Shown here one piece after another: positions 1 to 64,000 of a stretch of 64,000 bases of DNA (the stretch's first letter is position 1; each line of letters starts with the position of its first letter). The stretch is taken from the NCBI GenBank assembly GCA_963965975.1, contig OZ014415.1, positions 315,001 through 379,000 on the forward strand. Direction: 5' to 3'. Below the pieces are notes generated by a model. The model was given only the letters and a program-made list of their open reading frames with translations. It made no database searches and had not been told where the DNA came from. The translations under genes were made by a program, and so were the position numbers. Origin of the DNA: Xestospongia bergquistia. Taxonomy: Eukaryota; Porifera; Demospongiae; Haplosclerida; Petrosiidae.

Positions 1-1487
1 GTTTCCTCCAGTGATGTTAACAGTGTCACTGAATGTTGTGTTAGTGTAGTAGAGCAAGTAACCAGTGATGGGTCCATTCTGTCCAGAGCAAGGTACCTCA
101 TCCCATGATATAGTCATGGATCTTGACTTAACTGATGATATAATGATTTTACTGACAGATGAAGTGGGTACTGTAGATAATGTGAGAACAATATAATAAT
201 TGTGAAAGTGAGATATTGTGAATATAGTATAGTTTACCAGATGAGAGTGTAGTGGTAATACTAGAACCCAGGCCAACAGCTGGTTCACTACCATATATTC
301 CATAAAGACCAACAATACAGTAAGTACCAGGATCAATACCAGTAAATATATATAATGTGATGAGATTATATGAAGTCAGTCCTGATGTTATATTCAACAT
401 TGTGTTAGTGGTAGTTCCTGCACTCATAACAGAACTACTACCACTGCTGAGTTGATAGAACACCTCATAACCAGCTACTCCTGACACAGATGACCAGGAG
501 AGTTGTACATGAGTCAGACCTGTGTTCAGTCTTGTAGCAGTCAGACCAGTAGGAGTACCAGCAACTATAACACAGAGAGAGAATATGTATACCATCCTAC
601 TTAGTGATTAACTAACTTGTTATAGGCTGTGATGTACTACTACTACCTCTGGCATTGGAGACAGTACACTGGTAAGTACCAGCCTGTCTCATCCTCACTG
701 TCACTGTCACCTGTGTAACAGATCCTGGTCCATTCACAACCACACGAACCAGGTCACTACTACCAATGGTAAAGGGATTACTTCCATCTGTACAAGTGAC
801 ATTAGTGGGAGGTCCATCAGAGACATTGAAGATGAGAGTGAAGTCTGGAGGGTTAGTATCTCTTGTGGAGATGAGAGAGAACTTCATGGAGGAGTCTGCA
901 TCAGGACCATCTATATAAGAATGAGATATATCGTCATTTTATTACTACATGAATTCAGTCACTGACCATTCATATTGTAATTATGAGTTGTGTATATTCC
1001 TACCACTAGTGTTTGGCTCACTCCATTCTCATCAGGAATGATACAAGTGTACAGACCTTCATAACCTGATATTCCAAGAATTCTAGCTAGTGCAATCTGA
1101 CCTGTGGACCTTTTAGAGAATATAGGAGATGGTCCACTGTCAAATGAGTCACTATGTAAAAGTACTTGAGTACCATTAGGATAATACCACAGTCCAATAT
1201 CAGAACCATTATTAGCACTCTGACACCACAAGGCATCATTAGTACCATCCTTATTCTCATCAAGAGCATAAAACTGTCCACCATATATCATTGAGAAGTC
1301 TGGTATTATCCTATTTTCATAGGGTAGATACAGTTGAACACCTGTTGTTATGAAGTATATATTAATGATCACTCTAACAACAACTACTTACCATTACTAG
1401 GTCTGTTGGTAGGTACTTTGTCCACCTCCTAGTTGTACTAGTTAGTAGTGACATATAATACAATATCTTTACTAACTCTATCATCAT
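1..1487 (-). pseudogene. Receptor paralogue A (Ig-Ig-FN3), 5' part, probably disrupted
   Basis: Only the 5' half is in the window. Exons, 5' to 3': signal exon 1392-1487; Ig1 967-1341; Ig2 617-910; a fused FN3 exon 238-564; first type-3 FN3 exon 1-170, cut by the edge. The signal exon is 96 nt instead of the 91 nt found in most other copies: 4 nt and 1 nt insertions shift it, so the joined frame meets a stop early in Ig1. This makes A a likely pseudogene unless the insertions are assembly errors. Ig1 keeps the Cys pair (ALWCQS and LYTCII) and a DENKDGTND acidic loop. Exon 238-564 is a clean in-frame fusion of the 5' part of the FN3-1 exon with the 3' part of the FN3-2 exon, made by a deletion that also removed the intron. 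The Ig2 linker is shorter than in paralogues. A TATAAATA box lies at 1586-1593 (minus strand), 99 nt before the ATG. Confidence 0.75.
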
Positions 1488-1626
1488 CTTTGACAGAGCT
1501 AGTACTGATATAATGGAATATTATATTATCAATATAATAACTTTAGTTATGAAAGTTATTACATTTATTAATAGTTATAATAGTTTATTTATAGTAACAT
1601 AATTGTAATGATGTCATAAATTATTG

Positions 1627-1803
1627 TTATATTTGTCCCAATGGTTTAAGATCAGTAGATACCTATTATAATAAAGTGTATTATAATATTATAATAATAT
1701 AATGTATTACCTCAAATGTACATCCAGTTGATGACCTTATATCTTCAATACTGACCCCTTCTGAAATTTACATCAACTTCAGACCCTTTTCAGCATCAAC
1801 ATC
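1627..1803 (-). pseudogene. OXCT1: OXCT1 last two exons, A/B junction
   Basis: Last exon 1627-1662 encodes VSTDLKPLGQI-stop, like the SCOT C-terminus (VSPKLMPMQQI). The penultimate exon ends at 1711 and encodes DIRSSTGCTFE, but upstream it has a stop (KLM then TAA) and no acceptor, so it is dead. Intron between them about 48 nt. Confidence 0.75.
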
Positions 1804-1899
1804 AAATACATATTCAACACATGTACATAATTTATTGTACCATTTCTGTAATTATTCTATAAACACAATTCATTCCTATTAATGGCAGAGTACATTGAC
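1792..1899. repeat. Repeat R', OXCT1 side (first copy)
   Basis: A diverged copy of an approximately 120-bp direct repeat that lies on both sides of the receptor block. R' copies (between OXCT1 exon 3 and its last exons): 1792-1899, 7651-7762, 31923-32046, 39897-40010, 43486-43597, 50284-50388, 57145-57227, 63223-63336. Core features: GTTACCATGACAACA, TTTATTGTACCATTTCTGTA, CTTTCCTGTTAATGGCAGAG. It coincides with the internal deletion of OXCT1. Confidence 0.65.
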
Positions 1900-1977
1900 C
1901 TAATATTTTATGACTACCTCCCTGGAAGAAGAAAGAGAGAGACATTATCATCACATACATTATATATTATTACATAC

Positions 1978-2353
1978 CCAGCATTATTACTAACAATAAT
2001 CAATTCATTAGTACCAGTCTTAATTAATGCATTTATTAAATTCTCTGAAATACCACACAACCCAAATCCTATAATAAAATCAATAACATTATTACATCAT
2101 AATGATGTCATCATTAACAACTACCTCCTATGAGTAATTTTGATCCATCTTTAATATCTTTAACAGAGCTGTCATAAAACTCCACCCACTTTCCACTACT
2201 CAGGGATATACCATGACACTGCAATGGATAAAAGAGGACATTAACTAATACTACAATACTCACTTGAGATACTGATAGACTAGAAACTACTGATTTGAGA
2301 GTTTGTAAACGTTTTTGTAAGATACTACGAGATAGAGTAAACGTGAAAGCCAT
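1978..2353 (-). pseudogene. OXCT1: OXCT1 exons 1-3, A/B junction
   Basis: Exon 1 2264-2353 (mitochondrial-targeting-like start MAFTFTLSRSILQ, Arg- and Ser-rich), exon 2 2125-2218 (EFYDSSVKDIKDGSKLLIGG), exon 3 1978-2068 ([26 protein letters not shown]). These match the N-terminus of succinyl-CoA:3-ketoacid CoA-transferase, the mitochondrial ketone-body enzyme. Intron 1 is 45 nt. Everything from exon 4 to the last two exons is missing; the break lies next to repeat R. Exon 2 lacks the 9 nt encoding DAV that other copies and the family keep. Confidence 0.82.
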
Positions 2354-2398
2354 TGTTTACAAAGTGGTAGCCACGCCTATTAATTAGTTTCTGCAAAG
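2354..2398. promoter_or_regulatory. Compact bidirectional promoter OXCT1/TRAPPC13 (45 bp between start codons)
   Basis: Only 45 bp separate the OXCT1 ATG (minus) and the TRAPPC13 ATG (plus). The segment holds a GCCACGCC motif (CACCC/KLF-Sp-type) and TAATTAGTTTCTGC. Equivalent segments: 8224-8259, 32789-32833 (CCACCCCCA variant), 44050-44094, 50843-50878 and 57687-57730. In the 8224 and 50843 copies a deletion removed the OXCT1 ATG. At the right end of the window (near 63755) the whole segment is deleted. Promoter role is inferred from the head-to-head arrangement. Confidence 0.5.
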
Positions 2399-2949
2399 AT
2401 GGAGCAACAGCAGTCATCTTCCACCTCTCAAACCGACCATGTGTTAGGATTAAAAGGTATTTAAATATAGTGTATATTGACTGTGATATTTCTCTCTCTA
2501 GTGATGAGGTTGACCAAACCTCATTTAATGGCTCCACCTTTTTCTATGGGAGAGCCGTGGGATCCTATTGGTACGTGAACATAATGGATGCATGTTCATT
2601 TAAATGGATACATGAATTAGCATATCTATAAACAGATAGATGAAATAATGGATGATATATTGAAATATGTACATGTGTATTTTCAATATAGGAAGAGCTT
2701 TGGAGAGTGAAAGTAACAGAGATGTTAGAGTTGGACAATATGCTCCTGGTATTGGTATCAGTGAAATGTTAGAACTTCCTTCAACTAATACGTTAGTATA
2801 ACCCTATCATTAGATCTCATTAGATGTCTTGTTATATTGTGTTGTTGTAGACCTGTTAAAGGAAATCTGATATATTTAGAAGAAACTTATCGAGTGTTTG
2901 TGTCGCTTAGCAACGAGGGTCAAGAAGTGTTACTGATGTTGTTTTAAAG
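2399..2949 (+). pseudogene. TRAPPC13: TRAPPC13 exons 1-4, A/B junction
   Basis: Exons 2399-2456, 2502-2570, 2692-2791, 2851-2949 encode MEQQQSSSTSQTDHVLGLK, VMRLTKPHLMAPPFSMGEP, EMLELPSTNT and LIYLEETYRVFVSLSNEGQ. This matches the N-terminus of TRAPPC13 (LALKVMRLTKP..., GEMLTLP..., IFLGETF...), a subunit of the TRAPPIII vesicle-trafficking complex. Exon 4 is 99 nt instead of 100 (one base lost after GGTCAAGAA), giving a stop in the exon. The rest of TRAPPC13 is missing. Confidence 0.78.
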
Positions 2950-3145
2950 GTAATCTATCCATCTATGTCCATCCATTCATCATAATGTCAGCCACACCTT
3001 CTGTTTGATGGTTGGTATACAGAGTTTATTCCCAATTTTATTTCTCTGCAAATCTCAGAATAATAGTGTTTAATACATTGTGTATTTAATATGATGTGCC
3101 CCTGATCATTAGTGTTATAATAATTGTCTGTATTGTTTTATTTAG

Positions 3146-3310
3146 TTAACTATGACTGAGGAAACTTTGACCACACCTACTAATACAAGTAGTACGGAGG
3201 TCAACAATGAATTATTAGAACAAAATATATCAACACTAAAATCAATGGGTGTGGAAGATGAAGATCAGATAAGACAAATACTACATCAGACAAGAAAGTG
3301 GAATAGATGA
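3146..3310 (+). pseudogene. Last exon of a UBA-like protein gene, A/B junction
   Basis: After a TTTAG acceptor an open 165-nt exon encodes MTEETLTTPTNTSSTEV, NNELLEQNISTLKSMGVEDE and DQIRQILHQTRKWNR-stop, followed at once by AATAAA (3311-3316). The second half resembles a UBA (ubiquitin-associated) domain: L-x-x-MG-x-x-x-x-x-x-I-R-x-x-L. The acceptor is phase 0, the same phase in which TRAPPC13 exon 4 should end, so a TRAPPC13-UBA chimera is possible in an undamaged copy. Parent gene not recognised. Confidence 0.5.
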
Positions 3311-3320
3311 ATAAAAATAA

Positions 3321-3444
3321 CAACATCAAATACACACTATACATATATTGTTACCATGACGACATATGTACATAATTTATTGTACCATTTCTGTAATTAT
3401 TCTATTATCACAATTCTTTCCTGTTAATAGCAGAGTACATTGAT
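3321..3444. repeat. Repeat R, receptor 3' side (first copy)
   Basis: Same repeat as R', located just after the UBA exon and before the receptor stop codon. Copies: 3321-3444, 9179-9302, 34450-34600, 40453-40576, 45023-45146, 51801-51926, 58505-58595. It is followed by ATCACACAGGGTTTAGGGTT in this context, whereas R' is followed by CTAATATTTTATGAC. Confidence 0.65.
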
Positions 3445-3542
3445 CACACAGGGTTTAGGGTTTAATATTGAGTATATGACATGAATTGTTTATATTACAC
3501 ATTGACATGTTAAGTACTGGTGTACAATATTTTGTCATTGGT

Positions 3543-6500
3543 TTAATGTTCAATTCTCTCATAAGTATAGTCTTGTTGAGAAGTGAGTTCAGTTGGTTCT
3601 TCATCAGTTATCTCATACAATGCTTCTTCAAATTTACTATAAACATGATATTATAATTTAAAATATGTCTCCTAGTAACTCACTTAGCACTTCTTTTTAC
3701 AATACTATAAGCTGGACTGGTTGTCATAGCGATATCTTCATGTGATGTTTTCATACTATATAAAACAAATCATTATAATAATCAATAAAGTTACTTTATC
3801 TAATAACATATATACCTCAATAACTGTATCTTATTATATTGTCTTATTACAATCAGTACTAGTATTATAATAATAATACCAGTAATAACTAATAGTACTA
3901 GTAATATTGATGATATAATAATTAGTACATTAGTAGAAGACAGGTGCTCAGTACTAATGGTTGTCATAGTGATAATAGGAGTACACCCTATAGAAGAATG
4001 ACATCATTATTACATAATACAATGACAATATAACAATCAATAATATAGTATTAGTATATATAATATAATCATTATATCTATATGTATTATATAATATGAT
4101 CATTAGTTAGTGTTGTATATAAATATATAATCAATATAATAATATATTATATTACATGTAACAATACATGTACTATTGTTATATATACAATGATATCAAT
4201 AGAATATATACTGATATATAGTTAATAATATCATTATATTATTTTATTATATAATTTACTTGTGTTTATTATTAATAATATAGTAATAATAGTTAGTATT
4301 GTTAATGAAAATATACTAGTTGATTGTATTAATGATAACATAACCTGTTGATGTTGTAATAATAGATGTTGTTGTTGTTAATATTGTTGATAATAAAGTA
4401 ATAGTTGATGATGATATAACTGTTGATGTTGGAGTTAAAGTGATTCCTATAATATATAATAATAGGATAGTAGTCTCCAATACATAGTATTAATATAATA
4501 AATATATAGTATTAATATAATGTATTAATATTAAGTAAGTGGTAGTTAAGTAATCTAGTTACTTGACTATAACTAAAGTAAAGTAACACAACATTTTTAT
4601 GATAGGAGACTACTTAAGTGATATGTGACTATTAGAGTAAACCTAACTCTAACATCTACTATATAATGGAATACTAAAAGACCAGCTAAATATCTTCCTC
4701 TCTAAAAATTAATTAATATCTTACCAGGTGAGATAGGTTGAGTTCTCTCTCCCTCATAATCAACTCCATTTATTTCATATGTTACAGAAAGTGAAAACAA
4801 ATAGTCTAAGTTATCTTGTAGTCCTCCTATTACACCTTCACTACTACCAGCAGGAAAGGTCTTCTTACCCATATCAGACTGTCTCTTATGTTTACTAGTA
4901 CTAATATAATAGACAGTATAGTGCTTGACTTCTTGAGCAGTAATAGGTTGCCACATAGCAAGTACTACAGTGTTATTGATTTTTATTATATTAAAACCAG
5001 AAACTGTAGCTATAGAGGAAATGATAAATGTTATTGAAAAAGACAGACAAGAGACCTACGTATGTTACTGGTAGAGATTTGAGTATCAATCCATTCTCCT
5101 GGTCCTACACTGGTATATGCTCTCACTCCAATGATATAGTTAGTATTAGGTAGTAGTCCTCCTATACTGTATTGTGTGTTGGTTGTATTGGTCATATTGT
5201 ATGGACCATTACTGTTAGACACTCTATAACGTATCTCATACATGATAATGATACCATTGGGTACTGTGGGTATATTCCATGTAATGTTGATCATTTGTAT
5301 TTCTGTACCACTTTGTATTAGATCAGATACCATACCAGGTTCTACAATATATCAATAATACATTATATATCAGTAGTAACTGACTTACTAGCTTCTCCTG
5401 TCTGTTGTATTACCTCAATACTTGCTGGTCCAGTCCCAGCATCATTATATGCTCTTACTGTCACAGTGTAGTTAGCATAAGTTGTGAGTGTTGTGAGGTT
5501 GTATTGTCTGTTGTCTCCTCCAGTGATGTTAACAGTGTCATTGAATGTTGTGTTAGTGTAGTAGAGCAAGTAACCAGTGATGGGTCCATTCTGTCCAGAG
5601 CATGGTACCTCATCCCATGATATAGTCATGGACCTTGCCTCAACTGATGATATAGTAATACTATTGACAGATGAAGTGGGTGCTATAGATAATGTGATAA
5701 CAATATAATAATTGTGAATATGATAATATAACATAGTTTACCAGATGAGAGTGTATTAATAATTGCTAAACGCAGGCCAGTTATTTCACTACCATATATT
5801 CCATTAAGACCAATAATACAGTAAGTACCAGGATCAATACCAGTAAATGTATATGGTGATGAGATTGATGAATTTGTTATAATAGGACCATATATCTTTT
5901 CACATAGTCTACGACAATGACGATAACCCTCATATATTTGAGGAGCAAATGAAGGTTGTATCCATATCATAGTAATAGTGGTATTAGTGGTAGTAAATGT
6001 CAGAATGGGAAAAGGGATAGCTAAAGATAAAGATAAGAATTAAGCTTTTTTCAAAGAGTGAGTATTATATAGTAATAAAGAAAGTTATGTCAGCAATTTA
6101 CTTACAAAATGTCACAGTGACATTATTACTATGATCACTAGGTAGTACTGTACTACTTTCACTGCCATATGATACTACAAAGAAGTTATATGTACTGTAT
6201 GAAGTCAGTCCTGATGTTATATTCAACATTGTGTTAGTGGTAGTTCCTGCACTCATAACAGAACTACTACCACTACTGAGTTGATAGAACACCTCATAAC
6301 CAGCTACTCCCGACACTGATGACCAGGAGAGTTGTGCATGAGCAAGACCTGTGTTCAGTCTTGTGGCATTCAGACCAGTAGGAGTACCAGCAACTATAAC
6401 AGAGAGAAAATATGTATACCATCCTACTCAGTGATTTATTTAACCTGTTATAGGCTGTGATGTACTACTACTACTTGTAGCATTTGGACCAGTTTCTCCA

Positions 6501-7340
6501 GGTATAGGACCATTAGTTACTCTGGCATTGGAGACAGTACACTGGTAAGTACCAGCTTGTCTCATCCTCATTGTTACTGTCACCTGTGTAACAAATCCTG
6601 GTCCATTTACTATCACACGAGACAGGTCACCACTAGCAATTGTTAATGGATTACTTCCATCTGTACAAGTAACATTAGTGGGAGGTCCATCAGAGACATT
6701 AAAGGTAAGAACGAAGACTGGGGGATTAGCATCTCTTGTGGAGATGAGAGAGAACTTCATGGATGAGTCTGCATCAGGACCATCTATATAATAGTGAGAT
6801 ATATCATCACTTTATTACTATAACAATTCAGTCACTAACCATTGCTATTATAAACATGATCTCTGTATGCTCCTACCACTAGTATTTGATTCACTCCATT
6901 CTCATCAGGAATGATACAGGTGTACAGACCTTCATAACCTACTAGTCCTCTATTTCTAGCTAGTGCAATCTGACCTGGGAACCTTTTTGAGAATATTGGA
7001 CTTTGTGTATTAAACAAAGGTACTTGAGTACCATTAGGATAATACCACAGTCCAATATCAGAACCAGTATTAGCACTCTGACACCACAAGGCATCATCTG
7101 TACCATCACCATTTCGATCACCATTATGAAACTGTCCAGTATATATCATTGAGAAGTCTGGTATTATCCTATTCTCATAGGGTAGATACAGTTGTACACC
7201 TGTTATTATGTAGTATATATTAATGATCACTCTAACAACAACTACTTACCATTACTAGGTCTGTTGGTAGGTACTTGTCCATCTCCTAGTTGTACTAGTA
7301 GTAACATATAATACAATATCTTTACTAACTCTATCATCAT
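3543..7340 (-). CDS. Receptor paralogue B: SP-Ig-Ig-5xFN3-stalk-TM-Tyr tail (885 aa), reference copy
   Basis: Intact 12-exon gene: 7250-7340 signal peptide; 6840-7199 Ig1; 6445-6783 Ig2; 6106-6393 FN3-1; 5742-6020 FN3-2; 5389-5682 FN3-3; 5060-5341 FN3-4; 4725-5009 FN3-5; 4345-4446 stalk; 3816-3987 TM; 3684-3755 tail 1; 3543-3636 tail 2. All introns begin GT and end AG and all ectodomain boundaries are phase 1. Residues: signal 1-22, Ig1 about 31-150, Ig2 151-263, FN3s 264-739, Thr/Ser stalk 740-773, hydrophobic helix about 794-821, tail 822-885. Ig1 has Cys pair WCQSA/YTCII and an acidic loop NGDRNGDGTDD; Ig2 has VTCTDG and GTYQCTV. FN3-2 carries RHCRRLCEK and TYCII cysteines. The tail holds YNKI, YSIV, YEIT and YERI. 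It is a single-pass type I surface receptor by topology; ligand unknown. An ATTAAA lies downstream of the stop. TATA-like box (TATAAAC) at 7441-7447. Confidence 0.88.
3988..4344 (-). other. AT-rich stalk-TM intron of B
   Basis: 357 bp, very AT-rich, with short TATAT and ACATGTAA-type inverted stretches (ATTACATGTAACAATACATG near 4150). No coding sequence seen. The same intron is present in C, F, G, H and I and is the site of the reverse-transcriptase-type insertion in D and E. Confidence 0.6.
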
Positions 7341-7480
7341 CTTTGACAGAGTTACTACTGATATAATGAACTATTATATTATCAATATAATAACTTTAGT
7401 TATGAAAAGTTATTACATTTATTAATAGTTATAATAGTTTGTTTATAGTAACATAATTGTGATAATGTCATAAATTATTG

Positions 7481-7658
7481 TTAAATTTGTTCCATTGGTT
7501 TAAGATCAGTAGATACCTATTATAATAAAGTGTATTATAATATTATAATAATATAATGTATTACCTCAAATGTACACCCAGTTGATGATCTTATATCTTC
7601 AATACTGACCTCTTCTGAAATTTCTATCAACTTCAGACCCTTCTCAGTATCAACATCA
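7481..7658 (-). pseudogene. OXCT1: OXCT1 last two exons, B/C junction (best preserved)
   Basis: Penultimate exon 7565-7658 has an intact TTAG acceptor and encodes [20 protein letters not shown] then DIRSSTGCTFE; last exon 7481-7516 encodes VSTDLKPMEQI-stop. This is the C-terminal end of SCOT (family: DVDRKKGLTLIELWEG..., STGCDF). It is open but cut off from exons 1-3 by loss of the middle of the gene. Confidence 0.82.
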
Positions 7659-7838
7659 CTAATTCACTATACACATATTGGTTACCATGACAACACATGT
7701 ATTGTACCATTTTTGTAATCTATTAACACAATTCTTTCCTGTTAATACCAGAGTACAATGATCTAATAGTTTATGACCACCTCCCTGGAAGGAGAGAGAG
7801 AGACATTATCATCATATACATTATATATTATTACATAC

Positions 7839-8223
7839 CCAGCATTATTACTAACAATAGTCAATTCATTAGTACCTGTCTTAATTAATGCATTTATTAA
7901 ATTCTCTGGAATACAACATAACCCAAAACCTATAATAAAATCAATAACATTATTACATCATAATGATGTCATCATTAACAACTACCTCCTATGAGTAATT
8001 TTGATCCATTTTTAATATCTTTAACAGCATCTACAGAGCTATCATAAAACTCCACCCACCTTTCACTACTCAGGGATATACCACGACACTGCAATGGATA
8101 AAAGAGGACATTAACTAATACTACAATACTCACTTGAGATACTGATAGACTAGAAACTACTGATTTGAGAGTTTGTAAACGTGTTTGTAAGATACTACGA
8201 GATAGAGTAAACGTGAAAGCCAA
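7839..8223 (-). pseudogene. OXCT1: OXCT1 exons 1-3, B/C junction
   Basis: Exon 1 8134 to about 8223, exon 2 7986-8088 (keeps SSVDAVKDIKNGSK, the ancestral length), exon 3 7839-7929 ([19 protein letters not shown]; Gly to Cys in the LCGIPE motif). A deletion between the start codon and the promoter (GCC-AAAG) removed the ATG, leaving only a GTG nearby. Confidence 0.8.
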
Positions 8224-8259
8224 AGTGGTAGCCACGCCTATTAATTAGTTTCTGCAAAG

Positions 8260-8810
8260 ATGGAGCAACAGCAGTCATCTTCCACCTCTCAAACCGACCA
8301 TGTGTTAGGATTAAAAGGTATTTAAATATAGTGTATATTGACTGTGATATTTCTCTCTTTAGTGATGAGGTTGACCAAACCTCATTTAATGGCTCCACCT
8401 TTTTCTATGGGAGAGCCGTGGGATCCTATCGGTACGTGAGCATAATAGATGCATGTTCAGTTAAATGGATGCATGAATTAGCATATCTATAACATATAGA
8501 TGAAATAATGGATGATATATTGAAATATGTACATGTGTATTTTCAATATAGGAAGAGCTTTGGAGAGCGAAAGTAACAAAGATGTTAGAGTTGGACAATA
8601 TGCTCCTGGTATTGGTATCAGTGAAATGTTGGAACTTCCTTCAACTAATACGTTAGTATAACCCTATCATTAGATCTCATTAGATGTCTTGTTATATTGT
8701 GTTGTTGTAGACCTGCTAAAGGAAATCTAATATATTTAGGAGAAACTTATTGAGTGTTTGTGTCGCTTAGCAACGAGGGTCAAAAAAATGTTACTGATGT
8801 TGTTTTAAAG
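8260..8810 (+). pseudogene. TRAPPC13: TRAPPC13 exons 1-4, B/C junction
   Basis: Exons 8260-8317, 8363-8431, 8552-8651, 8711-8810. Exon lengths are all normal and exon 4 keeps the frame to NEGQKNVTDVVLK, but a CGA-to-TGA change (8751-8753, in GETY-R-VFV) is a nonsense mutation. Confidence 0.78.
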
Positions 8811-9009
8811 GTAATCTATCTATCTATTTATCTGTCTATCCATTCATCATAATGTCAGCCACACCTTCTTTTTGATGGTTGGTATACAGAGTTTATTTCC
8901 AATTTTATTTCTCTGCAAATCTCAGAATAATAGTGTTTAATACATTGTGTATTTAATATGATGTGCCCCTGATCATTAGTGTCATAATAATTGTCTGTAT
9001 TGTTTAACT

Positions 9010-9168
9010 ATGACTGAGGAGACTTTGACCACACCTACTAATACAAGTAGTACGGAGGTCAACAATGAATTATTAGAACAAAATATATCAACACTAAAAT
9101 CAATGGGTGTGGAAGATGAAGATCAGATAAGACAAATACTACATCAGACAAGAAAGTGGAATAGATGA
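9010..9168 (+). pseudogene. UBA-like last exon, B/C junction, acceptor deleted
   Basis: Coding part identical in kind to the A/B copy (MTEETLTTPTNTSSTEV to KWNR-stop), but 9 bp including the TTTAG acceptor are deleted just before it. Confidence 0.5.
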
Positions 9169-9400
9169 ATAAAAATAACAACATCAAATACACACTATAC
9201 ATATATTGTTACCATGACAACATATGTACATAATTTATTGTACCATTTCTGTAATTATTCTATTATCACAATTCTTTCCTGTTAATGGCAAAGTACATTG
9301 ATCACACAGGGTTTAAGGTTTAATATTGAGTATATGACATGAATTGTTTATATTACACATTGACATGTTAAGTACTGGTGTACAATATGTCCTCATTGGT

Positions 9401-12400
9401 TTAATGTTCAATTCTCTCATAAGTATAGTCTTGTTGAGAAGTGAGTTCAGTTGGTTCTTCATCAGTTATCTCATACAATGCTTCTTCAAATTTACTATAA
9501 ACATGATATTATAATTTAAAATATGTCTCCTAGTAACTCACTTAGCACTTCTTTTTACAATACTATAAGCTGGACTGGTTGTCATAGCGATATCTTCATG
9601 TGATGTTTTCATACTATATAAAACAAATCATTATAATAATCAATAAAGTTACTTTATCTAATAACATATATACCTCAATAACTGTATCTTATTATATTGT
9701 CTTATTACAATCAGTACTAGTATTATAATAATAATACCAGTAATAACTAATAGTACTAGTAATATTGATGATATAATAATTAGTACATTAGTAGAAGACT
9801 GGTACTCAGTACTAGTGGTTGTCATAGTGATAATAGGAGTACACCCTATAGAAGAATGACATCATTATTACATAATACAATGACAATATAACAATCAATA
9901 ATATAGTACTAGTATATATAATATAATCATTATATCTATATGTATTATATAATATGATCATTAGTTAGTGTTGTATATAAATATATAATCAATATAATAA
10001 TATATTATATTACATGTAACAATACATGTACTATTGTTATATATACAATGATATCAATAGAATATATACTGATATATAGTTTAATAATATCATTATATCA
10101 TTTTATTATATAGTTTACTTGTGTTTATTATTAATAATATAGTAATAATAGTTAGTGTTGTTAATAAAAATATACTAGTTGATTGTATTAATGATAACAT
10201 AACCTGTTGATGTTGTAATAATAGATGTTGTTGTTGTTAATATTGTTGATAATAAAGTAATAGTTGATGATGATATAACTGTTGATGTTGGAGTTAAAGT
10301 GATTCTTATAATATATAATAATAGGATAGTAGTCTCCAATACATAGTATTAATATAATAAATATATAATATTAATATAATGTATTAATATTAAGTAAGTG
10401 GTAGTTAAGTAATCTAGTTACTTGACTGTAACTAAAGTAAAGTAACACAACATTTTTATGATAGGAGACTACCTAAGTGATATGTGACTATTAGAGTAAA
10501 CCTAACTCTAACATCTACTATATAATGGAATACTAAAAGACCAGCTAAATAGCTTCCTCTCTAAAAATTAATTAACATCTTACCAGGTGGAATAGGTTGA
10601 GTTCTCTCTCCCTCATAATCAACTCCATTTATTTCATATGTTACAGAAAGTGAAAACAAATAGTCTAAGTTATCTTGTAGTCCTCCTATTACACCTTCAC
10701 TACTACCAGCAGGAAAGGTCTTCTTACCCATATCAGACTGTCTCTTATGTTTACTAGTACTAATATAATAGACAGTATAGTGCTTGACTTCTTGAGCAGT
10801 AATAGGTTGCCACATAGCAAGTACTGCAGTGTTATTGATTTTTATTATATTAAACCCAGAAACTAAAGCTATAGAGGAAATGATATAAGTTATTGAAAAG
10901 ACAGACAAGAGACCTACGTATGTTACTGGTAGAGATTTGAGTATCAATCCATTCTCCTGGTCCTACACTGGTATATGCTCTCACTCCAATGATATAGTTA
11001 GTGTTAGGTAGTAGTCCTCCTATACTGTATTGTGTGTTGGTTGTATTGGTCATGATGTATGGACCATTACTGTTAGACTCTCTATAACGTATCTCATACA
11101 TGATAATGATACCATTGGGTACTGTGGGTATATTCCATGTAATGTTGAGCACTTGTATCTCTGTACCACTTTGTATTAGACCAAATACCACACCAGGTTC
11201 TACAATATATCAATAATACATTATATATCAGTAATAACTGACTTACTAGCTTCTTCTGTCTGTTGTATTACCTCACTACTTGCTGGTCCAGTCCCAGCAT
11301 CATTATATGCTCTTACTGTCACAGTGTAGTTAGTGTAAGGTGTGAGTGTTGTGAGGTTGTACTGTCTGTTGTTTCCTCCAGTGATGTTAACAGTATTACT
11401 GAATGTTGTGTTAGTGTAGTAGAGCAAGTAACCAGTGATGGGTCCATTCTGTCCAGAAGAAGGTACCTCATCCCATGATATAGTCATGGACCTTGCCTCA
11501 ACTGATGATATAGTAATACTACTGACAGATGAAGTGGGTGCTGTAGATGTGAGAGTAATATAATAATTGTGAGTGTATTATAGTTTACTAGATGAGATTG
11601 TATTAATAATTCCTAAACCCATACTAGCTGGTTCACTACCATATATTCCATTTAGACCAATAATACATTATATATCAGTAATAATTCACTTACCAGCTTC
11701 TTCTGTCTGTTGTATTATCTCACTACTTTCTGGTCCAGTCCCGCCATCATTATATGCTCTTACTGTCACAGTGTAGTTAGTGTAAGGTGTGAGTGTTGTG
11801 AGGTTGTACTGTCTGTTGTTTCCTCCAGTGATGTTAACAGTATCACTGAATGTTGTGTTAGTGTAGTAGAGCAAGTAACCAGTGATGGGTCCATTCTGTC
11901 CAGAAGAAGGTACCTCATCCCATGATACAGTCATGGACCTTGCCTCAACTGATGATATAGTAATACTACTGACAGATGAGGTGGGTGCTGTAGATGTGAG
12001 AGTAATATAATAATTGTGAGTGTATTATAGTTTAACAGATGAGATTGTATTAATAATTCCTAAACCCATACTAGCTGGTTCACTACCATATATATTCCAT
12101 TTAGACCAATAATACATTATATATCAGTAATAATTCACTTACCAGCTTCTTTTGTCTGTTGTATTACCTCACTACTTGCTGCTCCAGTCCCAGCATCATT
12201 ATATGCTCTTACTGTCACAGTGTAGTTAGTGTAAGGTGTGAGTGTTGTGAGAGTATATTGTCTGTTGTTTCCTCCAGTGATGTTAACAGTATCACTGAAT
12301 GTTGTGTTAGTGTAGTAGAGCAAGTAACCAGTGATGGGTCCATTCTGTCCAGAAGAAGGTACCTCATCCCATGATATAGTCATGGACCTTGCCTCAACTG

Positions 12401-15400
12401 ATGATATAGTAATACTACTGACAGATGAAGTGGGTGCTGTAGATAATGTGAGAGTAATATAATAATTGTGAGTGTATTATAGTTTACCAGATGAGATTGT
12501 ATTAATAATTTCTAAACCCATACTAGCTGGTTCACTACCATATATATTCCATTTAGACCAATAATACATTATATATCAGTAATAATTCACTTACCAGCTT
12601 CTTCTGTCTGTTGTATTATCTCACTACTTTCTGGTCCAGTCCCGCCATCATTATATGCTCTTACTGTCACAGTGTAGTTAGTGTAAGGTGTGAGTGTTGT
12701 GAGGTTGTACTGTCTGTTGTTTCCTCCAGTGATGTTAACAGTATCACTGAATGTTGTGTTAGTGTAGTAGAGCAAGTAACCAGTGATGGGTCCATTCTGT
12801 CCAGAAGAAGGTACTTCATCCCATGATACAGTCATGGACCTTGCCTCAACTGATGATATAGTAATACTACTGACAGATGAGGTGGGTGCTGTAGATGTGA
12901 GAGTAATATAATAATTGTGAGTGTATTATAGTTTACCAGATGAGATTGTATTAATAATTCCTAAACCCATACTAGCTGGTTCACTACCATATATATTCCA
13001 TTTAGACCAATAATACATTATATATCAGTAATAATTCACTTACCAGCTTCTTTTGTCTGTTGTATTATCTCACTACTTTCTGGTCCAGTCCCGCCATCAT
13101 TATATGCTCTTACTGTCACAGTGTAGTTAGTGTAAGGTGTGAGTGTTGTGAGAGTATATTGTCTGTTGTTTCCTCCAGTGATGTTAACAGTATCACTGAA
13201 TGTTGTGTTAGTGTAGTAGAGCAAGTAACCAGTGATGGGTCCATTCTGTCCAGAAGAAGGTACTTCATCCCATGATACAGTCATGGACCTTGCCTCAACT
13301 GATGATATAGTAATACTACTGACAGATGAGGTGGGTGCTGTAGATGTGAGAGTAATATAATAATTGTGAGTGTATTATAGTTTACCAGATGAGATTGTAT
13401 TAATAATTCCTAAACCCATACTAGCTGGTTCACTACCATATATATTCCATTTAGACCAATAATACATTATATATCAGTAATAATTCACTTACCAGCTTCT
13501 TTTGTCTGTTGTATTACCTCACTACTTGCTGGTCCAGTCCTAGCATCATTATATGCTCTTACTGTCACAGTGTAGTTAGTGTAAGGTGTGAGTGTTGTGA
13601 GAGTATATTGTCTGTTGTTTCCTCCAGTGATGTTAACAGTATCACTGAATGTTGTGTTAGTGTAGTAGAGCAAGTAACCAGTGATGGGTCCATTCTGTCC
13701 AGAAGAAGGTACCTCATCCCATGATACAGTCATGGACCTTGCCTCAACTGATGATATAGTAATACTACTGACAGATGAGGTGGGTGCTGTAGATGTGAGA
13801 GTAATATAATAATTGTGAGTGTATTATAGTTTACCAGATGAGATTGTATTAATAATTCCTAAACCCATACTAGCTGGTTCACTACCATATATATTCCATT
13901 TAGACCAATAATACATTATATATCAGTAATAATTCACTTACCAGCTTCTTTTGTCTGTTGTATTATCTCACTACTTTCTGGTCCAGTCCCGCCATCATTA
14001 TATGCTCTTACTGTCACAGTGTAGTTAGTGTAAGGTGTGAGTGTTGTGAGAGTATATTGTCTGTTGTTTCCTCCAGTGATGTTAACAGTATCACTGAATG
14101 TTGTGTTAGTGTAGTAGAGCAAGTAACCAGTGATGGGTCCATTCTGTCCAGAAGAAGGTACTTCATCCCATGATACAGTCATGGACCTTGCCTCAACTGA
14201 TGATATAGTAATACTACTGACAGATGAGGTGGGTGCTGTAGATGTGAGAGTAATATAATAATTGTGAGTGTATTATAGTTTACCAGATGAGATTGTATTA
14301 ATAATTCCTAAACCCATACTAGCTGGTTCACTACCATATATATTCCATTTAGACCAATAATACATTATATATCAGTAATAATTCACTTACCAGCTTCTTT
14401 TGTCTGTTGTATTACCTCACTACTTGCTGGTCCAGTCCCAGCATCATTATATGCTCTTACTGTCACAGTGTAGTTAGTGTAAGGTGTGAGTGTTGTGAGA
14501 GTATATTGTCTGTTGTTTCCTCCAGTGATGTTAACAGTATCACTGAATGTTGTGTTAGTGTAGTAGAGCAAGTAACCAGTGATGGGTCCATTCTGTCCAG
14601 AAGAAGGTACCTCATCCCATGATACAGTCATGGACCTTGCCTCAACTGATGATATAGTAATACTACTGACAGATGAAGTGGGTGCTGTAGATGTGAGAGT
14701 AATATAATAATTGTGAGTGTATTATAGTTTAACAGACGAGATTGTATTAATAATTCCTAAACACATACTAGCTGGTTCACTACCATATATATTCCATTTA
14801 GACCAATAATACATTATATATCAGTAATAATTCACTTACCAGCTTCTTTTGTCTGTTGTATTACCTCACTACTTTCTGGTCCAGTCCCAGCATCATTATA
14901 TGCTCTTACTGTCACAGTGTAGTTAGTGTAAGGTGTGAGTGTTGTGAGAGTATATTGTCTGTTGTTTCCTCCAGTGATGTTAACAGTATCACTGAATGTT
15001 GTGTTAGTGTAGTAGAGCAAGTAACCAGTGATGGGTCCATTCTGTCCAGAAGAAGGTACCTCATCCCATGATACAGTCATGGACCTTGCCTCAACTGATG
15101 ATATAGTAATACTACTAACAGATGAAGTGGGTGCTGTAGATGTGAGAGTAATATAATAATTGTGAGTGTATTATAGTTTACCAGATGAGATTGTATTAAT
15201 AATTCCTAAACCCATACTAGCTGGTTCACTACCATATATATTCCATTTAGACTAATAATACATTATATATCAGTAATAATTCACTTACCAGCTTCTTCTG
15301 TCTGTTGTATTATCTCACTACTTTCTGGTCCAGTCCCGCCATCATTATATGCTCTTACTGTCACAGTGTAGTTAGTGTAAGGTGTGAATGTTGTGAGGTT

Positions 15401-18400
15401 GTACTGTCTGTTGTTTCCTCCAGTGATGTTAACAGTATTACTGAATGTTGTGTTAGTGTAGTAGAGCAAGTAACCAGTGATGGGTCCATTCTGTCCAGAA
15501 GAAGGTACCTCATCCCATGATACAGTCATGGACCTTGCCTCAACTGATGATATAGTAATACTACTGACAGATGAAGTGGGTGCTGTAGATGTGAGAGTAA
15601 TATAATAATTGTGAGTGTATTATAGTTTAACAGATGAGATTGTATTAATAATTCCTAAACACATACTAGCTGGTTCACTACCATATATATTCCATTTAGA
15701 CCAATAATACATTATATATCAGTAATAATTCACTTACCAGCTTCTTTTGTCTGTTGTATTACCTCACTACTTGCTGGTCCAGTCCCAGCATCATTATATG
15801 CTCTTACTGTCACAGTGTAGTTAGTGTAAGGTGTGAGTGTTGTGAGAGTATATTGTCTGTTGTTTCCTCCAGTGATGTTAACAGTATCACTGAATGTTGT
15901 GTTAGTGTAGTAGAGCAAGTAACCAGTGATGGGTCCATTCTGTCCAGAAGAAGGTACCTCATCCCATGATACAGTCATGGACCTTGCCTCAACTGATGAT
16001 ATAGTAATACTACTAACAGATGAAGTGGGTGCTGTAGATGTGAGAGTAATATAATAATTGTGAGTGTATTATAGTTTAACAGATGAGATTGTATTAATAA
16101 TTCCTAAACCCATACTAGCTGGTTCACTACCATATATATTCCATTTAGACCAATAATACATTATATATCAGTAATAATTCACTTACCAGCTTCTTTTGTC
16201 TGTTGTATTACCTCACTACTTGCTGGTCCAGTCCCAGCATCATTATATGCTCTTACTGTCACAGTGTAGTTAGTGTAAGGTGTGAGTGTTGTGAGAGTAT
16301 ATTGTCTGTTGTTTCCTCCAGTGATGTTAACAGTATCACTGAATGTTGTGTTAGTGTAGTAGAGCAAGTAACCAGTGATGGGTCCATTCTGTCCAGAAGA
16401 AGGTACCTCATCCCATGATATAGTCATGGACCTTGCCTCAACTGATAATATAGTAATACTACTGACAGATGAAGTGGGTGCTGTAGATAATGTGAGAGTA
16501 ATATAATAATTGTGAGTGTATTATAGTTTACCAGATGAGATTGTATTAATAATTCCTAAACCCATACTAGCTGGTTCACTACCATATATATTCCATTTAG
16601 ACCAATAATACATTATATATCAGTAATAATTCACTTACCAGCTTCTTCTGTCTGTTGTATTACCTCACTACTTTCTGGTCCAGTCCCGCCATCATTATAT
16701 GCTCTTACTGTCACAGTGTAGTTAGTGTAAGGTGTGAGTGTTGTGAGGTTGTACTGTCTGTTGTTTCCTCCAGTGATGTTAACAGTATCACTGAATGTTG
16801 TGTTAGTGTAGTAGAGCAAGTAACCAGTGATGGGTCCATTCTGTCCAGAAGAAGGTACTTCATCCCATGATACAGTCATGGACCTTGCCTCAACTGATGA
16901 TATAGTAATACTACTGACAGATGAGGTGGGTGCTGTAGATGTGAGAGTAATATAATAATTGTGAGTGTATTATAGTTTACCAGATGAGATTGTATTAATA
17001 ATTCCTAAACCCATACTAGCTGGTTCACTACCATATATATTCCATTTAGACCAATAATACATTATATATCAGTAATAATTCACTTACCAGCTTCTTTTGT
17101 CTGTTGTATTATCTCACTACTTTCTGGTCCAGTCCCACCATCATTATATGCTCTTACTGTCACAGTGTAGTTAGTGTAAGGTGTGAGTGTTGTGAGAGTA
17201 TATTGTCTGTTGTTTCCTCCAGTGATGTTAACAGTATCACTGAATGTTGTGTTAGTGTAGTAGAGCAAGTAACCAGTGATGGGTCCATTCTGTCCAGAAG
17301 AAGGTACTTCATCCCATGATACAGTCATGGACCTTGCCTCAACTGATGATATAGTAATACTACTGACAGATGAGGTGGGTGCTGTAGATGTGAGAGTAAT
17401 ATAATAATTGTGAGTGTATTATAGTTTACCAGATGAGATTGTATTAATAATTCCTAAACCCATACTAGCTGGTTCACTACCATATATATTCCATTTAGAC
17501 CAATAATACATTATATATCAGTAATAATTCACTTACCAGCTTCTTTTGTCTGTTGTATTACCTCACTACTTGCTGGTCCAGTCCCAGCATCATTATATGC
17601 TCTTACTGTCACAGTGTAGTTAGTGTAAGGTGTGAGTGTTGTGAGAGTATATTGTCTGTTGTTTCCTCCAGTGATGTTAACAGTATCACTGAATGTTGTG
17701 TTAGTGTAGTAGAGCAAGTAACCAGTGATGGGTCCATTCTGTCCAGAAGAAGGTACCTCATCCCATGATACAGTCATGGACCTTGCCTCAACTGATGATA
17801 TAGTAATACTACTGACAGATGAAGTGGGTGCTGTAGATGTGAGAGTAATATAATAATTGTGAGTGTATTATAGTTTAACAGACGAGATTGTATTAATAAT
17901 TCCTAAATACATACTAGCTGGTTCACTACCATATATATTCCATTTAGACCAATAATACATTATATATCAGTAATAATTCACTTACCAGCTTCTTTTGTCT
18001 GTTGTATTACCTCACTACTTGCTGGTCCAGTCCCAGCATCATTATATGCTCTTACTGTCACAGTGTAGTTAGTGTAAGGTGTGAGTGTTGTGAGAGTATA
18101 TTGTCTGTTGTTTCCTCCAGTGATGTTAACAGTATCACTGAATGTTGTGTTAGTGTAGTAGAGCAAGTAACCAGTGATGGGTCCATTCTGTCCAGAAGAA
18201 GGTACCTCATCCCATGATACAGTCATGGACCTTGCCTCAACTGATGATATAGTAATACTACTAACAGATGAAGTGGGTGCTGTAGATGTGAGAGTAATAT
18301 AATAATTGTGAGTGTATTATAGTTTAACAGATGAGATTGTATTAATAATTCCTAAACCCATACTAGCTGGTTCACTACCATATATATTCCATTTAGACTA

Positions 18401-21400
18401 ATAATACATTATATATCAGTAATAATTCACTTACCAGCTTCTTTTGTCTGTTGTATTACCTCACTACTTGCTGGTCCAGTCCCGCCATCATTATATGCTC
18501 TTACTGTCACAGTGTAGTTAGTGTAAGGTGTGAGTGTTGTGAGGTTGTACTGTCTGTTGTTTCCTCCAGTGATGTTAACAGTATTACTGAATGTTGTGTT
18601 AGTGTAGTAGAGCAAGTAACCAGTGATGGGTCCATTCTGTCCAGAAGAAGGTACCTCATCCCATGATACAGTCATGGACCTTGCCTCAACTGATGATATA
18701 GTAATACTACTGACAGATGAAGTGGGTGCTGTAGATGTGAGAGTAATATAATAATTGTGAGTGTATTATAGTTTAACAGATGAGATTGTATTAATAATTC
18801 CTAAACACATACTAGCTGGTTCACTACCATATATATTCCATTTAGACCAATAATACATTATATATCAGTAATAATTCACTTACCAGCTTCTTTTGTCTGT
18901 TGTATTACCTCACTACTTGCTGGTCCAGTCCCAGCATCATTATATGCTCTTACTGTCACAGTGTAGTTAGTGTAAGGTGTGAGTGTTGTGAGAGTATATT
19001 GTCTGTTGTTTCCTCCAGTGATGTTAACAGTATCACTGAATGTTGTGTTAGTGTAGTAGAGCAAGTAACCAGTGATGGGTCCATTCTGTCCAGAAGAAGG
19101 TACCTCATCCCATGATACAGTCATGGACCTTGCCTCAACTGATGATATAGTAATACTACTGACAGATGAAGTGGGTGCTGTAGATGTGAGAGTAATATAA
19201 TAATTGTGAGTGTATTATAGTTTACTAGATGAGATTGTATTAATAATTCCTAAACCCATACTAGCTGGTTCACTACCATATATTCCATTTAGACCAATAA
19301 TACATTATATATCAGTAATAATTCACTTACCAGTTTCTCCTGTCTGTTGTATTACCTCACTACTTGCTGGTCCAGTCCCGCCATCATTATATGCTCTTAC
19401 TGTCACAGTGTAGTTAGTGTAAGGTGTGAGTGTTGTGAGGTTGTACTGTCTGTTGTTTCCTCCAGTGATGTTAACAGTATTACTGAATGTTGTGTTAGTG
19501 TAGTAGAGCAAGTAACCAGTGATGGGTCCATTCTGTCCAGAAGAAGGTACCTCATCCCATGATACAGTCATGGACCTTGCCTCAACTGATGATATAGTAA
19601 TACTACTGACAGATGAAGTGGGTGCTGTAGATGTGAGAGTAATATAATAATTGTGAGTGTATTATAGTTTAACAGATGAGATTGTATTAATAATTCCTAA
19701 ACACATACTAGCTGGTTCACTACCATATATATTCCATTTAGACCAATAATACATTATATATCAGTAATAATTCACTTACCAGCTTCTTTTGTCTGTTGTA
19801 TTACCTCACTACTTGCTGCTCCAGTCCCAGCATCATTATATGCTCTTACTGTCACAGTGTAGTTAGTGTAAGGTGTGAGTGTTGTGAGAGTATATTGTCT
19901 GTTGTTTCCTCCAGTGATGTTAACAGTATCACTGAATGTTGTGTTAGTGTAGTAGAGCAAGTAACCAGTGATGGGTCCATTCTGTCCAGAAGAAGGTACC
20001 TCATCCCATGATACAGTCATGGACCTTGCCTCAACTGATGATATAGTAATACTACTAACAGATGAAGTGGGTGCTGTAGATGTGAGAGTAATATAATAAT
20101 TGTGAGTGTATTATAGTTTACCAGATGAGATTGTATTAATAATTCCTAAACCCATACTAGCTGGTTCACTACCATATATATTCCATTTAGACTAATAATA
20201 CATTATATATCAGTAATAATTCACTTACCAGCTTCTTTTGTCTGTTGTATTACCTCACTACTTGCTGGTCCAGTCCCACCATCATTATATGCTCTTACTG
20301 TCACAGTGTAGTTAGTGTAAGGTGTGAGTGTTGTGAGAGTATATTGTCTGTTGTTTCCTCCAGTGATGTTAACAGTATTACTGAATGTTGTGTTAGTGTA
20401 GTAGAGCAAGTAACCAGTGATGGGTCCATTCTGTCCAGAAGAAGGTACCTCATCCCATGATACAGTCATGGACCTTGCCTCAACTGATGATATAGTAATA
20501 CTACTGACAGATGAAGTGGGTGCTGTAGATGTGAGAGTAATATAATAATTGTGAGTGTATTATAGTTTACTAGATGAGATTGTATTAATAATTCCTAAAC
20601 CCATACTAGCTGGTTCACTACCATATATTCCATTTAGACCAATAATACATTATATATCAGTAATAATTCACTTACCAGTTTCTCCTGTCTGTTGTATTAC
20701 CTCACTACTTGCTGGTCCAGTCCCGCCATCATTATATGCTCTTACTGTCACAGTGTAGTTAGTGTAAGGTGTGAGTGTTGTGAGGTTGTACTGTCTGTTG
20801 TTTCCTCCAGTGATGTTAACAGTGTTATTGAATGTTGTGTTAGTGTAGTAGAGCAAGTAACCAGTGATGGGTCCATTCTGTCCAGAAGAAGGTACCTCAT
20901 TCCATGATACAGTCATGGACCTTGCCTCAACTGATGATATAGTAATACTACTGACAGATGAAGTGGGTGCTGTAGATAATGTGAGAATAATATAATAATT
21001 GTGAGTGTATTATAGTTTACTAGATGAGATTGTATTAATAATTCCTAAACCCATACTAGCTGGTTCACTACCATATATATTCCATTTAGACCAATAATAC
21101 ATTATATATCAGTAATAATTCACTTACCAGCTTCTTTTGTCTGTTGTATTACCTCACTACTTGCTGGTCCAGTCCTAGCATCATTATATGCTCTTACTGT
21201 CACAGTGTAGTTAGTGTAAGGTGTGAGTGTTGTGAGAGTATATTGTCTGTTGTTTCCTCCAGTGATGTTAACAGTATCACTGAATGTTGTGTTAGTGTAG
21301 TAGAGCAAGTAACCAGTGATGGGTCCATTCTGTCCAGAAGAAGGTACCTCATCCCATGATACAGTCATGGACCTTGCCTCAACTGATGATATAGTAATAC

Positions 21401-23936
21401 TACTGACAGATGAAGTGGGTGCTGTAGATGTGAGAGTAATATAATAATTGTGAGTGTATTATAGTTTAACAGATGAGATTGTATTAATAATTCCTAAACC
21501 CATACTAGCTGGTTCACTACCATATATATTCCATTTAGACCAATAATACATTATATATCAGTAATAATTCACTTACCAGCTTCTTCTGTCTGTTGTATTA
21601 TCTCACTACTTGCTGGTCCAGTCCCGCCATCATTATATGCTCTTACTGTCACAGTGTAGTTAGTGTAAGGTGTGAGTGTTGTGAGGTTGTACTGTCTGTT
21701 GTCTCCTCCAGTGATGTTAACAGTATTACTGAATGTTGTGTTAGTGTAGTAGAGCAAGTAACCAGTGATGGGTCCATTCTGTCCAGAAGTAGGTACCTCA
21801 TCCCATGATATAGTCATGGACCTTGCCTTAACTGATGATATAGTAATACTACTGACAGATGAAGTGGGTGCTGTAGATGTGAGAGTAATATAATAATTGT
21901 GAGTGTATTATAGTTTAACAGATGAGATTGTATTAATAATTCCTAAACCCATACTAGCTGGTTCACTACCATATATATTCCATTTAGACCAATAATACAT
22001 TATATATCAGTAATAATTCACTTACCAGCTTCTTCTGTCTGTTGTATTATCTCACTACTTTCTGGTCCAGTCCCAGCATCATTATATGCTCTTACTGTCA
22101 CAGTGTAGTTAGTGTAAGGTGTGAGTGTTGTGAGGTTGTGCTGTCTGTTGTCTCCTCCAGTGATGTTAACAGTATCACTGAATGTTGTGTTAGTGTAGTA
22201 GAGCAAGTAACCAGTGATGGGTCCATTCTGTCCAGAGCAAGGTACCTCATCCCATAATATAGTCATGGATCTTGCCTCAACTGATGATATAATGATATTA
22301 CTGACAGATGAAGTGGGTGCTGTAGATAATATGAGAACAATACAATAATTGTGAATATGAGAATACAACATAGTTTACCAGATGAGAGTGTAGTAGTATT
22401 TTCAGCACCCAGGACTATAGTGTCACTATCATATATTCCATTAAGACCAACAATACAATAAGTACCAGGATCAATACCAGTAAATGTATATGGTGATGAG
22501 ATTGATGAATTAGTGTGTATAATAGGACGTAAAGTCTGTTCACATAGCCTATGACATTGACGAAAACCATTATAATAACTAGGAGGAGCAAATGAAGGTG
22601 ATATCCATATCATAGTAATAGTGGTAGTAGTGGTAGTAAGGGTCAGAATAACTGAGGGTTTAACTATAGAATAGAGAGATCACAAACAATAGATATCTAC
22701 TCACATAATGTCACAGTGATATTGTTACTATGATCACTAGGTAGTACTGTACTATCCTCACTGCCATATGATACTACAAAGAAGTTATATGTACTGTATG
22801 AAGTCAGTCCTGATGTTATATTCAACATTGTGTTAGTGGTAGTTCCTGCACTCATAACAGAACCACTACCACTACTGAGTTGATAGAACACCTCATAACC
22901 AGCTACTCCTGACACAGATGACCAGGAGAGTTGTACATGAGTCAGACCTGTGTTCAGTCTTGTAGCAATCAGACCAGTAGGAGTGCCAGCAACTATAACA
23001 GAGAGATAAAATATGCATACCATCCTACTAAGTAATTACTAACCTGTTATAGGCTGTGATGTACTGCTACTAACTTGAGCCCTAGATATAGCATCTACTC
23101 CAGCATTAGAGACAGTACACTGGTAGGTACCAGCTTGTCTCATCCTCACTGTTACTGTCACCTGTGTAACAGATTCTGGTCCATTCACTACCACACGAGA
23201 CAGGTCACCACTAGCAATAGTAAATGGTTTACTTCCATCTGTACAAGTGACATCAGTGGGAGGTCCATCAGAGACATTGAAGGTGAAAGTGAAGACTGGA
23301 GGGTTAGTATCTCTTGTAGAGATGAGAGAGAACTTCATGGAGGAGTCTGCATCAGGACCATCTACATAAGAGTGAAGTATATCATCACTTTATTACTACA
23401 TGAACTAAGTCACTGACCATAGTCAAGGTAAGTGAAAATTGTGTATATTCCTACCACTAGTGTTTGGTTCACTCCATTCTCATCAGGAATGATACAGGTG
23501 TACAGACCTTCACAACCTGATAGTCCTGACTTTCTTGCCAGTGCAATCTGACCTATGAGCCTCTTTGAAAATATTGGTTGTGGTGCTGAGTTATTAAAAA
23601 ATGTTCCATTAAACAAAGGTACTTGAGTACCATTAGGATAATACCACAGTCCAATATTAGAACCATTATTAGCACTCTGACACCACAAAGCATCAATAGC
23701 CTTGCGACGATCATTGTTCTCACCCATATCATAAAATGGATTCTCATATATCATTGAGAAGTCTGGTATTATCCTCTTTTTATAGGATTGATACAGTTGT
23801 ACACCTGTTATTATGAAGTATATATTAATGATCATTCTAACAACAACTTACCATTACTAGGTCTGTTGGTAGGTACTTGTCCATCTCCTAGTTGTACTAG
23901 TAGTAACATATAATACAATAACACTTTTAACAACAT
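9401..23936 (-). CDS. Receptor paralogue C: giant copy with 29 FN3 domains (about 3205 aa)
   Basis: Exons: signal 23852-23936; Ig1 23418-23804; Ig2 23044-23361; FN3-1 22705-22992; FN3-2 22379-22663; then 25 successive 294-nt type-3 FN3 exons (from 22026-22319 down to 11247-11540); FN3-4 10918-11199; FN3-5 10584-10868; stalk 10204-10305 (see below); TM 9674-9845; tail 9542-9613 and 9401-9494. Every exon is open and phase-compatible except the stalk, where G>A at plus position 10306 turns the acceptor into one that would begin one base later and give a stop within a few codons. Because the stalk exon is phase 1-1, skipping it restores the frame (about 3205 aa). The signal exon begins differently from paralogues (start MLLKVLLYYM) and is 85 nt. 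Ig1 lacks the D-x-N-x-DG loop and has an extra Cys (SGCEGLYTC). Its TATA box (24482-24489) is about 550 nt upstream, separated by receptor relics, so expression from the usual promoter is uncertain. Confidence 0.82.
11247..22319 (-). repeat. Tandem array of 25 FN3 exons, period about 449 bp
   Basis: Exon 5' ends (each exon 294 nt): 22319, 21870, 21421, 20969, 20522, 20073, 19624, 19177, 18728, 18279, 17830, 17381, 16932, 16480, 16031, 15582, 15133, 14684, 14235, 13786, 13337, 12888, 12436, 11987, 11540. Spacing is 449 nt with a few 447 or 452 steps. Exons and introns are both nearly identical, so the unit of duplication is exon plus intron. Each exon encodes one FN3 domain (SMTVSWDEVPSSGQNG ... 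VTVRAYNDAGTGPASSE). Two alleles alternate irregularly at several sites: RQYNLTT or RQYTLTT, NDAGTGPAS or NDGGTGPES, QQTEEAG or QQTKEAG. Each domain carries three or four N-x-S/T sequons. The opposite strand shows regular 71-codon open frames, which are only shadows. Confidence 0.93.
11581..11667 (-). pseudogene. Fossil 3' end of the FN3-2 exon inside an array intron (example)
   Basis: Read on the minus strand, the intron between two type-3 FN3 exons contains LNGIYGSEPASMGLGIIN followed by TISSG and then a GTAAAC donor. This matches the C-terminal end of the true FN3-2 exon (for example GLNGIYGSEPAALGLRI in paralogue D). No AG acceptor lies in front of it, so it should not be spliced in. The same relic sits in every intron between type-3 FN3 exons in C and also in D, E, G and I. 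Many copies in C have gained a TA (tatata before ttcc) that breaks the relic frame; others keep it. It marks the original duplication unit: FN3-3 exon plus the tail end of its upstream FN3-2 neighbour. Confidence 0.85.
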
Positions 23937-23959
23937 TATGTTTTCCTCGAGCAATAAAA

Positions 23960-24440
23960 AATGAGGTTTTAATTTAAAATGCTATCATAACTGTTTGTAG
24001 CAGAATTAAATACCTCTGATATTACATCTACTCTGGTATTGGAAATGTAAATACCAGCTTTTCTCATCCTCACTGTTACTGTCACCTGTGTAACAGATCC
24101 TGGTCCATTCACTACCACATGAGACAGGTCACCACTAGCAATGCTAAATGGATTACTTCCATCTCCCACTTTTGTCGATTGTACGGATCTGTACAATAAA
24201 CAACAGTGGAAGGCCAATTGGAGGATTAGTATCTCTTGTGGAGACGAGAGAGAACTTCATAGAGGAGTATGCATCAAGTTATGTAATAGTGGTATTAGTT
24301 GAAGTGAGTGTAAGAATGGCCAAAGGAATAGCTAAAATATAAGGATGAATGTACAATAATATTAACTAACTTCATTAAGTACTCACTTAATGACAAAAGT
24401 GGTGCTATGATCATATTATATTATCAAAATAATAACTTTA
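23960..24440 (-). pseudogene. Receptor relic upstream of C
   Basis: Minus-strand fragments of a dead receptor copy between the C signal exon and the C promoter region. 23969-24260 matches the Ig2 exon (GDGSNPFSIASGDLSHVVV, TVTVRMRKAG) but lost the second Cys. 24270-24340 matches the start of the FN3-2 exon (TATTCCTTTGG..., AIP-like start, ending at a stop). 24383-24425 resembles the 3' end of FN3-1 with a GTGAGT donor. The order is scrambled relative to a working gene, so rearrangement rather than simple deletion is needed. Confidence 0.65.
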
Positions 24441-24522
24441 GTTATGAAAAGTTATTACATTTATTAATAGTTAGAATAGTTTATTTATAGTAACATAATT
24501 GTGATTATGTCATAAATTATTG

Positions 24523-24705
24523 TTATATTTGTTCCATTGGTTTAAGATCAGTAGATACCTATTATAATAAAGTGTATTATAATATTATAATAATATAATG
24601 TATTACCTCAAATGTACACCCAGTTAATGACCTTATATCTTCAATACTGACCCCTTCTGAAATTTCTATCAACTTTAGACCCTTCTCAGCATCAACATCA
24701 AATAC
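24523..24705 (-). pseudogene. OXCT1: OXCT1 last two exons, C/D junction
   Basis: Last exon 24523-24558; penultimate exon from 24607 to about 24700 ([20 protein letters not shown]-like, RSLTGCTFE). The penultimate acceptor is lost because the sequence passes into repeat R. Confidence 0.75.
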
Positions 24706-24816
24706 ACACTATACATTATTGGTTACCATGACAACATATGTACATAATTTATTGTACCATTTCTGTAATTATTCTATTAACACAATTCTTTCCTGTTAAT
24801 AGCAGAGTACATTGAT
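24693..24816. repeat. Hybrid R'/R repeat at the C/D junction
   Basis: The left side is OXCT1 penultimate-exon sequence as at R', the right side is receptor 3' flank (CACACAGGGTTTAGG) as at R. OXCT1 exons 1-3, TRAPPC13 and the UBA exon are all missing between C and D. This is the product expected from unequal recombination between R' and R. Confidence 0.7.
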
Positions 24817-24914
24817 CACACAGGGTTTAGGGTTTAATATTGAGTATATAACATGAATTGTTTATATTACACATTGACATGTTAAGTACTAGTGTACAAT
24901 ATTTCTTCATTGGT

Positions 24915-27900
24915 TCAATATTTAATTCTCTCATAAGTATAGTCTTGTTCAGAAGTGAGTTCAGTTGGTTCTTGATCAGTTATCTCATATAATGTTTCTT
25001 CAAATTTACTATAAACATGATATTATAATTTAAAATATGTCTCCTAGTAACTCACTTATCAATTGTTTTTACAACACTATAAGCTGGACTGGTTGTCATA
25101 GTGATATCTTCATGTAATGCTTTCATACTATATAAAACAAATCATTATAATAATCAATAAAGTTACTTTATCTAATAACATATATACCTTAATAACTGTA
25201 TCTTATTATATTGTCTTATTACAATCAGTACTAGTATTATAATAATAATACCAGTAATAACTAATAGTACTAGTAATATTAATAAACCAGCAGTTAGTCC
25301 ATTAGTGGAAGACTGACACTCAGTACAAGTGGTTGTCATAGTGATAATAGGAGTACATCCTATAGAAGAATGACAATGACAATATAGCATAATCAATAAT
25401 ATAGTACTAGTATATATAATATAATTGATATATATCATAATACATTATATAATTATATTAATATCCATAACGATACTATGTGTAAATGAAATTAATCATT
25501 CAATCCCATCCTCAGATGGCAAATTGATGGACATGTCCACATGCAGGCATTCCCGTGCCAAAGAACAATAGAAAGGTGTTGAAAGAGATGATTGATTGAA
25601 TGAGATAGTGGGAGATCCTTATGTTGTGCTTGTTGTTTGCCAATCAGCCTGAGGGTATTGATTGGTTCATCACTCCATCCCCCCACTGACTCAACTACCA
25701 GAGGGACAAAGGAGACACACCAGCAGCTAAACAGTTTTCCAGATGTATACGGAACTTTCTATCCTCTCTGTCAGTGATTGCATAACCAGGAGTAACAGAG
25801 GCACCTTGAATGGTAAGCTGCTGAAGAGAAGAGATAACAGTGACATCAAATGCAGTCCCCATTGCCTCTACAACCAATTTGATGGTCACCAAAGCCATCA
25901 GTTACCACCTGACAAACAGGGCAAGTCGACCTCTCCTGACACATTTGAACACCCAGCCAATACTGTAAACACAATCGAAAATCATGATCTTGAATATGCA
26001 GACCAAGAGCCTTAAAAGGCACCACCTTCAGCCAATCTCCAGCGTGATGAACAGAAGATGACAAAGCCAAAGCCTTTGACCGAGTGTCTGGAACTGTGTC
26101 AGTCTATTAAAGGATGCCTGGTCAATAACTCTGGACAAATAGTGTTGACAGATGGGAGAGTCAATATTGTCCAAAGAGGACCACTCCGGTCTGTTAGCAG
26201 AAGCAGATAGTAACTCTAAAGCTGAGAAGAGATGGTGAGAAGATGGAGTGACACAGTTAAGAATTCCAATTATGAGATCAGTTGATTGAACCCAAGAACT
26301 AACAAATCCCGCTGGGACATGAAGAGATGCTTGATGAATACCAAAACCATCAAGTGAGATTGGCAAAGAAGCCTTCCACCAAGACCAGTCAGACAAGGGA
26401 GCACCAACCAAATCAGATACAGACTTGTACATGGAGATGTCAAAAGAGGAAATCACCTCCTTGATGTAACTTGGAGGACAAGTTTGTAGAGAAAAGGAAA
26501 ATTTAGGGATGGAGAGACATGAGCGCAGCAAAGCACATTCCATCATTATATCATTATATTATATAGTTTACTTGTGTTTATTATTAATAATATAGTAATA
26601 ATAGTTAGTGTTGTTAATGAAAATATACAAGTTGATTGTATTAATGATAACATAACCTGTTGATGTTGTAATAATAGATGTTGTTGTTGATGATGATATA
26701 ACTGTTGATGTTGGAGTTAATATGACTCCTATAGTAGTAAGTAGTCTAGTTAATATATAGGATAGTAATTTACAATATATAGTGTATTAATGTTAATGAG
26801 ATAAGTGGTAGTTAAGTAGTCTAGGTAATCAACTGTTACTAATGTTAAATTATATTACTGGAGTGGTCCCAATTCTACCATCTACTGTGTTGTGTAATGG
26901 AATCATAAAAGACCCTGCTTCTTACTCTCTAAAAATTAATAAATATCTTACTAGGTTGAGTTCTCTCTCCCTCATAATCAACTCCATTTATTTCATATAT
27001 TACAGAAAGTGAGAACAAATAGTTTAAGTTATCTTGTAGTCCTCCTATTACACCTTCATTGCTACAAGCAGGAAAGGTCTTCTTACCCATATCAGACTGT
27101 CTCTTATGTTTACTAGTACTAATATAATAAACAGTATAGTGCTTGACTTCTGGAGCAGTAATAGGTTGCCACATAGCAAGTACTGCAGTGTTACTGATTT
27201 TTGTTATATTAAAACCAGAAACTATAGCTATAGAGGAAATGATTAAGTTATTGAAAAGACAGACAAGAGACCTACGTATGTTACTGGTAGAGATTTGAGT
27301 ATCATTCCATTCTCCTGGTCCTACACTGGTATATGCTCTCACTCCAATGATATAGTTAGTGTTAGGTAGTAGTCCTCCTATACTGTATTGTGTGTTGGTT
27401 GTATTAGTCATATTGCATAGACCATTACTGTTAGACTCTCTATAACGTATTTCATACATGATAATGATACCATTGGGTACTGTGGGTATATTCCATGTAA
27501 TGTTGATTACTTGTATCTCTATACCACTTTGTATTAGACCAGATACCATACCAGGTTCTACAATATATCAATAATACATTATATATTAGTAGTAACTGAC
27601 TTACCAGCTTCTCTTGTCTGTTGTATTACCTCACTACTTTCTGGTCCAGTCCCAGCGTCATTATATGCTCTTACTGTCACAGTGTAGTTAGTGTAAGGTG
27701 TGAGTGTTGTGAGGTTGTACTGTCTGTTGTCTCCTCCAGTGATGTTAACAGTGTCATTGAATATTGTGTTAGTGTAGTAGAGCAAGTAACCAGTGATGGG
27801 TCCATTCTGTCCAGAAGAAGGTACCTCATCCCATGATATAGTCATGGACCTTGCCTCAACTGATGATATAGTAATACTACTGACAGATGAAGTGGGTGCT

Positions 27901-30878
27901 GTAGATAATGTGAGAGTAATATAATAATTGTGAGTATATTATAGTTTACCAGATGAGAGTGTATTAATAATTTCTAAACCCATACTAGCTGGTTCACTAC
28001 CATATATTCCATTTAGACCAATAATACATTATATATCAGTAATAATTCACTTACCAGCTTCTTCTGTCTGTTGTATTACCTCACTACTTGCTGGTCCAGT
28101 CCCAGCATCATTATATGCTCTTAATGTCACAGTGTAGTTAGTGTAAGGTGTGAGTGTTGTGAGGTTGTACTGTCTGTTGTCTCCTCCAGTGATGTTAACA
28201 GTGTCAGTGAATGTTGTGTTAGTGTAGTAGAGCAAGTAACCAGTGATGGGTCCGTTCTGTCCAGAAGAAGGTACCTCATTCCATGATATAGTCATGGACC
28301 TTGCCTCAACTGATGATATAGTAATACTACTGACAGATGAGGTGGGTGCTGTAGATGTGAGAGTAATATAATAATTGTGAGTGTATTATAGTTTACTAGA
28401 TGAGATTGTATTAATAATTCCTAAACCCATACTAGCTGGTTCACTACCATATATTCCATTTAGACCAATAATACATTATATATCAGTAATAATTCACTTA
28501 CCAGCTTCTCCTGTCTGTTGTATTACCTCACTACTTGCTGGTCCAGTCCCAGCATCATTATATGCTCTTAATGTCACAGAATATTTAGTGTAAGGTGTGA
28601 GTGTTGTGAGGTTGTACTGTCTGTTGTCTCCTCCAGTGATGTTAACAGTGTCAGTGAATGTTGTGTTAGTGTAGTAGAGCAAGTAACCAGTGATGGGTCC
28701 ATTCTGTCCAGAAGAAGGTACCTCATCCCATGATATAGTCATGGACCTTGCCTCAACTGATGATATAATGATATTACTGACAGATGAAGTAGGTGCTGTA
28801 GATAATGTGAGAGTAATATAATAATTGTGAGTGTATTATAGTTTACCAGACGAGATTGTATTAATAATTCCTAAACCCAGGCTAGCTGGTTCACTACCAT
28901 ATATTCCATTTAGACCAATAATACATTATATATCAGTAATAATTCACTTACCAGCTTCTCTTGTCTGTTGTATTACCTCACTACTTGCTGGTCCAGTCCC
29001 AGCATCATTATATGCTCTTACTGTCACAGTGTAGTTAGTGTAAGGTGTGAGTGTTGTGAGGTTGTACTGTCTGTTGTCTCCTCCAGTGATGTTAACAGTG
29101 TAATTGAATGTTGTGTTAGTGTAGTAGAGCAAGTAACCAGTGATGGGTCCATTCTGTCTAGAGCAAGGTACCTCATCCCATGATATAGTTAATGACCTTG
29201 CCTCAACTGATGATATAATGATATTACTGACAGATGAAGTGGGTGCTGTAGATAATATGAGAACAATATAATAATTGTATGATAATATAACATAGTTTAC
29301 CAGATGAGAGTGTAGTGGTAATTCTTAAACCCAGGGCAGCTGGTTCACTACCATATTTTCCATTAAGACCAACAAAACAGTAAGTACCAGGATCAATACC
29401 AGTAAATGTATATGGTGATGAGATTAATGAATTTGTTATGACAGGATCATACATATTTTCACATAGTCTTCGACATTGACGATAGCCCTCATATGTTTGA
29501 GGAGCAAATGAAGGTTGTGTCCATATCATAGTAATAGTGGTATTAGTAGTAGTAAATGTCAGAATGGGAAAAGGGATAACTTAAGATAAGGATAAGAGCA
29601 ATAGTAGCTTTTTTGTTCAAAGAGAGATAATAAATGAAGTTTTATCAGCAATTTACTTACAGAATTTCACAGTGACATAGTTACTATGACCACTAGGTAG
29701 TACTGTACTACCCTCACTGCCATATGATACTACAAAGAAGTTATATGTGTCAATGGAAGTCAGTCCTGATGTTATATTCAACATTGTGTTATTGGTAGTT
29801 CCTGCACTCATAACAGAACTACTACCACTACTGAATTGATAGAACACCTCATAACCAGCTACTCCTAAAACAGATGACCAGGAGAGTTGTACATGAGCCA
29901 GACCTGTGTTAAGTCTTGTAGCATTCAGACTAGTAGGAGTACCAGCAACTATAACAAAGTGAGAGTGTGTATACTATCCTACTTAGTGATTATTTACCTG
30001 TTATAGACAATGATGAACTGCTGCTAACTGCTCCTCCTTGCCTGTCTGTTACTCTGACATTGGAAACAGTACACTGGTAAGTACCAGCTTGTCTCATCCT
30101 CACTGTCACTGTCACCTGTGTAACAGATTCTGGTCCATTCACTACCACACGAGACAGGTCACCACTAGCAATAGTGAATGGGTTACTTCCATCTGTACAA
30201 GTGACATCAGTGGGTGGTCCATCAGAGACATTGAAGGTGAAAGTAAAGACTGGAGGATTAGCATCTCTTGTGGAGATGAGAGAGAATTTCATGGAGGAGT
30301 CTGCATCAGGACCATCTATATAATAGTGAGATATATCATCACTTTATTACTACATGAACTCAGTTACTGACCATTGATATTGTAAGCATAATTTGTGTAT
30401 ATTCCTACCACTAGTGTTTGGTTCACTCCATTCTCATCAGGAATGATACAGTTGTACAGACCTTCAATACCTGCTAATCCTTTGTTTCTAGCTAGCGCAA
30501 TCTGACCTTTAAACCTCTTTGAAAATATTACAATTTGACTATTTTCAGCAAACAAAGGTACTTGAGTACCATTAGGATAATACCATAATCCAATATTAGA
30601 ACCATTATTAGCACTCTGACACCACAAGGCATCATCATAACCATCATCATTCCGATCACCATTATGAAACTGTGTAGCATATATCATTGAGAAGTCTGGT
30701 ATTGTCTTATTCTCATAGGGTAGATACAGCTGTACACCTGTTATTATGAAGTATATATTAATGATCACTCTAACAACAACTACTTACCATTACTAGGTCT
30801 GTTGGTAGGTACTTGTCCATCTCCTAGTTGTACTAGTAGTAACATATAATACAATATCTTTACTAACTCCATCATCAT
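24915..30878 (-). CDS. Receptor paralogue D: SP-Ig-Ig-8xFN3-stalk-TM-tail (1161 aa)
   Basis: Exons: 30788-30878 signal; 30372-30737 Ig1; 29998-30315 Ig2; 29661-29948 FN3-1; 29301-29579 FN3-2; four type-3 FN3 exons 28952-29245, 28502-28795, 28055-28348, 27605-27898; 27276-27557 FN3-4; 26952-27227 FN3-5; 26657-26728 stalk; 25188-25359 TM; 25056-25127 and 24915-25008 tail. All frames join. The intron between FN3-4 and FN3-5 is only 48 nt. FN3-5 is 9 nt shorter at its end than in B, the stalk is the short 24-codon form, and the TM exon is a variant (NGLTAGLLILL) shared only with G. Ig1 loop is NGDRNDDGYDD. The stop is TGA and the tail ends YERIKY. The stalk-TM intron holds a reverse-transcriptase-type fragment. 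Receptor relics separate the signal exon from the TATA box at 31731-31738. Confidence 0.86.
25462..26546 (-). mobile_element. Reverse-transcriptase-type element fragment, copy 1 (C-terminal ORF part)
   Basis: A block of clearly higher GC content inside the stalk-TM intron of D. Minus-strand frames encode, in order, a post-RT region (SDWSWWKASLPISLDGFGIH, QASLHVPAGFVSSWVQS), a CPVCQVVTDGFGDHQIGCRG putative zinc-binding/His-Cys segment, then FDVTVISSLQQLTIQGA and GGWSDEPINTLRLIGK. This order and wording match C-terminal ends of RT-bearing mobile-element ORFs common in cnidarians and sponges (my recall; class not certain). Compared with copy 2 it lost about 150 bp between GDHQIGCRG and FDVTV, and frames are broken, so it is inactive. 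The catalytic RT core is absent. Confidence 0.7.
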
Positions 30879-30956
30879 CTTTGTACTGATATAACGAACT
30901 ATTAACAATAATACTATTACTATTATTATATCAACACTAATAAAATAAAATAATCA

Positions 30957-31690
30957 ATGATGTTTTGTTATTACATAAAACAAACTATTTTAATGAACAA
31001 TATATGCTCTTACTGTCACAGTGTAGTTAGTGTAAGGTGTGAGTGTTGTGAGGTTGTACTGTCTGTTATCTCCTCCAGTGATGTTAACAGTGTCAGTGAA
31101 TGTTGCGTTAGTGTAGTAGAGCAAGTAACCAGTGATGGGTCCATTCTGTCCAGAGCAAGGTACCTCATCCCATGATATAGTCATGGACCTTGCCTCAACT
31201 GATAATATAATGATATTACTGACAGATGAAGTGGGTGCTGTAGATAATATGAGAACAATATAATAATTGTGAATATGATAATATAACATAGTTTACCAGA
31301 TAAGGACAGTGTAGTCATTATTCCAGTACCAAGGTGATATTGGCTGCTACCATATATTCCATTAAGCCCAACAATACAGTAAGTACCAGGATCAATACCA
31401 GTAAATGTATATGGTGATGAGATTGATGAATTTAAGAATATAGTGGAAAAGGATGCTTCACATAGTCGATGACATTGAAGAAAACCTTTGAATTCTTGAG
31501 GAATAAATGAAAGTTATGTAATAGTGGTATTAGTTGAAGTGAGTGTAAGAATGGCCAAAGGAATAGTTAAAATATAATGATGAATGTATAATAATAATGT
31601 ACAATAATATTAACTAACTTCATTAAGTACTCACCTAATGACAAAAGTGATGCTATGATCATATTATATTATCAAAATAATAACTTTAGT
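30957..31690 (-). pseudogene. Receptor relic upstream of D
   Basis: Minus strand: a type-3 FN3 exon with Cys variant (VPCSGQNG) starts at 31237 with its acceptor and runs to about 31005, where it is truncated at VTVRAY. An FN3-2 exon follows upstream, 31297 to about 31566, degraded, with its acceptor AG changed to AA. 31630-31665 resembles the 3' end of FN3-1. The FN3-2 start and FN3-1 end relics are also found upstream of C (24270-24425), so both come from one ancestral dead copy. Confidence 0.7.
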
Positions 31691-31761
31691 TATGAAAAGT
31701 TATTAAGAATATTAATAGTTTATAATAGTTTATTTATAGTTAATGATTTCATAAATTATTG

Positions 31762-31930
31762 TTAAATTTGTCCCTGTGGTTTAAGATCAGTAGATACCTA
31801 TTATAATAAAGTGTATTATAATATTATAATAATATAATGTATTACCTCAAATGTACACCCAGTTGTATCTTCAACATTGACCCCTTCTGAAATTTCTATC
31901 AACTTCAGACCCTTCTCAGCATCAACATCA
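31762..31930 (-). pseudogene. OXCT1: OXCT1 last two exons, D/E junction
   Basis: Last exon 31762-31797; penultimate exon from 31846 to about 31930 with a 9-nt deletion (loss of three residues near DIRSS) and no acceptor. Confidence 0.72.
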
Positions 31931-32097
31931 AATACACACTATACATTATTGGTTACCATGACAACATTTGTACATAATTTATTGTACCATTTCTGTAATT
32001 ATTCTATTAACACAATTCTTTCCTGTTAATGGCAGAGTACATTGATTTAATATTTTATGACTATCTCCCTGGAAGGAGAGAGAGAAAGACATTGTCA

Positions 32098-32788
32098 TCA
32101 TATTTTATTGGTGATCCTCCTTGATGGATCAGATTACCATAAGCTATCAGAGTGAAGAATGCTGGTATTCCAGCACCTCCAGCACGGATCCTCTCAGCTA
32201 ATGTCCCTTGAGGGGTAAGCTCCACTTCTAATTCACCAGATAAAAACTGCCGCTCAAATTCAGCATTCTCTCCAACATATGATGATATCATGCGTTTTAT
32301 TTGATGAGAATTTAATAGTAAACCAAGACCAAATGAATCAACACTGAGCAAGTGAGAGAGAGAGAGAGAGAGAAAGACATTATTATGATATACATTATAT
32401 ATTATTACATACCCAGCATTATTACTAACAATAGTCAATTCATTAGTACCAGTCTTAATTAATGCATTTATTAAATTCTCTGGAATACCACACAACCCAA
32501 AACCTATAATAAAATCAATAACATTATTACATCATAATGATGTCATCATTAATACATACCTCCTATGAGTAATTTTGATCCATCTTTAACATCTTTAACA
32601 GAGCTGTCATAAAACTCCACCCACTTTCCACTACTCAGGGATATACCACGATACTGCAATGGATAAAAGAGGACATTAACTAATACTGCAATACTCACTT
32701 GAGATACTGATAGACTAGAAACTACTGATTTGAGAGTTTGTAAACGTGTTTGTAAGATACTACGAGATAGAGTAAACGTGAAAGCCAT
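32098..32788 (-). pseudogene. OXCT1: OXCT1 exons 1-4, D/E junction (longest fragment)
   Basis: Exon 1 32699-32788, exon 2 32560-32653, exon 3 32413-32503 ([19 protein letters not shown], intact), and uniquely exon 4 from 32343 to about 32098: [60 protein letters not shown]. These are the strongly conserved N-terminal-half motifs of SCOT. Exon 4 is cut inside [10 protein letters not shown]. The C-terminal half with the catalytic Glu is absent. The exon 3/4 intron has a GA-rich run (32349-32372). Confidence 0.88.
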
Positions 32789-32833
32789 TGTTTACAAAGT
32801 GGTAGCCACCCCCATTAATTAGTTTCTGCAACT

Positions 32834-33080
32834 ATGGAGCAACAGCAGTCAGCTTCCACCTCTCAAACCGACCTAGTCTCGTCCCCAGACCTACTAGCAA
32901 GCTAAAGTACTACTTTAGCTTGCTAGTAGGTCTGGGGACGAGACTAAAACGGACCATGTGTTAGGATTAAAAGGTATTTAAATATATTGACTGTGATATT
33001 TTTCTCTCTAGTGATGAAGTTGACCAAGCCTAATTTAATGGCTCCACCTTTTTCTATGGGAGAGCCGTGGGATCCTATCG
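32834..33080 (+). pseudogene. TRAPPC13: TRAPPC13 exons 1-2, D/E junction, exon 1 split by a MITE
   Basis: Exon 1 32834-32973 is interrupted by the 73-bp palindrome plus duplicated target (82 nt), which brings a stop (ASKLxx region reading LLAS then TAA). Exon 2 33012-33080 (VMKLTKPNLMAPPFSMGEP). Exons 3 and 4 are absent. Confidence 0.75.
32874..32946. mobile_element. 73-bp perfect palindrome MITE with 9-bp target duplication
   Basis: Arms 32874-32909 and 32911-32946 are perfect 36-nt inverted repeats around one base (32910). Ends TAGTCTCG...CGAGACTA. It is flanked by AAACCGACC (32865-32873) and AAACGGACC (32947-32955), a 9-bp target duplication with one mismatch; the other TRAPPC13 copies show the empty site AAACCGACC. 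A 9-bp duplication points to a Mutator-like family; the arm identity points to a recent insertion. Confidence 0.8.
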
Positions 33081-34286
33081 GTACGTGAGCATAATGGATG
33101 CATGGACAGTTAAATGGATGCATGAATTAGCATATCTATAAACAGATAGATGAAATAATGATGTTTCATGAACTATGTAATAGGATAGTATCCATGGCAA
33201 CCACAGCACGAAATGATATGATGATTTGTTGTGGGAATACACCAGTACTAAACCAACCAGTGTTTGGGTTGCTAAGGGGCGTGGTCCTCAGAGGTTCAAA
33301 TTTTAACTAATGCTTACCCATCTAAATACTTTTGTAGCTCTTTCTTCTTATAGCAATGTTACTACTAAATGATTTAGGACGAATTGTTTAGAACAAATAA
33401 GAACACATTGGTTTAGACTGTTTTTATGTTGCGCTATTCTTATGGAAAACACTACAACAACATAAGATATAGGTGTACTTTGGGACTATAGCCATTGTTT
33501 TAAGTTATGTAGACATAATTACAGCTTGTCATCTAAAGACAAAAGATTGCTGTGTTGGTTTAACTTGTTATTATTTGCATTAGTAATCTCCTGTCATAAT
33601 TATGTAAAGTGCAAAATACGTGCACATATTCAGTACAAATTAATTATAATTAATAATTATTAATTTCCTTTCAGATGGGTAAGATAAAAGTCAGACTGTA
33701 CTATAGAAAGCACAGATCAATTCCGAGGTCTTTAATTGTATCTCTTCCAAAGTTAATTTCTTGTCTGTTTTGTCATCATTTCTTGTCTTACTGTGACTAT
33801 GACCTAACATTATCAGCAAAATTAATTGTCAGATAAATAATAATTACTTCAAATAAATATTTATTATAAAGTAACACTTAGTTAAAGTAAAAATTCCAAA
33901 ATACTACATACTTGTTTTAGAAGAAACAAGACCATTGCAAACTATAGTTTACACAAAGTTTATACTTGTCAGGTAGAGATGAGGGTACAGGAAGTGCAAT
34001 CTTGGTTACGTACAGTCTATACTATATATAACTATTGCTTACTCATCTATAATTGCTTCAGGTGGATAATTCTCGTCATTAGAACTTGCTAAAATTACTG
34101 CAGTTCCCTCAGATGGACTGGGTAAGTTTGTCATAATGTCAACCACACCTTCTATTTCAGAATGTTTCTGTATACTAGTTCTGACTTGTTAATATCTTAT
34201 ACAAAGTATTAATAATGTTTAGTGCATTGTGTATTTAATATGATGTGCCCCTGATCATTAGTGTCATAATAATAGTCTGTATTGTT
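33081..34286. other. Non-coding spacer of the D/E junction
   Basis: About 1.2 kb with no convincing gene. It replaces TRAPPC13 exons 3-4 in this unit. Part (about 33370-33440, AGAACAAATAAGAACACATT) recurs at the right end of the window (63935-64000), and GTTTCATGAACTATGTAATA recurs near 57985 and 63905, so it belongs to an alternative class of junction shared by the D/E, H/I and last units. Confidence 0.6.
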
Positions 34287-34440
34287 TCAACCACACCTAC
34301 TAACACAAGTATTACAGAGGTCAACAATGAATTATTAAAATGACATGTATCCACACTAAAATCAATGGACGTGGAAGATGAAGATCAGATAAGACAAATA
34401 CTATGTCAGACAAGCAATGATTTACAAGTGGAATAGATGA
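34287..34440 (+). pseudogene. UBA-like last exon relic, D/E junction
   Basis: Recognisable from THTTNTSITEVNNELLK onward but the start (MTEET) is deleted, an early TGA follows and a 12-bp insertion (ATGATTTACAAG region) lies near the end. Confidence 0.5.
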
Positions 34441-34698
34441 ATAGATAAACAACATCAATATCAAATACATACATATATATATATATAATTATATTATATT
34501 TATTGGTTACCATGACAACAAATGTACATAATTTTTTGTACTAGTTCTGTAATTATTTTATTAAAACAATTCTTTCCTGTTAATAGCAGAGTACATTGAT
34601 CACACAGGGTTTAGGGTTTAATATTGAGTATATGACATGAATTGTTTATAAAACTCATCAACTTATAAAGTACTAGTGTACAATATGTCCTCATTGGT

Positions 34699-37600
34699 TC
34701 AATGTTCAATTCTCTCATAAGTATAGTCTTGTTCAGAAGTGAGTTCAGTTGGTTCTTGATCAGTTATCTCATACAATGTTTCTTCAAATTTACTATAAAC
34801 ATGATATTATAATTTAAAATATGTCTCCTAGTAACTCACTTAGCACTTGTTTTTACAACACTATAAGCTGGACTGGTTGTCATAGCGATATCTTCATGTG
34901 ATGTTTTCATACTACATAAAACAAATCATTATAATAATCAATAAAGTTACTTTATCTAATAACATATATACCTTAATAACTGTATCTTATTATATTGTCT
35001 TATTACAATCAGTACTAGTATTATAATAATAATACCAGTAATAACTAATAGTACTAGTAATATTGATGATACAATAATTAGTATATTAGTACAAGACAGG
35101 TACTCAGTACTAGTGGTTGTCATAGTGATAATAGGAGTACACCCTATAGAAGAATGACATCATTATTACATAATACAATGACAATATAACATAATCAATA
35201 ATATAGTACTAGTATATATAATATAATTATTATATCATAATACATTATATAATTATATTAATATCCATAACGATACTATGTGTAAATGAAATTAATCATT
35301 CAATCCCATCCTCAGATGGCAAATTGATGGACATGTCCACATGCAGGCATTCCCGCGCCAAAGAACAATAGAGAGGTGTTGAAAGAGATGATTGATTGAA
35401 TGAGATGGTGGAAGACCCATATGTTGTGCTTGTTGTTTGCCAATCACCCTGAGGGTATCGATTGCTTCATCGCTCCATCCCCCAGTGACTCAACTACCAG
35501 AGGGACAAAGGAGACACAGCAGCAGCTAAACAGTTTTCCAGATGTATACGGAACTTTCTATCCTCTCTGACAGCGATCACATAACCAGGAGTAACAGAGG
35601 CACCTTGAATGGTAAGCTGCTGAAGAGGAGAGATAACAGTGACATCAAATGCAGTAGGTTTCGCCCGCTTCCAACAAGGGAAGAAGATATCAACTGGACG
35701 ATGATACTAGAGATGGAACCTCTTTCCTAGGAGCTAAAGCAGCTGATTGGGGAGCAGAAAAAATGGTATCTCTGAGGGAGTTATGTCGATGAATGTGGTC
35801 CACATTGCCTCTACAACCAACTTGATGGTCACCAAAGCCATCAGTTACCACCTGACAAACAGGACAAGTCGACCCCTCCTGACACATTTGAACACCCAGC
35901 CAATACCGTAAACACAATCGAAATCACCATCTTGAATATGCAGACCAAGAGCCTTAGAAGGCACCACCTTCAGCCAATCTCCAGCGTGATGAACAGAAGA
36001 TGACAAAGCCAAAGCCTATGACCGAGTGTCTGGAGCTGTGTCAGTCAGGATATTAAAGGATGCCTGGTCAATAACTCTGGACAAATAGTGTTGACGGATG
36101 GAAGAGTCAATATTGTCCAAAGAGGACAACTCCGGTCTGTTAGCAGAAGCAGATAATAACTCTAAAGCTGAGAAGAGATGGTGAGGAGATGGAGTGACAC
36201 AGTTAAGAATTCCAATTATGAGATCAGTTGATTGAACCCAAGAGCTAACAAAAGCCGCTGGGGCATGAAGAGATGGTTGATGAATACCAAAACCACCAAG
36301 TGAATTTGGCAAAGGAGCCTTCCACCAAGACCAGTCAGACAAGGGAGCACCAACCAAATCAGATACAGACTCGTACATGGAGATGTCAAAAGAGGAAATC
36401 ACCTCCTTGATGTAACTTGGAGGACAAGTTTGTAGAGAAAAGGAAAATTTAGGGATGGAGAGACATGAGCGCAGCAAAGCACATTCCATCAATTCTACCA
36501 TCTACTGTGTTGTATAATGGACTCATAAAAGACCCTGCTTCTTACTCTCTAAAAATTAATAAATATCTTACTAGGTTGAGTTCTCTCTCCCTCATAATCA
36601 ACTCCATTTATTTCATATGTTACAGAAAGTGAGAACAAATAGTTTAAGTTATCTTGTAGTCCTCCTATTACACCTTCATTGCTACAAGCAGGAAAGGTCT
36701 TCTTACCCATATCAGACTGTCTCTTACGTTTACTAGTACTAATATAATAAACAGTATAGTGCTTGACTTCTGGAGCAGTAATAGGTTGCCACATAGCAAG
36801 TACTGCAGTGTTACTGATTTTTGTTATATTAAAACCAGAAACTGTAGCTATAGAGGAAATGATTAAGTTATTGAAAAGACAGACAAGAGACCTACGTATG
36901 TTACTGGTAGAGATTTGAGTATCATTCCATTCTCCTGGTCCTACACTGGTATATGCTCTCACTCCAATGATATAGTTAGTGTTAGGTAGTAGTCCTCCTA
37001 TACTGTATTGTGTGTTGGTTGTATTAGTCATATTGCATAGACCATTACTGTTAGACTCTCTATAACGTATTTCATACATGATAATGATACCATTGGGTAC
37101 TGTGGGTATATTCCATGTAATGTTGATTACTTGTATCTCTATACCACTTTGTATTAGACCAGATACCATACCAGGTTCTACAATATATCAATAATACATT
37201 GTATATTAGTAGTAACTGACTTACCAGCTTCTCTTGTCTTCTCTGTATTACCTCACTACTTGCTGGTCCAGTCCCAGCATCATTATATGCTATTACTGTC
37301 ACAGTGTAGTTAGTGTAAGGTGTGAGTGTTGTGAGGATGTACTGTCTGTTGTCTCCTCCAGTGATGTTAACAGTATCATTGAATGTTGTGTTAGTGTAGT
37401 AGAGCAAGTAACCAGTGATGGGTCCGTTCTGTCCAGAAGAAGGTACCTCATCCCATGATATAGTCATGGACCTTGCCTCAACTGATGATATAGTAATACT
37501 ACTGACAGATGAAGTGGGTGCTGTAGATAATGTGAGAGCAAATTAATATATAAATATGTATTATAGTTTACCAGATGAGATTGTATTGATAATTCCTAAA

Positions 37601-39584
37601 CCCATACTAGCTGGTTCACTATCATATATTCCATTTAGACCAATAATACATTATATATCAGTAATAATTCACTTACCAGCTTCTCCTGTCTGTTGTATTA
37701 CCTCACTACTTGCTGGTCCAGTCCCAGCATCATTATATGCTATTACTGTCACAGTGTAGTTAGTGTAAGGTGTGAGTGTTGTGAGGTTGTACTGTCTGTT
37801 GTTTCCTCCAGTGATGTTAACAGTGTCAGTGAATGTTGTGTTAGTGTAGTAGAGCAGGTAACCAGTGATGGGTCCATTCTGTCCAGAGCAAGGCACCTCA
37901 TCCTATGATACAGTCATGGACCTTGCCTCAACTGATGATATAATGATATTGCTGACAGATGAAGTAGGTGCTGTAGATAATATGAGAACAATATAATAAT
38001 TGTGAATATGATAATATAACATAGTTTACCAGATGAGAGTGTAGTGGCAATTCTAGTACCAAGGCTAGCTTGTTCACTACCATATATTCCATTAAGAACA
38101 ATAATACAGTAAGTACCAGGATTAATACCAGTAAATGTATATGGTGATGAGATTGATGATTTTGTTATGACAGGATCATACATATTCTCACATAGTCTTC
38201 GACAATGACGATGGCCCTCATATGTTTGAGGAGCAAATGAAGGTTGTATCCATATCATAGTAATAGTGGTATTAGTGGTAGTAAATGTCAGAATGGGAAA
38301 AGGGATAGCTAAAGATAAGGATAAGAGCAATAGTAGCTTTTTTATATGATACTAAATAAAGTTTTATTTATTTATTTATTACTTACAAAATGTCACAGTG
38401 ATTGTGTTACTATGATCACTAGGTAGTACTGTACTACCCTCACTGCCATATGATACTACAAAGAAGTTATATGTATTGTATGAAGTCAGTCCTGATGTTA
38501 TATTCAACATTGTGTTAGTAATAGTTCCTGCACTCATAACAGAACTAATACCACTACTGAGTTGATAGAACACCTCATAACCAGCTACTCCTGACGCAGA
38601 TGACCAGGAGAGTTGTATATGAGTCAGACCTGTGTTCAGTCTTGTGACATTCAGACCAGTAGGAGTACCAGCAACTGTAACAGAGAGAAAGATATGTATA
38701 CCATCTTACCCAGTGATTACTAACCTGTTATGGGCAATGATATATTGCTGCTAACTGCTCCTCCTTGGCTGCTTGTTACTCTGGTATTGGAGATAGTACA
38801 CTGGTAAGTACCAGCTTGTCTCATCCTCACCGTCACTGTCACCTGTGTAACAGATCCTGGTCCATTCACTACCACACGAGACAGGTTACCACTAGCAATG
38901 GTGAGTGGAAGTGGATTACTTCCATCTGTACAATTGACATCAGTGGGAGGTCCATCAGAGACATTAAAGGTGAGAGTGAAGACTGGAGGATTAGCATCTC
39001 TTGTGGAGATGAGAGAGAACTTCATAGAGGAGTCTGCATCAGGACCATCTATATAATAGTGAGATATATCATCACTTTATTACTACATGAACTCAATCAC
39101 TGACCATTGATATTGTAATTATGAGTCATGTATATTCCTACCACTAGTGTTTGGTTCACTCCATTCTCATCAGGAATGATACATGTGTACAGACCTTCAT
39201 AACCTGATATAGAGGCTTTTTTAGCCAGTGCAATCTGACCTATGGACCTCTTAGACATTATTGGACTTGGTGTATTAAACAAAGGTAGTTGAGAACCATT
39301 AGGATAATACCAAAGTCCAATATTAGAACTATTATTAGCACTCTGACACCACAAGGCATCATTAACACCAAAAAACTGTCCAGCATATATCATTGAGAAG
39401 TCTGGTATTGTCCTATTCTCATAGGGTAAATACAGTTGTACACCTGTTATTGTGATGTATAGATTAATGATCACTCTAACAACAACTACTTACCATTACT
39501 AGGTCTGTTGGTAGGTACTTGTCCATCTCCTAGTTGAACTAGTAGTAACATATAATACAATATCTTTACTAACTCTATCATCAT
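34699..39584 (-). pseudogene. Receptor paralogue E, disrupted
   Basis: Exons: 39494-39584 signal; 39105-39443 Ig1; 38725-39048 Ig2; 38387-38674 FN3-1; 38030-38308 FN3-2; 37677-37970 and 37225-37520 type-3 FN3; 36896-37177 FN3-4; 36572-36847 FN3-5; no stalk exon; 34972-35143 TM; 34840-34911 and 34699-34792 tail. Lesions: in the first type-3 FN3 the conserved Trp of SWDEV is a TAG (plus 37903-37905); the second type-3 FN3 exon is 296 nt (2 extra bases near 37237), which shifts the frame into a stop in FN3-4. The stalk exon has been removed at the right edge of the reverse-transcriptase-type fragment. Ig1 has the shortest acidic loop of the family (GQFFGVNDALWC, no DG motif). The remaining exons are well kept, so inactivation looks recent. 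TATA box 39684-39691. Confidence 0.8.
35255..36490 (-). mobile_element. Reverse-transcriptase-type element fragment, copy 2
   Basis: Same left boundary and same intron position as copy 1 in D, so it was duplicated together with the receptor, not inserted twice. It retains the stretch lost from copy 1: CPVCQVVTDGFGDHQVGCRG, then HRHNSLRDTIFSAPQSAALA and PRKEVPSL. Upstream part: WKAPLPNSLGGFGIHQPSLH. At its right edge the sequence jumps directly to the region before the FN3-5 exon of E, which removed the stalk exon and about 330 bp seen in D. Frames are interrupted; inactive. Confidence 0.7.
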
Positions 39585-39724
39585 CTTTGACAGAGTTAGT
39601 ACTGATGTAATGAACTATTATATTATCAATATAATAACTTTAGTTATGAAAAGTTATTACAATTATTAATAGTTATAATAGTTTATTTATAGTAACATAA
39701 TTGTAACGATGTCATAAATTATTG

Positions 39725-39902
39725 TTAAATTTGTTCCAATTGTTTAAGATCAGTAGATACCTATTGTAATAAAGTGTATTATAATATTATAATAATATAA
39801 TATATTACCTCAAATGTACATCCAGTTGATGACCTTATATCTTCAATACTGACCCCTTCTGAAATTTCTATCAAATTCAGACCCATCTCAGTATTAACAT
39901 CA
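39725..39902 (-). pseudogene. OXCT1: OXCT1 last two exons, E/F junction
   Basis: Last exon 39725-39760; penultimate exon from 39809 to about 39900. OXCT1 exons 1-3 and TRAPPC13 are absent from this junction: after R' (39897-40010) the sequence passes through a duplicated ATCATCATATACATTATA stretch (40058-40108) directly to the spacer before the UBA exon. Confidence 0.72.
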
Positions 39903-40278
39903 AATACACACTATACACATATTGGTTACCATGACAACACATGTATTGTACCAGTTCTGTAATTATTCTATTAACACAATTCTTTCCTGTTAATGGCAGA
40001 GTACATTGATCTAATATTTTATGACCACCTCCCTAGAAGGAGAGAAAGAGACATTATCATCATATACATTATATATTATATATATACATTATCATCATAT
40101 ACATTATGTAATAAGATAGTATGTTTAATGATAATATTTCCATATACTACATAATACTAGTTCTGACATTTGTTAATATCTTATACAAAGTATTAATAGT
40201 GTTTAGTATATTGTGTATTTAATGTGATGTGCCCCTGATCATTAGTGTCATAATAATTGTCTGTATTGTTTCATTTAG

Positions 40279-40443
40279 TTAACTATGACTGAGGAGACTT
40301 TGACCACACCTACTAATACAAGTAGTACGGAGGTCAACAATGAATCATTAGAACGAAATATATCAACACTAAAATCAATGGGTGTAGAAGATGAAGATCA
40401 GATAAGACAAATACTACGTCAGACAAGAAAGTGGAATAGATGA
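40279..40443 (+). pseudogene. UBA-like last exon, E/F junction
   Basis: Intact exon with TTTAG acceptor and AATAAA after the stop; ERNISTLKSMGVEDEDQIRQ, LRQTRKWNR. No TRAPPC13 exons precede it here. Confidence 0.5.
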
Positions 40444-40675
40444 ATAAAAATAACAACATCAAATACACACTATACATATATTGTTACCATGACAACATAT
40501 GTACATAATTTATTGTACCATTTCTGTAATTATTCTATTAACACAATTCTTTCCTGTTAATAGCAAAGTACATTGATCACACAGGGTTTAGGGTTTAATA
40601 TTGAGTATATGACATGAATTGTTTATATTACACATTGACATGTTAAGTACTGGTGTACAATATTTCTTCATTGGT

Positions 40676-43175
40676 TTAATGTTCAATTCTCTCATAAGTA
40701 TAGTCTTGTTGAGAAGTGAGTTCAGTTGCTTCTTCATCAGTTATCTCATACAATGTTTCTTCAAATTTACTATAAACATGATATTATAATTTAAAATATG
40801 TCTCCTAGTAACTCACTTAGCACTTCTTTTTACAATACTATAAGCTGGACTGGTTGTCATAGTGATATCTTCATGTAATGTTTTCATACTACATTAAACA
40901 AATCATTATAATAATCAATAAAGTTACTTTATCTAATAACATATATACCTTAATAACTGTATCTTATTATATAGTCTTATTACAATCAGTACTAGTATTA
41001 TAATAATAATACCAGTAATAACTAATAGTACTAGTGATATTGATGATACAATAATTAGTATATTAGTTGAAGACAGGTGCTCAGTACTAATGGTTGTCAT
41101 AGTGATAATAGGAGTATACCCTATAGAAGAATGACATCATTATTACATAATACAATATAACATAATCAATAATATAGTACTAGTATATATAATATAATTA
41201 TTATATCTATATGTATTATATAATATGATCATTAGTTAGTTTTGTATATAAATATATGATCAATATAATAATATATTATATTACATGTAATAATACATGT
41301 ACTATTGTTATATATACAATGATATCAATAAAATATATACTGATATATAGTTTAATAATATCATTATATCATTTTATTATATAGTTTACTTGTGTTTATT
41401 ATTAATAACATAGTAATAATAGTTAGTGTTGTTAATGAAAATATACAAGTTAATTGTATTAATAATAACATAACCTGTTGATGTTGTAATAATAGATGTT
41501 GTTGTTGATGATGATATAACTGTTGATGTTGGAGTTAAAATGTTTCCTATAATATATAATAATAGGATAGCAGTCTCCAATACATAGTATTAATATAATA
41601 AATATATAATATTAATATAATACATTAATATTAAGTAAGTTGTAGTTAAGTAATCAAGTTACTTGACTGTAACTAAAGTAAAGTAACACAACATTTTTAT
41701 GATAGGAGACTACTTAAGTGATATGTGACTATTAGAGTAAACCTAACTCTACCATCTACTATGCAATGGAATACTAAAAGACCAGCTAAATAGCTTCCTC
41801 TCTAAAAATTAATAAATATCTTACCAGGTGGGATAGGTTGAGTTCTCTCTCCCTCATAATCAACTCCATTTATTTCATTAAAGAGAGTATTATATAGTAA
41901 TAAAGAAAGTTATATCAGAAATTTACTTACAAAATGTCACAGTGGTTGTGTTACTATGATCACTAGGTAGTACTGTACTACCCTCACTGCCATATGATAC
42001 TACAAAGAAGTTGTATGTACTGTATGAAGTCAGTCCTGATGTTATATTCAACATTGTGTTAGTGGTAGTTCCTGCACTCATAACAGAACTACTACCACTA
42101 CTGAGTTGATAGAACACCTCATAACCAGCTACTCCTGACACAGATGACCAGGAAAGGTGTACATGAGCAAGACCTGTGTTCAGTCTTGTAGCAGTCAGAG
42201 CAGTAGTAGTACCAGCAACTATAACAGAGAGAGAATATGTATACCATCCTACTTAGTGATTTATTAACCTGTTATAGGCTGTGATGTACTACTACTACTT
42301 GTAGCAGTTGGACCAGTTTGATTAGTAATAGGACCATTAGTTACTCTAGCATTTGAGACAGTACACTGGTAAGTACCAGCTTGTCTCATCCTCACTGTCA
42401 CTGTCACCTGTGTAACAAATCCTGGTCCATTTACTACCACACGAGACAAGTCACTACTAGCAATGGTGAATGGATTACTTCCATCTGTACAAGTGACATT
42501 AGTGGGAGGTCCATCAGAGACATTGAAGGTGAGAGTGAAGACTGGAGGGTTAGTATCTCTTGTGGATACGAGAGAGAACTTCATGGAAGAGTCTGCATCA
42601 GGACCATCTATATAATAGTGAGATATATCATTTATTACTATATGAACTAAGTCACTGACCATTTATATTGTAATTATGAGTTGTGTATATTCCTACCACT
42701 AGTGTTTGGTTCACTCCATTCTCATCAGGAATAATACAGGTGTACAGGCCTTCATAACCTGATAGTCCAAGATTTCTAGCTAGTGCAATCTGATTTGCAA
42801 ACCTCTTAGAGAATATAGGAGATGGTCCACTATCAAATGAGCCACTATGTAAAGGTACTTGATTACCATTAGGATAATACCACAGTCCAATACTAGAACC
42901 ATTATTAGCACTCTGACACCACAAGGCATCAATAGTACCATCACTATTCTGATCAATATTATAAAACTGTCCAGCATATATCATTGAGAAGTCTGGTATT
43001 ATCCTATTCTCATAGGGTAGATACAGTTGTACACCTGTTATTATGAAGTATATATTAATGATCACTCTAACAACAACTACTTACCATTACTAGGTCTGTT
43101 GGTAGGTACTTGTCCATCTCCTAGTTGTACTAGTAGTAACATATAATACAATATCTTCACTAACTCCATCATCAT
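40676..43175 (-). CDS. Receptor paralogue F: compact copy SP-Ig-Ig-FN3-stalk-TM-tail (about 500 aa)
   Basis: Exons: 43085-43175 signal; 42660-43034 Ig1; 42269-42607 Ig2; 41931-42218 FN3-1; 41475-41546 stalk (24 codons); 40949-41120 TM; 40817-40888 and 40676-40769 tail. A deletion with its junction near 41879 joined the 3' end of FN3-5 (about 41825-41878) to the FN3-1/FN3-2 intron, so FN3-2, all type-3 FN3, FN3-4 and most of FN3-5 are gone. Because exon phases match, splicing FN3-1 straight to the stalk gives an intact 500-aa receptor; alternatively a weak AG within the FN3-5 remnant would add a short in-frame peptide. Ig1 loop NIDQNSDGTID. In the TM exon the juxtamembrane Cys of GCTPII is Tyr, and RQYNKI reads RLYNKI. 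TATA box 43275-43282, 100 nt before the ATG. Confidence 0.8.
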
Positions 43176-43315
43176 CTTTGACAGAGTTACTACTGATATA
43201 ATGGACTATTATATTATCAATATAATAACTTTAGTTATGAAAAGTTATTACATTTATTAATAGTTATAATAGTTTATTTATAGTAACATAATTGTGATGA
43301 CATCATAAATTATTG

Positions 43316-43493
43316 TTATATTTGTTCCATTAGTTTAAGATCAGTAGATACCTATTATAATAAAGTGTATTATAATATTATAATAATATAATGTATTACC
43401 TCAAATGTACACCCAGTTAATGATCTTATATCTTCAATACTGACCTCTTCTGAAATTTCTATCAACTTCAGACCCATCTCAGTATCAACATCA
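43316..43493 (-). pseudogene. OXCT1: OXCT1 last two exons, F/G junction
   Basis: Penultimate exon 43400-43493 with intact acceptor ([31 protein letters not shown]); last exon 43316-43351 (VSTDLKLMEQI-stop). Confidence 0.78.
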
Positions 43494-43673
43494 CTAATTC
43501 ACTATACATATATTGGTTACCATGACAACACATGTATTGTACCATTTGTGTAATCTATTAACACAATTCTTTCCTGTTAATAGCAGAGAAAAATGATCTA
43601 ATAGTTTATGACCACCTCCCTGGAAGGAGAGAAAGAGACATTATCATCATATACATTATATATTATTACATAC

Positions 43674-44049
43674 CCAGCATTATTACTAACAATAGTCAAT
43701 TCATTAGTACCAGTCTTAATTAATGCATTTATTAAATTCTTTGGAATACAACATAGCCCAAAACCTATAATAAAATCAATAACATTATTACATCATAATG
43801 ATGTCATCATTAACAACTACCTCCTATGAGTAATTTTGATCCATCTTTAATATCTTTAACAGAGCTGTCATAAAACTCCACCCACCTTTCACTACTCAGG
43901 GATATACCACAACACTGCAATGGATAAAAGAGGACATTAACTAATACTACAATACTCACTTGAGATACTGATAGACTAGAAACTACTGATTTGAGAGTTT
44001 GTAAACGTGTTTGTAAGATACTACGAGATAGAGTAAACGTGAAAGCCAT
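43674..44049 (-). pseudogene. OXCT1: OXCT1 exons 1-3, F/G junction
   Basis: Exon 1 43960-44049, exon 2 43821-43914 (9-nt shorter form), exon 3 43674-43764 ([19 protein letters not shown]; Gly to Cys and Glu to Lys in the LCGIPEN motif). Open frames, but the middle of the gene is missing. Confidence 0.8.
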
Positions 44050-44094
44050 TGTTTACAAAGTGGTAGCCACGCCTATTAATTAGTTTCTGCGAAG

Positions 44095-44645
44095 ATGGAG
44101 CAACAGCAGTCATCTTCCACCTCTCAAACCGACCATGTGTTAGGATTAAAAGGTATTTAAATATAGTGTATATTGACTGTGATATTTCTCTCTCTAGTGA
44201 TGAGGTTGACCAAACCTCATTTAATGGCTCCACCTTTTTCTATGGGAGAGCCGTGGGATCCTATCAGTACGTGAGCATAATGGATGCATGTTCAGTTAAA
44301 TGGATGCATGAATTAGCATATCTATAAACAGATAGATGAAATAATAGATGAAATATTGAAATATGTACATGTGTATTTTCAATATAGGAAGAGCTTTGGA
44401 GAGTGAAAGTAACAAAGATGTTAGAGTTGGACAATATGCTCCTGGTATTGGTATCAGTGAAATGTTGGAACTTCCTTCAACTAATACGTTAGTATAACCC
44501 TATCATTAGATCTCATTAGATGTCTTGTTATATTGTGTTGTTGTAGACCTGTTAAAGGAAATCTGATATATTTAGGAGAAACTTATCGAGTGTTTGTGTC
44601 GCTTAGTAACGAGGGTCAAGAAGTGTTACTGATGTTGTTTTAAAG
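44095..44645 (+). pseudogene. TRAPPC13: TRAPPC13 exons 1-4, F/G junction
   Basis: Exons 44095-44152, 44198-44266, 44388-44487, 44547-44645. Same one-base loss in exon 4 (99 nt) as the A/B copy, so these two units are closely related. Confidence 0.77.
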
Positions 44646-44848
44646 GTAATCTATCTATCTATTTATCTGTCCATTCTATTCATCATAATGTCAGCCACAC
44701 CTTCTTTTTGATGGTTGGTATACAGAGTTTATTCCCAATTTTATTTCTCTGCAAATCTCAGAATAATAGTGTTTAATACATTGTGTATTTAATATGATGT
44801 GCCCCTGATCATTAGTGTCATAATAATTGTCTGTATTGTTTCATTTAG

Positions 44849-45013
44849 TTAACTATGACTGAGGAGACTTTGACCACACCTACTAATACAAGTAGTACGG
44901 AGGTCAACAATGAATCATTAGAACAAAATATATCAACACTAAAATCAATGGGTGTGGAAGATGAAGATCAGATAAGACAAATACTACGTCAGACAAGAAA
45001 GTGGAATAGATAA
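44849..45013 (+). pseudogene. UBA-like last exon, F/G junction
   Basis: Intact acceptor and frame (MTEETLTTPTNTSSTEV to KWNR), stop TAA instead of TGA, then AATAAA. Confidence 0.5.
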
Positions 45014-45245
45014 ATAAAAATAACAACATCAAATACACACTATACATATATTGTTACCATGACAACATATGTACATAATTTATTGTACCATTTCTGTAAT
45101 TATTCTATTAACACAATTCTTTCTTGTTAATGGCAAAGTACATTGATCACACAGGGTTTAGGGTTTAATATTGAGTATATGACATGAATTGTTTATATTA
45201 CACATTGACATGTTAAGTACTGGTGTACAATATGTCCTCATTGGT

Positions 45246-48200
45246 TTAATGTTCAATTCTCTCATAAGTATAGTCTTGTTGAGAAGTGAGTTCAGTTGGT
45301 TCTTGATCAGTTATCTCATATAATGTTTCTTCAAATTTACTATAAACATGATATTATAATTTAAAAAATGTCTCCTAGTAACTCACTTAGCACTTGTTTT
45401 TACAACACTATAAGCTGGACTGGTTGTCATAGCGATATCTTCATGTGATATTTTCATACTATATAAAACAAATCATTGTAATAATCAATAAAGTTACTTT
45501 ATCTAATAACATATATACCTCAATAACTGTATCTTATTATATTGTCTTATTACAATCAGTACTAGTATTATAATAATAATACCAGTAATAACTAATAGTA
45601 CTAGTAATATTGATAAACCAGCAGTTAGTCCATTAGTGGAAGATTGACACTCTGTACTAGTGGTTGTCATAGTGATAATAGGAGTACACCCTATAGAAAA
45701 ATGACATTATTATTACATAATATAATATAACATAATCAATAATATAGTACTAGTATATATAATATAATCATTATATCTATATGTATTATATAATATGATC
45801 ATTAGTTAGTGTTGTATATAAATATATGATCAATATAATAATATATTATATTACATGTAATAATACATGTACTATTGTTATATATACAATGATATCAATA
45901 GAATATATACTGATATATAGTTTAATAATATCATTATATTATTTTATTATATAGTTTACTTGTGTTTATTATTAATAATATAGTAATAATAGTTAATGTT
46001 GTTAATGAAAATATACAAGTTAATTGTATTAATAATAACATAACCTGTTGATGTTGTAATAATAGATGTTGATGTTGTTAGTATTGTTGATGATAAAGTA
46101 ATAGTTGGTGATAATATAACTGTTGATGTTGGAGTACAAATGACTCCTATAATATATAATAATAGGATAGTAGTCTCCAATACATAGTATTAATATAATA
46201 AATATATAATATTAATATAATGTATTAATATTAAGTAAGTGGTAGTTAAGTAATCTAGTTACTTGACTGTAACTAAAGGAAAGTAACACAACATTTTTAT
46301 GATAGGAGACTACTTAAGTGATATGTGACTATTAGAGTAAACCTAACTCTACCATCTACTATGTAATGGAATACTAAAAGACCAGCTAAATAGCTTCCTC
46401 TCTAAAAATTAATAAATATCTTACCAGGTGGGATAGGTTGAGTTCTCTCTCCCTCATAATCAACTCCATTTATTTCATATGTTACAGAAAGTGAGAACAA
46501 ATAGTTTAAGTTATCTTTTAGTCCTCCTATTACACCTTCACTGCTACCAGCAGGAAAGGTCTTCTTACCCATATCAGACTGTCTCTTATGTTTACTAATA
46601 CTAATATAATAGACAGTATAGTGCTTGACTTCTTGAGCAGTAATAGGTTGCCACATAGCAAGTACTGCAGTGTTATTGATTTTTGTTATAATAAAACCAG
46701 AAACTGTAGCTATAGAGGAAATGATAAATGTCACTGAAAAGACAGACAAGAGACCTACGTATGTTACTGGTAGAGATTTGAATATCATTCCATTCTCCTG
46801 GTCCTACAATGGAATATGCTCTCACTCCAATGATATAGTTAGTGTTAGGTAGTAGTCCTCCTATACTGTATTGTGTGTTGGTTGTATTAGTCATGATGTA
46901 TGGACCATTACTGTTAGACTCTCTATAACGTATCTCATACATGATAATAACACCATTGGGTACTGTGGGTATATTCCATGTAATGTTGATCACTTGTATC
47001 TCTATACCACTTTGTATTAGACCAGATACCATACCAGGTTCTATAATATATCAATAATACATTATATATCAGTAATAACTGACTTACCAGCTTCTCTTGT
47101 CTGTTGTATTACTTCATTACTTGCTGGTCCAGTCCCAGCATCATTATATGCTCTTAATGTCACAGTGTAGTTAGTGTAAGGTGTGAGTGTTGTGAGGTTG
47201 TACTGTCTGTTGTCTCCTCCACTGATGTTAACAGTATCACTGAATGTTGTGTTAGTGTAGTAGAGTAAGTAACCAGTGATGGGTCCATTCTGTCCAGAAG
47301 AAGGTACCTCATCCCATGATATAGTCATGGACCTTGCCTCAACTGATGATATAGTAATACTACTGACAGATGAAGTGGGTGCTGTAGATAATGTGAGAGT
47401 AATATAATAATTGTGAGTGTATTATAGTTTACCAGATGAGATTGTATTAATAATTCCTAAACCCATACTAGCTGGTTCACTACCATATATTCCATTTAGA
47501 CCAATAATACATTATATATCAGTAATAATTCACTTACCAGCTTCTCCTGTCTGTTGTATTATCTCACTACTTGCTGGTCCAGTCCCAGCATCATTATATG
47601 CTCTTAATGTCACAGTGTAGTTAGTGTAAGGTGTGAGTGTTGTGAGAGTGTACTGTCTGTTGTCTCCTCCAGTGATGTTAACAGTGTCACTGAATGTTGT
47701 GTTAGTGTAGAAGAGCAAGTAACCAGTGATGGGTCCATTCTGTCCAGAAGTAGGTACCTCATCCCATGATATAGTCATGGACCTTGCCTCAACTGATGAT
47801 ATAGTAATACTACTGACAGATGAAGTGGGTGCTGTAGATGTGAGAGTAATGTAATAATTGTGAGTGTATTATAGTTTACTAGATGAGATTGTATTAATAG
47901 TTCCTAAACCCATACTAGCTGGTTCACTACCATATATTCCATTTAGACCAATAATACTATATATATCAGTAATAATTCACTCACCAGATTCTTCTGTCTG
48001 TTGTATTAACTCACTACTTGCTGGTCCTGTCCCAGCATCATTATATGCTCTTACTGTCACAGTGTAGTTAGTGTAAGGTGTCAGTGTTGTGAGGTTGTAC
48101 TGTTTGTTGTCTCCTCCAGTGATGTTAACAGTGTCATTGAATGTCTTGTTAGTGTAGTAGAGCAAGTAACCAGTGATGGGTCCATTCTGTCCAGAGCAAG

Positions 48201-49975
48201 GTATCTCATCCCATGATATAGTCATGGACGTTGCCTCAACTGATGATATAATGATTTTACTGACAGATGAAGTGGGTGCTGTAGATAATGTGAGAACAAT
48301 ATAATAATTGTGAATATGATAATATAACATAGTTTACCAGATGAGAGTGTAGTGATAATTCCAGTACCAAGGCCAGCTGATTCACTACCATATATTCCAT
48401 CAAGACCAATAATACAGTAAGTACCAGGATCAATACCAGTAAATGTATATGGTGATGAGATAAATGAATTTTTTATGCCAGGATCATACATCTTTTCACA
48501 TAGTCTTCGACAATGACGATAGCCCTCATATGTTTGAGGAGCAAATGAAGGTTGTGTCCACATCATAGTAATAGTGGTATTAGTGGTAGTAAATGTCAGA
48601 ATGGGAAAAGGGATAGCTAAAGATAAGGATAAGAGCAATAGTAGCTTTTTTCAAAGACAGAGCATTATATGATACTAAATAAAGTTTTATTTATTCATCT
48701 ATTACTTACAAAATGTCACAGTGATTGTGTTACTATGATCACTAGGTAGTACTGTACTACCCTCACTGCCATATGATACTACAAAGAAGTTATATGAGTT
48801 AATCATGCTATTTGTTCTGTAAGTCAGTCCTGATGTTATATTCAACATTGTGTTAGTGGTAGTTCCTACACTCATAACAGAACTAATACCACTACTGAGT
48901 TGATAGAACACCTCATAACCAGCTACTCCTGACACAGATGACCAGGAGAGTTGTACATGAGCAAGACCTGAGTTCAGTCTTGTAGCATTCAGACCAGTAG
49001 GAGTACCAGCAACTATAACAGAGAGAGAGAATATGTATATCATCCTACTCAGTGATTAACTAACCTGTTATAGGCTGTGATGTACTACTACTACTTGTAG
49101 CAATTGGACCAGTTTCTCCAGGTATAGGACCATTAGTTACTCTGGCATTGGAGACAGTACACCGGTAAGTACCAGCTTGTCTCATCCTCACTGTTACTGT
49201 CACCTGTGTAACAGATCCTGGTCCATTTACTACCACACGAGACAAGTCACTACTAGCAATGGTGAATGGATTACTTCCATCTGTACAAGTGACATTAGTG
49301 GGAGGTCCATCAGAGACATTGAAGGTAAGAGTGAAGACTGGGGGATTAGCATCTCTTGTGGAGATGAGAGAGAACTTCATAGAGGAGTCTGCATCAGGAC
49401 CATCTATATAAGAGTGAAATATATCATCACTTTGTTACTACATCAATTCAGTCACTAACCATTGCTATTGTAAGCATAATTTCTGTATGCTCCTACCACT
49501 TGTGTTTGGTTCATTCCATTCTCATCAGGAATGATACAGGTGTACAGACCTTCATAACCTGATAGGCTACCTTTTCTAGCTAGTGCAATCTGGCCTGCAA
49601 ACCTCATAGAGAATATAGGAGACGGTCCATCTTCAAATGTTCCATCAAACAAAGGTACTTGAGTACCATTAGGATAATACCACAGTCCAATATTAGAACC
49701 ATTATTAGCACTCTGACACCACAAGGCATCATTAGTACCATCATTATTCTTATCAAGAGCATAAAACTGTCCACCATATATCATTGAGAAGTCTGGTATT
49801 GTATTATTCTCATAGGGTAGATACAGTTGTACACCTGTTATTATAAAGTATATATTAATGATCACTCTAACAACAACTACTTACCATTACTAGGTCTGTT
49901 GGTTGGTACTTGTCCATCTCCTAGTTGTACTAGTAGTAACATATAACACAATATCTTTACTAACTCTATCATCAT
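45246..49975 (-). CDS. Receptor paralogue G: SP-Ig-Ig-7xFN3-stalk-TM-tail (1091 aa)
   Basis: Exons: 49885-49975 signal; 49460-49834 Ig1; 49065-49403 Ig2; 48710-49012 FN3-1; 48338-48616 FN3-2; 47985-48278, 47538-47831, 47088-47381 type-3 FN3; 46759-47040 FN3-4; 46425-46709 FN3-5; 46045-46146 stalk; 45519-45690 TM; 45387-45458 and 45246-45339 tail. All frames join; probably functional. FN3-1 is 15 nt longer than in other copies, an insertion in the loop after TSGLT (YRTNSMINS). Ig1 loop is ALDKNNDGTND, nearly identical to that of A. The TM exon is the NGLTAGL type shared with D, while the rest of the gene resembles other copies, which suggests gene conversion. Tail: AYSVV, LYEIT, DYTYERIEH. TATA box at 50076-50083. 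Confidence 0.88.
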
Positions 49976-50075
49976 CTTTGACAGAGTTAGTACTGATATA
50001 ATGAACTATTATATTATCAATATAATAACTTTAGTTATGAAAAGTTATTACATTTATTAATAGTTAGAATAGTTT

Positions 50076-50083
50076 ATTTATAG
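50076..50083 (-). promoter_or_regulatory. Conserved receptor TATA box (G copy; list of all)
   Basis: Minus-strand TATAAATA about 100 nt upstream of the receptor ATG and about 35-40 nt after the OXCT1 stop codon. The same octamer is at 1586-1593 (A), 24482-24489 (C), 31731-31738 (D), 39684-39691 (E), 43275-43282 (F), 56940-56947 (H) and 63012-63019 (I); B has TATAAACA at 7440-7447. Distance to the ATG is 99-101 nt in A, B, E, F, G, H and I, but about 550 nt in C and 850 nt in D because receptor relics intervene. Promoter role is inference from motif and spacing. Confidence 0.55.
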
Positions 50084-50115
50084 TAACATAATTGTAATGA
50101 TGTCATAAGTTATTG

Positions 50116-50293
50116 TTATATTTGTTCCATTAGTTTAAGATCAGTAGATACCTATTATAATAAAGTGTATTATAATATTATAATAATATAATGTATTACC
50201 TCAAATGTACATCCAGTTGATGACCTTATATCTTCAATACTGACCCCTTCTAAATTTCCATCAACTTCAGACACTTTTCAGCATCAACATCAA
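50116..50293 (-). pseudogene. OXCT1: OXCT1 last two exons, G/H junction
   Basis: Last exon 50116-50151 (VSTDLKLMEQI-stop). The penultimate exon (50200 to about 50290) has lost a base in the ISEEV codons, giving a frameshift, and has no acceptor. Confidence 0.73.
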
Positions 50294-50467
50294 ATACATA
50301 TTCAACATATGTACATAATTTATTGTACCATTTATGTAATTATTCTATAAACGTAATTCATTCCTATTAATGGTAGAGTACATTGACCTAATATTTTATG
50401 ACTACCTCCCTGGAAGGAGAAAGAGAGAGAGACATTATCATCATATACATTATATATTATGACATAC

Positions 50468-50842
50468 CCAGCATTATTACTAACAATAGTCAAGTCATTA
50501 GTACCAGTCTTAATTAATGCATTTATTAAATTCTCTGGAATAACACACAACCCAATCCTATAATAAAATCAATAACATTATTACATCATAATGATGTCAT
50601 CATTAACAACTACCTCCTATGAGTAATTTTGATCCATCTTTAATATCTTTAACAGAGCTGTCATAAAACTCCACCCACTTTCCACTACTCAGGGATATAC
50701 CACGACTCTGCAATGGATTAAAGAGGACATTAACTAATACTACAATACTCACTTGAGATACTGATAGACTAGAAACTACTGATTTGAGAGTTTGTAAACG
50801 TGTTTGTAAGATACTACGAGATAGAGTAAACGTGAAAGCCAA
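50468..50842 (-). pseudogene. OXCT1: OXCT1 exons 1-3, G/H junction
   Basis: Exon 1 50753 to about 50842 without ATG (same deletion as the B/C copy), exon 2 50614-50707, exon 3 50468-50557, which lost one base at its start (90 nt) and is frameshifted. Confidence 0.78.
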
Positions 50843-50878
50843 AGTGGTAGCCACGCCTATTAATTAGTTTCTGCAAAG

Positions 50879-51427
50879 ATGGAGCAACAGCAGTCAGCTT
50901 CCATCTCTCAAACCGACCATGTGTTAGGATTAAAAGGTAAATATAGTGTATATTGACTGTGATATTTCTCTCTCTAGTGATGAGGTTGACCAAGCCTCAT
51001 TTAATGGCTCCACCTTTTTTCTATGGGAGAGCCGTGGGATCCTATCAGTATGTGAGTATAATGGATGCATGTTCAGTTAAATGGATGCATGAATTAGCAT
51101 ATCTATAAATAGATAGATGAAATAATGGATGATATATTGAAATATATACATGTGTATTTTCAATATAGGAAGAGCTTTGGAGAGTGAAAGTAACAAAGAT
51201 GTTAGAGTTGGACAATATGCTCCTGGTATTGGTATCAGTGAAATGTTGGAACTTCCTTCAACTAATACGTTAGTATAACCCTATCATTAGATCTCATTAG
51301 ATGTCTTGTTATATTGTGTTGTTGTAGACCTGCTAAAGGAAATCTGATATATTTAGGAGAAACTTATCGAGTGTTTGTGTCACTTAGCAACGAGGGTCAA
51401 GAAAATGTTACTGATGTTGTTTTAAAG
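50879..51427 (+). pseudogene. TRAPPC13: TRAPPC13 exons 1-4, G/H junction
   Basis: Exons 50879-50936, 50978-51047, 51169-51268, 51328-51427. Exon 4 is the only one with the full ancestral reading ETYRVFVSLSNEGQENVTDV then VLK, ending in phase 0. Exon 2 has an extra T in a T run (70 nt), so the frame is broken earlier. Confidence 0.78.
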
Positions 51428-51627
51428 GTAATCTATCTATCTATTTATCTGTCCATCCATTCATCATAATGTCAGCCACACCTTCTATTTGATGGTTGGT
51501 ATAGAGTTTATTCCCAATTTTATTTCTCTACAAATCTCAGAATAATAGTGTTTAATACATTGTGTAGTTAATATGATGTGCCCCTGATCATTAGTGTCAT
51601 AATAATTGTCTGTATTGTTTCATTTAG

Positions 51628-51792
51628 TTAACTATGACTGAGGAGACTTTGACCACACCTACTAATACAAGTAGTACGAAGGTCAACAATGAATCATTAG
51701 AACGAAATATATCAACACTAAAATCAATGGGTGTGGAAGATGAAGATCAGATAAGACAAATACTACGTCAGACAAGAAAGTGGAATAGATGA
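51628..51792 (+). pseudogene. UBA-like last exon, G/H junction
   Basis: Intact acceptor, frame and stop; phase 0 continuation from TRAPPC13 exon 4 would read VVLK-LTMTEETLTTPTN. Confidence 0.5.
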
Positions 51793-52023
51793 ATAAAATA
51801 ACAACATCAAATACACACTATACATATATTGTTACCATGACAACATATGTACATAATTTATTGTATCATTTCTGTAATTATTCTATTAACACAATTCTTT
51901 CCTGTTAATGGCAAAGTACATTGATCACACAGGGTTTAGGGTTTAATATTGAGTATATGACATGAATTGTTTATATTACACATTGACATGTTAAGTACTG
52001 GTGTACAATATTTCTTCATTGGT

Positions 52024-55000
52024 TTAATGTTCAATTCTCTCATAAGTATAGTCTTGTTTAGAAGTGAGTTCAGTTGGTTCTTGATCAGTTATCTCATATA
52101 ATGTTTCTTCAAATTTACTATAAACATGATATTATAATTTAAAATATGTCTCCTAGTAACTCACTTAGCACTTACAACACTATAAGCTGGACTGGTTGTC
52201 ATAGCGATATCTTCATGTAATGTTTTCATACTATATAAAACAAATCATTATAATAATCAATAAAGTTACTTTATCTAATAACATATATACCTTAATAACT
52301 GTATCTTATTATATTGTCTTATTACAATCAGTACTAGTATTATAATAATAATACCAGTAATAACTAATAGTACTAGTAATATTGATGATACAATAATTAG
52401 TACATTAGTAGAAGACTGGTACTCAGTACAAGTGGTTGTCATAGTGATAATAGGAGTACACCCTATAGAAGAATGACATCATTATTACATAATACAATGA
52501 CAATATAATATAATCAATAATATAGTACTAGTATATATAATATAATCATTATATCTATATGTATTATATAATATGATCATTAGTTAGTGTTGTATATAAA
52601 TATATGATCAATATAATAATAAATTATATTACATGTAAAAATACATGTACTATTGTTATATATACAATGATATCAATAGAATATATACTGATATATAGTT
52701 TAATAATATCATTATATCATTTTATTATATAGTTTACTTGTATTTATTATAAATAATATAGTAATAATAGTTAGTGTTGTTGATGAAAATATACAAGTTA
52801 ATTGTATTAATAATAACATAACCTGTTGATGTTGTAATAATAGATGTTGTTGTTGTTAATATTGTTGATAATAAAGTAACTGTTGATGATAATATAACTG
52901 TTGATGTCGGAGTACAAATGATTCCTATAATATATAATAATAATTAATAGTAATTTACAATATATAGTGCATTAATATTAATGAGATAAGTGGTAGTTAA
53001 GTGTTCTAGTTACTGGACTAGTACTAATGCTAAGTAAAACTGCACTTTTATGATGGGAGAGTGATACATTACTAATGTTAAATTATATTACTGGAGTGGA
53101 CCCAACTCTACCACCTACAATGTTGTACAATGGACTCATAAAAGACACTTCTTACTCTCTAAAAATTAATAAATATCTTACCAGGTGGGATAGGTTGAGT
53201 TCTCTCTCCCTCATAATCAACTCCATTTATTTCATATGTTACAGAAAGTGAGAACAAATAATCTAAGTTATCTTGTAGTCCTCCTATTACACCTTCACTA
53301 CTAGCAGCAGGAAAGGTCTTCTTACCCATATCAGACTGTCTCTTATGTTTACTAATACTAATATAATAGACAGTATAATGCTTGACTTCTTGAGCAGTAA
53401 CAGGTTGCCACATAGCAAGTACTGCAGTGTTATTGATTTTTATTATATTAAAACCAGAAACTGTAGCTATAGAGGAAATGATAAATGTTATTGAAAAGAC
53501 AGAAAAGAGACCTACATATGTTACTGGTAGAGATTTGAGTATCATTCCATTCTCCTGGTCCTACACTGGTATATGCTCTCACTCCAATGATATAGTTAGT
53601 GTTAGGTAGTAGTCCTCCTATACTGTATTGTGTGTTGGTTGTATTAGTTATATTGTGTGGACCATTACTGTTAGACTCTCTATAATGTATCTCATATATG
53701 ATAATGATACCATTGGGTACTGTGGGTATATTCCATGTAATGTTGATCCCTTGTATCTCTGTACCACTTTGTATTAAACCAGATACCATACCAGGTTCTA
53801 CAGTATAACAATAATACATTATATATCAGTAGTAACTGACTTACTAGCTTCTTCTGTCTGTTGTATTACCTCACTACTTGCTGGTCCAGTCCCAGCATCA
53901 TTATATGCTATTACTGTCACAGTGTAGTTAGTGTAAGGTGTGAGTGTTGTGAGGTTGTATTGTCTGTTGTCTCCTCCAGTGATGTTAACAGTGTCACTGA
54001 ATGTTGTGTTAGTGTAGTAGAGCAAGTAACCAGTGATGGGTCCATTCTGTTCAGAGCAAGGTACCTCATCCCATGATATAGTCATGGACATTGCCTCAAC
54101 TGATGATATAATGATATTACTGACAGATGAAGTGGGTGCTGTAGAAATGATGAGAACAATATATAATTGTAAAAATGAGAATGTAGTAGTGATGTTTTAG
54201 TTAACTATAACTAAAACTAAAACTCTTTTAGTTTAGCCTATTTTACTTTTAGTTAACTAACTAAAACTAACTAAAAGTTTTTTGAAACCAAGAAAACTAA
54301 CTAAAACTAACTAAAATTAATGCATTAATGGTAAAAATAACTATAACTAACTATTATGGTTAGTATTGAACTAAAACAACAGATACCTGTACTCAATAAA
54401 TAACTGTCACACTTGTGTAAAAGATAAACCACTAGTAAGTGATACGTTAACTGTGATAAGTTAACTGATAACTAAAAATAGCACTATTCAATACAATATC
54501 ACATGTATACCTTTCACCTTGGCTGTATAATAAGCTATCGCAAAAAACAATGTAACCATGTGCAGGCCATAAATCAGTATAAGCAGTAAAAAGTGAGGAA
54601 GTTGAAACTTCTGTTATGTCTGCTATGTCAACTGAAAGACCAAAAGCAAACCCAGTTTGGGAATACTTTTGATGATGAAGCACCAAACAATAATGTTTGC
54701 AAGATTGAGACCTCAAAAAGGTTGAATGTGAGAATAAAATAAAAGGAAAAAATCCAACTAATTTAATACAGTACCTGAGCAAATATCTTGCTGATACTTA
54801 TAGGAAGTTAAGAAAATAATCTTAAGGATAATAAAGCTACTTGTAATGGTAAAACAACGCCAGGCAACTAAGCCTTGCTTTGATGCTGCATAAATCTTTT
54901 TACATCAAATAATTTAGCAAATAATTGAGAAGTTAGCTACATTGATTGGTAGTGCAAATGTTACAACAATTCTAGTGGAAAACCAGGAATTTCGTGATCT

Positions 55001-56841
55001 ACTAATGGAACAAAATTCTCCTTCCAAAGTTGGTTATGCATCAAGTGATAGAAGAAACCGATTGGCAGATACAAACTTAAAGAATAAAATACTTTTAAGA
55101 AAAACGAGCAATATCTTTAGTCTAATAATGCATTAAATTTAACTAACTTTCTCAACTATAACTAACTAAAATTATATAAAGTTAAACTAAAACAAATAGA
55201 ATGTAGTATAGTTTACCAGAGGAGAGTGTGTCGATAATATTAGAACCCAGGCTAGCTGGTTGTTCATTACCATATACTCCATTAAGAGCAACAATACATT
55301 TACTACCAGGATCAATACCAGTAAATGTATATGGTGATGAGATTGATGAATTTGATATGACAGGATCATACATATTTTCACATAGTCTTTGACATTGACG
55401 AAGGCCCTCATATGTTTGAGGAGCAAATGAAGGTTTTATCCATATCATAGTAATAGTGGTATTAGTGGTAGTAAATGTCAGAATGGGAAAAAGGATAACT
55501 AAAGATAAGGATAAGAGCAATAGTAGTTTTTTTTCAAAGACAGAGCATTATATGATACTAAATAAAGTTTTATTTATTTATTTATTACTTACAAAATGTT
55601 ACAGTGATATTGTTACTATGATCACTAGGTAGTACTGTACTACCTTCACTGCCATATGATACTACAAAGAAGTTATATGTACTGTTTGAAGTCAGTCCTG
55701 ATGTTATATTCAACATTGTGTTAGTGGTAGTTCCTGCACTCATAACAGAACTAATACCACTACTGAATTGATAGAACACCTCATAACCAGCTACTCCTGA
55801 CACAGATGACCAGGAGAGTTGTACATGAGCAAGACCTGTGTTCAGTCTTATAGCAGTCAGACCATTAGGAGTACCAGCAACTATAACAGAGAGAGAATAT
55901 GTATACCATCCTACTCAGTGATTAACTAACCTGTTATAGGCTGTGATGTACTACTACTATTTGTAGCATTTGGACCATTTTGTCCAGGTACAGGACCACT
56001 AGTTACTCTGGCATTGGAGACAGTACACTTGTAGGTACCAGCCTGTCTCATCCTCACTGTTACTGTCACCTGTGTAACAGATCCTGGTCCATTCACTACC
56101 ACACGAGACAGGTCACCACTAGCAATAGTGAATGGGTTACTTCCATCTGTACAAGTGACATCAGTGGGAGGTCCATCAGAGACATTGAAGGTGAGAGTGA
56201 AGACTGGAGGATTAGCATTTCTTGTGGAAATGAGAGAGAACTTCATGGATGAGTCTGCATCAGGACCATCTATATAATAGTGAGATATATCATCACTTTA
56301 TTACTACATGAACTCAATCACTGACCATTGATACTGTAAGCATGATTTGTGTATATTCCTACCACTAGTGTTTGGTTCACTCCATTCTCATCAGGAATGA
56401 TACAGGTGTATAGACCTTCAATACCTAATATAGAGACTCTTCTAGCTAGTGCAATCTGACCTGCAAACCTCTTAGAGAATATAGGAGATGGTCCACTTTC
56501 AAATGAGCCACTATGTAAAGGTAATTGATTACCATTAGGATAATACCACAGTCCAATATTAGAACCATTATTAGCACTCTGACACCACAATGCATCTATA
56601 AGACTATCGCTATTCTTATCAACATCAAAAAATAGTCTAGCATATATCATTGAGAAGTCTGGTATTGTCCTATTCTGATAGGGTAGATACAGTTGTAAAC
56701 CTGTTATTATGAAGTATATATTAATGATCACTCTAACAACAACTACTTACCATTACTAGGTCTGTTGGTAGGTACTTGTCCATCTCCTAGTTGTACTAGT
56801 AGTAACATATAATACAATATCTTTACTAACTCCATCATCAT
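52024..56841 (-). CDS. Receptor paralogue H: SP-Ig-Ig-5xFN3-stalk-TM-tail (889 aa), hAT element in an intron
   Basis: Exons: 56751-56841 signal; 56326-56700 Ig1; 55931-56269 Ig2; 55593-55880 FN3-1; 55217-55498 FN3-2; 53845-54138 type-3 FN3 (single copy); 53516-53797 FN3-4; 53182-53466 FN3-5; 52823-52924 stalk; 52291-52462 TM; 52165-52230 and 52024-52117 tail. All frames join. A 1012-bp hAT-like element lengthens the intron between FN3-2 and the type-3 FN3 exon without touching splice sites. Tail exon 1 is 6 nt shorter (in frame), removing two residues after AYSVV; tail 2 has SKQD instead of SQQD. Ig1 loop is DVDKNSDSLID, with the DG glycine replaced. The type-3 FN3 keeps the family's first-position Cys (VPCSEQNG). 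TATA box 56940-56947. Confidence 0.86.
54187..55198 (+). mobile_element. Decayed hAT-like DNA transposon, 1012 bp
   Basis: Flanked by an 8-bp direct repeat GAATGTAG (54179-54186 and 55199-55206), the target-duplication size of hAT elements; the unoccupied site is visible in paralogue C near 22360. Ends are imperfect inverted repeats: left TAGTGATGTTTTAGTTAACT, right (complement) TATTTGTTTTAGTTTAACT, with internal AACTAAAACT repeats. Plus-strand frames keep pieces of a hAT transposase: NPVWEYF then, after a frame break, DDEAPNNNVCKI (BED-finger-like, about 54645-54705) and TTILVENQEFRDLL (about 54960-55005). Stops and frameshifts show it cannot encode an active transposase. Confidence 0.75.
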
Positions 56842-56980
56842 CTTTGACAGTTAGTGCCAATGTAATGAACTATTATATTATCAATATAATAACTTTAGTT
56901 ATGAAAAGTTATTAAAAATATTAATAGTGTACAATAGTTTATTTATAGTAACATAATTGTGATAATGTCATAAATTATTG

Positions 56981-57158
56981 TTAAATTTGTCCCATTAGTT
57001 TAAGATCAGTAGATACCTATTATAATAAAGTGTATTATAATATTATAATAATATAATGTATTACCTCAAATGTACACCCAGTTGATGATCTTATATCTTC
57101 AATACTGACCCTTTCTGAAATTTCTATCAATTTCAGACCCTTCTCAACATCAACATCA
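56981..57158 (-). pseudogene. OXCT1: OXCT1 last two exons, H/I junction
   Basis: Last exon 56981-57016 (VSTDLKLMGQI-stop), penultimate from 57065 to about 57158, without acceptor. Confidence 0.73.
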
Positions 57159-57301
57159 TTTATTGTATCATTTCTGTAATTATTCCATTAACCTCATTCC
57201 TTTTTGTTAATGGCAGAGTACATTGACCTAATATTTTATGACTACCTCCCTAGAAAGAGAGAGAGACATTATCATCATATACATTATATATTATTACATA
57301 C

Positions 57302-57686
57302 CCAGCATTATTACTAACAATAGTCAAGTTATTAGTACCAGTCTTAATTAATGCATTTATTAAATTCTCTGGAATACCACACAACCCAAAACCTATAATA
57401 AAATCAATAACATTATTACATCATAATGATGTCATCATTAACAACTACCTCCTATGAGTAATTTGGATCCATTTTTAATATCTTTAACAGCATCTACAGA
57501 GCTATCATAAAACTCCACCCACTTTCCACTACTCAGGGATATTCCACGACACTGCAATGGATAAAAGAGGACATTAACTAATACTACAATACTCACTTGA
57601 GATACTGATAGACTAGAAACTACTGATTTGAGAGTTTGTAAACGTGTTTGTAAGATACTACGAGATAGAGTAAACGTGAAAGCCAT
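57302..57686 (-). pseudogene. OXCT1: OXCT1 exons 1-3, H/I junction
   Basis: Exon 1 57597-57686, exon 2 57449-57551 (ancestral 103-nt form with SSVDAVKDIKNGSK), exon 3 57302-57392 ([19 protein letters not shown]). All open and correctly spliced; only the middle of the gene is lacking. Confidence 0.82.
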
Positions 57687-57730
57687 TGTTTACAAAGTGT
57701 AGACACCCCCATTAATTAATTTCTGCAAAG

Positions 57731-57902
57731 ATGGAGCAACAGCAGTCATCTTCCATCTCTCAAACTGACCATGTGTTAGGATTAAAAGGTATTTAAATAT
57801 AGTGTATATTGACTGTGATATTTCTCTCTCTAGTGATGAGGTTGATCAAACCTCATTTAATGGCTCCACCTTTTTCTATGGGAGAGCCGTGGGATCCTAT
57901 CG
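57731..57902 (+). pseudogene. TRAPPC13: TRAPPC13 exons 1-2, H/I junction
   Basis: Exons 57731-57788 and 57834-57902 (VMRLIKPHLMAPPFSMGEP). Exons 3-4 deleted; the spacer to about 58165 is non-coding. Confidence 0.75.
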
Positions 57903-58165
57903 GTACGTGAGCATAATGGATGCATGTTCAGTTAAATGGATGCATGAATTAGCATATCTATAAACAGATAGATGAAATAATGGATGTTTCATGAACTATG
58001 TAATAGGATAGTATGTTTAATGATAATAGTTCCATATACTACATAATACTAGTTCTGACATTTGTTAATATCTTATACAAAGTATTAATAATGTTTAGTA
58101 CATTGTGTATTTAATATGATGTGCTCCTGATCATTAGTGTCATAATAATTGTCTGTTTGTTTCAA

Positions 58166-58315
58166 CCACACCTACTAACACAAGTATTACAGAGGTCAAC
58201 AATGAATTATTAAAATGACATGTATCCACACTAAAATCAATGGACGTGGAAGATGAAGATCAGATAAGATAAATACTATGTCAGACAAGTAATGATTTAC
58301 AAGTGGAATAGATGA
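58166..58315 (+). pseudogene. UBA-like last exon relic, H/I junction
   Basis: Same start deletion and internal insertion as the D/E relic, plus a further stop (ATAAGATAA). Confidence 0.45.
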
Positions 58316-58361
58316 ATAGATAAACAACATCAACATTAAATACATACTATACATATATAAT

Positions 58362-58498
<137 letters not shown>

Positions 58499-58689
58499 TA
58501 ATTATATTATATTTATTGGTAACCATGACAACAAATGTACATAATTAGTTCTGTAATTATTTTATTAACACAATTCTTTCCTGTTAATAGCAGAATATTG
58601 ATTTATATGACATGAATTGTTTATAAAACTCATCAACTTATAAAGTACTAGTGTACAGTATGTCCTCATTGGTTCAATATTCAATTCTC

Positions 58690-61600
58690 TTAAGTATAGT
58701 CTTGTTGAGAAGTGAGTTCAGTTGGTTCTTGATCAGTTATCTCATACAATGTTTCTTCAAATTTACTATAAACATGATATTATAATTTAAAATATGTCTC
58801 CTAGTAACTCACTTATCAATTGGTTTTTCAGCACTATAAGCTGGACTGGTTGTCATAGCGATATCTTCATGTGATGTTTTCATACTACATAAAACAAATC
58901 ATTATCAATAAAGTTACTTTATCTAATAACATATATACCTTAATAACTGTATCTTATTATATTGTCTTATTACAATCAGTACTAGTATTATAATAATAAT
59001 ACCAGTAATAACTAATAGTACTAGTGATATTGATGATACAATAATTAGTATATTAGTAGAAGACTGGTACTCAGTACTAGTGGTTGTCATAGTGATAATA
59101 GGAGTACACCCTATAGAAGAATGACATCATTCTTACATAATACAATGACAATATAACATAATCAATAATATAGTACTAGTATATATAATATAATCATTAT
59201 ATCTATATGTATTATATAATATGATCATTAGTTAGTGTTGTATATAAATATATGATCAATATAATAATATATTATATTACATGTAACAATACATGTACTA
59301 TTGTTATATATACAATGATATCAATAGAATATATACTGATATATAGTTTAATAATATCATTATATCATTATATTATATAGTTTATTGTGTTTATTATTAA
59401 TAATATAGTAATAATAGGTAGTGTTGTTAATAAAAATATACAAGTTGATTGTATTAATGATAACATAACCTGTTGATGTTGTAATAATAGATGTTGTTGT
59501 TGTTAATATTGTTGATGATAAAGTAATAGTTGATGATAATATAACTGTTGATGTTGGAGTTAAAGTGTTTCCTATAATATATAATAATAGGATAGTAGTC
59601 TCCAATACATAGTATTAATATAATAAATATATAATATTAATATAATGTATTAATATTAAGTAAGTGGTAGTTAAGTTACTTGACTGTAACTAAAGTAAAG
59701 TAACACAGAATAGTAACATTTTTATGATAGGAGACTACTTAAGTGATATGTGACTATTAGAGTAAACCTAACTCTACCATCTACTATGTAATGGAATACT
59801 AAAAGACCAGCTAAATAGCTTCCTCTCTAAAAATTAATTAACATCTTACCAGGTGGGATAGGTTGAGTTCTCTCTCCCTCATAATCAACTCCATTTATTT
59901 CATATGTTACAGAAAGTGAGAACAAATAGTTTAAGTTATCTTGTAGTCCTCCTATTACACCTTCATTGCTACAAGCAGGAAAGGTCTTCTTACCCATATC
60001 AGACTGTCTCTTACGTTTACTAGTACTAATATAATAGACAGTATAGTGCTTGACTTCTTGAGCAGTAATAGGTTGCCACATAGCAAGTACTGCAGTGTTA
60101 TTGATTTTTGTTATAATAAAAACAGAAACTATAGCTATAGAGGAAAGGATATAAGTTATTAAAAAGACAGACAAGAGACCTACGTATGTTACTGGTAGAG
60201 ATTTGAATATCACTCCATTCTCCTGGTCCTACACTGGTATATGCTCTCACTCCAATGGTATAGTTAGTGTTAGGTAGTAGTTCTCCTATACTGTATTGTG
60301 TGTTGGTTGTATTAGTCATATTGTATGGACCATTACTGTTAGACTCTCTATAACGTATCTCATACATGATAATGATACCATTGGGTACTGTGGGTGTATT
60401 CCATGTAATGTTGATCACTTGTATATCTATACCACTTTGTATTAGATTAGATACCACACCAGGTTCTACAATATATCAATAATACATTATATATCAGTGG
60501 TAACTGACTTACTAGCTTCTTCTGTCTGTTGTATTACCTCACTACTTGCTGGTCCAGTCCCAGCATCATTATATGCTATTACTGTCACAGTGTAATTAGT
60601 ATAAGGTGTGAGTGTTGTGAGGTTGTACTGTCTGTTGTCTCTTCCTGTGATGTTAACAGTGTCATTGAATGTTGTGTTAGTGTAGTAGAGCAGGTAACCA
60701 GTAATGGGTCCATTCTGTCCAGAAGAAGGTACCTTATCCCATGATATAGTCATAGATCTTGCCTCAACTGATGATATAGTAATACTACTGACAGATGAAG
60801 TGGGTGCTGTAGATGTGAGAGTAATATAATAATTGTGAGTGTATTATAGTTTACCAGATGAGATTGTGTTAATAATTTCTAAACCCAGGCTAGCTGGTTC
60901 ACTACCATATATTCCATTTAGACCAATAATACTATATATATCAGTAATAATTCACTTACCAGCTTCTCCTGTCTGTTGTATTACCTCACTACTTGCTGGT
61001 CCAGTCCCAGCATCATTATATGCTATTACTGTCACAGTGTAGTTAGTGTAAGGTGTGAGTGTTGTGAGGTTGTACTGTCTGTTGTCTCTTCCTGTGATGT
61101 TAACAGTGTCACTGAATGTTGTGTTAGTGTAGTAGAGCAAGTAACCAGTGATGGGTCCATTCTGTCTAGAGCAAGGTACCTCATCCCATGATATAGTCAT
61201 GGACGTTGCCTCAACTGATGATATAATGATTTTACTGACAGATGAAGTGGGTACTGTAGATAATGTAAGAACAATATAATAATTATGAAACTGAGAATAT
61301 AACATAGTTTACCAGATGAGAGTGTAGTGATATTTTCTTGTACCCAGGTCAGCTGTTTCACTACCATATATTCCATAGAGACTAACAATACAATAAGTAC
61401 CAGAATCAATACCAGTAAATGTATATGGTGATGAGATTGATGAATTTGTTATGATAGGATCATACATCTTTTCACATAGTCTTCGACATTGACGATAGCC
61501 CTCATATGTTTGAGGAGCAAATGAAGGTTGTGTCCATATCATAGTAATAGTTGTATTAGTGGTAGTATGTGTTAGAATGGGAAAAGGGATAGCTAAATAT

Positions 61601-62921
61601 AAGGATAAGATCAATAGTAGCTTTTTTCAAAGAGAGAGCATTATATAGTAATAAAGAAAGTTATATCAGCAATTTACTTACAGAATGTCACAGTGGTTGT
61701 GTTACTATGATCACTAGGTAGTACTGTACTACCCTCACTGCCATATGATACTACAAAAAAGTTATATGTACTGTATGAAGTCAGTCCTGATGTTATATTC
61801 AACATTGTGTTATTGGTAGTTCCTGCACTCATAACAGAACTACTACCACTACTGAGTTGATAGAACACCTCATAACCAGCTACTCCTGACACAGATGACC
61901 AGGAGAGTTGTACATGAGCAAGACCTGTGTTCAGTCTTGTAGCAGTTAGACCATTAGGAGTACCAGCAACTATAACAGACAGAGAATATGTATACCATCC
62001 TACTCAGTGATTTATTAACCTGTTATAGGCTGTGATGTACTACTACTACTTGTAGCATTTGGACCACTATATCCAGGTATAGGACCGTTAGTTACTCTGG
62101 CATTGGAGACAGTACACTGGTAAGTACCAGCTTGTCTCATCCTCACTGTTACTGTCACCTGTGTAACAAATCCTGGTCCATTTACTATCACATGAGACAG
62201 GTCACCACTAGCAATTGTTAATGGATTACTTCCATCTGTACAAGTAACATTAGTGGGAGGTCCATCAGAGACATTAAAGGTAAGAGTGAAGACTGGGAGA
62301 TTAGCATCTCTTGTGGAGATGAGAGAGAACTGCATAGAGGAGTCTGCATCAGGACCATCTATATAATAGTGAGATATAACATCACTTTATTACTATATGA
62401 ACTCAGTTACTAACCATTGATACTGTAAGCATGATTTGTGTATATTCCTACCACTAGTGTTTGGTTCACTCCATTCTCATCAGGAATAATACAGGTATAC
62501 AGACCTTGATAGTCTCTTATTCCTTTTTTTCTAGCTAGTGCAATCTGACCTTTAAACTTCTTTGAAAATATTACAATTTGACTATTTTCAGTAAACACAG
62601 GTACTTGAGTACCATTAGGATAATACCACAGTCCAATACTAGAACCATTATTAGCACTCTGACACCACAAGGCATCATCAGAACCATCATCATTCTGATC
62701 ACCATTATGAAACTGTCCAGCATATATCATTGAGAAGTCTGGTATTATCCTATTCTCATAGGGTAGATACAGTTGTACACCTGTTATTATGAAGTATATA
62801 TTAATGATCACTCTAACAACAACTACTTACCATTACTAGGTCTGTTGGTAGGTACTTGTCCATCTCCTAGTTGTACTAGTAGTAACATATAATATAATAT
62901 CTTCACTAACTCCATCATCAT
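58690..62921 (-). pseudogene. Receptor paralogue I, frameshifted and with truncated tail
   Basis: Exons: 62831-62921 signal; 62415-62780 Ig1; 62020-62358 Ig2; 61682-61969 FN3-1; 61313-61592 FN3-2; 60960-61253 and 60513-60806 type-3 FN3; 60184-60465 FN3-4; 59850-60134 FN3-5; 59470-59571 stalk; 58939-59110 TM; 58813-58884 and 58690-58765 tail. FN3-2 is 280 nt, one base too long near 61335, so the frame shifts (LGTRKYHYTL in place of a normal LGT...TTLSSG end) and stops in the next exon. Independently, a 2-nt deletion in the last exon makes DYT then stop, losing the final YERIEH, and tail exon 1 reads AYSAE instead of AYSVV. Ig1 loop NGDQNDDGSDD. All other exons are open. TATA box 63012-63019. 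Confidence 0.8.
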
Positions 62922-63052
62922 CTTTACTGCTGATATAATGAGCTATTATATTAGCAACATAATAACTCTAGTTATGAAAAGTTATAAAAATATTAATAGA
63001 TTACAATAGTTTATTTATAGTAACATAATTGTGATGACATCATAAATTATTG

Positions 63053-63230
63053 TTATATTTGTTCCATTAGTTTAAGATCAGTAGATACCTATTATAATAA
63101 AGTGTATTATAATATTATAATAATATAATGTATTACCTCAAATGTACACCCAGTTGATGATCTTATATCTTCAATACTGACCTCTTCTGAAATTTCTATC
63201 AACTTCAGACCCATCTCAGTATCAACATCA
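63053..63230 (-). pseudogene. OXCT1: OXCT1 last two exons, unit after I
   Basis: Last exon 63053-63088; penultimate exon 63137-63230 with intact acceptor and open frame. Confidence 0.77.
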
Positions 63231-63414
63231 CTAATTCACTATACATATATTGGTTACCATGACAACACATGTATTGTACCATTTCTGTAATTATTCTATT
63301 AACACAATTCTTTCCTGTTAATGGCAGAGTACAATGATCTAATATTTTATGACTACCTCCCTGGAAGAAGAGAGAGAGACATTATCATCATATACATTAT
63401 ATATTATTACATAC

Positions 63415-63755
63415 CCAGCATTATTACTAACAATAGTCAAGTCATTAGTACCAGTCTTAATTAATGCATTTATTAAATTCTCTGGAATACCACACAACCC
63501 AAATCCTATAATAAAATCAATAACATTATTACATCATAATGATGTCATCATTAATACATACCTCCTATGAGTAATTTCAATCCATTTTTAATATCTTTAA
63601 CAGCATCTACAGAGCTGTCATAAAACTCCACCCACCTTCCACTACTCAGGGATATACCACAACACTGCAATGGATAAAAGAGGACATTAACTAATACTAC
63701 AATATTCACTTGAGATACTGATAGACTAGAAACTATTGATTTGAGAGTTTGTAAG
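63415..63755 (-). pseudogene. OXCT1: OXCT1 exons 1-3, unit after I, exon 1 truncated
   Basis: Exon 3 63415-63505 ([19 protein letters not shown]), exon 2 63562-63664 (103-nt form), exon 1 from 63710 truncated at about 63755. The start codon, bidirectional promoter and TRAPPC13 exon 1 are deleted. Confidence 0.77.
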
Positions 63756-63763
63756 CTACTACG

Positions 63764-63821
63764 ACCAAGCCTCATTTAATGGCTCCACTTTTTTCTATGG
63801 GAGAGCCATGGGATCCTATTG
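63764..63821 (+). pseudogene. TRAPPC13: TRAPPC13 exon 2 fragment at the right end
   Basis: TKPHLMAPLFSMGEPWDPI with a GGTACATGAG donor context, joined directly to truncated OXCT1 exon 1. The remaining sequence to 64000 is non-coding spacer related to 33170-33440. Confidence 0.65.
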
Positions 63822-64000
63822 GTACATGAGCATAATGGATGTATTGATGGTTAAATGAATGCATGAATTAGCATATCTATGAACATATAGATGAAATAAT
63901 GGATGTTTCATGAACTATGTAATAGGACTAATTACTTTGAACAAATAAGAACACATTGGTTTAGACTGTTTTTATGTTAGTAAAGTCGCGCTATTTTTAT

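Follow-up and report, generated by a model that had tools for sequence, protein, structure and literature searches.

The window, the 64,000-nucleotide stretch of Xestospongia bergquistia DNA analysed here, carries nine tandem receptor loci whose extracellular exons recur in a second gene array, where they are joined to tandem tyrosine-phosphatase domains. Comparison of the exons demonstrates the shared heads, the two kinds of intracellular end, the alternation of hypervariable (HV) and framework segments and the incongruent histories of individual exons. We read the two arrays as a paired-receptor recognition repertoire in which shared variable heads are borne on opposing tyrosine-signalling ends and are shuffled by gene conversion. 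We give this reading, whose ligand and function are predicted, a probability of about 0.5.

Nine SP/first-domain loci lie within positions 1 to 62,918 of the window, all on the minus strand, as are all other window features described below. An initial annotation of this DNA had proposed a cluster of nine adjacent same-strand paralogues of common architecture, with intact, compact, giant and dying copies side by side. The nine loci and the mixture of copy types are as described, but the window covers only part of a larger array (array A, C5:271–402 kb). A TM and both tail exons belong to eight of the nine copies, and the mucin-like stalk exon between FN6 and TM was seen in a single window copy (R1). 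The exon order is SP, domain 1, Ig2, FN1, FN2, a variable number of central FN3 exons, FN5, FN6, (stalk), TM and two tail exons. The tail has about 65 residues, with three to five tyrosines in the final two exons. Intron phases, established in one copy and assumed for the remaining copies by the exon-finding script, are 1 except for the final two, which are 2. In eight copies GT/AG sites flank every exon; the sole exception is FN6 in the compact copy, of which a remnant is left. Gene order and architecture, with the Ig2 matches given below, mark these loci as clustered IgSF type I receptors, a feature they share with Alr.

The copies differ in their central FN3 exons, which number 0, 1, 1, 2, 2, 3, 4 and 25 over eight copies. 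All exons are open in R1 (58690..62918; two central FN3, stalk and a tail with the shorter end, together with all other exons of the order given above), R2 (52024..56838; one), R3 (45246..49972; three), R6 (24915..30875; four) and R8 (3543..7337; one). The compact copy R4 (40676..43172) consists of SP, domain 1, Ig2, FN1, an FN6 remnant, TM and tail. The giant copy R7 (9401..23936) has 25 central FN3 exons with a mean pairwise identity of 97.2% and would encode about 3,200 amino acids. Two of the nine copies are damaged: in R5 (34699..39581) the first of the central FN3 exons (37677–37970) is interrupted by a stop codon, and R9 (1..1484), which extends past the left edge of the window, has a frameshifted SP exon and lacks its own TM and tail. 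Remnants of decayed copies, all with stops, comprise FN2/FN3 pieces at 30944..31578 and Ig2 pieces at 23945..24285.

Upstream of each receptor copy lies a fragment of a gene for SCOT (succinyl-CoA:3-ketoacid CoA-transferase). The fragments upstream of R1 (63056..63763), R2 (56984..57686), R4 (43319..44049), R6 (31765..32788), R8 (7484..8223) and R9 (1630..2353) match PF01144. Those upstream of R3 (50119..50842), R5 (39728..39901) and R7 (24526..24699) were identified by probe match only, the latter two being C-terminal pieces.

The initial annotation had assigned two Ig domains to each receptor. Ig2 matches Pfam ig, Ig_2 and Ig_3 in 9/9 members (best E 0.00025; below the cut-off in the one member with a full table), and for domain 1 none of 17 members gave a Pfam Ig match. 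In the one copy tested against Pfam for all domains, the central FN3 and FN5 exceeded the cut-off, FN1 and FN6 matched fn3 and Ig2 matched Ig families below it, and FN2 gave no fn3 match. Comparison of domain 1 with PDB profiles yielded a best E value of 0.29, which is not above noise. Its putative Ig-like fold is based on landmark residues (C39, W51 and G92-x-Y94-x-C96 in R1, 62416..62778), which are invariant in 17/17 members, including one that is 51% identical to R1. Weak Pfam names for domain 1 (DUF4859 in 7/17, FG-GAP_3 in 2/17, and EF-hand_5, Hydin_ADK and DUF5606 in 1/17 each; best E 0.018–0.2) were rejected. Pattern searches for viral and prokaryotic relatives returned 75 and 56 stretches, 0 of which are relatives by tblastn. 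Genome-wide, domain 1 has at least 150 exon matches (150 of 188 candidates scored), including partial ones and ones with stops. Among the openly licensed papers searched, we found none that describes the receptor family.

The same ectodomain exons are joined to tandem tyrosine-phosphatase domains in array B, which starts at C5:627 kb and reaches 745 kb or further; exon identity establishes that the SP, domain 1, Ig2 and FN exons are common to both arrays. Eleven probes for the TM and intracellular part of the array-B receptors gave 137 high-scoring pairs (HSPs) in 120 kb of array B, a figure that includes cross-matches between the D1 and D2 probes, and none in 144 kb of array A, indicating that the window receptors lack a PTP domain. 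An intracellular I-set marker of array B occurs in nine copies with 80–100% identity, all at C5:627–731 kb. D1 contains SWPDHGVP, VHC and SAGVGRTG and D2 contains NWDT and TVTRSG, which we take to be PTP catalytic and degenerate motifs, respectively. Judged by these motifs, array-B receptors have one PTP domain that retains its predicted catalytic residues and one that is degenerate. Exon identity across the arrays, and trees in which the two kinds of receptor interleave for domain 1, Ig2 and FN5, show that the window receptors share ectodomain descent with these receptor protein tyrosine phosphatases (RPTPs). No named orthologue had been recognised for the receptor in the initial annotation, and for domain 1 this stands in the searches made, but the close paralogues, which had been missed, are receptor tyrosine phosphatases, which alters the likely signalling logic.

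Domain 1 contains four HV segments that alternate with a near-fixed framework: HV1 (62677..62721 in R1), HV2 (62569..62610), HV3 (62512..62544) and HV4 (62416..62454, at the exon end). HV1 of R1 includes a DxNxDGxxD motif resembling a calcium loop. Among 28 copies, pN is 0.274 in HV segments versus 0.052 in framework, and dN/dS is 1.41 (0.96–2.03) versus 0.38 (0.22–0.64). With HV columns picked from either array and evaluated in the other, dN/dS values were 0.96 and 1.57; given these values and an HV interval that includes 1, positive selection is not proven. A mutational hot spot or long-standing variants might account for the high pS in HV segments. Variable columns of the two arrays agree (r = 0.82), but with exons common to both, this correspondence is not independent.

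HV codons diverge far more than both introns flanking domain 1, for which divergence is 0.015 on the SP side (19 copies) and 0.085 on the Ig2 side (20 copies). The inner introns vary among themselves: divergence is 0.151 for Ig2–FN1, 0.065 for FN5–FN6 and 0.273 for FN1–FN2, which is as divergent as the HV codons. Variation also extends beyond the head, to FN2 and to the final part of Ig2. FN2 (61344..61592 in R1, a second variable domain) has a pN of 0.182 in array A and 0.206 in array B, exceeding that of the whole of domain 1 (0.142 and 0.148), and pN reaches 0.38 at the Ig2 end.

Trees of three of five exons interleave phosphatase and tail receptors. The AU test rejects a single array-B clade in the case of domain 1 (p = 7e-7, 28 rows), of Ig2 (p = 3e-40, 29 rows) and of FN5 (p = 8e-5, 26 rows); with FN1 (p = 0.071, 31 rows) and with FN6 (p = 0.187, 18 rows) it does not. 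Domain 1 of R7 (23419..23802), for example, differs from that of its nearest array-B relative, a phosphatase receptor, at 7.8% of amino acids (92% identity), with branch support of 100/100. Distances in domain 1 show no correlation with those in FN1, FN2, FN5, FN6 or TAIL2, and clear segment swaps were found in only nine of 378 pairs. These incongruent exon histories and few swapped segments are compatible with gene conversion.

An ITIM, the motif that recruits a phosphatase, has the form (I/V/L/S)xYxx(I/V/L), and an ITAM comprises two YxxL/I at ITAM spacing. By eye, none of 15 tails contains a canonical example of either: YSVV, YERI and similar sequences lack the ITIM −2 residue and ITAM spacing. 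Within array A, little constraint is evident on the TM and tail exons (dN/dS 1.11, 1.51 and 0.95). The middle tail tyrosine is present, again by eye, in 10/10 more distant tails, a sample biased towards resembling tails in that its members were picked up through their likeness to the TM and tail of the window receptors. One copy with a different ectodomain also has the window-type TM and tail.

The preferred reading would link these features as follows. Domain 1 would serve as a hypervariable recognition domain held on an FN3 stalk. Its exons, like those of the rest of the head, occur in two kinds of receptor or more, among them the tyrosine-tail kind of the window and the receptor-phosphatase kind of array B. 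These two kinds would act as paired receptors, recognising common ligands where cells touch. Kinases would phosphorylate the tail tyrosines and thereby recruit SH2 proteins, the phosphatase kind would strip the phosphate, and the balance of engaged heads would decide the outcome. Through unequal crossing-over and gene conversion the framework would stay uniform, variable segments would pass from gene to gene and the two kinds would remain matched. The recognition role suggested in the initial annotation gains partial support from the HV segments amid a fixed framework, the excess divergence of HV codons over flanking introns and the heads common to different signalling ends. The layout resembles that of a self/non-self or microbe recognition system, and the receptors probably serve to recognise other cells (self/non-self) or microbes.

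The same receptors could instead be homophilic adhesion proteins that sort cells or tissues in development, with their diversity encoding cell identity rather than self/non-self discrimination or defence. Adhesion proteins typically have Ig/FN3 stalks and RPTP partners, homophilic binding is reported for type IIB RPTPs (PMC9800333), and the range of 0 to 25 central FN3 domains would set reach. However, HV segments, decaying copies and copy turnover better suit recognition of changing partners, and we consider an adhesion code somewhat unlikely. Relaxed tandem expansion, in which unequal crossing-over multiplies copies, variable segments are change-tolerant loops and much of the array is becoming pseudogenes, would fit the two damaged copies, the remnants between copies, the SCOT fragments carried along, an HV dN/dS that is not significantly above 1, and the divergence also seen in FN2 and the FN1–FN2 intron. 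We regard it as improbable, given the clearly constrained framework (0.38), the invariance of the Ig landmark residues in all 17 members, among them the one that is 51% identical to R1, and the much lower divergence of both introns beside domain 1 than of its HV codons.

In a further arrangement, the tail-type receptors would act as decoys, or would compete with the phosphatase receptors for ligands, their tails being non-signalling. Shared heads, the missing catalytic domain of the window type and the weakly constrained TM and tail exons would agree with this, but the conserved middle tyrosine in the distant tails (a biased sample) and the occurrence of the window-type TM and tail beneath another ectodomain both point to a working tail, making decoys very unlikely. 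Returning to paired receptors, we tentatively extend that reading, as a possibility we hold with some doubt, to an early-animal germline repertoire. Hypervariable Ig-like heads, possibly dependent on calcium, would form a single pool that is continually reshuffled between phosphatase and tyrosine-tail receptors, so that each specificity could occur in an 'on' and an 'off' version. Such a self/non-self system would have a built-in phosphatase arm, unlike Alr, fuhc and vertebrate NK receptors.

Sponges discriminate self from non-self in grafts with remarkable specificity, and a search of the main text of that source found no mention of receptor, phosphatase, fibronectin or Ig domain (PMC5450542). 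The arrays offer a concrete genomic candidate for recognition receptors in a sponge or other early animal branch. They also suggest that paired receptors with a shared head and opposite effects on phosphotyrosine, known from vertebrate immunity, may have originated independently in a form that includes its own phosphatase. With variable segments, exons and genes now named, polymorphism, expression and binding are directly testable. As separate observations on this genome, Piwi exon pieces score 161.5 bits against a 'Piwi-like protein 1' chain and a near-equal 155.1 bits against 'Piwi-A', a sequence presumably of sponge origin, which marks the genome as that of an animal. In a C9 protease cluster, inspected for silicatein, the one copy read has CGSCWAF and so resembles a cathepsin, which is not diagnostic.

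Several known systems invite comparison. Ig-type receptor tyrosine kinases are likewise Ig-type membrane receptors that act through phosphotyrosine, but a receptor tyrosine kinase finds no support here, with no PF07714 match at C5:271–402 kb or C5:625–745 kb among the matches listed (129 of 1201 candidates scored). Ig/FN3 RPTPs include the LAR and type IIB kinds. Array B resembles them in its Ig-like and FN3 ectodomain, single TM, active-looking D1 and degenerate D2, and departs from them in the I-set exon added after the TM and in hypervariable, tandemly amplified heads; the window copies differ further in lacking a PTP domain. The Alr receptors of Hydractinia, encoded by about 40 genes, are homophilic and polymorphic. 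They are IgSF membrane receptors whose genes lie in clusters, intact copies beside decayed ones (PMC11876637, PMC11999971). The window receptors share this clustering and mixture of copies, and a likely use in cell-contact recognition, but they have many FN3 domains, PTP-domain paralogues and a domain 1 without a detectable match to known Ig families in Pfam or PDB. The paired receptors Siglec-11/16, CEACAM1/3 and CD300A/C combine similar extracellular regions with opposing intracellular ends, and the head of Siglec-11/16 is subject to gene conversion. The window and array-B receptors likewise share heads on different intracellular ends. Unlike in those pairs, one arm here has its own phosphatase domains instead of a phosphatase-recruiting motif; two further differences are the much greater size of the family and its hypervariable head.

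Receptor copies were located in the assembly (146.46 Mb, 21 contigs) by tblastn with exon probes read from one copy, and exon ends and open frames were set by a splice-aware pass with intron phases taken from one copy. The nine adjacent same-strand paralogues described in the initial annotation are recovered by both methods as copies R1 to R9 (numbered from high to low coordinates), which lie on the minus strand from 1 to 62,918. Eight of them have their own transmembrane (TM) exon and both tail exons, and carry, in the same order, 2, 1, 3, 0, 2, 4, 25 and 1 central fibronectin type III (FN3) exons. This range of 0 to 25 agrees with the variable FN3 number and giant copy of the earlier description, and decaying copies are present as well: one of two central FN3 exons in R5 is interrupted by a stop, R9 has a frameshifted signal peptide (SP) exon and is without TM and tail, and the splice-aware pass found further receptor remnants at 30,944-31,578 and 23,945-24,285. 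The 25 FN3 exons of the giant copy, R7 (11247-22319, spacing roughly 449 bases), are 294 bases long, average 97.2% in pairwise identity and encode 17 distinct proteins; by sequence, this predicted stalk is a recent tandem expansion. A long TA-dinucleotide repeat lies downstream of R1 (58350-58544). In the flanking stretches, the receptors continue from about C5:271 to 402 kb (C5 is contig OZ014415.1), and 144 kb of this tail-type array (array A) holds 23 gene-like segments, several of which are fragments.

Each of the nine window receptors has fragments of a gene for SCOT (succinyl-CoA:3-ketoacid CoA-transferase) upstream. There are nine C-terminal pieces, which we recognized as OXCT1-like, with an N-terminal piece additionally in seven units, and PF01144 supports the identity in six of nine. 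The truncated pieces lie at 63056-63763, 56984-57686, 50119-50842, 43319-44049, 39728-39901, 31765-32788, 24526-24699, 7484-8223 and 1630-2353. PF01144 also reveals a near-complete copy inside the array (C5:304-307 kb) and another at C7:2.235 Mb. Because no SCOT fragment was found among receptor copies at C5:271-300 kb, the piece was apparently acquired inside the array.

Two Ig domains had been proposed for the ectodomain. The second (Ig2) stands, as it matches the families ig, Ig_2 and Ig_3 in 9 of 9 members, with R1 below the cut-off. The head (domain 1) has no Pfam Ig match in any of 17 members and no PDB match above noise. Because C39, W51 and G92-x-Y94-x-C96 are invariant in all 17 at the usual Ig spacing, we read domain 1 as putatively Ig-like, solely from these landmark residues. 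In R1, the central FN3 (64.6 bits) and FN5 (54.8 bits) exceed the Pfam cut-off of 25, FN1 (23.1 bits) and FN6 (20.1 bits) match fn3 below it, and FN2 has no relevant Pfam match, fn3 included.

A second array on the same contig (array B), read at C5:625-745 kb on the minus strand and with domain-1 and protein tyrosine phosphatase (PTP) matches extending to roughly 766 kb, has SP, domain 1, Ig2 and FN exons in common with array A. Its nine intact domain-1 copies share 62-84% identity with the R1 probe. TM and tail exons of the window type were not found at C5:625-745 kb; there, the ectodomain is followed by a TM and a juxtamembrane exon, then by an I-set exon and two PTP domains. Eleven probes for these TM and intracellular parts yielded 137 HSPs in 120 kb of array B, PTP-domain cross-matches counted, and none in 144 kb of array A. 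The I-set marker (C5:708271-708819, also in eight other array-B genes) has nine copies that are 80-100% identical and lie within C5:627-731 kb, and its remaining 13 matches have 36% identity or less. This I-set Ig follows the TM and precedes the PTP domains, so it is predicted to be cytoplasmic. Judged by PTP catalytic motifs, the first domain (D1) looks active because it has a WPD loop and VHC/SAGVGRTG, with an intron between VHC and SAGVGRTG, and the second (D2) looks degenerate because its motifs are NWDT and TVTRSG. PTP exons D1d, D1e, D2b and D2c in array-B units are 83-100% identical to the probe, and more distant PTP genes within the stretch (about 631 and 734-737 kb) are 31-62% identical.

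Other groups of PTP matches, at C9:1.99-2.15 Mb, C10:0.97-1.25 Mb, C2:6.83-6.93 Mb, C3:1.27 Mb and C5:438-528 kb, look like tandem expansions. Protein kinase domain clusters (PF07714) are among the matches listed at C11:5.92-6.07 Mb and C6:1.62-1.70 Mb. A cluster of papain-family protease exons lies at C9:1.502-1.523 Mb, and one copy, which has CGSCWAF, looks like a cathepsin. Piwi exon pieces in the assembly identify an animal source.

A third kind of receptor at C5:1.02 Mb (1018001-1028000) has a head 51% identical to that of R1, a minisatellite-coded stalk of VNEIST repeats and its own tail (HIYAAV), a tail type that also occurs on C1. One of the two copies read there bears the window-type TM and tail instead, which by its exon content is a tail swap.

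Exon comparisons show that variable heads on FN3 stalks form one predicted pool, with either a tyrosine tail or a phosphatase attached. In exon trees, array-B exons are scattered amid those of array A. The AU test rejects a single B clade for domain 1 (p 7e-7, 28 rows), Ig2 (p 3e-40, 29 rows, one short row dropped) and FN5 (p 8e-5, 26 rows), and does not reject it for FN1 (p 0.071, 31 rows) and FN6 (p 0.187, 18 rows). R7 pairs in the domain-1 tree with the array-B receptor at C5:678.6 kb (support 100/100); their domains differ by 7.8% and align at 90-100% along the length, against drops to 52-77% in three unlike pairs. Close homology between the arrays begins at the SP exon. Upstream of it, four of five cross-array pairs show mostly dissimilar DNA, and the fifth pair is 62-78% alike. 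Only 3 of 21 exon pairs have distances correlated at p <0.05: FN1-FN2 (r 0.81, p 0.008), FN6-TAIL2 (r 0.43, p 0.0025) and, weakly, domain 1-Ig2 (r 0.24, p 0.027). Domain-1 distances against FN1, FN2, FN5, FN6 and TAIL2 give r -0.25 to 0.02 (p 0.40 or more). Among the four hypervariable (HV) segments of domain 1, distances are poorly correlated (r -0.05 to 0.28), and 9 of 378 domain-1 pairs are near-identical in one segment and very different in another.

Variability was measured on 28 intact domain-1 exons (19 from array A, 9 from array B), excluding any copy that had a stop or lacked splice sites. Mean amino-acid distances are 0.56, 0.52, 0.38 and 0.39 in HV segments 1 to 4, and 0.14, 0.07, 0.22 and 0.08 in the framework stretches; dN/dS is 1.41 (bootstrap 0.96-2.03) for 62 pooled HV codons and 0.38 (0.22-0.64) for 70 pooled framework codons. 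Column entropies in the two arrays correlate at 0.82, a value that is not independent because the arrays share exons. Variable columns picked on the other array have dN/dS of 0.96 in A and 1.57 in B, and non-variable columns 0.63 and 0.43. Given these values, and a pooled HV interval that includes 1, HV change appears at least free and perhaps favoured.

Plain ageing of the heads is disfavoured because the introns flanking domain 1 (mean difference 0.015 for SP-domain 1, 19 copies; 0.085 for domain 1-Ig2, 20 copies) differ far less than array-A HV codons, at 0.27 for nonsynonymous and 0.20 for synonymous sites. This high synonymous difference suggests that the HV segments are old or fast-mutating and that their flanks were homogenized meanwhile. 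The picture of head-only variability is weakened because inner introns (0.151 for Ig2-FN1; 0.273 for FN1-FN2, whose lengths align poorly; 0.065 for FN5-FN6), FN2 and the end of Ig2 vary too. Ig2 is variable in one stretch, close to its end (pN 0.38). FN2 (61344-61592 in R1), which has two conserved Cys in R1 and other copies, matches domain 1 in variability (pN 0.182 in A and 0.206 in B; dN/dS 1.03 and 0.85). Most of FN2 varies, apart from its conserved YTFTGIDPGTYC core, and the domain could serve as a second surface for recognition or be in decay.

With Ig strands placed by the landmarks, the loops equivalent to CDR1 and CDR3 would be conserved and the variable segments would lie elsewhere on domain 1. 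HV1 carries D-x-[NSD]-x-D-x-x-x-D in 21 of 28 copies (G at position 6 in 14); the loop is absent in four and three deviate. The motif resembles calcium loops of the DxDxDG kind, making HV1 a candidate calcium loop, as a lead only.

The tyrosine-bearing tail of about 65 residues proposed initially is confirmed, with 3-5 tyrosines within the last two exons of 15 listed array-A copies. Ten further tails, from C8 (3), C2 (4) and C5:1.56-1.59 Mb (3), were picked by match to the window TM and tail and read by eye; in this similarity-picked sample, an LYE tyrosine occurs in 10 of 10, an SPAY-type tyrosine in 8 and a terminal Y[DE] tyrosine in 7. Tail-type receptors at C5:1558500-1559035, 1585000-1585530 and 1592550-1593050 have a repeated tail module. 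No canonical ITIM or ITAM was seen in the tails, and the claim that they signal is tempered because TM and tail exons show little constraint within array A.

In the working that we propose, heads would bind partner cells or microbes, kinases would phosphorylate the receptor tails and phosphatase-kind receptors would reverse this, such that the kinase/phosphatase balance would set the response. Renewal of the heads, and the continued match between both receptor kinds, would come from gene conversion and unequal crossing-over.

No description of this receptor family was found in openly licensed literature. By their exons, the window receptors are paralogues of receptor PTPs (RPTPs); RPTP identity itself was rejected because they lack a PTP domain. 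Like Alr (PMC11876637), they make up a clustered IgSF family with a probable role in recognition. Unlike Alr, they have FN3 stalks, RPTP paralogues and a domain 1 without a match to known Ig sequences, and for these reasons we do not file them as Alr. The proposed scheme of window and array-B receptors follows the logic of paired receptors. In vertebrate paired receptors, one arm recruits phosphatases via ITIMs. Gene conversion is described in the paired receptors Siglec-11/16 (PMC5701461).
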